From: a virus
Reading direction: 5' to 3' (one strand)
DNA length: 45,378 nucleotides
Virus record (IMG/VR): IMGVR_UViG_3300020214_002601
Span: 1 to 45,378 of that record
In this document: positions 1 to 45,378 of the stretch, piece after piece
How positions within the stretch are numbered: position 1 is the first letter of the stretch
Layout of the letters: each line of letters opens with the position of its first letter
Notes under the pieces: model-generated
The model's input: the letters and a program-made list of their open reading frames with translations, nothing else
Told to the model about the DNA's origin: nothing
Database searches by the model: none
Translations under genes and position numbers: made by a program

Positions 1-79
1 GATCACGCTGATCGTACTTGGGCCCCTCGAGAAGGAAGGACTCAACGAGCATGCGGAGTTCGGACTTGGAGATTCTCAT
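1..79 (-). CDS. N-terminus of a tagged phage protein (partial, cut by window edge)
   Basis: Only the first 26 codons are in the window, reading from the ATG at 79 to the edge. The visible N-terminus is MRISKSELRMLVESFLLEG followed by a few polar residues. It is clearly related to the N-terminus of the next gene upstream (starting at 1667) and carries the same L-R-x-L-[IV]-E-S-x-x-L-L-E-G pattern. A Shine-Dalgarno-like TTTAGGAGC sits directly against the ATG, with only about one base of spacing, which is unusually close. The leader of the 1667 gene looks almost the same (CTTAGGGAGC-ATG). The function of the body of the protein cannot be judged. I infer that the N-terminal segment is a targeting or pro-peptide. 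Confidence 0.6.
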   Translation of the reverse strand, partial: MRISKSELRMLVESFLLEGPKYDQRD

Positions 80-98
80 GCTCCTAAATATAGGGGAT

Positions 99-1667
99 CT
101 AGATCATCCGCCTGATGAGCTGGCGTAAGCTGGATTCGCTCAAGTCACGTTTCCTCAGCACCTCACGTGCTGTCATCGCAACGCTTCCGTTACTGTCGTT
201 CGCGAGCTCACGCACGATGTTGATGTCTGTGCTCTTGTTGTACGCGACAGAGACACGAACGCTGGAGTCATCATCATTTGCAAGCTGACGAAGTAAGCTG
301 GCGGGAGTTGCGTTGTTCTGAGCGACTCCCAGGCGAATGTAGTAATCGGAATTCTTAGCAAGCTTCTGAAGCGCTTGAACAGGAGTCGATGGATTCTTAC
401 CGACAGCCTTGAGAAGATCCCTGTCGGTACGATTCAGCATTCTGTCCAAGAACGAAACATCTGCAAGTGAGGCAAGAGTTTCAGGTGGAGCACGAGGGTT
501 CATAACGACGTGGTAAACAACCTCCTTATCGTTCGCGAGACGTGCGAGCGTTTCAGGAGGGGTTGCCTCATTTTTTGCGATCCTCTGACGCACTTCAGCG
601 TTCTCATCGCGGGAGAGCTTCTCGATGACATCAACGGGAATGCCCTTGTTCTGGGCGAGCATATGTCTCACCCTCCACTCAGGATCATCAGCAAGGAGCT
701 GGGCTATATCATTCGAGACCCCAGGAACCTTCGCGACCTGCTGCTTCAGGGAGGCAGCCTCCGTCTTCGATATACCCTGCATGATGTAGTTGAAACCCTG
801 GACATCACGGGCAGCATCTCTGATTTTCGCTCGAGCGAGTGACACCCCACTGTGACTCTTCACCCGCTCCCCTAAAGTCTCTATAACACCGTCGAAGTCA
901 GCTCCAAGCATGCGTCTCAGACCGCCCTCGTCCATGGCATTATTCGCGCCATCGACCGTGGGCTGCTCACCCGGGGTACCTTCATACTCCACAGTCCCAT
1001 CATCGTTCATGGCTATCGAGACCCACTTCTTCCGGGAGGGAACATCACCCTGGTGAACGAGAGTAAACAGATTGTACTTGGCTACGTAGTTGTAGAAGAG
1101 ATTCGAGGCGTCCGTTCTCACCGTGCACCATTCGGTGTTAGGCTTTCCAGATTCCTTGTTGAGACCCACGATATTACAGCTGTTCTCGCGGCTGGAAGCC
1201 TCGTAGATCTCCCAAGGACCGACCCGATCGATCTTATCACCCTCAATGCTCTGTGAACGATTAACCTCGATCCTTGGCTTCTTTTGATTCGAAAGCTCAA
1301 CAACCCTAAGCATCTCGATTGCGCTCATCGTGGTCGGGTCTGCGGGGGAGGTCCACGATCTGTCTGGAAACTCCGTTTCAATCAGTTTCCTGAAGTATTC
1401 ATTCGTCATGAACTTCCTACCGATGTCTGCGCTTCGAGGCTCGTATTTGATGATGGCATCCAGCGCCATGGGAAACTTATCCTCTGGCATTGGTCTCGTC
1501 GCTCGAGAGCCGAACCTGGCGGACAACCACGTGATTGCCTTGTTACTTAGCCCGTCAATCTCTTCAGTATATGAGCTGAACTTGTCTCTCAACTCTCGTT
1601 GAGAGTCCTTGACTCCCTCAAGGAGCACAGACTCGATAAGACGACGAAGATAAATTTGAGAAATCAT
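99..1667 (-). CDS. WCT-type domain protein with LRV (HEAT-like) repeats and an N-terminal tag
   Basis: A 522-residue protein in three parts. Residues 1-20 are the amphipathic tag (LRRLIESVLLEG) shared with other proteins here. Residues about 150-260 contain a 'TEWCT' segment followed by a FYNYV/LFTLV stretch and a KKWVSIAMNDDGTVEYE strand. This resembles a domain I know from other phage proteins as a KWCT/WCI-type domain of unknown function. Residues about 325-507 are six to seven repeats of roughly 24-26 residues (pattern A-N/D-D-x-x-x-x-VR-x-x-[VI]-A-x-N-x-x-T-P-x-x-[LV]-L-x-x-L), typical of leucine-rich repeat variants that form a curved alpha solenoid. The C-terminus (LRQLIRRMI) again resembles the tag but lacks the Glu. 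The close SD (AGGGAGC-ATG) matches the gene at 79. No catalytic motif is recognised. A protein-binding scaffold is the most I would infer. Confidence 0.85.
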   Translation of the reverse strand: MISQIYLRRLIESVLLEGVKDSQRELRDKFSSYTEEIDGLSNKAITWLSARFGSRATRPMPEDKFPMALDAIIKYEPRSADIGRKFMTNEYFRKLIETEFPDRSWTSPADPTTMSAIEMLRVVELSNQKKPRIEVNRSQSIEGDKIDRVGPWEIYEASSRENSCNIVGLNKESGKPNTEWCTVRTDASNLFYNYVAKYNLFTLVHQGDVPSRKKWVSIAMNDDGTVEYEGTPGEQPTVDGANNAMDEGGLRRMLGADFDGVIETLGERVKSHSGVSLARAKIRDAARDVQGFNYIMQGISKTEAASLKQQVAKVPGVSNDIAQLLADDPEWRVRHMLAQNKGIPVDVIEKLSRDENAEVRQRIAKNEATPPETLARLANDKEVVYHVVMNPRAPPETLASLADVSFLDRMLNRTDRDLLKAVGKNPSTPVQALQKLAKNSDYYIRLGVAQNNATPASLLRQLANDDDSSVRVSVAYNKSTDINIVRELANDSNGSVAMTAREVLRKRDLSESSLRQLIRRMI

Positions 1668-1672
1668 GCTCC

Positions 1673-2098
1673 CTAAGTATTTCCGTTGCCGAGCGTATTC
1701 CGCAGATGCTCATGATAGTCCGTCAAAGCATGATCCTTCGGCTCCACCGCGCGCCAGTCGCCGAGGATGAAGATCCGGTAGGCATCATCACCGTACTTGC
1801 CGATGCCATGGAGCTCCTTCGCCTGGGTCCAACCACCGGTGGCGTACTCGGCGGACATCCGCTTGAGGGTCTGCGTCCGCTTACGCTGCATCCCGAGCGG
1901 TGTGATGAGGGCTTCTAGATCGGTATCGGAAGCAGCTGCGAGCGCCTGCGGTGTGGGCCAGCGGAGGAACATCTCCTCAACGACGGGCTCCATCTGAGCA
2001 CGTTTGGTTAGGTTGAGACACAGGCAGCAGACGAGGATCTTCCAGCCGTCGGGCCAGTACTTTTCCTGGATGAGACCGAATTTGGGGGGAATCCACAT
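1673..2098 (-). CDS. MBD4-like HhH-GPD DNA glycosylase (mismatch T/U glycosylase-like)
   Basis: A 141-residue protein that resembles, over nearly its full length, the C-terminal glycosylase domain of vertebrate MBD4. Shared features are a WxPPK-x-x-LIQE start, DGWKILVCCLCLN, a P-T-P-x-A segment, a PLG-x-x-x-x-R-x-x-T-x-K-x-x-S-x-EY helix pair, the helix-hairpin-helix LHGIGKYGDDAYRIF (residues 96-110), W-x-x-V-x-P-x-DH and Y-H-x-x-L. By family analogy Asp122 in PKDH is the catalytic aspartate. The family removes T or U opposite G after cytosine or 5-methylcytosine deamination, by base excision. There is no FeS cluster motif and no methyl-CpG-binding domain, so this is a single-domain form. A perfect 7-bp hairpin abuts the start codon. 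The gene lies between structural and WCT/LRV genes, away from the replication genes. Confidence 0.85.
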   Translation of the reverse strand: MWIPPKFGLIQEKYWPDGWKILVCCLCLNLTKRAQMEPVVEEMFLRWPTPQALAAASDTDLEALITPLGMQRKRTQTLKRMSAEYATGGWTQAKELHGIGKYGDDAYRIFILGDWRAVEPKDHALTDYHEHLRNTLGNGNT

Positions 2099-2115
2099 GC
2101 AGTTATCTTAACTGC
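2099..2115 (-). promoter_or_regulatory. Hairpin abutting the glycosylase start codon
   Basis: On the transcript, GCAGTTA-AGA-TAACTGC forms a perfect 7-bp stem with a 3-nt loop, followed at once by the ATG at 2098. No good Shine-Dalgarno lies in the usual window. A GGAAA lies just 5' of the stem and would be brought near the ATG if the stem folds. This is the kind of arrangement known for some T4 genes. It may set the translation rate of the glycosylase. The stem is seen directly; its role is inferred. Confidence 0.4.
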
Positions 2116-2137
2116 GGATTTCCACTTTACAGCTGGA

Positions 2138-2515
2138 TCAGCCAACCCCTATGAATCCATTCGAACCAGTGATGGTCTGGAAGTTCCTGTTTGGAATTCC
2201 TGTGAGACCTGCGATGACGGAGTAGGAGATCGACGCTGCGGTAGAACTTGAGACGAAGAGTCGGTCAGTCCTGATCTCACCGGTGTAACTGCTGCCGGAA
2301 GGTATCACGAAGTAGTTCGTTCCCTGCACCCCGAGCTGGGTGAAACCGAATCGAAGTGGGGTCGCGCTCGTGTTCTGCACCGTGAAGAACCGGGTCACGA
2401 ATGGAAAGTCGATCTGATCCACGGTCGTCACGGCTGACGATGTGACGAACGGAACCGCTGAGACCTGGTAGGCGGGAACGAATCCCTCATGCATCGCTGG
2501 ATTATTTAAGCTCAT
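2138..2515 (-). CDS. Small beta-rich protein, probable virion structural component
   Basis: A 125-residue protein rich in Ser, Thr, Val and Phe, with little charge. It has alternating strand-like segments (FVTRFFTVQNTSATPLRFGF, TNYFVIPSGSSYTGEIRT, LFVSSSTAASISYSVIAGLTGIP) and no predicted membrane helix or signal peptide. The Ig-like or jelly-roll-like composition and the short length are common for phage decoration or fibre-associated proteins. I do not recognise a specific family. The start is supported by AGAGAG seven or so bases upstream of ATG AGC. It lies between the endolysin and the glycosylase. A capsid decoration or head-fibre role is inferred only from composition. Confidence 0.7.
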   Translation of the reverse strand: MSLNNPAMHEGFVPAYQVSAVPFVTSSAVTTVDQIDFPFVTRFFTVQNTSATPLRFGFTQLGVQGTNYFVIPSGSSYTGEIRTDRLFVSSSTAASISYSVIAGLTGIPNRNFQTITGSNGFIGVG

Positions 2516-2561
2516 GATATCTCTCTGAACTAATTATCACTCCCGTCCGAAGATGACGCGG

Positions 2562-3362
2562 CTATTTCGCAGGTAGCGCAAGAAGCGTGGGCCAGATCGA
2601 CTCATCCTTCGCAGCGACCCTTGCCCCTGCATCGGCTGTCGAGAACCCCAGGGCATCGGCGAGAGCAGCGATGCTCTTGGGGCCGATGGCACCGTCGATC
2701 TTACCGATGTCGTATCCAGCGCGGACGAGGAGGGCCTGTGTCACAGCCGGAAACCCCTGCAGATCGCCGTGCCCGACGAGAAGCGCACCGCAGAGGGCCC
2801 ACTGCTCGTATCCGAGCCGGGTCATCACGCCGGAGAGCTCACCAGGATAGTCGAAGTGCCAGGCCTCGCTCGCACGCTCATCAGCCGACCTGATGATGGG
2901 CTTCCAGCCGAGCAGCGTGGCGATCTCCCAGAGCCTGTCAAGCTGCTTATCAGCAGGAAGACCGGGAAACTTGAGGACGTCGAGGTGCACGTCGATGCTG
3001 CGACCAGCATTGTGACCGGAGCGGCCCGGCGCGGCGACGAAGGCGTTCTTCATCGTGGTCGCATTCCAACCATGGGTACCTGGCTTCGGCTTACCAGCCG
3101 CCGCCCAGTTATCATACTTCTGTCTGGCGGCTTTCTGGACCGCGATATCACGATGGAGCTCTGTCACCCTGAAATCACCGCCCGCGGCTGCAACTGCCTC
3201 GGAGAGCGCAAGGAGCGCGGTCGCGACCTCGGGGTGGGCGACGCCCGCCTTGCCGAGCTTCGCGATGGGGGTGCAGCTTACGCGTGGACCTCCGGTCTTT
3301 CCTGACTTATCGTATGACGAGACGATCGATGAATCGACAGCGATCAATTGAATGGGCGACAT
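2562..3362 (-). CDS. Endolysin: VanY/M15-type peptidase with C-terminal peptidoglycan-binding domain
   Basis: A 266-residue protein. Residues about 45-175 carry the zinc-peptidase signature of the D-Ala-D-Ala carboxypeptidase/L-Ala-D-Glu endopeptidase group: SGHNAGRSIDVH (His117, Asp124) and EAWHFDY (His169 with the nearby Glu166). Residues about 190-265 form a peptidoglycan-binding-type repeat (VTQALLVRAGYDIGKIDGAIGPKSIAAL). No signal peptide is visible, so export would need a holin or another route. No holin was recognised next to it, although the His-rich lipoprotein candidate lies immediately upstream. The start at 3362 is supported by CCGGAG seven bases upstream. The role is cell-wall cleavage at lysis. 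A virion-associated lysin is less likely given the position outside the tail genes. Confidence 0.88.
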   Translation of the reverse strand: MSPIQLIAVDSSIVSSYDKSGKTGGPRVSCTPIAKLGKAGVAHPEVATALLALSEAVAAAGGDFRVTELHRDIAVQKAARQKYDNWAAAGKPKPGTHGWNATTMKNAFVAAPGRSGHNAGRSIDVHLDVLKFPGLPADKQLDRLWEIATLLGWKPIIRSADERASEAWHFDYPGELSGVMTRLGYEQWALCGALLVGHGDLQGFPAVTQALLVRAGYDIGKIDGAIGPKSIAALADALGFSTADAGARVAAKDESIWPTLLALPAK

Positions 3363-3409
3363 GACTTAGCTCCGGTGGTAAAATTCTATCTAACCACTGG
3401 GATAACTAT

Positions 3410-3673
3410 TCAATGACGAGAGCAATGAGTGCGACTGTTGCGGTGCTTGTGGCAATCGCGGGGTGCATGTGGATGTGGAGCAGGTCTCGCTGCATGAGAA
3501 ACCCAATGTCCTGACATCCATACTCCGTAACGATTGTAGTAGCCGGGCACCCAACGCGCAGGGCTGGGTGCATGCACAACATAGCTCACGTGGTGACCAC
3601 GGCCGCTATGGTGAGCATGAATTTCATGAGCGTGAGCGTGACATCCAAGAAGTAGGCCGATTAGAAAAAACAT
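3410..3673 (-). CDS. Small His-rich secreted protein, possible lipoprotein
   Basis: An 87-residue protein that starts with a short hydrophobic segment MFFLIGLLLGC, where L-L-G-C fits a lipobox. The mature part would begin CHAHAHEIHAHH. About one residue in five is His. The central WVPGYYNRYGVWMSGHWV resembles the WxxGYY..xGxWxxGHW segments of small periplasmic proteins with YXWGXW-type repeats. GAGGGCAAA precedes the ATG with good spacing. It sits between thyX and the endolysin. Two readings are possible: an outer-membrane lipoprotein involved in lysis (o-spanin-like position), or a metal-binding envelope protein. The hydrophobic segment is short and has no basic N-terminal residue, so the lipoprotein call is tentative. 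Confidence 0.65.
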   Translation of the reverse strand: MFFLIGLLLGCHAHAHEIHAHHSGRGHHVSYVVHAPSPARWVPGYYNRYGVWMSGHWVSHAARPAPHPHAPRDCHKHRNSRTHCSRH

Positions 3674-3728
3674 TTTGCCCTCTGTATTAAAAGGACGCAG
3701 AAGGTCATTTTATTCAAAGCTGAATGAA

Positions 3729-4397
3729 CTATTGCTGCGGAACGAAAGCTTCCTGCTCGTAATTCCCATACCCGAATGCGTTGATCGTGTGTTCGAAAGG
3801 ATTTCCGGGAATCCTACGAACGTGTCGCAACATCTCCTCAGCAAGCCAGCAAATCTCACGCTGAGCTTCCGGTTTCATCCTGAGACCCAGGAAATGATTA
3901 AACGAACGCCAGTTGAACATGACGTCCATCGTAACTTGATTGCCATAGGGAATGTAAAAGCGAGCCGACTCCTTCGCACGCTTACGATCCATCCCGCCGT
4001 CGATAAGCCGCTGTAGGGTGTTGTGGTATCGCACCATGGCATCCTCCATGAACTCGATGTACCTCTCCCTCTCGTCCACGGGCCAGTCGGTGGGTACGTA
4101 GTACTTGTCGTCCTTGAGCTCTTTATAGCGCGCCGACTCCGCATTGATCGAGACGCCGATACGATGCTTAAGAAGCTGGATGTGGACGCTCGTGTCCACT
4201 GTCACTAAAAATTGCAGGCTAGATTTTTCAAAAACGGTGTGATGTCCCTGCTCTGCGAGCATCTTTAGAAGCTGTGGGATTCTATTCTTTTTCTCGTCTG
4301 TAAGCTCTCGAGAGGTCGACGTCCAAGCAGATAAAGCATGGGTCTCGTCTGATCCATACCAGCCAGCCAGCTCAACCTTGTTTTCCTGATATGACAT
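3729..4397 (-). CDS. thyX: Flavin-dependent thymidylate synthase ThyX
   Basis: 222 residues from the ATG at 4397. This start is chosen because GGGAGAGG lies about seven bases upstream and MSYQENKVELAGWYGSD is the usual type of start. An in-frame start at 4439 would add 14 unlike residues. The signature is KHRIGVSINAESARYKEL (residues 77-94), the ThyX motif region, with Lys in place of the first Arg and one extra residue before the Ser. Later conserved parts include RYIPYGNQVT-type and NWRSFNHFLGLR segments. ThyX converts dUMP to dTMP using methylene-THF, NADPH and FAD. The start lies inside the end of the upstream DUF2061 gene (26-base overlap), so the two are translationally coupled and belong to the RNR-ClpP-GS operon. 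Confidence 0.93.
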   Translation of the reverse strand: MSYQENKVELAGWYGSDETHALSAWTSTSRELTDEKKNRIPQLLKMLAEQGHHTVFEKSSLQFLVTVDTSVHIQLLKHRIGVSINAESARYKELKDDKYYVPTDWPVDERERYIEFMEDAMVRYHNTLQRLIDGGMDRKRAKESARFYIPYGNQVTMDVMFNWRSFNHFLGLRMKPEAQREICWLAEEMLRHVRRIPGNPFEHTINAFGYGNYEQEAFVPQQ

Positions 4398-4602
4398 TTC
4401 GTAACCTCTCCCTAACGTATCTGTCCCACAGCATCTCAAACACCCACTGAACCAGCGCGAGGGTCGGACCGATCACAATCGTGATACCAACTGATTCAGC
4501 GACCCTGCCCGTGAAAGCGTAAGCGATCGTAAATCCGCAGGTCATAGAGAGCATCCGCCAGGCGACCACCTTGACGAGCAGCTCCATCCTTGCAGGCTTC
4601 AT
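4372..4602 (-). CDS. DUF2061-like small membrane protein
   Basis: A 76-residue protein with the layout of DUF2061 proteins: a basic/amphipathic start (ELLVKVVAWRMLSM), a first hydrophobic segment (TCGFTIAYAFTG), a polar turn (RVAESVG), a second hydrophobic segment (ITIVIGPTLALVQWVFEML) and a W-x-RYVRERLR tail. Two transmembrane helices are likely. The start codon overlaps the glutamine synthetase stop by four bases (ATGA), and its 3' end overlaps thyX. An internal Met at residue 6 is an alternative start. DUF2061 has no firm function. Its place between a glutamine synthetase and thyX may be purely transcriptional, or it may act at the membrane in nutrient handling. I make no functional claim. 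Confidence 0.8.
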   Translation of the reverse strand: MKPARMELLVKVVAWRMLSMTCGFTIAYAFTGRVAESVGITIVIGPTLALVQWVFEMLWDRYVRERLRNVISGKQG

Positions 4603-5639
4603 CCAACCCCGCAGACCGTCTCTAGCAGGAGTCTGATGACCACGTAGGGGTCAACATTTGCGCAGGGTCGACGATCCTCGAGGTAACCACATCCTGCCTG
4701 CGCCACGTGCAGCGGGATCCGGATGGAGGCTCCGCGGTCACTCACGCCCCAGCGAAAATCCTTGTAGGAGCAGGTCTCGTGGTGACCGGTGAGTCGAGCC
4801 TCGATACCATGACCGTAGCTCGCGATGTGCAGCGCGTGCTGTGCCCGGAGCGACTCGCAGGCCTGCTCAATCACCGCCATACCACCAGGTTCACGCATCG
4901 ACCTTGTCGAGAAGTTTGTGTGTGCCCCAGCGCCGTTGAGCTCCGCGACGGGTTTCGGATCGAGCTTGATGGTGATACCATACTTCTCACCGATACGATA
5001 CATGAGCCAGCGTGCGAGGGTGAGATGGTCCGCCACGGTGAGAGCGTCGGCGGTGCCGATCTGGAACTCCCATTGACCGGGCATCACCTCGGCGTTGACA
5101 CCGCAAAGTAGAATCCGGGAATCGAGGCAGGCAGCCATGTGCTCCTCGACAAGGTCCCGACCGAATACCTCATCGGAGCCAGCCCCGCAGTAGAATGGTC
5201 CCTGCTGGGGAGGGTAACCACCCGTGGGCCAGCCGAGCGGACGACCATCCTTAAACATGGTATATTCCTGCTCGATGCCGAAGAGCGGCTCATGCTCGGT
5301 AACCTTGCCGCTAACCCCACGAAGCAGAGCGCGGGTGTTCGTTGGGTGCGGCTGATCATCGGCCGTGAACACCTCACAGAGGACGATGATGTGAATCCGC
5401 TCGTGATTCTTCTCACGGGTCGGATCAAGGATGAATCGCGCAGGAACAAGGGTGCAATCGCTCTTATCGCCAGTAGCCTGCCCAGTGGATGAGCCGTCGA
5501 ATGTCCACCTTGGTATGTGCTCGATTGCGAGTGTCTGATCATCGTTGCTGAGGTTAAAAACTTTTGTCTTGCTACGAAGCTTGCTCGTCGGTGTGCTACC
5601 GTCTTGCCAGATGTATTCCGCCACGATATTCATGTTCAA
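4599..5639 (-). CDS. glnII: Type II (eukaryote-like) glutamine synthetase
   Basis: 346 residues, close to the usual length of GSII. All signature regions are present: WTFDGSSTGQA (45-55), GIEQEYTMF (121-129), GPFYCGAG, the VNAEVMPGQWEFQIG metal/ammonium block (181-195, Glu184 and Glu191), NGAGAHTNFST (235-245, His240), HHETCSYKDFRWGVSDRGASIRIP (Arg292, Arg297) and YLEDRRPCANVDPY (Glu321). No catalytic residue appears lost. The enzyme makes glutamine from glutamate, ammonia and ATP. Glutamine is the nitrogen donor for purine and CTP synthesis, which fits the neighbours RNR and ThyX. Its start overlaps the ClpP stop by four bases. It is most simply an auxiliary metabolic gene. A glutamine-ligation role in base or protein modification is possible but unsupported. 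Confidence 0.93.
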   Translation of the reverse strand: MNMNIVAEYIWQDGSTPTSKLRSKTKVFNLSNDDQTLAIEHIPRWTFDGSSTGQATGDKSDCTLVPARFILDPTREKNHERIHIIVLCEVFTADDQPHPTNTRALLRGVSGKVTEHEPLFGIEQEYTMFKDGRPLGWPTGGYPPQQGPFYCGAGSDEVFGRDLVEEHMAACLDSRILLCGVNAEVMPGQWEFQIGTADALTVADHLTLARWLMYRIGEKYGITIKLDPKPVAELNGAGAHTNFSTRSMREPGGMAVIEQACESLRAQHALHIASYGHGIEARLTGHHETCSYKDFRWGVSDRGASIRIPLHVAQAGCGYLEDRRPCANVDPYVVIRLLLETVCGVG

Positions 5640-6238
5640 TCCAGAATGTAGTTGAGATCAACCTTGCAGGTTAACGTCGGAACGCGAAGTTCATTCGCGA
5701 TGTTGTGACCCTTCGCCTCCTGGGCATCGAGGTACCAGTCAGCGTGACCACGCTCGTGGACCATCTTCAGAAAGTAATCCGAGGGTTTGCCACAGTTCCG
5801 GGCCATCATCTCATAGACCTTCTTGTTGAGGCGCTCGACCTCCTTCGCGTCGGCCTTGATCTCCTCGACCTTGCCCATCGCGAAGGACGAGACATCGTGG
5901 ATCATCAGGGTGGCATCCGGATCCATGTAGCGCTTGCCCTCGGTACCGAAGCTGAAGAGAAGCGCCCCGCAGCTCATCGCCTTGCCCTCCACGATGGTAG
6001 CCACCGGAATCCGGGAAGCCCTGATCGCTCCGATCATCGTCATGAGGGAGTAGACCTGACCGCCGTAGCTGTCGATAACCACAGGAATGATAGACTGCCC
6101 TGTGTTCTGGGCTCGACTTATCGCATCGACGAACTCCTTCGCGGAATCCTCATCGAACTTGTTGACCCGAACGATGACTGGATCGACCCGAAGCTCTACT
6201 GCCTTGATGTGTTGGGAGACATCCGCGATAAAATTCAC
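5636..6238 (-). CDS. clpP: ClpP-like serine protease
   Basis: 200 residues from a GTG at 6238. I prefer this to an ATG at 6394, which would overlap the RNR end by 110 bases and add an unlike 52-residue basic/Ser-rich leader. AAGAGGGG lies six bases before the GTG, and the resulting length is typical of ClpP. The catalytic set is Ser89 (GKAMSCGALL), His114 (LMIHD) and an Asp at 157 or 161 (HADWYLDAQEAKGHN). The DSYGGQVYSLMTMIGAI segment matches the ClpP oxyanion/substrate region. No Clp ATPase is in the window, so it may use host ClpX/ClpA or act alone. Phage S14-type proteins also serve as head-maturation proteases, but this gene is far from the neck genes and is coupled to glutamine synthetase. 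Confidence 0.88.
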   Translation of the reverse strand: MNFIADVSQHIKAVELRVDPVIVRVNKFDEDSAKEFVDAISRAQNTGQSIIPVVIDSYGGQVYSLMTMIGAIRASRIPVATIVEGKAMSCGALLFSFGTEGKRYMDPDATLMIHDVSSFAMGKVEEIKADAKEVERLNKKVYEMMARNCGKPSDYFLKMVHERGHADWYLDAQEAKGHNIANELRVPTLTCKVDLNYILD

Positions 6239-6284
6239 TGCATACCCCTCTTGTGTTATGTTGGTGTCTTCTTCTAGCCCTTTC

Positions 6285-9200
6285 TCACTTGCATTTCGAG
6301 TAACCGCATGCCTTGCAGGAGAGACAACCCTCCTGGTAGACAAGCTCGGAATTACCGCACTCCGGGCAACCCTTTTCAGTAGATTTAGTGCCATCTTTTA
6401 TGTATCCTTTTAGGACCCGGGCGATCACCCTGCCGAATGAAAACATATCGCTGTTCTTGTCCTTTTGCAACTGCTCCACAACATAAAGGAGCGGAACGTC
6501 ATGACGTAGAGCCAAGGAGATTGTCCTGGTGAAAGCTCCCTGGGTTGGATTGTCGAACAGGTTGATAATATCCTTGAAGACGAGGTTATCATCATCACCG
6601 ACTGGAACCTGGAGGTTATAGGTTGTCACACCACCGCGTCTACCGTTCTTGATGAGAGACCCTGACTTATACCTCTTGGGAATCTCGATATTCTCAGGGA
6701 TTCCGCAGAATACCTCATAGGGCTTATCATCATGTAAACCCACGAGAACGAGCCAGGATTCAGGATTCTCACCGTTGCGGATCGAGACGCGATGGATGTC
6801 ACACTCGAGCGACTTTGGACGTCTTGGGATGAGACGACCGTCGTCCGCCCTCTTCTCTTTCTTCTGCTCGTCGGTCTGGACAAGCACGCCGGTCCGGCAG
6901 CCTTCACGGTAGACCGTGAAACCCTTGCATCCAGACCTCCAAGCTCGGAGGTAAATGTCGTTAACAGTTTCCTTCGTGGCGGAGCTCGGGAGGTTACAGG
7001 TCTTGGAGATTGAGTGATCGATCCACTTCTGCGCTGCTGCCTGGATATCAACCGACTTGACCCAGTCGATGTCGTTGGCGGTACCACCCCAGTATGGACT
7101 CTCCTGCGGGTCCGTCTTGCCGGTGACGTCCATCCACTTCTTGAACCAGTGGTGATAGACCGTGTACTCCTGCCACTTGTCGCCCATGGGATCCACGAAA
7201 TCGACACGCGATGTGAGGTCTCCCTGAGTTATCTTCTTTCTGCGCTTGTAGGATAGGAGGAATGCAGGCTCAATGCCGGATGTGGTCTGCGTGAGAATAG
7301 AAACAGAACCGACCGGTGCTGTGGTGGTGAGCGCAATGTTGCGTCGACCTGTGGTCTGCCACATGTTGCGCGTCTCCGCGCTAAGCTCGCCGACTGCGTC
7401 CATGACATTGTTTAGATACCTGTGGTCCTTCTCCTTCTCGTAGTCCCAGACAGGGAACGCTCCGCGCTCCTTGGCCATGACGAGTGAGGAATAGTGTGCC
7501 CACCGTGCCAGGTTGCGGTATATTACCTCTGTCATTTGAATTGAATCGTCGGAGCCGTACTTGAGTCCAAGCGCTGCGAGCGCGTCACCAAGTCCTGTGA
7601 TACCGAGACCAGTACGGCGGCCGTTGAGACCGGCGGCTCTGATCTTCGCCCAGAGGTCACGCTCAATCTTCTTCACGTGCTCAGGCTGTGGGTCACGATC
7701 GATCTTTGCAAGCACTCGATCGACACATTCAACCTCAAGATCGACAAGGTCATCCATGAGACGTTGCGCTGCATAGACAACCTTTCCGAATCTCTCAAAG
7801 TCAAAGACGGCATTTCCCGTGAAGGGCTCATTCACGAATGTGGTGAGATTAACAACCATAAGGCGGCAGCTGTCATAGGGACTGAGGGGGATCTCTCCGC
7901 ATTGACGACTCGCAAGAATTAGATCAGCTTTGTTTCTGAATCTCTCAATCTCTTCGCTGCCGACCCTGAAGCAGAAAGTGTGAACATCGTCGACGGTTCC
8001 ATTGTAGACATCTTCATTTCCTGCAAGCTCGACTGAAATTACTCGGTGATTGAAGCTCTCAGCAGCAGTCTTGAGTTTGCTCCACGACGCAAATCCGTTC
8101 TGAGTTCCTGTCCGAGATGAGCATCCTGATTTCTTGCAAGCCATCTCCCATTCTTGAGCAAGAGGAACTCTTCCTAGTGTGCTGCGAAGTGATGTGAATA
8201 TTTCAAGCTGCGCCTGGCGCTTCTTTTCACCATTTGAAACATGCATCGCTCTCAATGTTGAAGATCTGCGATGGTTCTTGCCTGCAAGACGGTTTGCATA
8301 CTTGCTGGAGCAAGAATGACCGCAGAAAGAGACTTCACGCCTATCGTATTCTGACCAGAATGGGCTCTTGCACCACTCACACGTCTTTTCTACGTTGAGG
8401 TCACCATTAGCAACTTGCCAGCGATAACCGCTGGATTCTGCCTGGAGCGCGCGTCGTGCCACGCGAGGATCCAAGCTGCAGATATCTGATTTGATGCCAC
8501 AAGAAATTGCGATTTCATAGCAAGTCTCAGAGAAGCTCTTGCCATCTAGCCTAAAGTCATTCAGGAAGATTGGGAAATTGTTCTCCTTGGCGAACATCGT
8601 CCAGTCTGAGATCGAAACGCGTCGATTAATGCTAATTGTCAGCTTCGCGATAGCATCGATAATCGAATCATTCGATGCTTCATAAGCGCGTGGGTTGTTC
8701 ATGCCACCCACTGACTTTGACATTTTCTCAGAGTATGCAGCAAATCTGACAGGGTCTGCTTTGATCTTGAAGATCGGATTATTCTCACCCTTGATCAGGT
8801 CAGCGTGATAGCGATCATGATCTTCCTTGCGCATCAGCATGAGATTGCTAGGGTGATTGTTGAGTGAGTTGAAGTCGACGTGATGAATGACCTCATTCTT
8901 TCCAATCTTCTTGCTGTTGAAATGCTCCCAAATGATCCGATGAGAAGACTTCCACGTTCGATTTCCACCGTTACGAATCCAGCTGTAGTCCTGGGATGTT
9001 GTCGCATGGAGACCTGGCGTTGCCTCGTTGAACTTGCCATTGACGTGATGAGAGATCCAAAGAGAATCACCTGCGATCAGATCTTTCACCTCGCGCTCAC
9101 TTCCGTCACGCATGATCATCTTGTGATTGCCAGTTGCGCGGAATGAGTGGCCACCCTCGACAGTCACGCGATAGATCTGCGCATTCTTTCCAGTGACACG

Positions 9201-10220
9201 AGGATTTCTCATCGTCTTAATGACGATCTTACCGTGTTCATCACATGCAAAGACAGGAATATCGCTCCCTTCGTCTGCGAGTGTCTTGATAGCGACAAAT
9301 CCACGACCATCTGCGACCATGACCTCTGTGTCACCTGTCACGCAAGGATTTGTGGAGATTGTCTTGTAACCTACATCCCTGTAGTTGTCTACGATGCCCT
9401 CGTTGACCACGGTGTCCCAGAACAGGGCGCCGGGCTCTGCTGATGCCCATGCAGCGTCCACAAACTTGTCCCAGACCTGCTTTGCATCGACCATCTTCAC
9501 GATCTCAGCATCTTCTGGATGTGCCTCAACGGGCCAGCGGAGGCAGAAGCTCTGGTTGTGCTCGACTGCCTGCATAAACTCGTCGGTGAAGCGGATCGAG
9601 ATGTTGGCACCCGTCACCTTCTTCAGGTCACGCTTGATGTCTATGAAGGTCTCGATCTCGGGATGGCGACAGTCGATCGTGAGCATGAGGGCGCCACGAC
9701 GGCCACCCTGCGCAACCTCACGGCAGGAGTTCGAGAAGCGCTCCATGAAGACACCGATCCCGTCGGTGCTGCGGGCAGCGTTCGATGTCGGCTGGCCTTT
9801 CGGGCGGATATTGGAGATATCGAACCCAACACCTCCACGTCGCTTCATGATCTGAACCTGCTCCTGGTCGGTGAACAGGATGCCAGCGTAGCTATCATGA
9901 GGCTGCTCGACCACGAAGCAGTTCGATAACGACTGCAGCTGATGCGAATTTCCGATGCCTGACATCGGTGAGCCCTGTGGGACAACCTGGGAGAAATCCT
10001 TCAGGAGACCGTAGATCTCCTCCTCTCCCATCGGGTTCGGATACTTCGATTCGATTCTGGCGAACTCCTTCGCAAGACGAGCGTGCATCTGGTCGGGGCT
10101 TGTCTCTAACAAATTATTGTCAGAATCTCTAAGAGCATATTTCCAAAAAACATTAGGTGCAAGTTCATCACCCTCGAAATAGTCACTAACTTCCTGCTGA
10201 ATACGTTCTTTCGAGTTCAT
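6285..10220 (-). CDS. nrdJ: Class II (adenosylcobalamin-dependent) ribonucleotide reductase with intein
   Basis: A 1311-residue precursor. Removing the 481-residue intein (residues 293-773) leaves about 830 residues, a normal NrdJ size. Family marks are SNCFVVEQP, RRGGVGFDISNIRP, the split STNP|CGEIPLSPYDSCRL active site, TGLGITGLGDALA, TAPVGSVSILTQTTSGIEP and a C-terminal Cys-rich tail ending CGYSKCK that re-reduces the active site. The Cys that begins the C-extein (CGEIPL) corresponds to the thiyl-radical cysteine, flanked by Asn and Glu of NPCGE. The enzyme reduces ribonucleotides to deoxyribonucleotides. It needs B12 and no oxygen-dependent partner, and no nrdB is present. The start overlaps the stop of the upstream homing endonuclease (ATGA), so the two are coupled. 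Confidence 0.95.
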   Translation of the reverse strand: MNSKERIQQEVSDYFEGDELAPNVFWKYALRDSDNNLLETSPDQMHARLAKEFARIESKYPNPMGEEEIYGLLKDFSQVVPQGSPMSGIGNSHQLQSLSNCFVVEQPHDSYAGILFTDQEQVQIMKRRGGVGFDISNIRPKGQPTSNAARSTDGIGVFMERFSNSCREVAQGGRRGALMLTIDCRHPEIETFIDIKRDLKKVTGANISIRFTDEFMQAVEHNQSFCLRWPVEAHPEDAEIVKMVDAKQVWDKFVDAAWASAEPGALFWDTVVNEGIVDNYRDVGYKTISTNPCVTGDTEVMVADGRGFVAIKTLADEGSDIPVFACDEHGKIVIKTMRNPRVTGKNAQIYRVTVEGGHSFRATGNHKMIMRDGSEREVKDLIAGDSLWISHHVNGKFNEATPGLHATTSQDYSWIRNGGNRTWKSSHRIIWEHFNSKKIGKNEVIHHVDFNSLNNHPSNLMLMRKEDHDRYHADLIKGENNPIFKIKADPVRFAAYSEKMSKSVGGMNNPRAYEASNDSIIDAIAKLTISINRRVSISDWTMFAKENNFPIFLNDFRLDGKSFSETCYEIAISCGIKSDICSLDPRVARRALQAESSGYRWQVANGDLNVEKTCEWCKSPFWSEYDRREVSFCGHSCSSKYANRLAGKNHRRSSTLRAMHVSNGEKKRQAQLEIFTSLRSTLGRVPLAQEWEMACKKSGCSSRTGTQNGFASWSKLKTAAESFNHRVISVELAGNEDVYNGTVDDVHTFCFRVGSEEIERFRNKADLILASRQCGEIPLSPYDSCRLMVVNLTTFVNEPFTGNAVFDFERFGKVVYAAQRLMDDLVDLEVECVDRVLAKIDRDPQPEHVKKIERDLWAKIRAAGLNGRRTGLGITGLGDALAALGLKYGSDDSIQMTEVIYRNLARWAHYSSLVMAKERGAFPVWDYEKEKDHRYLNNVMDAVGELSAETRNMWQTTGRRNIALTTTAPVGSVSILTQTTSGIEPAFLLSYKRRKKITQGDLTSRVDFVDPMGDKWQEYTVYHHWFKKWMDVTGKTDPQESPYWGGTANDIDWVKSVDIQAAAQKWIDHSISKTCNLPSSATKETVNDIYLRAWRSGCKGFTVYREGCRTGVLVQTDEQKKEKRADDGRLIPRRPKSLECDIHRVSIRNGENPESWLVLVGLHDDKPYEVFCGIPENIEIPKRYKSGSLIKNGRRGGVTTYNLQVPVGDDDNLVFKDIINLFDNPTQGAFTRTISLALRHDVPLLYVVEQLQKDKNSDMFSFGRVIARVLKGYIKDGTKSTEKGCPECGNSELVYQEGCLSCKACGYSKCK
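7902..9344 (-). mobile_element. HNH-containing intein inside nrdJ
   Basis: A 481-residue in-frame insertion. It starts at Cys293 (CVTGDTEVMV, splicing block A) and ends at LILASRQ just before the extein Cys of CGEIPL. Block B is GHSFRATGNHKMI (Thr363, His366). The middle holds an HNH-type homing endonuclease (HRIIWEHFN then IHHVDFNSLNNHPSNL, residues 445-460) and a possible zinc segment (CEWC then CGHSC). The C-terminal block is VYNGTVDDVHTF. The last residue is Gln and the one before it Arg, instead of the usual His-Asn. Gln is known to work in some inteins. The DNA is visibly richer in A and T than the flanking nrdJ sequence, consistent with recent acquisition. Confidence 0.92.
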
Positions 10221-11095
10221 AGCGAAAATTCTCCACCTTTTATTTGTTCGTCTGTTATTCTAACAAGTTTCTTAGAATGTTTCTTGAACCAAACCGCCTG
10301 TTCTTCATCAGTTATCTTTTTACGAAGTATGATGCTATCGCGAGGATGTTCTGAGTTCATCAATTCTTCTTTTGTTCTACCGTGACCGTGCCAATACGTT
10401 CCATCAACCTGAATGTAGGTATCGATCGTTTTTACGTAGAAGTCAATAAGCCACTTTTCTATCGTGGCTTGCCTTATTACGTTATCAGTTCCGTACTTTT
10501 CACAAAGAAAGCTGTAAATCTGATCCTCGGGCTTTGAAGTTTTGTAAGTACCGTTACGTTTCATGGATTCATGTCTCTTCGCTGCCGCTGCTGCAAAGTC
10601 AGTTCTTTCAACGACTTCTTTGATATCCATGGCGCACTTAACATCCGCTCCGTATCGTGAAGAAAAAGAAGATCGAGATTTATCACGAACATCTTGAGAC
10701 ATCATCGGCCATGGAACTCCAAGATTTTCGAGATTTGAAACCATCCTCTGCTCTCTGATCTCATTTCCACGTGCGGCGAATGTTTTTTTAAGTGTTTCTG
10801 ACCTCTTTTTTCTAACGCATTCAGCTTGACTCGGGTTGGCAACTCCGTATTTCTCAATACAAGTTCGAGATGCTTTTTCTCTAATTTCTGGACTAGAAAA
10901 TTGATGAGTTACGCCGTGTTTCTCGATGCATCTCTCTCTGTTCCTTTTCCATAAGATGCCATCTTTTTTTTGCGCTTCGTTCATACAGCTCTTACTGCAA
11001 AAATGAAATTCAAGATCGAGATTTCTCTTAATGCCTTCGAACTCGTTGAAACATACATCACATGAAAAAGTGCGGGAGGTTACGTCGATGATCAT
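10217..11095 (-). CDS. Free-standing homing endonuclease, Vsr-like/EDxHD-type
   Basis: A 292-residue protein. The N-terminus has a zinc-finger-like Cys set (C12, C15, C33, C37). Residues about 55-100 hold two DUF723/NUMOD-like repeats (CIEKHGVTHQFSSPE and CIEKYGVANPSQAE), which are DNA-binding modules common in phage homing endonucleases. The C-terminal part has PEDQIYSFL, WLIDFYV and YIQVDGTYWHGHG, the pattern of Vsr-like nucleases. The gene overlaps the nrdJ start by four bases. Base composition is clearly AT-richer than neighbouring genes. It probably cuts near nrdJ or the helicase in alleles that lack it. No good SD precedes its start codon. Confidence 0.85.
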   Translation of the reverse strand: MIIDVTSRTFSCDVCFNEFEGIKRNLDLEFHFCSKSCMNEAQKKDGILWKRNRERCIEKHGVTHQFSSPEIREKASRTCIEKYGVANPSQAECVRKKRSETLKKTFAARGNEIREQRMVSNLENLGVPWPMMSQDVRDKSRSSFSSRYGADVKCAMDIKEVVERTDFAAAAAKRHESMKRNGTYKTSKPEDQIYSFLCEKYGTDNVIRQATIEKWLIDFYVKTIDTYIQVDGTYWHGHGRTKEELMNSEHPRDSIILRKKITDEEQAVWFKKHSKKLVRITDEQIKGGEFSL

Positions 11096-11147
11096 AATCT
11101 TATGTATTGCGCAAGATGATAAACACAGCTAAAGCAAGCATTTCTCC

Positions 11148-12539
11148 TCACTTACTGCCCGTCACTTCCTGCCACTTCTTGCGCAGGAGCTTCTTCGCGT
11201 CCGTACTATCCTGCGTCATCGATTCTTGCAGAGTCAAGCTGTTCTCGTCCAGAATCTTTATTCTAGACTGGGATGTGTCAATGTGAATAGGAAAGAGGAT
11301 CCCGTCACGACCTGCACGATTCTTAGCCACGAAGAGACGACCCGAGCCGTCGGCCTTCTCGCTTGGCTTTCGCGAGAGGGAGATGACAACATCGGCGACC
11401 ATCGCCTTTCCGTAGGCCTCGCTCATGTTCTCAAGCCCAACGACATCCGAGGCTGAGGCCTCACGATTCGCCTGTGATGCGGTCCAGATCGGAATGTTGA
11501 GCTCCATCGCCATGTTACGAAGCTCCTCATAGACAAGCTTCAGCTCATGACGGAGCGAATCGAACGTTTTCGATGAGCGCATGATATCAGCGTAATCGAC
11601 GATCACGACGCTCGGAACGAATCCCTTCAGGCTCAGCTTCTCGATATGGTTGCGCAGGGTCTGCACGGTCGCGGTCCCGGTCGGATACTCCTTGATAATG
11701 AGCCGACCGAGATCCATCGTCTCGTATGTCTTGAGGACATCCTCCTTCATGTCAGGAACGTCATTCGACGGGATCCCGCAGAGGTTCGAATCGTAGCGGA
11801 GACCAACCGCCGTCTCGGTGAGCTCGAAGGTGTAGTGAACGACGTTCTTACCCATCTTGAGAGCATGAGCCCCCATCGCTGTCAGCCAGTGGGACTTACC
11901 GACACCGGTTGGCGCGACGACGACGCCGAGCTCACCGCGACCGAGACCACCGCGGAGGATGTCCTTACCATCGAGGACATCGAGACCGGTGGGGCACGGA
12001 TTGCGGTTGATCTTCACGAACCGCGCCTCGGCATCCTCGAAGAAATCGTGGCCTGTGGTGTTCGCCATGCCGACCGATACCGCCTTCTTCATCAGATCGA
12101 CGACCGATTCAAACTTGTCGGTGGCGACCATCTCGACCGCCTTCTCGAGCGCCTCGCGGAAAGCCTGCCGCTTGCAGAAATCGAGCGACTTCTCCTTCAC
12201 GTAACCGAGGTCACCCGGGTCGGGATTCGCTCGCATGCGATGCAGGAAGTCGATGATCTGATCCTTCAGGATCGCGTCGGGACCCTGCTGCAGATCCTCC
12301 TTGATGATCGAAACCAGGAGCTGCATCGTTGGGAAGCACTTAAACTTCTCGAAGTGTTTGAAGTAGCGATCGGTGAGGAACGCAAGGTACTTTAGATCGA
12401 AGTAGTCGGGCTTCATGACCTCGACCATCTGGGCTGCCCAGACACGGTCGGTCAAAAGCGATTGGAAGATTTTTTCCTGGAACTGCTTCCCGTACTGGCG
12501 AAACAGGGCCTCACCGGCGTTAATCTCGTTGGAAGACAT
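11148..12539 (-). CDS. Replicative DNA helicase, DnaB/gp41-type (SF4)
   Basis: 463 residues. An N-terminal alpha-helical domain (about 1-165) is followed by a RecA-fold ATPase: Walker A APTGVGKS (209-216), Walker B VVIVDYADIM (311-320, Asp315), a SQANRE sensor segment near 362 and a late AKNRAGRDG segment typical of the DnaB C-terminal domain. It unwinds the lagging-strand template as a hexamer. No primase was found in the window. The start is supported by AAGAGAG eight bases upstream. It lies eight bases after the FEN-type nuclease and in the same unit as recA and the SSB, a compact replisome cluster. Confidence 0.92.
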   Translation of the reverse strand: MSSNEINAGEALFRQYGKQFQEKIFQSLLTDRVWAAQMVEVMKPDYFDLKYLAFLTDRYFKHFEKFKCFPTMQLLVSIIKEDLQQGPDAILKDQIIDFLHRMRANPDPGDLGYVKEKSLDFCKRQAFREALEKAVEMVATDKFESVVDLMKKAVSVGMANTTGHDFFEDAEARFVKINRNPCPTGLDVLDGKDILRGGLGRGELGVVVAPTGVGKSHWLTAMGAHALKMGKNVVHYTFELTETAVGLRYDSNLCGIPSNDVPDMKEDVLKTYETMDLGRLIIKEYPTGTATVQTLRNHIEKLSLKGFVPSVVIVDYADIMRSSKTFDSLRHELKLVYEELRNMAMELNIPIWTASQANREASASDVVGLENMSEAYGKAMVADVVISLSRKPSEKADGSGRLFVAKNRAGRDGILFPIHIDTSQSRIKILDENSLTLQESMTQDSTDAKKLLRKKWQEVTGSK

Positions 12540-12547
12540 GAGCTCTC

Positions 12548-13510
12548 TTAAGTATGAAGTAGGTGACTTGTCAGTTCGAAGAAGACGCGATCGCGGTCGA
12601 AATTATTAATACCAGATTTGACCAGCAACCGGAGATAGTCCATTTTATTGGCCTCAGGTCTGAATGATTCGAGTCCCGAGTCGATTTTCCCAACCTGCGC
12701 TCCGGACAGCGACATCACATCGAGATACATGAGCTGCCAGTTCAGACGAGCATGAGCAGCGCCATCGACGATGTTCCTGAAGAGCTGCGGACCCTTTGGA
12801 GAGGCTCGGTCGGTTGCCATGCTGATAATGTCATCCGGATGGAGCTGCGCCTCCCCCGCGACCTCCGGAAAGCGTTTAGCCATGGTCTTCCAGCCGGCAC
12901 CGTCTATGCCCGGGATACCATCGGCACCGTCGCCCACGAAGCAGCGGGTCGCAACGAAGTTACGCGCGGTGCAGCCAAAGCGTGTGATGACGTCAGGCTC
13001 ATTGACGAATGACTTTGAGGTTGGGCTCCAGATCCTGACACGATCATCGAGAAGCTGGTAGTAGTCCTTGTCGGACGACATGATCACGCAGGGATCATCC
13101 TTCAACCGGTAACGCGCCACATACGCGATGACATCGTCCGCTTCGCAGTCGGTAACGTAGCTCTGCTGCACTGGCAGGAGCTTCAGGAGCTGGACAAGGG
13201 TCGCAACCTGCCAATTACGGTTACCCACAGTGTCAGGGATATCACCCTCGTAGTAGCGGTTGAGCTTCTGGGGCTTACGTTTCGTCTTGTACTCAGTAAA
13301 GAGAGCACGTCGTCTGGGAGAACCACCACCCTCCCAGACGACGATGACCCGTCGCGGGCTCAGAAACTCGCATTTCTGGCCCAGCTCGTTGAGGAAACCC
13401 ACGATCCCGCCGACAGCCTGCCCGTTCGCTCCGAGGGTGGGATTTGCGCAGAAATGTCGCAACCAAACATTCATTCCATCCACCAGGAGTGTGGGTCTTC
13501 CTCCGAGCAT
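12548..13510 (-). CDS. FEN-type 5'-3' exonuclease / RNase H (PIN-like)
   Basis: 320 residues with the metal-binding motifs of the 5' nuclease superfamily: LLVDGMN (8-14), a central CEADDVIAYVA, SSDKDYYQLL and GDGADGIPGIDGAGWKTM, the last being the helix-3-turn-helix DNA-binding element. It is like T4 RNase H and the 5' nuclease domain of Pol I, which remove RNA primers and process flaps. The short family A polymerase in this window lacks a 5' nuclease domain, so this protein may supply that activity. Its ATG shares one base with the recA stop (TGATG). A C-terminal region of about 80 residues is less conserved. Confidence 0.9.
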   Translation of the reverse strand: MLGGRPTLLVDGMNVWLRHFCANPTLGANGQAVGGIVGFLNELGQKCEFLSPRRVIVVWEGGGSPRRRALFTEYKTKRKPQKLNRYYEGDIPDTVGNRNWQVATLVQLLKLLPVQQSYVTDCEADDVIAYVARYRLKDDPCVIMSSDKDYYQLLDDRVRIWSPTSKSFVNEPDVITRFGCTARNFVATRCFVGDGADGIPGIDGAGWKTMAKRFPEVAGEAQLHPDDIISMATDRASPKGPQLFRNIVDGAAHARLNWQLMYLDVMSLSGAQVGKIDSGLESFRPEANKMDYLRLLVKSGINNFDRDRVFFELTSHLLHT

Positions 13511-14706
13511 CAGGCCTCCGGGTCGATGTCGCTGACCATCTGGTCCTTCAATGCTCGCATCTCCTCGTAGGACTCGGGATCGATATCGAGATCGCCGGTG
13601 CTCACCGTGGTTCTGATGAGAGCCTTCTCGAGAAGTCCGTCGATCCAGGGCTTGTACTGCGGGTCAGACCAGAGCTCACCGAAATCAGCCTTGTAGAACT
13701 TCTTCTCGATGATATTCTCATTCCGCTCGTTCGTCACCTTGATCGTCTTCCAGGCGCTCGTGCCCTCGACGGAGACCTGATGATCGTTCACCATATTGGG
13801 ACCGTGCTCGCGGAGAACATCGAACACCTCCTCATGCTCCTCGATACCCTTGCCGAAGATGATCCGGAACTCGACCTTACGGAAAGGGGGCGCGACCTTG
13901 TTCTTGATCGTCTTCGCCCAGACGTTGATACCGATCGCCTCGCCCTGCTTGTTTTCGATGTGGGAACCAGCACCTAGCTTCAGTCGGACCGAGGCGTGGA
14001 ACGGGATCGCCATGCCACCTGGGGTCGTCGTCGGATCACCGTGCATGACACCGATCTTCGTGCGGATCTGGTTCAGGATGACGAAGAGGACGTTCTGGTC
14101 ACCGATGACGCCCGTGATCTTGCGCATGCCCTTCGAGATCGCGCGAGCCTGGAGACCGATCGTGTCCTTGTCATAGGCACCCTCGAGCTCAGCCTTGGGG
14201 GACGAGGCGGCGACCGAATCCCAGATGATGGTGATCGGGACGTCCTTCGCCATCGCCTTCGCCTTTAGGATCGTCTTCTCGGCGATATCAAGCACCTCTT
14301 CAGTGCAGTGGGTGTCAACGTAGACAAAGCGCTTCGAGACGTCGACACCCAACGCTGCCAGATTCTCGACCGACGTGCCGTTCTCGGTGTCGATGTAGAC
14401 CACGATGCCGCCCATCGACTGGGTTGCGCGAGCGATCTGCGTCGCGATGTGGCTCTTACCGATCGAGGGTGGACCGAAGATCTCCACGATTCGACCCTCG
14501 GGTAACCCGCCGCTTGCTCGATTCGAGATAACGAGATCGAGCTGCCTGGATCCGCTGGAGATCCAGCGCTTCACATGGGCCGGCGAGGTATCCACCGCCA
14601 GGTTGTACGCGATCCGGGAACCATGGTCCCTGTTGAGCGAGGATATGAGCTCGCTGGTAAAATCATCGGCGGACGTCTTGGCGCCCGCAGCATCCTTCTT
14701 TGCCAT
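13510..14706 (-). CDS. recA: RecA/UvsX-type recombinase
   Basis: 398 residues with a RecA core: Walker A GPPSIGKS (78-85), YIDTENGTSVENLAALGV with the catalytic Glu, a IIWDSVAASSP Walker B segment and the L2-type region NQIRTKIGVMHGDPTTTPGGMAIPFHASVRL. It is nearer to bacterial RecA than T4 UvsX in layout, with an acidic C-terminal tail (DPESYEEMRALKDQMVSDIDPEA). The protein pairs homologous strands and drives recombination-dependent replication and repair. AAGGAG lies five bases upstream of the ATG. A hairpin lies between the SSB gene and this gene and may adjust their relative expression. Confidence 0.95.
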   Translation of the reverse strand: MAKKDAAGAKTSADDFTSELISSLNRDHGSRIAYNLAVDTSPAHVKRWISSGSRQLDLVISNRASGGLPEGRIVEIFGPPSIGKSHIATQIARATQSMGGIVVYIDTENGTSVENLAALGVDVSKRFVYVDTHCTEEVLDIAEKTILKAKAMAKDVPITIIWDSVAASSPKAELEGAYDKDTIGLQARAISKGMRKITGVIGDQNVLFVILNQIRTKIGVMHGDPTTTPGGMAIPFHASVRLKLGAGSHIENKQGEAIGINVWAKTIKNKVAPPFRKVEFRIIFGKGIEEHEEVFDVLREHGPNMVNDHQVSVEGTSAWKTIKVTNERNENIIEKKFYKADFGELWSDPQYKPWIDGLLEKALIRTTVSTGDLDIDPESYEEMRALKDQMVSDIDPEA

Positions 14707-14751
14707 TTTTGCTCCTTCGTTATTCTAAATCATATCCCAGATATATGCAAA

Positions 14752-14783
14752 GGGGCAGGAAAGCCTTTCAACCCTCCTGCCCC
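14752..14783 (-). terminator. GC-rich hairpin between SSB and recA genes (weak terminator or attenuator)
   Basis: Perfect 9-bp arms (GGGGCAGGA and TCCTGCCCC) are separated by a 14-base loop. On the transcript the stem is followed by only TTT and then GCATATA. The stem is strong but the T tract is short, so partial termination or mRNA-end protection after the abundant SSB transcript is more likely than full termination. Confidence 0.5.
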
Positions 14784-14803
14784 CGCCTCATCGCGTCGGT
14801 GAA

Positions 14804-15643
14804 CTAGAACCCGCTGCCCTCGAGATCAGCGAATGCATCATCGAGATCACGGGCGGCAGCCTTGGGACCACCGCTCGGCTTCTTCGACTTCGGAGCGTCG
14901 CTCTCATCATCAAACGCTGCGAGCTTGCTGTCGTTCTCGCTGCGGCTCGGGGCGGGACCACCACGGCTCGTGCCGTCACCCGACTGCGCCCCGCCGTTGA
15001 TCCAGTCGTTGACGATCTTCTTGATCTCCTCGTAGGGCTTCAGGTTCGTCACCTCATCGATAGGAGGAATCGACTCGAGCCACCTCCTGGCGGTCGCCGA
15101 GTCCTTCGAGAGGGGTTCGATCTTCGCGCGGGGCGAGATCTTCGTGTCGGCAAACTGCTTACCCGGCAGCTTCGTGACCGTGACGCGGATATCACGACCC
15201 TCAAGCGGATCGGTGATATCACCGTAGTCCTCATCGAGCATCAGGTTCAGGATATCCTGGTAGACCATCTTGCCGAAGGACCACATGCGGACGCCCTTGT
15301 CCTCCTCACCGCGGACGATCACGGGAGCGAAGGTGCGCATCTTCGGAGCGACCTTCTTCGCGAGCTCACGGCTCGTGTCGCTGCCCTCATCGTAGAGCTT
15401 GCCGCGGAGCTCCTTGATCGGATCGGGCTTATTGAACTGGAAGGGAGCGAGGATGCCCGAGTTGCTGCCGATGTTGTAGTAGTACCAACGATCCTTGAAG
15501 GGCTGACCGTCGTTGTCCTGGAACGCGAGGAGACGGATCGTGTATTCCTTGCCCTCCTCAGGCTTCCACTGCTGGTCACGCTTGTTGTTCTTGCCAGAGA
15601 GTTCGCCGAGCTTGCGGCGGATTGCGTCGAGATCGATTGCCAT
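14804..15643 (-). CDS. Single-stranded DNA-binding protein, T4 gp32-like
   Basis: 279 residues from the ATG at 15643 (MAIDLDAIRRKLGELSG). A longer in-frame start at 15724 would add 27 residues that overlap the untranslated leader, and I reject it. The layout is that of gp32 proteins: a short basic N-terminus, an OB-type core with aromatic residues (RWYYYNIGSNSGI, KMRTFAPVIVRGEEDKGVRMWSFGKMVYQDIL), then a flexible Gly/Ser/Pro linker and an acidic tail ending DDAFADLEGSGF for partner binding. There is no clear zinc Cys/His cluster, unlike T4 gp32. It coats ssDNA and should recruit the polymerase, helicase and RecA encoded beside it. An AAGGA lies about 14 bases upstream of the ATG, a rather long spacing. 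Confidence 0.88.
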   Translation of the reverse strand: MAIDLDAIRRKLGELSGKNNKRDQQWKPEEGKEYTIRLLAFQDNDGQPFKDRWYYYNIGSNSGILAPFQFNKPDPIKELRGKLYDEGSDTSRELAKKVAPKMRTFAPVIVRGEEDKGVRMWSFGKMVYQDILNLMLDEDYGDITDPLEGRDIRVTVTKLPGKQFADTKISPRAKIEPLSKDSATARRWLESIPPIDEVTNLKPYEEIKKIVNDWINGGAQSGDGTSRGGPAPSRSENDSKLAAFDDESDAPKSKKPSGGPKAAARDLDDAFADLEGSGF

Positions 15644-15780
15644 GATTTTTATTGTATCCTTGATTGTTTGTTGTTGATAGACGAGGAGTTTCGGCTTGCG
15701 CTTCCCCTCCCCGGGTTTACCCAATGTCCCGCTTTTCGGGCCAGAACATAGGGAGATTGTATGTTATGATCCTGAGTTTT
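15644..15780 (-). promoter_or_regulatory. Leader of the SSB gene with small hairpins and promoter-like boxes
   Basis: A 137-base stretch between the 81-residue gene and the SSB start. On the transcript it holds a CATACAATC element resembling a -10 box soon after the upstream stop, a CCCG-AAAAG-CGGG hairpin, a GGG-TAAA-CCC mini-stem and a GGGGAGGGGAAG purine tract. T4 gene 32 is autoregulated through its leader, so a similar role is possible here. No single strong promoter is convincing. Confidence 0.3.
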
Positions 15781-16026
15781 TCAGATCTTCTTGCGTTTCT
15801 TGCTCGAGCCGCCGAAGGAGCGTTGGGCGACGCTTCTCATATCACGGCGAGGACCGGGAGGACGCATGCCAAGTGGAAGTGAGTAACCTGCGACTGCTCC
15901 TGCTACCGAGAACTCATCAAGACCATCCTCATCCATGCATCCGTCTCCCTCATCCACACCGTAGGCAATCTCGTCGAGTGCCTCCATGATCATGAGACGA
16001 AGCGCCCCCCTGTCGAGTGTTTCCAT
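15781..16026 (-). CDS. Small tagged protein with basic C-terminus
   Basis: 81 residues. The N-terminus GALRLMIMEALDEIAYG matches the tag seen at the ends of several proteins here (L-R-x-M-I-x-E-A-L). It is followed by an acidic stretch (VDEGDGCMDEDGLDEF), a Gly/Ala segment and a very basic tail (GGSSKKRKKI). The start is preceded by TTAAGGAT directly against the ATG, the same close spacing seen at the genes starting at 79 and 1667. The TTAAGG overlaps the end of the HD-domain gene. The function is unknown. The composition would suit a small internal head or DNA-associated protein, but this is inference. Confidence 0.65.
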   Translation of the reverse strand: METLDRGALRLMIMEALDEIAYGVDEGDGCMDEDGLDEFSVAGAVAGYSLPLGMRPPGPRRDMRSVAQRSFGGSSKKRKKI

Positions 16027-16034
16027 ATCCTTAA

Positions 16035-16619
16035 CTATTCAGCACCGACCTTTCTGATGAGAATATCTCGCGCGGAACGCAGGAGAATCGTGAGCGTTGG
16101 CTCAGCGGTGGGGGCGAGCCTGCTCTCGACCCAATCCGGCGGACGGCTCGGACCACGGATCGCCATGAACTCCTCCTCGGTGAGCTTCACGCCGTAGTGG
16201 TTGAGGAGGAAGAGCGAGCGCTCTGGGATCGTCATTCGACCGAGGCGCTCGTTAGGCTTGTAGAAAGCACCGAGCTTCTCACGACGCCAGCCCTCCTCCT
16301 CGGGAACGAAGTAGGGCTCCTCAAGGCTGCCGACCTTACCGATCTCATGGAGCAGACCGACGACCAGGATCGATTCCGTTGTCGCCCCCATCTCGAAGGT
16401 ATCGTTGAGACGTTTCATACCTTTCGCGACGGTGATCGCTTGCCGCACAAGCCCACCGGGCTCGCAGCCCGGGCTGTCGTTCCGGGGTTCGGCAGGACAC
16501 ATCAGGAGACGCTCACCGAGCTCCTCCATCATCTGCTGGATACCAGGTCCGCGGTTGATCTTATCAGCGAGCTTCATGTAGCTCGTCCAGAGGTCGGTCA
16601 GCTCTCGTTCATTCATCAT
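16035..16619 (-). CDS. Degenerate HD-domain protein (phage HD hydrolase family)
   Basis: 194 residues with the layout of the HD hydrolases common in T4-like marine phages: GGLVRQAITVAKGM, VVGLLHEIGKVG, YFVPEEEGWRREKLGAFY-x-x-N, PERSLFLLNHYGVKLTEEEFMAIR and a final LTILLRSARDIL helix. The usual metal ligands seem altered. The first His is Gln (VRQA where EHS-type is expected), the HD pair is HE (LLHE) and the final H..D helix has lost its His and moved its Asp. The fold is probably kept but phosphohydrolase activity may be lost or changed. It stands between the polymerase-linked gene and the SSB. Active HD relatives may act on nucleotides. Confidence 0.75.
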   Translation of the reverse strand: MMNERELTDLWTSYMKLADKINRGPGIQQMMEELGERLLMCPAEPRNDSPGCEPGGLVRQAITVAKGMKRLNDTFEMGATTESILVVGLLHEIGKVGSLEEPYFVPEEEGWRREKLGAFYKPNERLGRMTIPERSLFLLNHYGVKLTEEEFMAIRGPSRPPDWVESRLAPTAEPTLTILLRSARDILIRKVGAE

Positions 16620-16640
16620 ACCGTATTATCAGCTGGACGA

Positions 16641-17081
16641 CTAACGATTTACAAACCCAGGCCATCTGATTATGACCCCTGTCCTCGAAACGTTGGGCTC
16701 AACGCTGAGCTGGGAGGGCAGGGCGACGATGCCGGTGGAATCAGCCGCAGCAAGGATCGCCTTGATGAAACGAAGCATGACAGCTCCCCTTCCAAATGTG
16801 TACAGGTCAGGCGCGGCGTTCAGCTCGATCTCACCGCTTCGCTCCCTCTTCACCGGCGTGGAATACATCCCTGTTAGGATCGAGGACCGAACCGCTCGTT
16901 CGATGAGCAGGTAAATATCATGCAGCCCATCCTCTCCTCTGCCGCGAAAGTTGGAGACACCCAGATCGCTCAGCAGCGAGCCCGGAGCGGTGCTGGCCCT
17001 CCCAAGATCGCCCTGCGCCCAGCCGGGCGGTCGATCTCCGAAACGACTATACTTGGTCTGCAACGCTTTCCTCAGGTTCAT
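16641..17081 (-). CDS. Hypothetical protein downstream of the DNA polymerase
   Basis: 146 residues, not recognised. The N-terminal third is polar and Gly-rich (FGDRPPGWAQGDLGRAS, GRGEDGLHDIY). The middle has an alpha helix (YLLIERAVRSSIL), and the C-terminal half alternates strands and helices (AVMLRFIKAILAAADSTGIVALPS, TGVIIRWPGFVNR). There is no signal peptide, membrane helix or Cys cluster. It starts three bases after the polymerase stop, and the polymerase's own last codons provide its GGAG, so it is coupled to that gene. A polymerase accessory role is possible only by position. Confidence 0.7.
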   Translation of the reverse strand: MNLRKALQTKYSRFGDRPPGWAQGDLGRASTAPGSLLSDLGVSNFRGRGEDGLHDIYLLIERAVRSSILTGMYSTPVKRERSGEIELNAAPDLYTFGRGAVMLRFIKAILAAADSTGIVALPSQLSVEPNVSRTGVIIRWPGFVNR

Positions 17082-17084
17082 GAG

Positions 17085-18254
17085 TCACTCCACTGATACA
17101 TAGGCGGGTGAGAGCGAAACCTCGAAGTGTCCGAGACCCTCAACCTCGACGCCCTGGTCCACGATCTCGGTGAGACGACCTGCCGAACCAGGGTGCACAT
17201 CGAGCAGGAGCGCGTCATGCAGGACGTAGCACGGAACAACATCGAGATCCTCACCCCGGATCCGCTCGAGCAGGTCACCGAAGCCACCGAGCGCGACGTC
17301 GACCGCGGTCGATTGGGTGAAGTGGGAGACAAGCAGGTGGGTCTCGGTCGCCTCGGGCAGGGATCGACCCCAGTGGCTCCTGATCCTGCCCTCCTGGGCA
17401 AGCTCAGCCTGCAGGCGAGAGCGGAGGCGCGGCAGCCCGAAGTACTCCTCGATCCCCCTGATGACCCTTGGGCTGATCGAGCCGACGTCCTCGGTGATCC
17501 CAGCCCGACCGGAGCCGTAGAGCAGCTTCAGCGTGGCGAGCTTCACCTGCCTGCGATTCGCGGCCCCCCCGAGCCTCGTGGAGACATCGGAGTAGATATC
17601 GGTGGGTGCAGACCCATCCGCGAGGAGACGTAGGACACGGGGCTCCAGGGACACGAAATCAACCTGCATCACCTGACCTCCGTCGAAGCGGCTCGCGAGG
17701 ATCCGGCGGTGCTCCCTCTGGAGCGTGAGGATCCTGGGACCCGATCGGACGGTGAGCCGACCCGTCGCGGTCGCGTGCGAGTAGATCGGGGGGGCCACCA
17801 TCGAATCAGGACCGGGCTCGAAGCTGTCAAGGACTGTCGTCGTCGCGTGGCCCTGCTCGACGCGGAGGGCGGCAAGATCGATCCTGCAGGGCTGCAGCTG
17901 CGACAGGATCCTGCGGGACCTGACCAGCACGTGTGAGTAGTCGCCCAGCTCGTCCAGGGCATCCTCGAGGCTCTCATCGATTTTCGCGATGTGCTCCCTG
18001 AGGACACCCGGTGGGATGACAAGCGGCCACGGGACCCTTCCGCGGGCCAGACCATCCATCGACCTTGCGTACTCCTCCGGAATCGGAGCCGGTGGATCCC
18101 TGGTGAGCGTTTCGAACACGTGGGAGATGCTCCATGCCGACATCTCATCACCGATGGACCAGGAATCAAGCTGCTCGTCCGTCCAGCGGACCTGCCCATC
18201 ATCGTAGACGAGATCTTTCGGAGAACCGAGCAGCTTCCTGGAAACCATCAGCAT
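17085..18254 (-). CDS. Short divergent family A DNA polymerase (polymerase domain only)
   Basis: 389 residues. The Pol A core is recognisable: SHATATGRLT (template/primer segment), motif A VMQVDFVSLEPRVL (Asp199), motif B RRQVKLATLKLLYG (Arg234/235, Lys238, Tyr246) and motif C VLHDALLLDV (Asp347). Both catalytic Asp residues are present, but the Glu that usually follows the motif C Asp is Ala (HDA not HDE). The N-terminal part (about 1-140) is unlike a 3'-5' exonuclease and too short for one. The whole protein is much smaller than T7 or E. coli Pol I. It may be the replicative polymerase, with proofreading supplied elsewhere, or a repair enzyme. Two start Mets (residues 1 and 3) are possible. 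Confidence 0.8.
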   Translation of the reverse strand: MLMVSRKLLGSPKDLVYDDGQVRWTDEQLDSWSIGDEMSAWSISHVFETLTRDPPAPIPEEYARSMDGLARGRVPWPLVIPPGVLREHIAKIDESLEDALDELGDYSHVLVRSRRILSQLQPCRIDLAALRVEQGHATTTVLDSFEPGPDSMVAPPIYSHATATGRLTVRSGPRILTLQREHRRILASRFDGGQVMQVDFVSLEPRVLRLLADGSAPTDIYSDVSTRLGGAANRRQVKLATLKLLYGSGRAGITEDVGSISPRVIRGIEEYFGLPRLRSRLQAELAQEGRIRSHWGRSLPEATETHLLVSHFTQSTAVDVALGGFGDLLERIRGEDLDVVPCYVLHDALLLDVHPGSAGRLTEIVDQGVEVEGLGHFEVSLSPAYVSVE

Positions 18255-18286
18255 GCATCAATCCTACCCTCACCTGGGACTGATTT

Positions 18287-21200
18287 TCAGGCCTCCGCCT
18301 CCGGAGGTTCGGGAGGCTCCGCGGCGAGCTGCTTGGCGAGCTCCTCCTGCGCGGTCTTGACGATGATGGCCGCCGCCTCGGCACCGAGCTCTGCAATGAG
18401 CTTGTCAGCGTTCAGGACAAGATCAACGATAGTGAGCGCGTATGCGACATCCGCTTGGACCTCAGCAGCTTTCGCAGCGGCGGCGGCGGCCAGCTTTGTG
18501 GCCTCCTCGGCCTTGATCCTCACCTCAGGTGGTATCAAGGCCAGGGCCTTGTCTATCGCCTCTTTCTTTTTCTCCTCGATCTCCATCAGCACCAGCGCCT
18601 GGACCCTCCGCAGCTCCGCCTCGATCTTCATCTTGACCTCGATGGCCACCCGGGCGGGTGGGGCGAGCGCCCTTCCGATCGCGCGACCAACCTCCTCGAG
18701 AAGGGCATCGTACTTTCTTCGAGCTTCCGCGATCGCTTGAGCCTCAGTTGTGCTGCTGCCGGCGGCGGCGGCGGGTACAACCGCGGCGGCGAAGGCGGCG
18801 GGCGGGTCGGATCTTAAAGCATCATTTACCCTGTTCGCGAGGGTGGTAAGGTTCTGGCTGAGGCTCACGTGCGTCGCGAAACCCTCCCCGTAGCCCAGCT
18901 TGACGTCGGTGGTGAATCCGGACTTACCGATCTTATGCTCGGCGCCGAGCACATAGTAAACGTTATCGATCGATGTGCCCGTCCCGAAGTCAACGAAGAG
19001 CTGCTGCATCGGGGTGAAGAGCGGGCAACCGAACGTGCTGAGGCTCAACGCGGCGGGGATAATCTGCATCGGAACGCCACCATTGACCTGGCTCGGTGAG
19101 GCCTCACCGGCTGGCTCCTGGTACGCCCGCGCCATCATCGCGTTGGCCATGGCTGCGCTGTTCGCTGTCGAGAACGAGGCGTTCGTGATCGCCGAGGTCG
19201 AGGAGCCGTACGTGATCGTTGGCATCCCGGCGGACACCAGGCGCTTGATCGAATCGTACGACCCATCGACGCTGTACTCGGCAGGCCCGTTGTAATCAGG
19301 GTGGGTTGTGATCTTTCGTAGGATCCCAGCCGCCTCGCCGGCCTCCAGGATCGGGGCAAGGGCCTGGCGGCGGGCGGCAGCATCGCCGCCCGCCGTGAGC
19401 GCCGTGGCGACCGCGCCGCGTATCACGCCGAGCTGATCGTCCCTCGTCGCTTTGAGAAGCTCTCCAAGGGTCCTGTAGGCACCCGCCGCTGCATCGAAGA
19501 CATGGATCTTCAGGAGGGTCTTAGATCTTCCCCCATCGGCGGGCACCTTCTCACCTTTGCTATCAAGCAGAGGACAACCCTCCGTGAAGATGCCCAGCAC
19601 CGGCTGCGTGAACTGCTTCTCGTGTATTCCAACCTTTTCCAACCTTTCCTCATGGGTCTGCGTGAAGCCCGCCGCGGCGGTGACCTGCTTACCATTGACC
19701 GTGACCTTGCCGGTGGTATACTCAACTCTCCCCTCCTCCGCCGCCGTCGGATTGTAATACTCCGCCATCAGGTAAGCTCGGTTGGGAGCGAAGTTGACGA
19801 ACCTGCCGTTTATCAGCTCGATCATCGCATTGAGCGAGATCTCTGGTGTTTCCTTGGCGAGCTCCCCCACGTAGGTTTTCAGTTTTGCGTGCTCGATCGG
19901 GAACCAGCTGATCGGGCAGCCGTGAACGCCGCCCGCGTAGTCGTTGAATGGATAGAAGACAAGCTGGATCTCATCGTACAGCTGTGAGGCGGCGAGAGGA
20001 TGCAGGACAAGCGCCGCCATCACGGCGCCCAGTGAGCAGTACTCAGCCTTGAATTTTTCCACAACATCACCGGAGGGTGTAGTGCTGAACATGGCCGCCA
20101 GGCGTTTTGGGTAATCGCCCTCGAAGAACTCATCCGAGATCTTATCCGCGCCCATTTTTGGAATTTTTGCGATGATCTCATTGTATTCATCGGCGATGCG
20201 GCCGAGCCCCGCGGTGGCCTGGCCGTAATCTTCGATGTTGATGCCGCTGCTCGTCACCGTCGGCGACGGTTTTGGTATGATGGTCCAATCTCCATTCTTT
20301 AGCGTGACTTCGCCGATCGCATTGATGATGAGCGTGAGAAGTTCATCTTTGAGCTCGATATTCGCACCATCGCCCTGGATTGAATCGAGCTTCTTAAAAA
20401 ACTCCGGATCACCGGCTGCCCGAAGCAACGAGCTTCCGTCCGTGATGGAGTTCATGAAGTCGAACTTCGCCATCCCGGGGCCCGCCGTCCCCACGGCACG
20501 TTTCGCCTCCAGGGCCCTCCTGATGCTCTTCGCAAGCTCGTCCAACTGCCTGATGGTATTTCGGGTCTCACGGGACGCGAGCGACAGGAGGTCGATGCTG
20601 CCCAGCGAGAAGAGGCTCAACGCGATCTTGATCCCACCACCCGGCTCGAATGAGTACGTCGAGCTGGCAATCCGATACCGTCCCGTCACCTTCATCGCGT
20701 CGAGGAACTTACCGAATGAATTATTCGAAAGCATCCCACCCTCGGGATGCGACCAGCCATACGTGATGTCGATGAAGGTCCTCGAGTACAGGTCAGGTCG
20801 AACAAGATCAGCGACCTCACGCAGCCTGGAGCGATCGTGAACGTTGACCTCCATCCTGATCTGGGTGAACATCGTCGTGCTCTTCTGCATCTTAACAGAG
20901 ATCGATAGGTCACCGAGCGATGCCAGCGGCCTCAGCCGATCGATGACCGGAACGTACTCCTCGCCCGTCGGTCCCAGGTTGACGAGGGTCTGGGGCGTCG
21001 TGAAGAGCTCCATACTGCTCCTTGTTCCCGTCCCAAGGGATGTGGCCTCGGAGGCGACCTCCGTCGCCTGCGCGTCAAGCATCGCGATGTCAACCTCGGA
21101 GGGCGCGCTCGGGTTCAGAAATCTCAGGAGCGTCGGCGCGGCGAAGTTTCCAGCTGCATCACGGCCGGGGCTCGAGGTTATGAGCTCAACGTTGACGTAT

Positions 21201-21790
21201 GGAACGCACTTCGAGAGCTCGAGCGTCGGCATGCAGTTCATGAAGACCTCCAGCGGTCCAACATCACGTGTGGATGGACCCATCATTGGGTTGTGAACGT
21301 TCATGATGTAAGCATTCGGCGTTTTGTCCCGAGCAGGTTTGGCGAGGGTCGAGTTGATGCTGAGCTTTTCGAGAGAATCGCGGCCGCTGATGTCCGTGAA
21401 GGTGGAGTCGACGAACAGCTTGTTCACGTCCGACTTGCCGCATCCGTATATCTTGAACTGCTCACTGTAGTTAGCATCTATGGAGTCACTAGAATGAAAC
21501 TCACCGATGGAGATGGAACCGTTGATGAGCTCGGTGATCTGATCGGCCTGAGTCACTCCATCCGGGGGGGTGGTGAGCTCCCTTATGACGTCACCGTAGG
21601 CATTCAACTTGGCGAGAGCCGCCTCGCCCGAGATGTTGGCGTTGGGCACGGCGGTTGCCTTGCTATTCGCAGGCTTCTGCGCCACGAGTCGGGCAGCCCA
21701 GGTGTTGTCGACGAAATCTGCGTCGGTGAGGATCCCGAAGTTAGCTGAGAGCTCCTTAGTCGCCTCCGATACGAGCGGTGAACGCGGCAA
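18287..21790 (-). CDS. Very large baseplate hub-like structural protein
   Basis: 1167 residues from a TTG at 21790, one base after the gp53-like stop, with GAGG about ten bases upstream. No catalytic motif is present. Two parts look like hub/spike-type proteins: a YSRTFIDITYGWSHPEGG region near residue 350, and a C-terminal SLSTFGCPLFTPMQQLFVDF followed by NVYYVLGAEHKIGKSGFTTDVKLGYG, the pattern of gp27/gpD-type proteins that end with a 'Y-x-V-x-x-x-x-H-x-I-x-x-x-G-F-x-T' strand. After that, from about residue 1000, comes a long Ala/Glu-rich coiled coil ending EPPEPPEAEA. It follows the LysM baseplate protein, which supports a baseplate location. The hub assignment is an inference; size and coiled-coil tail are unusual. 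Confidence 0.7.
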   Translation of the reverse strand: MPRSPLVSEATKELSANFGILTDADFVDNTWAARLVAQKPANSKATAVPNANISGEAALAKLNAYGDVIRELTTPPDGVTQADQITELINGSISIGEFHSSDSIDANYSEQFKIYGCGKSDVNKLFVDSTFTDISGRDSLEKLSINSTLAKPARDKTPNAYIMNVHNPMMGPSTRDVGPLEVFMNCMPTLELSKCVPYVNVELITSSPGRDAAGNFAAPTLLRFLNPSAPSEVDIAMLDAQATEVASEATSLGTGTRSSMELFTTPQTLVNLGPTGEEYVPVIDRLRPLASLGDLSISVKMQKSTTMFTQIRMEVNVHDRSRLREVADLVRPDLYSRTFIDITYGWSHPEGGMLSNNSFGKFLDAMKVTGRYRIASSTYSFEPGGGIKIALSLFSLGSIDLLSLASRETRNTIRQLDELAKSIRRALEAKRAVGTAGPGMAKFDFMNSITDGSSLLRAAGDPEFFKKLDSIQGDGANIELKDELLTLIINAIGEVTLKNGDWTIIPKPSPTVTSSGINIEDYGQATAGLGRIADEYNEIIAKIPKMGADKISDEFFEGDYPKRLAAMFSTTPSGDVVEKFKAEYCSLGAVMAALVLHPLAASQLYDEIQLVFYPFNDYAGGVHGCPISWFPIEHAKLKTYVGELAKETPEISLNAMIELINGRFVNFAPNRAYLMAEYYNPTAAEEGRVEYTTGKVTVNGKQVTAAAGFTQTHEERLEKVGIHEKQFTQPVLGIFTEGCPLLDSKGEKVPADGGRSKTLLKIHVFDAAAGAYRTLGELLKATRDDQLGVIRGAVATALTAGGDAAARRQALAPILEAGEAAGILRKITTHPDYNGPAEYSVDGSYDSIKRLVSAGMPTITYGSSTSAITNASFSTANSAAMANAMMARAYQEPAGEASPSQVNGGVPMQIIPAALSLSTFGCPLFTPMQQLFVDFGTGTSIDNVYYVLGAEHKIGKSGFTTDVKLGYGEGFATHVSLSQNLTTLANRVNDALRSDPPAAFAAAVVPAAAAGSSTTEAQAIAEARRKYDALLEEVGRAIGRALAPPARVAIEVKMKIEAELRRVQALVLMEIEEKKKEAIDKALALIPPEVRIKAEEATKLAAAAAAKAAEVQADVAYALTIVDLVLNADKLIAELGAEAAAIIVKTAQEELAKQLAAEPPEPPEAEA

Positions 21791-21791
21791 G

Positions 21792-22085
21792 CTACACGAG
21801 CCTCAGGGTCGACTCGATGTCCGTCGGGACGATGAGCCGCGTGCCTGGCGGCACCTGCAGCCACCAGCCGATGTCCGAGGCGACGGCGAGCACCCACCAG
21901 AGCTTGCCATCCCCGTAGAGCTGACCCGCGAGATGGTCGAGACGCTGACCCGCGGTGGTCACGATCTCACGGGTTGGGATCGCCCCCGCGGCGATCGCCT
22001 GCCTGATCCTAAGGATCGCCTGCGATGAGGCAAGACGTTGCGGTGTCCCTATGATCTGATCCCGCCGGTACCTGCTGACAGCCAT
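21792..22085 (-). CDS. LysM-like baseplate protein, gp53/gpX-type
   Basis: 97 residues with one LysM-like module at residues 40-90: a T-x-x-G-x-R-L-D-x-L-A-x-x-x-YGDGKLWWVLAVASDIGWWLQVPPGTRLIVP pattern. This is the usual shape of small phage baseplate proteins (T4 gp53 C-terminus, P2 gpX) that anchor or cap the tube at the baseplate. The N-terminus is basic (MAVSRYRRDQII). It stands between two very large structural proteins. Peptidoglycan binding by the LysM in the phage context is not assured, since in gp53 it acts in assembly. Confidence 0.8.
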   Translation of the reverse strand: MAVSRYRRDQIIGTPQRLASSQAILRIRQAIAAGAIPTREIVTTAGQRLDHLAGQLYGDGKLWWVLAVASDIGWWLQVPPGTRLIVPTDIESTLRLV

Positions 22086-22100
22086 CTCACCTCCCTCCCG

Positions 22101-25100
22101 TTAAAATAACTTCTCGATGAACGTCTGTTTATTGAGTTCCTCGTAGCCAACCTTCGTCGCCGCGACAGCAGCCCGCTCGCCACCCTTCGGGAGGGTTCCC
22201 ACGCCGTAGGGCTCGGGTTCGCCGCCCTCGACGATCGCGTTGACCAGACCACCGACTGGGTAGATGGGCGCCCGGTTGAAGCCCTCGTGATCGAGGCCCG
22301 GTGCGATATCGTGGATGGGCACGAAGCTCACCTGCACCTTGCATGAACGCGGGGCCCGGTTTCCTGGGCCATCATCTCCGGCGCCCCATAGAATTCCTTG
22401 ATCCATCCAGGTGAACCCGAGCTGGGTCACGACGCCCGCGAGACCGTAGCCGCGGGTGGTCTCGAATGACCTGACGACCGAGTTATTATCAGGATTATAG
22501 AACAGCGTTACGCGCTCGCCCGAGGCGGCAGAAACTGGCTGAGGCAAAGAAATTTTTTCCGGAGGAACTAGCAAAGTTTTGAGGCTTACCGGATCGAAAA
22601 TTTCGAAGTGGTCCTCGCCCCAGGGGCTGCGCAGCCGGGTCGCCGTAATTGCAGTTCCCAGCGCTACAGTTCTCGACTTCAGCGGACCAGCCACGGTAAG
22701 CTTCGACGACAACTTGATAGGACGTCCTTCGTCTGTCGGTGTGTAGTGCCCGGGTTGCACGATGTAAGTGCGAACTTCAGTGGCCGCAGATTGTTCCTTC
22801 TCGACATCCTGATACCCGAACAGCCTCTTCAGGTTGAACCGGGAGTAATTCGACCTGATCAGATCACCGATCCTGACACGCACAACTGGGGTCGCGGTCG
22901 GGATCTGGGAGAAGGGCTGGGTGTACTTAAAGTCTGCTAAGGTCACCTTGGACGTTAGATCCCGTCCCTTCGACCACTGCGGGTAGACCATCGAGGTTAA
23001 TTTGTTGATCTGCCACCACATGTAATCGAAATCCTCGGGATTCGTCGCGACAACGTGGAACGAGAAACCGATCGAGCGCTTCGTATCCTTGTAGGTCATG
23101 ACCTCATCGATGCGACCGTAGCCGCCCACCTGGTTGTAGTTCGCGGAGTAGCTATCGCTGAGATCGTCTAGGAACGCGTGGAAAGAGATGATCTCGTTCG
23201 TGCGAAGGTCCTGGAAGTAGAACGGCACGTACTCGGACTCGAGGGTCGACTCGATCGCGCTCACCTGCTCGGGGGTGAATCGCAGCCTGCCGCTCGAAGT
23301 GTCGGGTTTGACCGATGTCATCCGCTTCGCCACGGGCGAGGTCACCGCCCCGAGCAGCCCTCGGTATGCCTGACTCTCGCCGGCGGGTATGAGATGATAG
23401 GACGGGAGATCGGAGATCGCGTAGGTGACCCCGCGCCGGCGCGACAACCTGTTGCCGTAGATCCTGCGGGAGCCGAAACCACCCATCAGGACTTTCATCG
23501 CGGGATTCGTCGCATCGAAACTGGAATACGCGACATCAGGATCGACCTCGATCTCCGTCTTGCGGAGATCGATGGCTGCTGCCTGGGTGTATGCGAGGTC
23601 ACCGATCGCAGCGAGGGTGTTGACGAACTTGAAGAGCTTCGAGTCAAAGATGCTGCTCACAGCGTTGAGCGCGCTGCCAGCACCAGAGAGAACACCTCCG
23701 CTCAAGGAAACGTCGTTCAGCGCACCACCCAGCGCGACAGTGTCGCGGTTGAGCTCGCGGATGATGTTCATGTAGTACTGGCGCGATGCAGGATCAGCAA
23801 AGATGGCGAGGATCCGCAACGCGATCTTCCCTGCGAGGATCGGGGTGTTGAAGTCTATCTGAAAGAATAAAACTTTAACGATAATATCCGGATCGATATC
23901 ATACGAGACGCCCAGGAATGATGCGAGCCCAGCGATCACGCAGGCAGGATAACCGGTCAACGGGTTCGTCGGTAAGTAGATTGGGCTCGGGATGCTCAGG
24001 CCAGTAAGGTTGCTGGCGACATCCGCCAACGCCGCCAGCCCCCCGAGGGTATCCTCCGCAACGTACCTAAACTTTCCTGACTGCAGCTTCCTGGAGCTTC
24101 TTGTCCCTGAGTTCACCTCTGCAGGTATCAACGCTTTCCCTATCGCCGGAATAAGGGCACCCAGCGCGGCGGCGCCGAGCACGGCGGCGAGGAAGTGGCC
24201 GGAGATGACGAAGGCGGTGAATGCATCTGAGAGCGTCGTGAACCCCGTGTATGGCGCTTCCGGTGAGTAAGCGACGGGCCATGACTCCCCGGTGTAGGTG
24301 GCGGTGCCGCCGCCGTCCTCGCCTGCCTCGAAGTTGTCATCGCCGCGGTTCAGCATCGTCCGATTGAGGTTCCCCAGCTCACCCTTACCCGCGGCAGCCG
24401 CTGCCGCGCGGGTGACCGACGATGGGACACGTGCCACTCCCTGCTGCGCCCGTTTGCCACCCATCGCGGCCGACATCATCTTCTGCGCGATGCCGTGGAG
24501 ATCTTTCTCCTTCACCCGTTTGATGTCAGCAGTGTCGTATGACGTGCTCATGTTGGCGCCGGCCAGCGTGTCGTCGAGGCGAACACGCTGCGCTGTCGAG
24601 GGGCCGTCGGTGTTGCCGTCTGCGAATCTCGCGTCACCGTGGTTCAGGTTCTTTGCCGCGAGGGCCGTGGCGAGGGTCTCGACATACTTCTTGGATCCAG
24701 CTGCGGTGGTGACCGTTTCCCCATCGGGCGACTCGGCACCCTGGATGCCAGCGAGGAGCTCATGCCCGCTCAGTTCAAGCGTTGATGACGCGACACCGGG
24801 CTCCGGGGGCCTGAGGATGCTGTCCAAGTCATCACCGAAGATCAGCGATGGCTCATCGTCACGATCGACCGCACCCTCCAGGCCCGGCTGGGACGTGAAG
24901 CTGGGCTGGGGGCTCGACCCGCTCATCGCGGAGATGGTGAACGGGTTCGCATGGTTCGGGGGCACCTGACCGTCGTACGCCACCGGATTACCCGCTAAAC
25001 TCGGGTCCTTGCCCTCGCTCAGCGACTTCAGGTAGCTACGGAGGGTGAGCTTCTGGGAGTCAGGGATATCATCCCTTTCGAACGTGACACGACCGTCGCT

Positions 25101-25151
25101 GTCCTTGTCCTCTATGGTCGGATACGCGGGATCGAATCTGGTGCCTGACAT
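22101..25151 (-). CDS. Large baseplate/tail structural protein
   Basis: 1016 residues. Residues 1-100 are acidic and disordered (DKDSDGRVTFERDD). Near residues 300-340 there is a hydrophobic Ala/Gly-rich segment (FLAAVLGAAALGALIPAIGKALI). The second half contains FYFQDLRTNEIISFHAFLDD, GGYGRIDEVMTYKDTKRSIGFSFHV and FDYMWWQINKLTSMVYPQW. I associate this set with tail-tube/baseplate junction proteins (CIS-tube-like, compare T4 gp48/gp54), because it pairs an 'F-x-F-x-A' strand with a 'GR-x-D-x-x-x-x-Y-x-x-T-x-R-x-I-x-F-x-F' strand. The start overlaps the preceding stop (TGATG). A baseplate location is supported by position; the exact role is uncertain. Confidence 0.7.
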   Translation of the reverse strand: MSGTRFDPAYPTIEDKDSDGRVTFERDDIPDSQKLTLRSYLKSLSEGKDPSLAGNPVAYDGQVPPNHANPFTISAMSGSSPQPSFTSQPGLEGAVDRDDEPSLIFGDDLDSILRPPEPGVASSTLELSGHELLAGIQGAESPDGETVTTAAGSKKYVETLATALAAKNLNHGDARFADGNTDGPSTAQRVRLDDTLAGANMSTSYDTADIKRVKEKDLHGIAQKMMSAAMGGKRAQQGVARVPSSVTRAAAAAAGKGELGNLNRTMLNRGDDNFEAGEDGGGTATYTGESWPVAYSPEAPYTGFTTLSDAFTAFVISGHFLAAVLGAAALGALIPAIGKALIPAEVNSGTRSSRKLQSGKFRYVAEDTLGGLAALADVASNLTGLSIPSPIYLPTNPLTGYPACVIAGLASFLGVSYDIDPDIIVKVLFFQIDFNTPILAGKIALRILAIFADPASRQYYMNIIRELNRDTVALGGALNDVSLSGGVLSGAGSALNAVSSIFDSKLFKFVNTLAAIGDLAYTQAAAIDLRKTEIEVDPDVAYSSFDATNPAMKVLMGGFGSRRIYGNRLSRRRGVTYAISDLPSYHLIPAGESQAYRGLLGAVTSPVAKRMTSVKPDTSSGRLRFTPEQVSAIESTLESEYVPFYFQDLRTNEIISFHAFLDDLSDSYSANYNQVGGYGRIDEVMTYKDTKRSIGFSFHVVATNPEDFDYMWWQINKLTSMVYPQWSKGRDLTSKVTLADFKYTQPFSQIPTATPVVRVRIGDLIRSNYSRFNLKRLFGYQDVEKEQSAATEVRTYIVQPGHYTPTDEGRPIKLSSKLTVAGPLKSRTVALGTAITATRLRSPWGEDHFEIFDPVSLKTLLVPPEKISLPQPVSAASGERVTLFYNPDNNSVVRSFETTRGYGLAGVVTQLGFTWMDQGILWGAGDDGPGNRAPRSCKVQVSFVPIHDIAPGLDHEGFNRAPIYPVGGLVNAIVEGGEPEPYGVGTLPKGGERAAVAATKVGYEELNKQTFIEKLF

Positions 25152-25396
25152 CAGAACCTCCTTGGAAGTCGACGCCCGGGTTCCTTACCGGGTGGATCGG
25201 TGGGCGGGGTGCCCTGCGTGGGAGACAGCTTGAGACTGTCGAGGGCGCCGGCGGGCAGGCCCGCGACGAGCGCCTCGTACGGGGCGATCTGGCGCTGGAG
25301 CTCCTCGATCGCAGCTGCCCGCTCCTCCTCCGGAACCTGCTCCAGGAGGGCTGCGTACATCGGCGTTGCCTTGATGAGTTCGAAGAGATTGCTCAT
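25151..25396 (-). CDS. Small protein after the tape measure gene
   Basis: 81 residues from the ATG at 25396, which overlaps the tape-measure stop as ATGA. A start at 25411 would add five residues. The first 50 residues form amphipathic helices (MSNLFELIKATPMYAALLEQVPEEERAAAIEELQRQIAPYEALVAG). The rest is Pro/Gly-rich and ends basic (GKEPGRRLPRRF). It is coupled on both sides, with its stop overlapping the next start as TGATG. I do not recognise it. It may be a small baseplate or tail assembly factor judging only by location. Confidence 0.7.
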   Translation of the reverse strand: MSNLFELIKATPMYAALLEQVPEEERAAAIEELQRQIAPYEALVAGLPAGALDSLKLSPTQGTPPTDPPGKEPGRRLPRRF

Positions 25397-28300
25397 TTGG
25401 GGGGTACCCATGCATTATTTGCCCTGATGATCGCCTGCGGGGACGATGAGCCCGCGGTGTAATCCATCCCGTAGAAATCGTACTGCTTTCTTTGGACAGT
25501 ACTCGGCGTCTGGAGGAAATCGGCGAACTCTGGGTTCGGCTGGACGTAGCCATCTATCACGAGCTGCTTCGCCATCGACTGGGCGCTGAGCGCCACGTTG
25601 AGGGTGACATCGATCTTGACGGCGCCACCGTTCACATCGAACTTGCGCTTCGTCACCGTGAGATTCTTACCAAAGTCCGTGATCGCTGTGTCGAGCGCTA
25701 TGGGATCGAGCTTGTCAAGCAGCACGGCGATCTTATCGACCGTCTGGTTGATGCCCGCGAGCTGGGAGACTGAGGCTGTGACACGCTCCTCGGCGGCGGC
25801 GGAGATTGTCTCGAGCCCGACGAAGTAGGCGTCGATCATATCGAATGATGCCACCATGGCCTCCTTGCGGGTGCGAAGCACACCGGCATCGATCCCATCG
25901 AATTTTGCGAAGCTGTCGAGGATCTGTTTTATTGGATCATCATTGACGGCAGGCTCCACGTCTTCGAGCGCCGCCGGAAGGCCGAGCGCAACCAGCGGGT
26001 TGAAGGGGACATCTTCGACGACCGCGGCAAGGCCGTTGAGGGTGGCTAACGAGTTCCCGACAACGTCCGCGGCATCTGGAGGAATGCTCCTCATCTTGTC
26101 GATGAATGAGTTAAGCGCGTTGAAGGCCTCCCCCACCCTCTTCCCACGCTCGATCACCTGGTCGACCCCGAGCCCATCGTCGAACGCCCCGAACCTATCG
26201 ATGACAGCGTACAGATTGTCGATGAACTTCAATTCCGACAGCTTGACGAGGAAGGAGTTCGCAATCGTGGCCTTAGCTACTCCGACATTCCCAGCCTGGG
26301 CGACCACATTGACCATCGCGGTCAGCGGACCTGATGGCGAGAAGATTTCCCCGAATTGCTTGAGCTTGGTTTCATCGATGACTGACTTTTCGTCGCCCAG
26401 GAACCCTGCGATATCCTCCACGGTCTGAATCATCATCGGAAGAACACCCGTCCCGACGGACTCGGTGGTTTGACCATCATCAATCGTGCCAAACAGGAAG
26501 GCCTGCAGGGACCTCATCGCCGAGAGGGAGTCACCTGATGTGTCGAACGCCTGAACGGCGGTGAGGAGATGCGTCATGCTATTTGCGAACGTACTCATGT
26601 ATGTCGCCATCGACGAGATATTGCTAATCTTCCCTGTCAGACTGTCGAGCTGATCTTTATCAATTTGGAGGCGCGTGCTTGTGTCGAGCAGTATATCGAC
26701 AGCCGCAGCGCCGACGGAGCTGATGAACTGCCGCGCCCGGTTGGAGGCGAGGGCAACGACGTCCTGAGGGAGACTGCCCTGCGCCTTGACGAACTCCATT
26801 CCCGCTCCGCCGAACGCAGTTATCATCTTGGACAACGGATCCAGCATCAGGGAGATTGTCATGAACTTCTGGTTGACTGCCGTGAGATCGGAGCCCAGCG
26901 ACTCATCGAATTTCGTTATGATTCCGAGAATTCCCGACTTGTCATCCTTGCTTCCGATCATCGTGGACACGTAACCCATGATCCTGGCTAGCTTCTCGGC
27001 GGTAGATTCCTCACCCTTCCCATCCATTTTTGGGACGCTGGGTAGGGAGTCCAACTCTGAAGCAGCTTCGATAACCTCCCTCATCATCGACCCGATGCTG
27101 ATGAAAATGCTTACGAGATTCCCTACCGTGTCCATATCTTCGGGTTTAATTGTCCTTGAGAGTGTCTTTATGTTATTAAGCTGCGTCTTAAACTCAGTTC
27201 CGCCGAGGTAGGTCAACATCGAGGAAATCATCGTGGATATCATCGGGATAGCTTCTTTCAACGTTCTGGTAACAAGCTCTGTAATACCTCCCGCAATACC
27301 TCCCGCGATGAGTCCTCCGCCAGCAACAAGCAGCAGCTTTTCCTTGTCCATGGAGAAAATACCAAACATCATCGCGGCGATTCCACCGAGAGCTGCCACC
27401 AGCACCGCTCCAGTTATGAGCATGGCATTCTGCAAACCCTCTGCGCTCACACCTGCAAGCTTGTTACCAGCGCTAACGAACAGATCGATCAGGCTCGCGC
27501 CCGCTGGTTCGAGAATGACCTTCAGGAGCTTGATTATTGCGTCGCCGATGAGACCGATTCCGAACGCAATCGCCGCGTACTCGGCAGCTTTCGCCGCAGC
27601 GCCGCCGAACTTGCCGATGAGACTGCCAAAACCATCTGGACCCGTATCAGTCATCGCAGCGCCCTGCGCGTTGAGGGCGGCAGCGAGCTCAGCCTGAGCT
27701 TTTGTGCCTTCATCAACTTTCGCCGCAGCACCCGTGAGAGCATCTGTCGCCCCACCACCCGTGAACAGACCCGTGATCGTGTCCTGCAGCTGACCGAAAA
27801 TGCCCGCGGCTGCTGTGAGGATCGGTCCGCCAGTCACGAAGAGGGTCGCGAACGGGAACTCCTGGATCGCCCGGGCGAGGAAGCCGACGAGCTCAATCCC
27901 GAACTCGATCAGGATGGGCATGAGGGACGGAAGCTCGGTGATCAGGTCATTCATCCCCTGCTTGATCGCCTCGAACAGCCCACTGACGACAGTTGGCTCA
28001 CCAGATGAGGGTTTGAACGCTCCACGCATCGTACCGATGAGGGTCCTGAGGACCATTTTTGCCGATTTCACGAGTCCGAGCGCGAGCCCGGGTAAGGCGG
28101 CGGCCACGATCATGAAGGTCTCACCGAGTCCGCCCATAACGCTCTCAAAGATCGAGCCTTTACCATCTCCTTTGCCGAAAATAGCGCTAAACCCGTCGGT
28201 TATCTCAGTCGTGATCCCCGTCATCAGCTCCTTCGCTGCTGTCGCCGCGCCTCCCCCCTTCGGTCCGAGAGCCGTGACAAATGCCTCGACCTTTCCGGCG

Positions 28301-29922
28301 ATGCCTGAAAAAATATCTGCAAGCTTCGTAACGATAGTAAGCACACCCTCGAAAGCTGCTGCGACACCCGGAACCTTGAGGAGCGCCTCGAACGTTCGCA
28401 TTCCGGATTTATAGGTCGCATCCAATGACTTAGAAACCGCAGTGACCGCGCGCTGCAGCGGCACGGAGGTTTCCAAGGCCCGAACGAAACCCGCCACGAA
28501 TGTTTCATAGAAGCCGAGGGCTTCTTTGATCGGGGCGATGACACCCTCGATGCTGCCAGCAAGGTCCCTGAAAACCTCCTCTTGGGTCTTCGCGCCCTTG
28601 GAGGCTGCGTCACCTGAGGCCATGATCTGATCGTAGGACATCGCCAGACCACTAGCTGAGAATGCCAGGGCGGCCTGCTCGGCAGTCAGACCGCTCTGGG
28701 TCGTGAGAAGCGCCTTTTCCTGGCGGTTGAGGTTCTCGAACGAGCGACCCGTCGCAGCGAAAGCTTTCTGCATCTCGCCGAGGATGTCAGCAGGACCTTT
28801 CGCCTGCATGAGCTTGAGCGGATCGAGGACCATCCCGAAACCAGCTGCAAGCTGCGCGGCGGCCTCGGCGCCCTGCTCGAAGTCATCGAACTTGTCCGTC
28901 AGCCCTGTCAGCTCGGCAAGCTCGATGCCCAGCTTGCGTGTGAAGGCCGCCGCCTTGATGATCTCCTTCGTGTAGTCACCGGTCATCTTGCCGAGGTTCT
29001 TCATGTTGCCCATGTAGGCGCTGACGTCCTTACCCAGGACCTTCGATGAGAGACCGAGGCCCGTCGCGATCTTGTTCGTGTTTGCCAGGATCTCGTTCGT
29101 GAACTGCTTGAGCGATTTGCTGCTGACGGTTGCCATCACGCCGACGCTTTTTAACCCCTCGGCACTGAACCCGAGGGCTTGCTTCATGACGTAGAGCTGC
29201 GCGGTCGAATCGTCGAACTCGTCGCCGAGCCTGTCAAATACCGGACCTAGATCCGCCGCGATGCCCGAGAGCACCTTCAGGCGTTCGATGCTGCCTTGGA
29301 CTCCCATCTGAAATTTCGATGAGAAGACGTCGGCACCGCCAGCTGCATCCTTTAGATCTTTACTGAAGCTGTCGTAATTCTTCTTGATCCTCCCTGACGT
29401 AGCCTCGCTGAAGCTGCCGAACTCCCCGACTACCTCCTGGAGCGCGTTGGCGAAGTCGAGCCCTTCCTGTATCCGCTTCTGCGCCTGCTCGCTGATAACC
29501 TTGAAGACGGTGGATACAAAGCCCAACGCCGCCTGAAACGGGTTGGTGATCGCGTCGGCGACCATCGAGAAGTTATCTCCTAATTGACCGACGGCGTCGC
29601 TGAGCCCCCGGACCATCGGCACCGACGACTTGTTAAGCCATGCCTGCATCTTCTGGGCGAGGGTCTGGCTGCCCTTTGCTGCATCCTTCATACCCTCGGT
29701 CAATCCATCGGTCTCACGGGCCAGGTCGCTGGTGGCCGCAGCGCGCTCCTCGATGACGGTGGTCATCTGCTGCGAAGTTGCAGTCTGACCCGCTTGGGCG
29801 GCATGCAGGGCGTTCACGGACTCCGTCTGCTCCCTCAGCAGCCGGATCATCTCCTGCGTCAGATCACGCTGCTCCCTGAGAAGCGCTAGTTCCTCTTCTG
29901 TGGGTGCTGAGTTAGATCCCAT
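25393..29922 (-). CDS. Tail tape measure protein
   Basis: 1509 residues. The N-terminus is a coiled coil (EEELALLREQRDLTQEMIRLLREQTESVNAL). A long Ala/Gly/Lys-rich helical region follows, and residues about 780-930 contain several hydrophobic segments (AAIAFGIGLIGDAIIKLL, AMLITGAVLVAALGGIAAMMFGIF, LLLVAGGGLIAGGIAGGI). This composition is typical of tape measures, which set tail length and may help DNA cross the membrane. At about 0.15 nm per residue the tail would be near 225 nm. No peptidase or lysozyme motif is visible. It follows the frameshifted chaperone-like gene, the normal order in tailed phages. Confidence 0.9.
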   Translation of the reverse strand: MGSNSAPTEEELALLREQRDLTQEMIRLLREQTESVNALHAAQAGQTATSQQMTTVIEERAAATSDLARETDGLTEGMKDAAKGSQTLAQKMQAWLNKSSVPMVRGLSDAVGQLGDNFSMVADAITNPFQAALGFVSTVFKVISEQAQKRIQEGLDFANALQEVVGEFGSFSEATSGRIKKNYDSFSKDLKDAAGGADVFSSKFQMGVQGSIERLKVLSGIAADLGPVFDRLGDEFDDSTAQLYVMKQALGFSAEGLKSVGVMATVSSKSLKQFTNEILANTNKIATGLGLSSKVLGKDVSAYMGNMKNLGKMTGDYTKEIIKAAAFTRKLGIELAELTGLTDKFDDFEQGAEAAAQLAAGFGMVLDPLKLMQAKGPADILGEMQKAFAATGRSFENLNRQEKALLTTQSGLTAEQAALAFSASGLAMSYDQIMASGDAASKGAKTQEEVFRDLAGSIEGVIAPIKEALGFYETFVAGFVRALETSVPLQRAVTAVSKSLDATYKSGMRTFEALLKVPGVAAAFEGVLTIVTKLADIFSGIAGKVEAFVTALGPKGGGAATAAKELMTGITTEITDGFSAIFGKGDGKGSIFESVMGGLGETFMIVAAALPGLALGLVKSAKMVLRTLIGTMRGAFKPSSGEPTVVSGLFEAIKQGMNDLITELPSLMPILIEFGIELVGFLARAIQEFPFATLFVTGGPILTAAAGIFGQLQDTITGLFTGGGATDALTGAAAKVDEGTKAQAELAAALNAQGAAMTDTGPDGFGSLIGKFGGAAAKAAEYAAIAFGIGLIGDAIIKLLKVILEPAGASLIDLFVSAGNKLAGVSAEGLQNAMLITGAVLVAALGGIAAMMFGIFSMDKEKLLLVAGGGLIAGGIAGGITELVTRTLKEAIPMISTMISSMLTYLGGTEFKTQLNNIKTLSRTIKPEDMDTVGNLVSIFISIGSMMREVIEAASELDSLPSVPKMDGKGEESTAEKLARIMGYVSTMIGSKDDKSGILGIITKFDESLGSDLTAVNQKFMTISLMLDPLSKMITAFGGAGMEFVKAQGSLPQDVVALASNRARQFISSVGAAAVDILLDTSTRLQIDKDQLDSLTGKISNISSMATYMSTFANSMTHLLTAVQAFDTSGDSLSAMRSLQAFLFGTIDDGQTTESVGTGVLPMMIQTVEDIAGFLGDEKSVIDETKLKQFGEIFSPSGPLTAMVNVVAQAGNVGVAKATIANSFLVKLSELKFIDNLYAVIDRFGAFDDGLGVDQVIERGKRVGEAFNALNSFIDKMRSIPPDAADVVGNSLATLNGLAAVVEDVPFNPLVALGLPAALEDVEPAVNDDPIKQILDSFAKFDGIDAGVLRTRKEAMVASFDMIDAYFVGLETISAAAEERVTASVSQLAGINQTVDKIAVLLDKLDPIALDTAITDFGKNLTVTKRKFDVNGGAVKIDVTLNVALSAQSMAKQLVIDGYVQPNPEFADFLQTPSTVQRKQYDFYGMDYTAGSSSPQAIIRANNAWVPPK

Positions 29923-29966
29923 CCGCGTGTGCCTTCCAGCAAGTAACTATGCTATGCTTGAGATTC

Positions 29967-30227
29967 TCAAAGGCGCCAATTTCGACCGAAGATCCTCTCA
30001 AACTCGGCTGCGGCGGCGCGCTTCTCCTCGAGGAGTGTGACAACAGCATCGAACGATGCGGATTCGTTGCACATTACCTCATACAGACGTCGCGAGGTGA
30101 GCGTGGCGTTCCTGGTCACCCGCGCCTGCTCCTCGTCACCCACAAAGCTCGGCACGCGCCCACCCTCAAGAATGTATCTTCCAGCCGCCGAGAAGATCTT
30201 CGCCAGCTCCCTGTCGTTCCTGCTCAT
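29967..30227 (-). CDS. Small protein between the chaperone extension and tape measure
   Basis: 86 residues, mostly helical and charged (NDRELAKIFSAAGRYILEGGRVPSF, ASFDAVVTLLEEKRAAAAEFERIFG). CATAGGAG lies five bases before the ATG. The location next to the tape measure suggests a tail assembly factor. No family is recognised, and there are no membrane segments or Cys clusters. Confidence 0.7.
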   Translation of the reverse strand: MSRNDRELAKIFSAAGRYILEGGRVPSFVGDEEQARVTRNATLTSRRLYEVMCNESASFDAVVTLLEEKRAAAAEFERIFGRNWRL

Positions 30228-30253
30228 CGATGCTCCTATGACGCTACTAACTA

Positions 30254-31346
30254 TTAGGTGAAACGACGAAGTCTCGCAGGAGCCTCGGCCCTGTTCAACC
30301 CAAGGAGCGCTCGGGTCTGCGGATCATTCTGGTGCGCAGCCCGGGTCGGGGTGTTCTGCTTCTCGCTGTTACGCGAGAGCTCCTTGTTCAGCCGCTGGAT
30401 GAACCATATGCGGTAACGTAACGGGATATTGTAGCACTCCCAGTAGCTGAATCCCATGTAGTACATCAGTGAGAATGCCTGCTCGAGGAAGATCTCACGA
30501 TCATCAGGCGTCAGGCCAAAAAAAGCTCACCCCAAGCGGGATTCGCACCTCGCTTTGCTCGTTGCATGATGGACAATCCATCGTCGAGCGCATGTCAATG
30601 CCGGGCTCATGGGCCTCGATGTGCTTGCGCAGGGCCATGGAATCCTTGGCGGGCATATTGCGGATGAATCCATTCACAGCGGAGCGATCGGTCTTTCCGT
30701 CGACCGAGACAATCGCATACTGAAGCCTGGTCGTCACGATATTGTCAGCGAGAGCACCCTGCTTCTTCGCACGCTCCTGGATGGTCGCGATCTCCTCCTC
30801 ATCCTTGCCGGTGAGGAACTTGAAGTGCACTGTCTTCTTCGTCACGGGCAGCTTGAACTCGAATACGTTCTGTCCCTTGGCGACGGGCTCGAGATCGAGA
30901 CGCTTGATCGAGAGGGAACCGAGATCGAACTCCTGCTTCGAACGGGCGCTGCAGCGTGGGCAATCAGCCTCGACATTGTACTCGGCGCCGTAGCCGGTCA
31001 CACGGAGGGAGATCATGATCGCGTTACGATCGCCGACAAGCATGTCGGTGACCTGGATCCGCTTGTCCATCAGGCAGCTCCTGATGAGCTCGGTGATAAC
31101 GGTGCCCTTCTTGATGAGCGCCCTGGAGGTTAGGATGTCCTCCTCGCGAGCTGTCATCGCGCGGATATCGACCATCTCCTTGCCATGAAGCGGTGACTCG
31201 GTCGGGTAGACGATACCATTCGAAGGAAGGGGAACCGACTCAACCGGAACCTCAAAGCCGAAATCATCACGCATGACATCCTTCGTCTGGATGCCTGCCG
31301 GGATTGCCCCCCCGAAGAGGGCGCTGCGATCTGTCTCACCTGCCAC
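30254..31346 (-). CDS. Trans-frame product: gp26-type protein extended by programmed frameshift
   Basis: Reading the gp26-type gene through the T7 run at 30518-30524 with a net +1 (or -2) shift enters a frame open from the slip site to the TAA at 30254. It adds GLTPDDREIFLEQAFSL and then MYYMGFSYWECYNIPLRYRIWFIQRLNKEL and a polar tail. The total is about 363 residues. The 17 residues before the first Met of the downstream frame are protein-like and contiguous with it. The downstream 70-residue frame alone (start at 30466) has no SD. This is the G/GT arrangement of tail assembly chaperone genes upstream of tape measures, where a minor frameshifted product is required. The -1 frame ends at once (TTG GCC TGA), so only +1/-2 works. 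Confidence 0.65.
30504..31346 (-). CDS. T4 gp26-type baseplate/tail assembly protein (zero-frame product)
   Basis: 280 residues from a GTG at 31346, with CAGGAG seven bases upstream. It matches the T4 baseplate protein family (gp26-like): VPLPSNGIVYPTESPLHG, MTAREEDILTSRALIKKGTVI, DMLVGDRNAIMISLRVTGYGAEY and the closing IPLGVSFFWPDA. Two CxxC pairs (C129/C132 and C258/C261) probably bind one zinc. It should act in baseplate or tail assembly, and the gene's location just before the tape measure fits the chaperone position. The last codons contain the slip site, so the family's conserved FFWP end is itself the frameshift element. Confidence 0.9.
   Translation of the reverse strand: MAGETDRSALFGGAIPAGIQTKDVMRDDFGFEVPVESVPLPSNGIVYPTESPLHGKEMVDIRAMTAREEDILTSRALIKKGTVITELIRSCLMDKRIQVTDMLVGDRNAIMISLRVTGYGAEYNVEADCPRCSARSKQEFDLGSLSIKRLDLEPVAKGQNVFEFKLPVTKKTVHFKFLTGKDEEEIATIQERAKKQGALADNIVTTRLQYAIVSVDGKTDRSAVNGFIRNMPAKDSMALRKHIEAHEPGIDMRSTMDCPSCNEQSEVRIPLGVSFFWPDA
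30518..30524 (-). promoter_or_regulatory. Seven-T slip site for programmed frameshift
   Basis: On the transcript the context is GGG GTG AGC TTT TTT TGG CCT GAC. A run of seven T lets the P-site Phe tRNA re-pair perfectly with TTT after either a +1 or a -2 move. Only these moves open the downstream frame. The zero-frame stop lies four codons on. I see no clear downstream pseudoknot by eye. Confidence 0.6.
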
Positions 31347-31406
31347 TTGTTAACTCCTGAAGCTGATAAAACAATTGTTAGTCGACCGGTGAGCAAGTAA
31401 AAAAAA

Positions 31407-31535
31407 TCATGGATTGAAGTTGAGTGATGGATGCTCATCACCGTGGCACTCATGACAGAGAACCTCGGAGGCTGGATTTCTCTCAACGTGCCAATCGATC
31501 ACGCGCTCGACCCAGGCGACGTACAGGAAGGACAC
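31407..31535 (-). CDS. Possible 42-residue CxxC mini-protein in the tube-gp26 gap
   Basis: An ORF from a GTG at 31535 to TGA at 31407, with protein-like composition: VSFLYVAWVERVIDWHVERNP followed by ASEVLCHECHGDEHPSLNFNP. The CHECH segment fits a zinc knuckle or, formally, a CXXCH motif. It has no SD, and an in-frame TAA comes directly before the GTG. Its start lies in the T tract after the terminator hairpin. These facts weaken the call. Without it, the 269-base gap would hold only hairpins and the gp26 leader. Confidence 0.3.
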   Translation of the reverse strand: MSFLYVAWVERVIDWHVERNPASEVLCHECHGDEHPSLNFNP

Positions 31536-31544
31536 TTAAAAGAA

Positions 31545-31575
31545 ATCGGGTCCATGATAATATCATGGACCCGAT
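31545..31575 (-). terminator. Intrinsic terminator after the tail tube gene
   Basis: A perfect 15-bp inverted repeat (ATCGGGTCCATGATA and its complement) with a single central base. On the transcript the hairpin is followed by TTTCTTTT. It lies about 40 bases after the tube stop. This is the clearest intrinsic terminator in the window and probably ends the sheath-tube transcript. Confidence 0.85.
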
Positions 31576-31585
31576 GACTCATCAA

Positions 31586-31607
31586 TTCGACAAAATAATT
31601 TGTCGAA
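31586..31607 (-). other. Second perfect hairpin just 5' of the terminator
   Basis: Nine-bp arms (TTCGACAAA and TTTGTCGAA) around a 4-base loop, only nine bases after the tube stop and ten bases before the terminator stem. It has no T tract. It could be a 3' mRNA-stabilising stem or an RNase III site for the highly expressed tube message. The stem is seen directly; the role is inferred. Confidence 0.6.
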
Positions 31608-31615
31608 CCATCACG

Positions 31616-32104
31616 TCAATATTGTAAAACACAATTATCGAAGCGGAGTGTCAGGGAGATTTCCATCGGATCGTCGCCATCGTAGGCAAGGTCACCGAAA
31701 CCGGCCGAGGTGATGAAAGCACCCTTGATATCCCAGAGCTCGACAACAGTGCCGACAGGGTCGAGCATCTTCAGCTGGCAGTCACGCTTGTAGAAATCGG
31801 CGTAACCGGCGCGACCTGAGACTGACTCGAAGTGGGTGCGAACCCACTCCATCACCTGCTGGGCACCGGACGGTGCGATCGCATCGTAGAGGACAAGGTC
31901 GATCGTCTCGAAGGTGGTTTTGCCGGCGATGTAGCGACGTGAGTTGATCCATGGAATCTCCTTCTCCTCGGTCTTCACGCTTGGGCGCTTCGTTGACTTG
32001 ATAAGGTAAGCGTCGACACCCTCAACGGAAAAGACCCATCGGTTTTTCCTCTTGGGTTCGAACTTGTTGGGTAGCATATCGGTGACTGAGAGTGTCTCGG
32101 CCAT
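31616..32104 (-). CDS. Tail tube protein, gp19-like
   Basis: 162 residues, the usual size of T4-type tube proteins. Recognisable parts are MLPNKFEPKRKNRWVFSVEG, a YLIKSTKRPSV segment, the W-I-x-S-x-R-Y-x-A-G-K-x-T-F-x-x-I/D-L-V-L-Y-D strand, a VMEWVRTHFESVSGRAGYADFYKRD helix and the final strands PVGTVVELWDIKGAFITSAGFGDLAYDGDDPMEISLTLRFDNCVL. It polymerises as the inner tube of the contractile tail. GCAGGAG lies five bases upstream. It directly follows two sheath genes and precedes two hairpins. Confidence 0.93.
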   Translation of the reverse strand: MAETLSVTDMLPNKFEPKRKNRWVFSVEGVDAYLIKSTKRPSVKTEEKEIPWINSRRYIAGKTTFETIDLVLYDAIAPSGAQQVMEWVRTHFESVSGRAGYADFYKRDCQLKMLDPVGTVVELWDIKGAFITSAGFGDLAYDGDDPMEISLTLRFDNCVLQY

Positions 32105-32144
32105 TGTGTCTCCTGCTCTTAACTATTGTGATAGGGTGAAAAGT

Positions 32145-35100
32145 TTAGATGTCCGCGTTATTTCTTGCTTCGAAGGTTATCGAGACGAACTCTGCTGACT
32201 TCGTGGGCTGCAGGAAGATCTTTCCGCGGATGGTGTTGTTCTCGATATCCGCCTGGGTGGTGGTGGTGGTGTCGATCTGCACCCGGTACCTCTCGACGCC
32301 GCGCTGTGACTGGACCTGCTTCATGATCGGGGTGACCAAGGAGTTGAAGCGGGTGATCGTGGCCTCACGGTTGGGCTCGAAGAGGAGGGTGAAAGCGACG
32401 GCCTTCACACGCCGCCGAATCTCGATGAGGAGTCGACGAACGTTGACGCGGTCGAGCGCGGAGCCTTCGGTGAGCGTCGTCCGCTGACCGTTGATGATGA
32501 TGCCGGCCCCCGGGGTCGAAACGAGCGGGTTGATCCCCGCGTCGTACACCGTGTCAACGTTCTCAGCCAGGAATACAGTGCTGAGCTGCTCGGCCGGGAT
32601 GACGGCGCGGACGTAGCCGGCGGGGGCATTCCAGACGTATCCGATCCTATCATTCTGACCGTAGGCACCCAGGACCATCGTTGAGACGGGCAGGCGCATC
32701 GTCTCCGCCACGCCGGTACCCGGATCGACGGAGACAAGGGTATCCGGGAAGTATGCAGCCCCGAATGAGTTGTTGATACCGCGGTTGCGGAAGCGTGTGG
32801 TGGTGTAGCCCACGTTGACGCTTGGGTAGGAGTCGGACGAGATGGAGGCGGTGATGTAGCTGTTGTTGTCATCCTTCAACTCAACGTCCATGATGTAGAG
32901 GGCATCGAACTTCGTCTGCATCGAGCTGAGGGTGTAATCCGTCACCGATGGGTGACGAACATCCGGTATCGCCAGGAGGCTGATGTCAGAGTATGTCTTG
33001 TTCGACATGATGTCGACCGCTCTACGGTAAGCGGCGACGGTCGGACCATCGAGCTCGCCCTGGTTCGAGTTGTCCATCTCACGACGGATCGCAGTGTCCC
33101 TCATGTAGAACTTATCAGCATCGAAGATGTTGAGTCCATCGAAGCCGCCCTGCATGAAGGTGACAAACTTGAGGTAGGCGCGGGTCGCGGCATAGGAGAA
33201 GTCGACATCGACGTTGACGAACCGTCCGTCGGTTCCTGATAGCACCCTACCACGCTGGTAGATCGCCTCATCCCAACGTGTGTTGTCCACGAGACTGTCG
33301 GTTCCGGTCATCACCTGGATGTTCTCCAGCGTGAAGAGGTTCCTGTTGAAGAGATCCGCGTCGATCACGGAGCCGTTCACAGTTGCAGCGCCCGCGTTGT
33401 CACCGACCCAGGGGCTCTGGTATGACGTGTGATACTTCGGGAAATACTTGGTATATGCATCGAGCGCTCCCGCGTCCAGGATGCTTGAAACCACGGTTGT
33501 TCCGTCATTTGGCTGGGTTGTTGAGTTGCAGACGTTGAACTGCGGGCCCCAGTAATACCTGCTCTCGCCCACGGCGCTGGGATCAGCTGCCGCCGCCCCG
33601 ACGTTGATCGAGTGGCGGAAGAAGACCGGCAGCTCACGGGCATTTGTCGTCGGGACGGTCAGGTGCGCGCTGCTGTCGGACGATCCGGTCGCGAGGAATC
33701 CTGAACCTGACGTGATAAGGTGGTAGTAGCCACGTGAGCCGACGGGCATGGTGCTCGTCGGAACGATCTTATTCATCACATCATCGGAGATCTCAACCCT
33801 GATCCGACGCGACACCTTTCCGTAGAGACCCTCCTCGACAACCTTCTGGGCGTCCGCTGAACGATCGAAGTCGTAGTAGGTGTTAAGGTCACCGATCATC
33901 TTTCCGATGAAAGAGGAGCTGTCAGGATCAAGATCGCAGTTGGGATAACTCTCGTGGACAACGGGATCGTCGTCCGTGTCGCTCCAGTCACGTAACTTGA
34001 TCGTAAACTTGGCGTATGCGTCAGCAGTTACAGGATACTTGATGTTCTCGATCGCGATCTTATAGAGCTTGTTGGAGGTCTCACCATCCGAGCGGGCGTG
34101 GAACCTGAAGAGATCATAACGGGTGCCGAAATTCTGCGACACTATGAACGGGGTCATCGGATGCTGAAAGCGCTCCTCGAAGCCATCGTAGTTCGGGAAG
34201 GTGTCAGTTCCGTCGTTCCTTGACTGTGAGCCGGAGAGACAGAAGACGATCTCCTCGATCGCAGAATCGACGCTGGTGCGGCGGATGAGTGCCTCGGCAG
34301 CTACCCCCGAGCCCGTTGGAACTGCGAAGGCAGGAAGGATGTCATAGTGGTTGTAGAGAACGTAGCCGTGCTCCTCGACGAGCAGCGGGTCCGTGTTGAG
34401 CTTCCTCGGTAAGTACGCGTCAGAGGTCGGATCGAATGATGCTGTCAGGATGCTTGGATAAGCGGCGGAATCCGTGTGACCGTTCAGGAGGAGCACGAAC
34501 TGCTGCTTTCCACCTGTGAGATCTATGGAACCCGTGAACCACCCCTTCGCGGGTGCAGCTGTCGTAGCAGTCGATGAGTAGGTGTCAGAGGTCGCCCCAG
34601 GCGCGGAGCTCGATACAGCGATCTGCACACCGGAAGCTGCAAAGAGGACACCGCGGATGATGGGCTGCGCGGCGGTGGAGGTCTGGACCCCTGCATCCGA
34701 GAGGACCCAGGAACCAGCCGATTCGGACATGTAGCAACCGAGGAAGTAGGTACGACCCGCGATACCGGCCGAGGTGGCGTATGGGTTATTGCCGAGCTGT
34801 CCTGTCCCAGTCTGCACCTTCTGCGCGCCGGCCACGAAACCAGCATACGTCACCTTACCTGCGTTGGCTCCGGTGGTGGAGCGCTTCTTACCATCACCCG
34901 AACCAAGAACTCTCACGTACGTACCAGCCGTGGCATTGTCGAGCCACTGATCCAGCGCGAGCGGCGCGTGATACTTGGATGTGGGATACCCAAACTCCGT
35001 GAGGAACTGTGAGCTGTTGGCAAAGGTGATGGGAACAAAGGCTGTTCCCTGTGTGGCGGTCCCGATAACTCCCGCGGAACGTCCTGAGGGCTCGGCCTCC

Positions 35101-35153
35101 GCTGCTCCACCGGTGCTATCAATCTCGCTTACTGTTATTCCTGGCGCACCCAT
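32145..35153 (-). CDS. Tail sheath protein (copy 1, tube-proximal)
   Basis: 1002 residues. The N-terminus GAPGITVSEIDSTGG, the SAGVIGTATQGTAFVPITFANSSQFLTEFG segment and the C-terminal domain (INPLVSTPGAGIIINGQRT, DRVNVRRLLIEIRRRVKAVAFTLLFEPN, GVERYRVQIDTTTTTQADIENNTIRGKIFLQPTKSAEFVSITF) are those of T4-like sheath proteins. It is much longer than T4 gp18 (659 residues), because of large insertions in the middle that would form surface domains. It is clearly paralogous at both ends to the gene just upstream. AAGGAG lies eight bases before the ATG. Confidence 0.92.
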   Translation of the reverse strand: MGAPGITVSEIDSTGGAAEAEPSGRSAGVIGTATQGTAFVPITFANSSQFLTEFGYPTSKYHAPLALDQWLDNATAGTYVRVLGSGDGKKRSTTGANAGKVTYAGFVAGAQKVQTGTGQLGNNPYATSAGIAGRTYFLGCYMSESAGSWVLSDAGVQTSTAAQPIIRGVLFAASGVQIAVSSSAPGATSDTYSSTATTAAPAKGWFTGSIDLTGGKQQFVLLLNGHTDSAAYPSILTASFDPTSDAYLPRKLNTDPLLVEEHGYVLYNHYDILPAFAVPTGSGVAAEALIRRTSVDSAIEEIVFCLSGSQSRNDGTDTFPNYDGFEERFQHPMTPFIVSQNFGTRYDLFRFHARSDGETSNKLYKIAIENIKYPVTADAYAKFTIKLRDWSDTDDDPVVHESYPNCDLDPDSSSFIGKMIGDLNTYYDFDRSADAQKVVEEGLYGKVSRRIRVEISDDVMNKIVPTSTMPVGSRGYYHLITSGSGFLATGSSDSSAHLTVPTTNARELPVFFRHSINVGAAAADPSAVGESRYYWGPQFNVCNSTTQPNDGTTVVSSILDAGALDAYTKYFPKYHTSYQSPWVGDNAGAATVNGSVIDADLFNRNLFTLENIQVMTGTDSLVDNTRWDEAIYQRGRVLSGTDGRFVNVDVDFSYAATRAYLKFVTFMQGGFDGLNIFDADKFYMRDTAIRREMDNSNQGELDGPTVAAYRRAVDIMSNKTYSDISLLAIPDVRHPSVTDYTLSSMQTKFDALYIMDVELKDDNNSYITASISSDSYPSVNVGYTTTRFRNRGINNSFGAAYFPDTLVSVDPGTGVAETMRLPVSTMVLGAYGQNDRIGYVWNAPAGYVRAVIPAEQLSTVFLAENVDTVYDAGINPLVSTPGAGIIINGQRTTLTEGSALDRVNVRRLLIEIRRRVKAVAFTLLFEPNREATITRFNSLVTPIMKQVQSQRGVERYRVQIDTTTTTQADIENNTIRGKIFLQPTKSAEFVSITFEARNNADI

Positions 35154-35191
35154 TCGTTGAACTCCTTAATCTTTCACTTAACTATTAGCGA

Positions 35192-38100
35192 TTAGACGAA
35201 CTCGACGCCCGCGGGTGTGATGATAAAATCAACCGCGATAAATTCGACCGCACGGGTCGGAACCACAACGATTCGACCGTTGAGCCTGCTCGCCTCAGTG
35301 TCAGCCTGCGTGTTGTTCGTCTCATCGCAGACAATCTTAAACTTCTCAACTCCCGCCTGTGCCTTGATGAGGCTAAGGAGCGGGGTTGCACGGTCCACAA
35401 ATGCTTTCCGAGTTGTCACGTCGTTCGGCTCGAAGAGGAGACCGCGGGCAACGCCGATGATGAGCCTCTTCAGCTCAAGGAAGAGGCGACGAACGTTGAC
35501 ACGATCGAAAGCTGATTTGCTGAGCTGCAATGTCTTTTGCCCGAAGATGACGAACCCGCTGCCCGGGAAAGTGGCGATCGGATTCAGCGAGTTCTCATAG
35601 AGGTAATCACGATCCGCGGCGCTAAGCTTCACCTCAACGTTTGACACGAAGTCGAGACTCGCCCGGTTGAATCCAGCGGGAGCGTACCATGGGTAGGAGA
35701 CCCTGTCGCTGTAGGCGAGCGCACCGAGCGCAGCGACCGAGGCGGGCGCCTTCACACGACGGTTGCTCGTTGTATCGTCCACGAAAACATCGGGGAAGTA
35801 GGTCGCCACGTAGTTGTTGTTGACCACCCGCGCGGTGAGCGCGTCGGTAGTCCTCGTAACGTTCGGCTTCGTCCCAGAATCCTCAAAGATGCGAACATTA
35901 GAGTCGGTGTAGGCTGGCACGTCCATGACATACATACCGAGAGCGTAGTCAGAGAGACGTCGACCGATGAAATCGGTGATCAGAGGCTCTTTGATACCGG
36001 GCGCGGCGATGACATTGACATTGACTGTCAGCTTGTCAGTCATAAGCTTCGAGGCGATCCTATAGGAGTTGACCGCGTTGTTGCTCAGGTAGCTTCCACC
36101 TGGATCGTATCCAAGTCCAGTCCTCGCGGTGGCGGTGGCATCACCGCTGGCGAGCCCAAGAGCTTCAGCGGAGGTCGCACGGTCGCCAAGCTTCGAGGCT
36201 GCGTCATCGAGAATGTTGACGCCATCAAACCCGCCGTAGAAGATGTTGGTGAACTTAGCGTACTCATTGAACTTGTTGAACGTGCTGGCCGATCCGGAGA
36301 GCAGCGAGGCGAAGGTGAGCCTGCTGAGCGCGGAGTCTGTGATCCTGTAATCAACAGTGTTGGGAACGCCGTTCCTGATGTACGCAGCCTCCTTCATGTG
36401 CGCCTCGATCGTGCCTGTCACATCGGAAATTGACACATTGGAGAGGGCAACGCGGGCGAGGGTGAACTTGTTCGCGTTGAAGACGTCCGCATCCGAGCCG
36501 GTGATCAGGGCGTCCAGTTTCTGGATTCCCTGAAACTTGGAGTAGCTGAGCACCAGCGGATTGAACTCACTTCCCGCGTTGGAATCCATGACGGAATTCT
36601 CGATCTTACCAGTGGTTGTGCCAGAGGGCACGAGCTTCTCAAACTTGACGCCCCAGTGCAGGCGGGAATCCGGAATCTCCAGAAGTCCCGGGGAGCCGAC
36701 ATACGAAGATCCGTCAACCTCTCCGCGGGTCGCCTTGAAGCGAAAGGGAAGGGGAGGAATGATCGAGCCTGTCAGTCCCGTCTCAACCGAGCTGCTGCAC
36801 AGGAGACGCGGAAGAACGTCCGCCCCTGCGCCATAGGTCCGCCCACCTTCAGTAAGCGCAGCGGAGGTGTCGGTGAGGGTCTGGGTCGTTCGCACGACCG
36901 GAATCCCGCGGAAACCGAATGGTAGGGCAGTCTTGGGAACTGTGCCCGCATCAAGGGCGGTGGAGACCCGCACACGCACGCGCCGGCTGGCATTCGGGAA
37001 CTTACCGCTGATCATGAGCCGCTGCTCGGCTTCGTCCACAGCATCAAAGTTGAAGGTCACCTTGCGATCACCTATCTTCTTGGCAATGTAATTCTTGCTC
37101 GCTGGATTGAGATCGCATCCTGTGAAGGATTCGAGGACGCTCGTTGATATATCGGTATCGAAAAGATCGCGGATGAGAACGTCGAAGGTTCCGTATGGGT
37201 TGCTGGGATCCGTCGAGGCCTTGATGTTTGAGATGGAGACCTTGAAAAGATCATTGCCAGACTCACCGTCCGTCAGCGTCTCGAGGTGGAAGAGGTCATG
37301 CTCAAGGCCGCTGAAGGGCTGGGAGATGAAGGACGTCGTCCGGGCACCGGTGAAACGGGTGTCGAAGCGCCCAAAATTCTGCAGGTAAGAGCTCGATGAA
37401 CCCGAGGCGATCGCGATGCAGTTCTGTCCGCTGGTATCAAGGGGAGCGATCTCCTCCTCGACTGGGAAGTCAAGGTAGAGGACATGCTGCTCAGCCTGGA
37501 ACTTGCGTGGGTCGGTGTTTAGAACCTTTCCAAAGTAGTCGATTGCGTTCGGATCAAGGGACGCAGTGTAGATTCGGATGCCTGAAACCCCATCGGTGGC
37601 ACCGAAAGTGGAGCCCTGCGATGATGAGACGACGAACTTGAACCTCTTGTATGTGGATGACGTCGTGCTCAAGTCCGTTGAGGCAACATCGTCGATTGCC
37701 GATCCGTTACCGGTCCACTGCGATCCAGCTCCGGTCATATCAAGAACCATGCCCCGGGCTCCCGTCGGAAACATCAGGACGCCGCGAACAACGTTCAGGG
37801 TGTCGGCGGAGGGTGGGCTGAAGCTTGGGTTGTCGCTGAAGACCGGAAACCCACGCCACTCGGATGGGGTTGAGGAGTCGGAGGGTAGCACATGCCGCGC
37901 GACGAGGAACTGAACAGCACCTGACTTCCGCGCATCGTCTGGTGGCAACGCTACGGTCGAGCCGGTTACCTTAAAGCCTGCATTCCTCACGCTCCCCGAC
38001 GCGAGGGTGACGGCGGCGTGGGTGGTGCTTGTATTCGCCCCAGCGCCGAGGACGCGGATGAATGTCAGGGCACCCTTGTGCTTCAACCACTCATTTGCAG

Positions 38101-38305
38101 CATACGTCGCCGGACGATTTGGATCCAGTGCCCCAAACCTCGCCGAGTAGTCCGTGAACGAAGCCACGGTGGTCGGCACAAAAGCAGGTCCGGAGGCTGC
38201 CGCACCGATGAGCCCGCCGGGGGTGCCTGTAGGCTGGGCACCCGGGGCTGTAAGCTCAATCTCCTGCTCAAAGAATCCAGGAGAGCGAAAGATCTGTTCC
38301 GACAT
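35192..38305 (-). CDS. Tail sheath protein (copy 2, paralogue)
   Basis: 1037 residues. It has the same N-terminal layout (SPGFFEQEIELTAPG, GLIGAAASGPAFVPTTVASFTDYSARFG, YAANEWLKHKGALTFIRVLGAG) and the same C-terminal domain (LNPIATFPGSGFVIFGQKT, DRVNVRRLFLELKRLIIGVARGLLFEPND, GVEKFKIVCDETNNTQADTEASRLNGRIVVVPTRAVEFIAVDF) as copy 1. The middle domains differ strongly between the copies. Both N- and C-terminal parts needed for sheath assembly are intact, so neither looks like a pseudogene. They may co-assemble or form different parts of the sheath. TTAGGAG lies six bases upstream of the ATG. Confidence 0.92.
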   Translation of the reverse strand: MSEQIFRSPGFFEQEIELTAPGAQPTGTPGGLIGAAASGPAFVPTTVASFTDYSARFGALDPNRPATYAANEWLKHKGALTFIRVLGAGANTSTTHAAVTLASGSVRNAGFKVTGSTVALPPDDARKSGAVQFLVARHVLPSDSSTPSEWRGFPVFSDNPSFSPPSADTLNVVRGVLMFPTGARGMVLDMTGAGSQWTGNGSAIDDVASTDLSTTSSTYKRFKFVVSSSQGSTFGATDGVSGIRIYTASLDPNAIDYFGKVLNTDPRKFQAEQHVLYLDFPVEEEIAPLDTSGQNCIAIASGSSSSYLQNFGRFDTRFTGARTTSFISQPFSGLEHDLFHLETLTDGESGNDLFKVSISNIKASTDPSNPYGTFDVLIRDLFDTDISTSVLESFTGCDLNPASKNYIAKKIGDRKVTFNFDAVDEAEQRLMISGKFPNASRRVRVRVSTALDAGTVPKTALPFGFRGIPVVRTTQTLTDTSAALTEGGRTYGAGADVLPRLLCSSSVETGLTGSIIPPLPFRFKATRGEVDGSSYVGSPGLLEIPDSRLHWGVKFEKLVPSGTTTGKIENSVMDSNAGSEFNPLVLSYSKFQGIQKLDALITGSDADVFNANKFTLARVALSNVSISDVTGTIEAHMKEAAYIRNGVPNTVDYRITDSALSRLTFASLLSGSASTFNKFNEYAKFTNIFYGGFDGVNILDDAASKLGDRATSAEALGLASGDATATARTGLGYDPGGSYLSNNAVNSYRIASKLMTDKLTVNVNVIAAPGIKEPLITDFIGRRLSDYALGMYVMDVPAYTDSNVRIFEDSGTKPNVTRTTDALTARVVNNNYVATYFPDVFVDDTTSNRRVKAPASVAALGALAYSDRVSYPWYAPAGFNRASLDFVSNVEVKLSAADRDYLYENSLNPIATFPGSGFVIFGQKTLQLSKSAFDRVNVRRLFLELKRLIIGVARGLLFEPNDVTTRKAFVDRATPLLSLIKAQAGVEKFKIVCDETNNTQADTEASRLNGRIVVVPTRAVEFIAVDFIITPAGVEFV

Positions 38306-38369
38306 CAGTTGCTCCTAAGCTAATGGGATAATCAAAGCTAAGTATCTCGTAGGAAGTGAAACGACGCCA

Positions 38370-39635
38370 TCATTTTAAGTCCTTGTCAGCTCGGGCAGTT
38401 TTTCTCACGGTGGTCAGAACCTCCTCTCCGTGTGTCGCAGAGACACTTCTCACCCTGACCACAACATCCATTTCCTTACCTGTTATCGGATCCTCCGTGA
38501 GTGTTCTGGTGGTGGTGCGGGTCCGCAGGGAGGACGATTCGGAACCTCCGACCGCGGCGCTAGGATTGATCCTTACCGAGGATCCGGCGACCTGATTACC
38601 ACCCGCAGCTCGCTCAGCCTGCCGGTCAGGGCTGACCCCAATCGAGCCCAGGGGAACCGGTCCATCGACCGTAGCGATAGGGTCGAGGAGAAGCGAGCTG
38701 ATCCGCATATCCTGCACGTTTCCGGATGGCTCAGGATCGACCGTCTTGTTGATGATGCCGAAGGAGATCTGGGGGGCTGACACCGTTCTCCTGATCCCGC
38801 TTGGGATACCGGGAGATGAGGGTGCGACGATGAAAGCTGGAATGGCAACCGTCATGGTATGCTTTATGACCCTCTCATCGTCCTGCATCCCATCGAACGT
38901 GGTTTCGGATGCGATGCTCGCCTCGAACATCGCGTTGAACCAGTAACCGACGGGTGTCTCGACTCGATAGGAGCGTGCCTTAACGTTGTGGTAGCCGCTC
39001 ACGATCGTTGTCAGGATCTCGTTGCTGTGCTGCATGAACTGTGTCCAGAGCGTGATCTCATACGTTGATGTGAAAAACTTTGGAACAGGTATCGATATCG
39101 TCTCGTACAGGCCGGCGCCGAGGTTGGGCTCAAGCAAACGACCGTCAGCCATGCGACCGGGTCGATCGCGCGCATCGCGGCGAGAGCTGTCAGCTGGCGC
39201 ACCGACGCTGTTGAATCCGAGCGAGTTCACCACTCGTTGGTAGATCGGATCATCCTTCGAGAGTCGACGCTTGATATCGATTGTCCCGAGGTCTCCCATG
39301 TCGATCGACTTCTGGGCCTGCTGCTCTATTCCGCTCCTGACAATCGATATCATCGGTAGGATCAGGGCACCGTTCTTGTCGCGAAGCGGTTCCTTGCGAC
39401 GTGTGATAGCAAAACGTTCACCGGTGGCAAAGATGACAGGAACTTTCTTCGTGCTTCCGTCCTTCTGCTGGTATAGCAGCGGCAGATCCTTGTCGAACAG
39501 GTTGAAGAGGGCGCGATCGACGTCCTCGAGACCACAGCTCGGAATCCTGAGATCATCGGGGACATTGCTACCCTCGTAACCCAGGTTGATGGAGGCGCGG
39601 CCGTAGCGCTTACCGGTAGAGTATCTCGTGCTCAT
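38370..39635 (-). CDS. Tail terminator/sheath stabiliser, gp15-like
   Basis: 421 residues. It has the order of conserved pieces seen in T4 gp15: a KVPVIFATGERFAITRR strand pair, LILPMISIVRSGIEQ, PVPKFFTSTYEITLWTQFMQHSNEILTTIVSGYH and a later MQDDERVIKHTMTVAIPAFIV strand. gp15 caps the tail tube and sheath and joins the tail to the neck. The C-terminal 110 residues are an extra, polar Ser/Thr/Arg-rich region. The start overlaps the gp14-like stop by four bases. The position between neck and sheath genes matches the T4 order 13-14-15-18-19. Confidence 0.82.
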   Translation of the reverse strand: MSTRYSTGKRYGRASINLGYEGSNVPDDLRIPSCGLEDVDRALFNLFDKDLPLLYQQKDGSTKKVPVIFATGERFAITRRKEPLRDKNGALILPMISIVRSGIEQQAQKSIDMGDLGTIDIKRRLSKDDPIYQRVVNSLGFNSVGAPADSSRRDARDRPGRMADGRLLEPNLGAGLYETISIPVPKFFTSTYEITLWTQFMQHSNEILTTIVSGYHNVKARSYRVETPVGYWFNAMFEASIASETTFDGMQDDERVIKHTMTVAIPAFIVAPSSPGIPSGIRRTVSAPQISFGIINKTVDPEPSGNVQDMRISSLLLDPIATVDGPVPLGSIGVSPDRQAERAAGGNQVAGSSVRINPSAAVGGSESSSLRTRTTTRTLTEDPITGKEMDVVVRVRSVSATHGEEVLTTVRKTARADKDLK

Positions 39636-40285
39636 TCATCACCGTAGAACGATGAGCTGACACCATCGGGTGATACTTTCTTGGGTCCGGTGATCGGAGT
39701 CGCCAGTGTGCCGTCAGCCACCAGCTCTCGACGATCAGCCGTCTCCCCAAGCTCATTCGTCGCTGAGCCACGCTGCTGGACAAAGGTGTCCTGGGCCACG
39801 CGCTCCGTCTCAAACGTCTGCGCGGCCGGCCCACGGGTCGCCTTGTCGATGAGACCCTCGCGGGCCTGCTTGCCCATGAGCTTGTAGCCGGTGACGTGCT
39901 CAACCTGGCCGAAGATCTTGCTGATGGTAATCACCTGGGTGATCTCGAAAAACACCGATCCGTATGAGAAGAAATCGCCTACTTTCATCCGGAGAGCCTT
40001 ATCGATGAGATCCTGTGCGTGGACCCGCGCCTCGATAGAATGGAACTTATCGTATCCGAACTTGTTGGTCTTGATCTCGCCCGGTGACCATTCGACGAGC
40101 GCGTCGACCTCAATCGGCGGATCGAATACCTTCTCGGTCGATTCATCGTAGACGTCATGGACCTGCGTCATATCGGTACGGACAGCGTAGTAGAAGATCC
40201 GTTGCCCGATAACATCCTTGATGACCTCCTTCGTCAGGTCACTGATGAGATCGAGCTCCCGTGGTGTGATGAAGAGGCGTGCCAT
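39632..40285 (-). CDS. Neck protein, gp14-like
   Basis: 217 residues. It begins with a helical part (RELDLISDLTKEVIKDVIGQRIFYYAVRTD) and continues with strands (DPPIEVDALVEWSPG, KFHSIEARVHAQDLIDKAL, VGDFFSYGSVFFEITQVITISKIFGQ). The C-terminal 60 residues are polar and probably disordered. The fold order resembles T4 gp14/cyanophage neck proteins, and the gene sits between the gp13- and gp15-like genes. It is coupled to both, starting three bases after the gp13-like stop and overlapping the next start by ATGA. The family call rests partly on position. Confidence 0.75.
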   Translation of the reverse strand: MARLFITPRELDLISDLTKEVIKDVIGQRIFYYAVRTDMTQVHDVYDESTEKVFDPPIEVDALVEWSPGEIKTNKFGYDKFHSIEARVHAQDLIDKALRMKVGDFFSYGSVFFEITQVITISKIFGQVEHVTGYKLMGKQAREGLIDKATRGPAAQTFETERVAQDTFVQQRGSATNELGETADRRELVADGTLATPITGPKKVSPDGVSSSFYGDE

Positions 40286-40288
40286 CGA

Positions 40289-41461
40289 TCACCCGATCGT
40301 GATCACGCGGCCCATCGGGACCGGGATCGCCTTGAGAATCTTCTGCTGGTTCTCGATCTCCGCAGCCTTTGTCTCGATGAGCTTGTTGTAGGTCATCGAG
40401 TCCAGCATCTCCTTCAGGTCAGTCCGGAGCTTTTCCTTCTCCTCCTTCGCAGAGCTCTTCAGATCACCCCCATCGAGCGTCAACTCGCCGCCTGGGATCG
40501 GGACCGTTCCGAATTTCGATCTGATCATACCGAGCAGCTCCTTGCAGAGGGCGAGAGTGTACTGTCGAACCCACTGTCGGGCGAGAGAGTTCACACGAGT
40601 ATACACGAAGTTTCCATACGGAACGTTGGAGAGGTTGGAGACCCCCGTTATGGAGTTGTCGGTGAAAGCTGGGCTCAGGGGATTCGATTCAAACCCAACG
40701 CGGATCCAGAGCTTCAGGGGATCCACGGCGGTAGGCATCGGGTAGATACGGAGCTTCGTACCGGTAACCCTGTAGCTGTAATTCGAGCGACGAACCCGAT
40801 TCGAGATGTTCATCTGCCCACCGCGGAGGATGTCCTCGAACACCGGCAGGACGTAGAACACCGTCTCCGGGGTGAACGATTCGAAGCTGAACTCGTTGTT
40901 GAGGTAGTTGATCGCGGATGTGGTATCGAAGAAACGATACGCGGCGGATGGATTGAAGTGCATGATCTCGAAGACGCGCATCTTACGATACTCAGGGTTC
41001 AGTGATGAGCTCACGACCGGCGTGCTTGTCGCAGGATCGAGCAGCTCCGTGTAGAGATCGTAATCCTGCACATTCTGCCGCAGCTGTATCGACCCTGAGA
41101 TCGAGTTGTAGCTGCCGCCGAGACCTGCCTCGACCGCGTAGGGCTCAGCGAGCCGGATAATGTAGTTGAGGGTATCGCGTGGCAGCGCCTGGGTTGCCTC
41201 GTCAAGGCTTCCGGTCTGCATTCCAAGCAACGAGAGCAGCTGACTTTTCGCCTGATACTGATTCACGATGGAACCGTACTCAAGGAACGACTCCTCGAAG
41301 CAAGCCCAGACCTGCTTCTTTGTCAGCTCGACAGACAGAATATCATCTCCCAACCGCCGCTTGACGAACGTCACCATCGCGTCAGCCTCGGTCTGGAAGC
41401 TTGAGTCGGAGTCAAAGAATCCGAATGGAGTTGGATTTAACGTGCTCGCGAAAGTTGACAC
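40289..41461 (-). CDS. Neck protein, gp13-like
   Basis: 390 residues. Typical features are the N-terminal PFGFFDSDSSFQTEADAMVTFVKRRLG, SVELTKKQVWACFEESFLEYGSIVNQYQAKSQL, FEIMHFNPSAAYRFFDTTSAINYLNNEF, LPVFEDILRGGQMNISNRVRRSNYSYRVTG and the helical RQWVRQYTLALCKELLGMIRSKFG. These are the conserved blocks I know from T4-like cyanophage gp13. It joins the portal ring to the tail terminator. A final charged coiled coil (LKEMLDSMTYNKLIETKAAEIENQQKILKA) precedes the end. It is the first neck gene in transcription order. Confidence 0.87.
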   Translation of the reverse strand: MSTFASTLNPTPFGFFDSDSSFQTEADAMVTFVKRRLGDDILSVELTKKQVWACFEESFLEYGSIVNQYQAKSQLLSLLGMQTGSLDEATQALPRDTLNYIIRLAEPYAVEAGLGGSYNSISGSIQLRQNVQDYDLYTELLDPATSTPVVSSSLNPEYRKMRVFEIMHFNPSAAYRFFDTTSAINYLNNEFSFESFTPETVFYVLPVFEDILRGGQMNISNRVRRSNYSYRVTGTKLRIYPMPTAVDPLKLWIRVGFESNPLSPAFTDNSITGVSNLSNVPYGNFVYTRVNSLARQWVRQYTLALCKELLGMIRSKFGTVPIPGGELTLDGGDLKSSAKEEKEKLRTDLKEMLDSMTYNKLIETKAAEIENQQKILKAIPVPMGRVITIG

Positions 41462-41489
41462 GGCCTACCTCTTCAAGTAAATAGGACGC

Positions 41490-43289
41490 TCAAAGATCGT
41501 AGCGTATCGATTCAAATAATACCTTGAGCAAGCTCCGTTGCCTTGAGTCCTGGATGTCACCGTACGTCCCCTTCAGGATGCTCCAGTACCTGTCCTTCAT
41601 CTCCTGGTTCAGGGTCTGCGGCACGTAGCGATCGAACGAGGCGCGATCATCGGCTGCGAGGAACTGCCGCATCCGAGTTCCTGAGATCTGTATCGTCTCG
41701 GAACGTGGGACTGGCATCTGCTGGAACTTCGAGGCCGCGACAGGATCACGCATCATGTCCGTGAGTTTCTGCTTCGAGTACTTACCTCGGGCGTCCTCAT
41801 CATCCGAGTAGAACACAAACTTACTGACGACGTCCTTCATCTGGCGCATCTTATCGATCGCGAGTTGTAGAGGTGACTCAGAGGTTATGATGAGGGTCGC
41901 ATTCGGATAGTCACGATGGAACTGCGGCTCAAGCACCGCCTTCCACGCATCGATCATGATACCCGGTGGGAGCTCGTCACGCCCCGCGGTTGATGTGATG
42001 ATGAGCGCCTCATCGCATTCCTTCGCAGCCCTTCCGATCATCTGCCAGTGCCCCTCGTGCACTGGTTTTCCAGCCACCACGAAGATGCCGATGCTGATCC
42101 CGTTCTGGGTCCCGATCTCGAGACGCTTCATCACGTTCGTCTTCGTGGTCAGGAAGAGATCCTCCTGCCGCTGGATGAGCGATTTCGGATGAGTCAGGAG
42201 ACCAAGACGATTCGCTATCGCCGAATCGAAATAGCACTCCTGGTGGACGTCCTCAAGGACCTGATCAAGCTCGGATTCCGGTATGTTTCGTCGTTGGGCA
42301 GGAGCATGCTCGGCAGCGATCTCCCTCGCGATCGCCACGATCCCGTTCCAGTACTCCTGCTCTTCCTCTTTCGTTCCTGCACGAAACTTCTGCTTGATCG
42401 CCTGCCTATGCTCTGCATCGTGCTGATCGAAACGAAGGGCCTTGTAGAGCGCCTGCGTCGCCGATGACGAGAAAACAGAGCCCTCAGCAGCCGGGTACTC
42501 ACCCTCTGCGGAGATATCGGCATCGGTGGACAGGGTCGTCTGGAAATCCGAGAATATGCTGTAGATCGCGTCCACGATTTTGAGCGGTCGATCCTCCGTC
42601 TTATCATCGTAGGCTGCCCTTAGATTATCGAACACACTCGCGTATCGATTCTGGATCATCCGGCTGCGGATACCGTCACGCAGACCCCCCATGGTGGCGA
42701 AGCTTCCCTCGAACAGGATGGGATACATGTTGATCCCGAGTGCCCTTGCGTATTCCTCGAGCCGCGGCTGACCATCCTCGGGTGTTATGTTGGTGGCGAG
42801 ATAGGTTCCCGTTGCCTTGTATCTCGACGTTCCGTAGAGCGTTAGAAAGATGCCATGCTTCTGTGGGTATTCGCGGCTGATGGTCGGCTTTCGCTGCACG
42901 AACTCCAGGAAGAACTCGGTCCCGGGTGGGATTTCCCGGGTGCCCGGGTGAACGCGGGCGAGGTGGCTGTGAATGAGGGAGTACTGCGCGGTTCCTGAGG
43001 ATGACGTGCGGACATCTTCCTCACGTGCAGCTAGTCCGCGGGCTTCTCCTGGATAGATGATGTTACCCTTGTAGGCGATGTACCAGTTCTTGGTGTAGTC
43101 GTTGGGATCGAACGCGTTGTTCCGACGGAGCAGCGTGAGCTTCGTCCCATCGATCTTCTCGACGATCTTTATATTGGGATCATCCAGGAATTTCTGCGCT
43201 TTCTTCCTGTCGTTCGCGCGCTGCTTCGGGGAAGCATCGCTCCTGACCATCGCAAGCCTCAGATCCTCGATCGAAATGTTGGTGGACAC
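41490..43289 (-). CDS. Fusion: polynucleotide-ligase-type nucleotidyltransferase + NMNAT/cytidylyltransferase-type domain, tagged C-terminus
   Basis: 599 residues from a GTG at 43289. Residues about 1-290 form a ligase-type domain: motif I VEKIDGTKL with Lys45 as the expected adenylation site, a TEFFLEFVQRKPT segment (motif III-like) and AAEGSVF...LYKALRF (motifs IV-V, Glu269 and Lys283). Residues 401-545 form a nucleotidylyltransferase fold: GIFVVAGKPVHEGHW (HxGH at 411-414) and ISGTRMR (535-541), as in NMN adenylyltransferases. The C-terminus SLLKVLFESIRYDL resembles the shared tag. Ligase domains use ATP or NAD, and NMNAT-type domains make or exchange NAD, so the pairing suggests nucleic-acid sealing linked to NAD metabolism. 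The exact substrate is unknown. It begins directly after the nucleotidyltransferase stop. Confidence 0.82.
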   Translation of the reverse strand: MSTNISIEDLRLAMVRSDASPKQRANDRKKAQKFLDDPNIKIVEKIDGTKLTLLRRNNAFDPNDYTKNWYIAYKGNIIYPGEARGLAAREEDVRTSSSGTAQYSLIHSHLARVHPGTREIPPGTEFFLEFVQRKPTISREYPQKHGIFLTLYGTSRYKATGTYLATNITPEDGQPRLEEYARALGINMYPILFEGSFATMGGLRDGIRSRMIQNRYASVFDNLRAAYDDKTEDRPLKIVDAIYSIFSDFQTTLSTDADISAEGEYPAAEGSVFSSSATQALYKALRFDQHDAEHRQAIKQKFRAGTKEEEQEYWNGIVAIAREIAAEHAPAQRRNIPESELDQVLEDVHQECYFDSAIANRLGLLTHPKSLIQRQEDLFLTTKTNVMKRLEIGTQNGISIGIFVVAGKPVHEGHWQMIGRAAKECDEALIITSTAGRDELPPGIMIDAWKAVLEPQFHRDYPNATLIITSESPLQLAIDKMRQMKDVVSKFVFYSDDEDARGKYSKQKLTDMMRDPVAASKFQQMPVPRSETIQISGTRMRQFLAADDRASFDRYVPQTLNQEMKDRYWSILKGTYGDIQDSRQRSLLKVLFESIRYDL

Positions 43290-43290
43290 C

Positions 43291-44823
43291 TCAGCTATCC
43301 CACAGCACAGCTTCGATAAGCCGATTGATTCGCCTCACCCTCGACTCATCCGTGCGGGGTTGATCGTCATCCTCGACGAAACCCTCCTGCCCACGAACCT
43401 TGTACTTCGCGTAGAAGTCCTTCTTCATCCCATCGAGATCGATGGTGGAGGAGCTGGTCTCAGGTATCAGCTGTCGGAACGTCTCAAGCACCTTATCCTT
43501 CACTGCGAGATCCTCCTTGGGATCTGTCGCTGAGAGCCGCTGCGCACGGGCTCCAAAGAAGCGATCAACCATCTCCTCGTAGGTCTTGACGATCTCCTGC
43601 GGCGACATACGCTCCTTCATCAGCCCAAGCACGCCGAGGAAGGATCCGAAGCTCTCCATGTCCTCCTTCGTGGGTGGTGGATTCGCACCGAGGAGACCCT
43701 CGAATATCGCCCTCACATCCCGGGTTACACCCGATCGTTCAGCCCGGGTGAGGTACCTGTAGACCTCATCACCGTTGTATTTCCAATCGAGACGCTTGTA
43801 ACGTTCGCTGTAGCCGGTAACAAGATCGATGGACTTAAGTGGCCTGAGCGGGGCTGGAATCTTTCTCGTTGTCAGGCGCCTGACGTGGGCCTCCGCCTCC
43901 TTTCGGATATTCTCCCGTGATTTTCTGGCGGTGGCGGTTGCGAGTATCTCACGCTCACGCTGCTGCACCATCCTCTCGATCTCCTCCGGTGGAGGTGGAA
44001 CGTAGCTCGGATCGGTTGTCATCCTCACGGATGGTTCCTCGGCGGTGGCGGAGGGGGTCGCCTCACGTGCGTTTATCGGGGGCGGTGACCTGACCGCCGC
44101 GAGGGACACCAGCAGGATCTTGTGAGCGAGACCCTTCACGCCGGCGATGACGTCACGCCAGGCCGAGGAGTAGGAGAATTTCGCCCACTCGGATGGACGA
44201 CCCGCTTCGTACTCGGAACCCTCGAAATCGATCTGGAAGAACGTGTCGCCCTCACCCTCAGGCGCGTCCGGGTCCCAGGTGTAAGCGAAAAGGGCGTTGA
44301 TCTGGAGCGAACCAGGACTCCTCTTGTTGTGACCGACGTACGCGATCTTCGGGGTGAGCTGCTGATCCTCACGCCGGTTGAGGGTCGCGAAGAGCCCGTC
44401 CATCCTCTCGGCTGGTACCGTCAGGTCGATGTCACCCACCGTCGGCTTGTACCTGATGAACTCCTCATCGGAGAGGGTCTCGGGCGGCGCGAAGAGGTGG
44501 GACGAGGAGCCGTTGAAGGCGAAGCCTGACCCAAAGATATCGTCACGCTGGGCCCGATCCCAGAGCGTCTCACCGTGGTCCTGCCTGAACGCGTCATCGA
44601 GCACCCGCAGCATCTCGATCACATCACGGCGGAGATCCTGCCGCTGGATCCGTCCAGCCCGAAGATCGATCTTCTCAGCGTAGGCCTCACGACCGCGAAA
44701 GGTCCTGACGCGCTCGCCGCCCTGCACGAGGCCCGTCGCCGGATCGCGGATGAGCGCGCGGGTATTGCCGCCCTCCTGCAGCTGAGGGTTCGGTCCGAAC
44801 ATGAACCTGGCGATGCTGAACAA
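43291..44823 (-). CDS. Pol-beta-superfamily nucleotidyltransferase-like protein with C-terminal tag
   Basis: 510 residues from a TTG at 44823, with GAGGGGAG six bases upstream. The central NGSSSHLF...KPTVGDIDLTVP (Gly105-Ser, Asp131, Asp133) fits the Gly-Ser ... D-x-D signature of the Pol-beta-type nucleotidyltransferases, although the spacing is longer than usual. Asp199 in FFQIDFEGSEYEAG may be the third carboxylate. An HNKRSPGSLQINALF segment and a PSEWAKFSYSSAWRDVIAGVKGLAHKILL helix follow. The second half is charged and helical. The C-terminus RVRRINRLIEAVLWDS carries the tag. The gene is directly coupled to the ligase-NMNAT fusion. Adding nucleotides to RNA or a protein is possible; the substrate is unknown. 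Confidence 0.75.
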   Translation of the reverse strand: MFSIARFMFGPNPQLQEGGNTRALIRDPATGLVQGGERVRTFRGREAYAEKIDLRAGRIQRQDLRRDVIEMLRVLDDAFRQDHGETLWDRAQRDDIFGSGFAFNGSSSHLFAPPETLSDEEFIRYKPTVGDIDLTVPAERMDGLFATLNRREDQQLTPKIAYVGHNKRSPGSLQINALFAYTWDPDAPEGEGDTFFQIDFEGSEYEAGRPSEWAKFSYSSAWRDVIAGVKGLAHKILLVSLAAVRSPPPINAREATPSATAEEPSVRMTTDPSYVPPPPEEIERMVQQREREILATATARKSRENIRKEAEAHVRRLTTRKIPAPLRPLKSIDLVTGYSERYKRLDWKYNGDEVYRYLTRAERSGVTRDVRAIFEGLLGANPPPTKEDMESFGSFLGVLGLMKERMSPQEIVKTYEEMVDRFFGARAQRLSATDPKEDLAVKDKVLETFRQLIPETSSSTIDLDGMKKDFYAKYKVRGQEGFVEDDDQPRTDESRVRRINRLIEAVLWDS

Positions 44824-44842
44824 CCTAGACTCCCCTCAGCTC

Positions 44843-45378
44843 TCATCGGCCCCAGTTGATTTTAACGCGTCTATTAGATTCGTTGGTTGTATCTCTGCGG
44901 CTCCGCCGCCTTGGCCACCTCGCAGGCGTTCTCGCGGGAGACGTCGAAGCAGGGGATGACGTTGGTGGGACCCAGGGTGAGGGTGGTGCGGCTGGTGCAG
45001 CAGGGGGCGGGGTGCGGGTGCCTGTCGAGGGCTTCTGAAGAAGAGTTATGAAATCTATAATGCCTTGGACGGTAGGCCTGAACCCTCCGGGAGTCGAAAC
45101 GTTGTTAACTGCAGTTACACGCCCAGCGTTGTCCTTCCACTTGTCCGTGAGTCGGCTGAGGTCTGGTGTCGTGTTGTCGAATTTGGTCCCGTCATCCATC
45201 GTCACCTTACCTTTGTTCAGGAGCTTAGATAGCCAAGGTTTAAAAGCAGCTTGGGTCGTCGGGCCCCACTTTCCATCCTGCTGCCCAGGATGCATTCCTA
45301 TCATTCTCTGTAACGTTTTAACGTTGGGCGAAACTTTATAAGTGGCAGCTGCGGCGGTGGCGGCGGCGGGGGCGGGGG
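44843..45378 (-). CDS. Peptidoglycan-binding-domain protein (partial; frame break near C-terminus)
   Basis: The frame is open to the window edge, so the true start lies outside. From the edge it reads a PAPAAATAAAAT linker, then a peptidoglycan-binding-type module (YKVSPNVKTLQRMIGMHPG then QQDGKWGPTTQAAFKPWL), a helical middle (FRPTVQGIIDFITLLQ) and a Pro/Ala linker. After that the open frame turns into Arg/Ser/Thr/Pro-rich sequence, ending at 44843. In a neighbouring frame the DNA instead encodes TLTLGPTNVIPCFDVSREN followed by ACEVAKAAEPQRYNQRI and stops at 44874, which looks like the genuine C-terminus. An indel near the G-rich run at 45001-45012 would explain this. A virion-associated or lysis role is likely. 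Confidence 0.65.
   Translation of the reverse strand, partial: PAPAAATAAAATYKVSPNVKTLQRMIGMHPGQQDGKWGPTTQAAFKPWLSKLLNKGKVTMDDGTKFDNTTPDLSRLTDKWKDNAGRVTAVNNVSTPGGFRPTVQGIIDFITLLQKPSTGTRTPPPAAPAAPPSPWVPPTSSPASTSPARTPARWPRRRSRRDTTNESNRRVKINWGR

Follow-up and report, generated by a model that had tools for sequence, protein, structure and literature searches.

Terminal peptides with a predicted role in prohead targeting on unrelated proteins of an uncultured T4-superfamily phage

The IPII and IPIII proteins of phage T4 carry a capsid-targeting sequence (MKTYQEFIAE) that ends in [LI]-x-E, guides its protein into the core of the prohead and is a substrate of gp21. Cleavage by gp21 occurs after [LI]-x-E (PMC9958956, PMC9026906). 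T4 gp23 is shortened by 65 residues and gp24 by 10, which are its first 10 residues and are removed by gp21 (PMC9958956), and in Alt both ends are processed (PMC9026906). Beyond T4, gp245 of SPN3US is described as having a C-terminal propeptide of the prohead protease, for which a role in bringing the protease into the prohead was proposed (PMC7411985), and in P1 DarB about 30 N-terminal residues are enough to carry a reporter into the head (PMC9024508). The tags described here, for which no description was found in the literature searched, have the T4 capsid-targeting sequence as their nearest known counterpart, and that they function like it is the best-supported reading. The likeness to IPII/IPIII consists in a short terminal peptide with [LI]-x-E. 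In contrast to MKTYQEFIAE, the tags form an L-R-x-[LI]-[IV]-x-E helix without an aromatic residue, there are more tagged proteins per genome in this phage group, clear C-terminal versions exist, and targeting and cutting are proposed from sequence alone. Since the tags, lacking the aromatic core, have no sequence homology to the T4 targeting sequence, they are classed as a variant that would work like it. With P1 DarB they share the idea of an N-terminal capsid signal, but the Dar proteins of P1 have neither a consensus nor a T4-type core. Sites of the phiKZ type read [SA]-x-E (PMC9026906) and SPN3US propeptides are long, whereas the site considered here is [LI]-x-E and the peptide is short.

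The DNA that was analysed, hereafter the window, is a virus record of 45,378 bases (IMG/VR IMGVR_UViG_3300020214_002601) and represents a fragment of a T4-superfamily phage. It encodes two sheath-like proteins, a gp19-like tube protein, neck proteins, UvsX, gp32 and a DnaB-type helicase, and its source is an uncultured bacterial virus of the T4-like kind. Within these 45 kb, themselves a fragment, genes for a capsid protein, a scaffold or a prohead protease (peptidase S77) were not recognised. Homologs were taken from IMG/VR, among them the records G001 (142.9 kb) and G002 (171.5 kb); the gene calls for the relatives come from a simple home-made program, and some of the starts may be wrong.

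According to the original prediction, five unrelated window proteins share a terminal peptide, and all five peptides can be read directly in the proteins concerned. The proposed core [LI]-x-E-[AS] fits every copy, while the longer consensus L-R-x-L-[IVM]-E-[AS] was too narrow, fitting two of the five strictly and the other three only in a looser form. All features given in the following lie on the minus strand. The gene starting at 79 is truncated by the window start and has the N-terminal tag MRISKSELRMLVESFLLEG (23..79), which takes rank 2 of 13,971 positions under a class-A tag profile of distant phages. An LRV/HEAT-type repeat protein of 522 aa (99..1667; Pfam LRV, 8.4e-21) starts at 1667 with the tag MISQIYLRRLIESVLLEG (1614..1667), in which LIE/S and LLE/G are possible cuts (a slash marks the cleavage site here and below). 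It is identical to its 647-aa relative in G002 at 17 of the first 18 residues and at 184 of the remaining 476 (39%). The tag-like peptide LSESSLRQLIRRMI at its C-terminus (102..143), where the relative ends in LNERRLRQLIRRML, had been overlooked in the first reading; conservation of this end (SLRQLIRRMI, RLRQLIRRML in the relative) indicates that the repeat protein is tagged at both ends, and the processing proposed for it would parallel that of T4 Alt. The 81-aa protein of unknown function encoded at 15781..16026, which found no match in Pfam or PHROG, has the N-terminal tag METLDRGALRLMIMEALDE (15970..16026, gene starting at 16026), and its LRLMIMEAL is retained in both homologs (G001 and G002) despite insertions in the next part.

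Two larger enzymes carry the tag at the C-terminus. A 599-aa protein (41490..43289) consists of a ligase (EKIDGTK motif) fused to an NMNAT/cytidylyltransferase-like domain (GKPVHxGHW, ISGTRMR), as judged from PHROG 27149, cytidylyltransferase PHROGs and alignment, and ends in SLLKVLFESIRYDL (41493..41534). Among 11 aligned homologs, this end reads L-[LFY]-E-[AS] in ten and LLEH in the eleventh. The ligase homologs of Campylobacter phage CP220 and Vibrio phage phiKT1024 have no tag, and the tag therefore seems to have been added to the enzyme in this lineage. The adjacent 510-aa predicted nucleotidyltransferase (43291..44823; PHROG 19290, of unknown function, with a VGDIDLT motif recognised by eye) ends in VRRINRLIEAVLWDS (43294..43338), preceded by an acidic linker. 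The same succession of folded part, acidic linker and terminal helix-like peptide was seen in 12 nucleotidyltransferases, with [LI]-[IVL]-E-[AS] in 10 of them. A structural model of the window protein had a mean pLDDT of 63, with low pLDDT in the linker and the tag modelled as a helix at low confidence. A fold search with this protein gave no significant match, alarmone-synthetase-like matches being weak, and by sequence neither enzyme had a match among solved structures. In relatives, the nucleotidyltransferase and ligase genes adjoin the capsid gene. Next to the nucleotidyltransferase, the window contains the 3' part of a gene (44843..45376) for a protein with its N-terminus outside the window; its position and its C-terminus INWG are as in G004 and G005, and its relatives have the N-terminal tag MRITEAALRRILREE or MKITEARLRQILREE.

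A loose pattern, L[RK]x[LIM][IVMF](x)E[AS], was found at 3/36 N-termini and 2/36 C-termini of window proteins, i.e. at 5/72 ends, compared with 0/397 internal 30-residue stretches; the resulting Fisher p = 7.6e-5 is optimistic, because the pattern was picked after inspection of the data. This post hoc choice would suit an explanation by chance or simple descent, with unrelated short end helices or small paralogs that share an N-terminus through gene duplication. At residues shared between tags of one genome, identical codons are moreover more frequent than expected (0.61 vs 0.39), indicating that some tag copies are recent duplications. As an account of the tags in general, we regard chance or descent as very improbable. 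The window's tagged proteins come from unrelated families and have tags at N- and C-termini, and the tags are more conserved than the protein bodies. The conservation of terminal tags in homologs, with the [LIV]-x-E core retained in most, is support that is independent of the post hoc pattern. In addition, a profile trained on other phages gave 10 N-terminal matches in G001 and G002 together and none above threshold among about 86,000 internal positions, so that the expected enrichment extends, for N-termini, from the window to whole genomes and the short peptide is found on the ends of otherwise unrelated proteins in both. One internal match was detected in G003 at residue 609 of a 986-aa frame that apparently fuses the ligase gene with the tagged gene following it.

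The gp21-type protease anticipated in the original prediction is encoded by relatives of the window, together with a capsid protein of the gp23 type, in which the predicted cut site matches the tag core. Peptidase S77 (PF03420, gp21-type) was present in four of seven relatives, including both long ones, and the capsid protein in six of the seven. With 89–93 bits against a Pfam cut-off of 27, the relatives' proteases belong to peptidase S77. They align with T4 gp21 (PDB 5jbl, E = 3.4e-17) and keep the segments of the catalytic His and Ser (GECDHP and SSRGVGS vs GELNHP and SSRGLGS in T4 gp21). Through these relatives and the tagged contigs described below, the S77 protease is placed in the same phage lineage as the tags. 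All 23 capsid proteins compared contain LLENQ...[LV]L[RK]E/[SATQ] near residue 60, and it is the predicted site LL[RK]E/[SAT] that corresponds to the tags, in which a gp21-type [LI]-x-E lies within the peptide or ends it. A profile of the capsid cut site, scanned over the window, had no tag among its top matches.

Prohead proteases of related genomes have C-terminal peptides such as ADRINRLLNEVLKDE. When a profile made only from protease C-termini (17 ends, 12 distinct) was scanned over 14,187 positions of window proteins, the C-terminus of the nucleotidyltransferase ranked first with 14.1 bits, compared with 7.6 bits for the runner-up. With proteases from distant genomes only, the values were 16.4 and 8.5 bits, and the ligase C-terminus and the N-terminus of the repeat protein were also among the top ten. 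This is the point of resemblance to SPN3US and its C-terminal protease propeptide; here the C-termini of proteases match that of a putative cargo protein.

A tag of the same kind, M-K-I-T-x3-L-[KR]-x-I-I-[KR]-E-E, is recurrent in uncultured phages. A DNA pattern for M-[KR]-I-T-x3-L-x-x-I-I-x-E-E matched at least 120 stretches of viral contigs; its matches in cellular genomes (257 billion bases) were nine stretches on six contigs, all from metagenome-assembled genomes. One of these six contigs (305,838 bases) carries S77, and a second genome has S77 on a different contig. By the same pattern, the 484-kb metagenomic phage LR756508 has three of these tags, and none was found in the five isolates T4, HTVC008M, S-RIM2, immuto and Mel-JY01, which, as we assume, have or should have an S77-type protease. 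A tblastn search for the tag in isolates, with a 20-aa query that is too short for this purpose, gave no match. Scanned over the window, the common-tag profile left the window tags below threshold; as far as can be read from their sequences, they are a divergent subtype of the common tag. Parallels in T4 are gp24 MAKINELLRE/S, gp22 MLKEQLIAE/A, gp67 MEGLIE/A and IPIII MKTYQEFIAE/A. Among these, the gp24 propeptide has the nearest sequence resemblance to the common tag, but gp24 is a shell protein and not cargo.

In 178 non-redundant tagged proteins, which had been selected by residues 1–15 only, residues 16–22 continue as L-x-x-[LVI]-[LIM]-x-E, and 109 have a second [LIVM]-x-E with the Glu at position 21 or 22. 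The relative entropy is 0.80 bits at residue 22, 0.20 at residue 23 and about 0.1, the background level, beyond. Conservation thus drops after L-x-E near residue 22, indicating that the conserved peptide ends where a gp21-type protease would cut, and this boundary is the anatomy of a putative propeptide. A stricter site, [LIMF]xE[AGS] within residues 15–34, occurred in 62/178 tagged and 60/697 untagged N-termini (p = 2e-16), and shuffling gave a mean of 23 and a maximum of 36 instead of 62. These data have to be weighed against the idea that the tag, as an amphipathic helix, addresses proteins elsewhere (for example to the host membrane, a replication compartment or a protein partner common to them) and that L-x-E is a by-product of helix composition. 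The peptide is indeed short, charged and amphipathic, and its docking partner in the core is a postulated one. Nevertheless, we consider another destination improbable because it predicts neither the match to protease C-termini, nor the excess of sites at the tag end over shuffled peptides, nor the association with S77.

This association was seen as S77 in 28/42 tagged contigs, compared with 1/29 control contigs chosen through random words of 14 and 16 bases, and is, to judge from the genomes compared, confounded by common descent; the capsid proteins of tagged genomes are 44–82% identical and form two groups. S77 was present in 18/26 tagged contigs of at least 60 kb and in all 13 of at least 100 kb. 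For tagged contigs of 30–57 kb the proportion was 10/16, which in a size-matched comparison stands against 0/23. None of the 14 tagged contigs that lack S77 encodes an HK97-type protease or capsid, and a search for a T4-type portal, made without a positive control, found none in them, so that they offer no counter-example to the link with S77. Probably these contigs are fragments that do not include the head module. Clusters of tagged genes close to the protease were seen in two genomes (G019 and G026) and in a third (G008) only if the contig is circular; G001 and G002, the relatives of the window itself, showed no clustering of tags near head genes.

Taken together, we consider it likely that the tags are prohead-core (capsid) targeting peptides that are processed by the S77 protease and are placed on either end of cargo and core proteins. 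The capsid targeting and proteolysis put forward in the original prediction are supported by the match to the capsid cut site, the match to protease C-termini, the boundary at L-x-E and the co-occurrence with S77; tagged proteins would, as we infer, also be packaged in the head and injected. Each tag would form a short amphipathic helix at one end of its protein, N- or C-terminal, bind to the prohead's protein core while the head assembles and so bring the attached protein inside. The S77 protease, itself ending in a similar peptide, would then cut after the Glu of an [LI]-x-E located inside the tag or at its end, releasing the protein. The nucleotidyltransferase, the ligase-NMNAT enzyme and the repeat protein would be retained in the virion and, by analogy to T4, accompany the DNA into the next host.

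Some small tagged proteins may instead be components of the core that are degraded and not injected. T4 gp67 and gp68 are such core components, digested or expelled during maturation. Extended to the tagged proteins as a whole, this would mean that they are mainly scaffold-core components whose peptide docks in the core and that are digested or expelled at maturation instead of being delivered. Several tagged genes are small (about 60–160 aa), two of them lie between the protease and scaffold genes, as gp67/gp68 lie beside gp21 in T4, and gp67 is rich in L-x-E sites, one of them in the MEGLIE/A at its start. On the other hand, the tag is also found on folded enzymes, namely ligase-NMNAT, AAA_33 and zeta-type kinases and a GNAT protein, although most tagged proteins have no Pfam match, and the tags end at a single L-x-E that is followed by unrelated sequence. 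A mainly structural role of the tagged proteins thus appears unlikely, yet it carries more weight than chance or another destination, and prohead-core targeting of both cargo and core proteins remains the explanation that we prefer.

To our knowledge, proteins that are carried in the head and injected are known for few phages and were found only through proteomics of cultured ones. Tags of this kind would be a new means of loading proteins into phage heads. With some hesitation, and at somewhat less than even odds, we propose that a large uncultured group of the T4 superfamily has a single, interchangeable address code in the form of a helical peptide, N- or C-terminal, that is common to the prohead protease, the end of the capsid propeptide and many unrelated cargo proteins, so that the injected set could be read from the genome alone. 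If this is true, the injected set of the present phage includes the nucleotidyltransferase, the ligase-NMNAT enzyme and the repeat protein. A terminal code that ends at a protease site would allow the injected proteins of many uncultured phages to be listed from sequence and would point to unrecognised counter-defence or take-over proteins.

Other tagged genomes contain a second tag class, MKLLxENWRKFLTE, which resembles the T4 IPIII targeting sequence. As a separate observation, a motif xRWxxLAGI is present at the C-terminus of the scaffold protein in other tagged genomes and recurs on a few other proteins.

Protein arrays at two loci of G026, a tagged genome of the wider family, share the N-terminal start MKLL(I/M)ENWRKFLxE (L371, 13745-15895, and L372, 7060-8545). 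This start, which is similar to the targeting sequence of T4 IPIII (MKTYQEFIAE), may represent a second cargo tag. The C-terminal motif of the scaffold, x-R-W-x-x-L-A-G-I, recurs near one terminus of other proteins encoded in the same genomes (L346, 1422-2009; L031, 17370-18791) and is possibly a third address peptide.

Among the relatives of the window, G003 carries a single open frame of 986 aa in which the gene for ligase-NMNAT runs on into the tagged gene that follows it, with a tag located in the middle of the frame (L038, 8475-11435). In G001, about 15 small adjoining genes, starting with MKPGDLV or a similar sequence, apparently form a tandem paralogous family (L030, 2129-7830). Tag-dense contigs were also found assigned to metagenome-assembled bacterial genomes (L382, L386 and L387), and these are probably misbinned phage contigs; one example of such a binned contig, NHDW01000006.1 (305,838 bases), contains the prohead protease family S77.

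In the window itself, the gene for the large chain of ribonucleotide reductase (6285-10220) contains an intein that carries an HNH domain and splits the chain, and a homing-endonuclease-like gene (10217-11095) immediately adjoins it. A 389-aa protein (17085-18254), whose gene has tail genes as neighbours, weakly matches the palm of family-A DNA polymerases. Two very large sheath-like proteins of 1002 and 1037 aa are encoded in succession (32145-35153 and 35192-38305), and both end with a sheath C-terminal domain; T4 has one sheath protein.

Follow-up and report, generated by a model that had tools for sequence, protein, structure and literature searches.

Phage RNA repair as it is commonly described, be it by T4 Pnkp/Rnl1 or by RlaP pairs, is produced once infection has begun. 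RlaP, an RNA-ligase-associated nucleotidyltransferase of the Pol-beta type, is found together with phage RNA ligase (PMC7824862). In T4, prohead cleavage follows the rule L/I-X-E, and Alt has propeptides at both ends (PMC9026906). Here, we describe a nucleotidyltransferase (NT) and an adjoining ligase for which we see an even chance that they are RNA end-repair enzymes packaged in the head and injected, both the packaging and the RNA substrate being predictions. In the literature that could be searched, we found no description of a head-packaged pair of this kind.

The gene pair and its neighbourhood

The preliminary description of the window, i.e. the whole stretch of 45,378 nucleotides that was analysed, placed two adjacent and directly coupled open reading frames at positions 41490–44823, beside neck genes. 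We found both there: on the minus strand, the NT gene is followed by the ligase–HxGH fusion gene after an intergenic gap of a single base, and the neighbouring gene encodes a neck protein:

43291–44823, minus strand: NT gene (510 aa, TTG start), a divergent Pol-beta-type nucleotidyltransferase related to phrog_19290
41490–43289, minus strand: ligase–HxGH fusion gene (599 aa, GTG start)
40289–41461, minus strand: neck/head–tail adaptor, given as context (PHROG head–tail adaptor Ad2, E 8e-13)

The pair is a real module. Checking its conservation in related phages, we found the two genes adjacent in all 18 close relatives (61–77% identity), between capsid and neck genes; the gene order is portal–protease–capsid–NT–ligase–neck, and a portal-linked placement recurs in two further lineages. 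Elsewhere the module is rearranged: single-polypeptide fusions occur in the order ligase–HxGH–NT (lineages L056–L061) or NT–ligase (L062, L140, L142 and part of L155–L177), Xanthomonas phage X1 has NT and ligase as separate neighbouring genes, and in Vibrio and Campylobacter phages every match carries both. In some lineages the NT adjoins a second type of ligase that lacks the HxGH domain, and NT and ligase therefore form the core of the module. In four lineages, the module has a calcineurin-like phosphoesterase next to it or nearby, which we counted as a link to RNA. Ligase and NT belong to the families phrog_27149 and phrog_19290, respectively, both of which include proteins of Campylobacter phage CP220. 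The catalytic cores are under purifying selection, with pN of about 0.10–0.27 and pS mostly near saturation.

Predicted signals for head targeting

Three terminal segments of the two proteins bear on the question of packaging:

44773–44823, minus strand: NT leader, a predicted head-targeting propeptide (residues 1–17, MFSIARFMFGPNPQLQE; predicted cut after E17, before GGN)
43294–43353, minus strand: NT C-terminal tail/helix, a possible second propeptide (residues 491–510, DESRVRRINRLIEAVLWDS)
41493–41558, minus strand: ligase C-terminal amphipathic tail with an LxE motif (SLLKVLFESIRYDL)

The residue preceding an invariant Gly-Gly-Asn of the NT is Glu in 44 and the start Met in 25 of 71 distinct contexts; counted as start Met or [LIV]xE-like Glu with an aliphatic P3 residue, the pattern covers 69 of 71 distinct sequences, which supports reading [LIV]xE before GGN as a signature of the T4 prohead protease. 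Residues 1–19 are of low confidence in the AlphaFold (AF2) model, and at the other end of the protein a helix (493–509) stands behind a low-confidence linker; this C-terminal tail is kept in the close clade, with [IV]DE/S and LIE sites. All 15 close relatives compared share an [LV]xE motif in the tail of the ligase, and ligases of other lineages have T4-like capsid-targeting leaders (L133 with MKTFKQYITE/A, L134, L141, L152 and L035); for comparison, T4 IPI starts with MKTFKEF and continues to ITE/A. A head maturation protease of the gp21 type is encoded by a 171-kb relative (E 3e-51) in a region that lies beyond the window.

The preliminary description also had both proteins end with a tag. 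In the 171-kb relative a genome-wide tag does exist, mostly at N-termini (consensus I[ST]ExxLRxIIREE); in two position-specific scoring tests the NT C-terminus matched the tag family moderately (p 0.0035–0.014, the alignment having been picked post hoc), and the ligase C-terminus did not match it significantly (p 0.09–0.13). The tag is weak for the NT and not borne out statistically for the ligase, and we do not claim one C-terminal tag common to both proteins.

Counting against packaging, the part of a CP220 gel legend that was covered names neither protein among the main bands (PMC2853527). Neither is named in the searched main-text parts of the virion proteomics papers for CP220, CP21 and IBB_35, nor in those of the papers on phages pv27 and X1. 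Cleavage-site pattern, capsid-targeting leaders and synteny with head genes support, as a prediction, the initial guess of a virion-borne pair: NT and ligase are probably head cargo injected with the DNA. The [LIV]xE/GGN rule itself offers a simple and testable means to spot head cargo from sequence alone.

Catalytic domains and competing readings

The fusion protein combines two domains:

42390–43178, minus strand: Rnl2-type nucleotidyltransferase (RNA ligase) domain (residues 38–300, K45 nucleophile)
41565–42104, minus strand: HxGH (HIGH) adenylyltransferase-like domain (residues 396–575; HEGH 411–414, ISGTRMR)

In the ligase domain, the previously noted KxDG motif with Lys45 was confirmed (KIDG) and is joined by motifs III, IV and V; K45, D47, G48, E129, E269, G270 and K283 are invariant in 27 aligned relatives. 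The protein matches PHROG_27149 (2.7e-19), has 33 relatives in IMG/VR and yields an AF2 model with a mean pLDDT of 88, in which Foldseek finds T4 RNA ligase 2 as the best match of the ligase domain (2hvr, 2hvq and 1s68, E 2.5e-5 to 1.7e-4). Besides RNA ligase 2, the structures listed as matches include RNA ligases from archaea but no DNA ligases. The close relative G004 reaches the Pfam family RNA_ligase PF09414 (27.5 bits at a gathering cut-off of 27), which the ligase of the window itself does not match. Sequence and model together support an Rnl2-like ligase with predicted RNA-sealing activity.

The NT shows the signature of the Pol-beta superfamily, GS...DxD...D, in a motif test of 29 relatives: GS105–106, D131/D133 and D199 are invariant in all of them, in agreement with the Pol-beta-type assignment previously made from D131/D133. 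The third aspartate, D199 (QIDFE), was absent from the earlier motif list. The protein matches phrog_19290 (4.5e-28), a family of unknown function, and its AF2 model has a mean pLDDT of 88. No Pfam family was matched by the 29 members searched, the profile found no match among PDB sequences, and no PDB structure was significant in Foldseek, the best hits (E 0.2) being the Pol-beta-like enzymes RelP and TdT; against viral models, three relatives were significant, all uncharacterised or nameless. More than 200 relatives of this family occur in IMG/VR, and the family is without assigned function. The NT is probably a novel kind of Pol-beta-type enzyme whose chemistry is putative.

A Pol-beta-like enzyme and a ligase also fit the logic of base-excision repair: once injected, the former would fill gaps and the latter seal nicks in the incoming DNA. 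The packaging evidence applies equally to such virion-borne DNA repair, and TdT is among the structural matches of the NT, albeit not significantly. Nevertheless, we consider it unlikely, because among the listed structures the ligase matches RNA ligases (RNA ligase 2 and those of archaea) rather than DNA ligases, in Pfam the match is to RNA_ligase, and the NT is not recognisable as a DNA polymerase. Alternatively, the NT, in an AMPylation-like manner, and the HxGH domain might, after the fashion of Alt, target host proteins or signalling nucleotides, with the ligase as a co-opted nucleotidyltransferase. Packaging and head synteny suit effectors of this sort, Pol-beta nucleotidyltransferases have been predicted as protein modifiers within injected polyvalent proteins (PMC5512222), and alarmone synthetases are the best, though not significant, structural matches of the NT. 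Protein modification, however, poorly explains the recurrent pairing with a motif-intact enzyme of the RNA ligase type, which makes this role quite unlikely.

Fused to the ligase, as previously claimed, is a domain with HEGH (H411, H414) and ISGTRMR. Both Lys45 and the HxGH motif are retained in every close homologue aligned. The fold is that of an HxGH adenylyltransferase: Foldseek matches CoaD (PPAT), NadD and NadM alike (E 5e-5 to 6e-4), and profile matches in the PDB reach E 3e-4. In the alignment of 27 relatives H414 and D496 are invariant and H411 is variable: HxGH and ISxTxxR are kept in the window protein and its close clade and not in Vibrio/Campylobacter-type lineages, where the first histidine (H411) is lost, and the whole domain is absent or undetected in several lineages that retain NT and ligase, e.g. 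those resembling L055. NMNAT-specific models stay below cut-off (TIGR01526 15.8 of 341 bits, NF002243 14 of 127). Assignment to the NMNAT or the CoaD subgroup is supported by neither sequence nor model.

These data weigh on the proposal that the domain is of the NMNAT type and the module NAD-linked, in which the HxGH domain would make NAD and thereby restore host-depleted NAD, feed an NAD-using ligase or cap RNA. Phages can rebuild NAD (PMC9503650), the two motifs are present and NadD/NadM are among the structural matches; yet CoaD scores equally or higher, the NMNAT models lie far under cut-off, and the motif decays or the domain is missing in sister lineages. Furthermore, NAD-dependent ligases have an N-terminal Ia domain for NMN binding, and nothing similar was found here: only 44 residues with two helices precede K45 in the model, and no NAD-ligase family is among the Pfam matches. 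We consider an NAD-centred function distinctly improbable and reject, as the main reading, one protein that both supplies and uses NAD. That the folds were recruited as head or neck parts for which catalysis is irrelevant suits the position between capsid and neck genes but is highly improbable, as active-site residues stay invariant while overall identity drops to 23–30% and the genes relocate or fuse in other lineages.

Proposed course of action and known systems

If the pair acts as packaged RNA end-repair enzymes, NT and ligase would be made late, alongside the head and neck genes among which they lie. Short terminal propeptides would direct them into the prohead, where a gp21-type protease would trim after [LI]xE, leaving an NT that starts with Gly-Gly-Asn, and both would be ejected with the DNA, as T4 Alt and internal proteins are. 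Judging from folds and invariant active sites, the ligase would take up AMP from ATP on K45 and seal broken RNA, the likeliest targets being tRNAs or further RNA species cleaved by host antiphage ribonucleases, and the NT would restore or modify 3' nucleotides ahead of sealing. The HxGH domain, which varies between lineages, may be an accessory nucleotide-binding or adenylyltransferase unit. As a prediction, the repair module suggested at the outset is supported by the head-cargo pattern and the Rnl2-like ligase. The Vibrio carrier Pv27 encodes further RNA ligases (PMC12063606), and a repair role would therefore be partly redundant. More tentatively, a complex of NT, Rnl2-type ligase and HxGH domain, preloaded in the head and injected ready for use, might mend defence-cut RNA, or adenylylate ends in an undescribed way, before phage expression. 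Carried in the virion, a repair pair would work from the first moment of infection, and RNA repair would become one of the few functions known for injected head cargo.

Among known enzymes, NadM/NadR/NadD and CoaD share the fold and the HxGH and ISxTxxR motifs with the window protein, whose domain, in contrast, is not assignable to a subgroup and whose catalytic motif decays in sister lineages. By sequence, phrog_27149 and phrog_19290 are the same two families, listed there without assigned function. T4 internal proteins and Alt are alike in their terminal propeptides ending in [LI]xE, at both ends in Alt, and in their linkage to head genes; the cargo here, however, consists of nucleotidyl-transfer and ligase enzymes instead of an ADP-ribosyltransferase or small internal proteins, and no homology was seen between the mature parts. 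T4 Rnl2 shares the fold, the active-site lysine motif and motifs III–V, whereas the present ligase continues into an HxGH domain and a tail and is predicted virion cargo. With RlaP–RNA ligase, the pair has in common that a phage-borne Pol-beta nucleotidyltransferase goes together with an ATP-grasp RNA ligase, with predicted nucleotide restoration before sealing (PMC7824862). As an RlaP itself the NT was rejected: PF10127 was not matched by any of the 29 members, and the hhalign profile probability was 0.2% against a thin reference set of only four phage RlaP sequences. The pair differs further in its head-targeting signals, its fused or adjacent genes and, usually, its HxGH domain. In our preferred reading, it is an analogue of the RlaP–RNA ligase system and not a member of it.

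The gene pair and its predicted folds

The window, a 45,378-base IMG/VR record, is a fragment of a T4-superfamily phage in which a search for tRNA genes found none. The preliminary description had placed two coupled genes next to neck genes: Both ORFs are present, all motifs named (D131/D133, Lys45 within KxDG, HxGH, ISGTxxR) are found in their proteins, and the gene beyond the pair encodes a head-tail adaptor.

43291-44823, minus strand: Pol-beta-type nucleotidyltransferase (NT), 510 aa; Gly-Ser at 105-106, D131 and D133 within GDID, third acidic residue D199 within QIDFE
Starting one base downstream of NT, minus strand: ligase-HxGH, 599 aa; in order K45 within KIDG, ligase motifs III-V, HEGH (411-414) and ISGTRMR

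AlphaFold models of both proteins were built from IMG/VR relatives (mean pLDDT 88 each) and compared with the PDB by Foldseek. The best match of the ligase-HxGH model is T4 RNA ligase 2 (E 2.5e-5), while its second domain matches CoaD, NadD, archaeal NMNAT and NadM; on these matches, the ligase is Rnl2-like and the second domain is an HxGH adenylyltransferase fold, from which the substrate is not readable. The proposed ligase is thus borne out by structure prediction, but not the NMNAT identity, since CoaD matches alongside NadD and NadM. NAD, suggested earlier as adenylate donor of the ligase, is unlikely: the ligase shows no evident Ia domain, and its matches among the structures listed are to ATP-type enzymes. 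The Pfam family RNA_ligase is passed by one close relative, G004 (27.5 bits vs a cut-off of 27), and matched below the cut-off by others. For NT, the best matches are to two Pol-beta-like enzymes, TdT and an alarmone synthetase of the RelP type, at an E-value of only ~0.2, and a Pfam scan of 29 members convincingly matched no family to any of them: NT is a divergent family, so far represented only by phrog_19290, whose function is unknown.

Across 27 ligase relatives K45, D47, G48, E129, E269, G270 and K283 are invariant, as are G105, S106, D131, D133 and D199 across 29 NT relatives. Within the HxGH domain of the same 27 proteins only H414 and D496 are invariant; the Vibrio/Campylobacter-type lineages have either substituted or deleted the first His, and together with it they have lost the Arg of ISxTxxR. 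The ligase, HxGH and NT cores all combine low non-synonymous with mostly near-saturated synonymous change.

Elsewhere in the window, two tandem ORFs with similar C-terminal sequences are perhaps duplicated tail sheath genes:

32145-35153, minus strand: large ORF, 1002 aa
35192-38305, minus strand: large ORF, 1037 aa

Pairing of NT and ligase across lineages

NT and ligase are adjacent in 18 relatives at 61-77%; on contigs of these that extend far enough, the genes run portal, prohead protease, major capsid, NT, ligase, neck. In other lineages the two are fused, either as ligase-HxGH-NT (L056-L061) or as NT-ligase, in which HxGH may be present or absent (L062 and some ten others). In locus L055, NT precedes a ligase that has no HxGH domain, and Xanthomonas phage X1 has three separate genes within ~4 kb, for NT, for a ligase-like protein (KLDG, EGVV) and for an HxGH protein. 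NT is also present in each of the 21 public phage records that contain the ligase (the two contigs of IBB_35 counted as one phage). When IMG/VR was scanned a second time, using the 29-member alignment, 209 relatives of NT were detected, and most of the 80 fetched have a ligase fused or nearby; the remainder are contig ends, CP220-type phages, whose ligase gene is at another genomic site, and a few loci without an explanation, such as L117, L136 and L144. Given this pairing across lineages and the variable HxGH domain, NT and ligase are therefore the constant core and HxGH is a frequent accessory.

The record G003 (183 kb, perhaps incomplete) has ligase-HxGH, no detectable NT and a true RlaP (L083:1495-2502), possibly a replacement for NT. 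At L009:9998-12958 the ligase stop codon is missing and the frame continues into the protein that follows, which is tagged; the 987-aa product joins two probable cargo proteins. At L050:8714-11254, an unknown domain of ~440 aa precedes NT in a fused protein with the junction STINE/GGN (the slash marks a predicted prohead-protease cut), arranged as if the protease would separate the two parts.

Predicted head-packaging signals and the N-terminal tag

T4 gp21 cleaves after L/I-X-E, and capsid-targeting sequences are short terminal propeptides, of which Alt carries one per end (PMC9026906). In NT, a Gly-Gly-Asn at the start of the core is nearly invariant; in 71 distinct sequences it is preceded by Glu (44), the start Met (25) or another residue (2). 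P3 of the 44 Glu cases is L (23), I (14), V (5), M (1) or F (1), and P2 is free; the sequences are related, not independent, yet the leader residues vary while Glu and P3 stay. This is the pattern that a processed leader would leave: leader-less versions yield the same N-terminus once Met is removed. The NT model is of low confidence for residues 1-19 and is ordered from GGN onwards. Ligases of other lineages begin with leaders such as MKTFKQYITE/AKAMLDISI, MNFETYLSE/S, MDFLRYLNE/G and MNFVQYINE/G, the first of which resembles T4 IPI, which begins MKTFKEF and contains ITE/A. The window-clade ligase has no such leader; its C-terminal helix carries an LxE-type motif in 15/15.

Both proteins had been said to end with a common tag. 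About a dozen proteins of a 171-kb relative, and genes flanking NT-ligase in the clade, begin with I[ST]ExxLRxIIREE-like tags; the NT C-terminus matches moderately and that of the ligase does not, and we therefore treat a shared tag as unproven. In G001 (L066-L074) and at other loci, the N-terminal form M-[KR]-I-[ST]-E-x-x-L-R-x-I-[IV]-R-x-E recurs in many proteins, most of which have no known domain. The genes of several tagged proteins surround NT-ligase in the stretch from capsid to neck, and the tag looks like a lineage-specific head-targeting signal.

L074:18874-19341, L074:16116-16883, L066:5590-6891: tagged proteins, G001 examples
L010:679-1893, L011:3791-4858, L046:13300-14529: tagged proteins, other loci
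Window 99-1667, minus strand: LRV/HEAT-repeat protein with a tag-like sequence at each end (MISQIYLRRLIESVLLEG and SLRQLIRRMI)

Proposed role and comparison with known systems

The observed basis for regarding NT and ligase as a head-packaged RNA end-repair pair, the reading that we adopt at about even odds, comprises gene pairing, the ligase-protein fold, active sites that are intact, the processing-site pattern and head synteny. The two proteins would be made late, packaged into the head and then injected; RNA would be their substrate, to which NT may add nucleotides, and the HxGH domain would have an accessory role. Related calcineurin-like phosphoesterases beside or near NT/ligase in four lineages (L025:11680-12237, L026:11586-12173, L048:11301-11870, L035:7149-7709) lend extra support to RNA end repair, although such genes are common in phages.

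We found no paper describing an NT-ligase module in the literature outside subscription journals; the passages covered of a survey of viral NAD-linked systems (PMC9503650) contain no NMNAT-ligase fusion, and those of a survey of polyvalent injected proteins (PMC5512222) do not show the NT/ligase/HxGH trio. The closest described logic is that of RNA ligase plus RlaP (PMC7824862); here too an RNA ligase is paired with a Pol-beta NTase, the NTase family being new, with an added HxGH domain and head-cargo signals.
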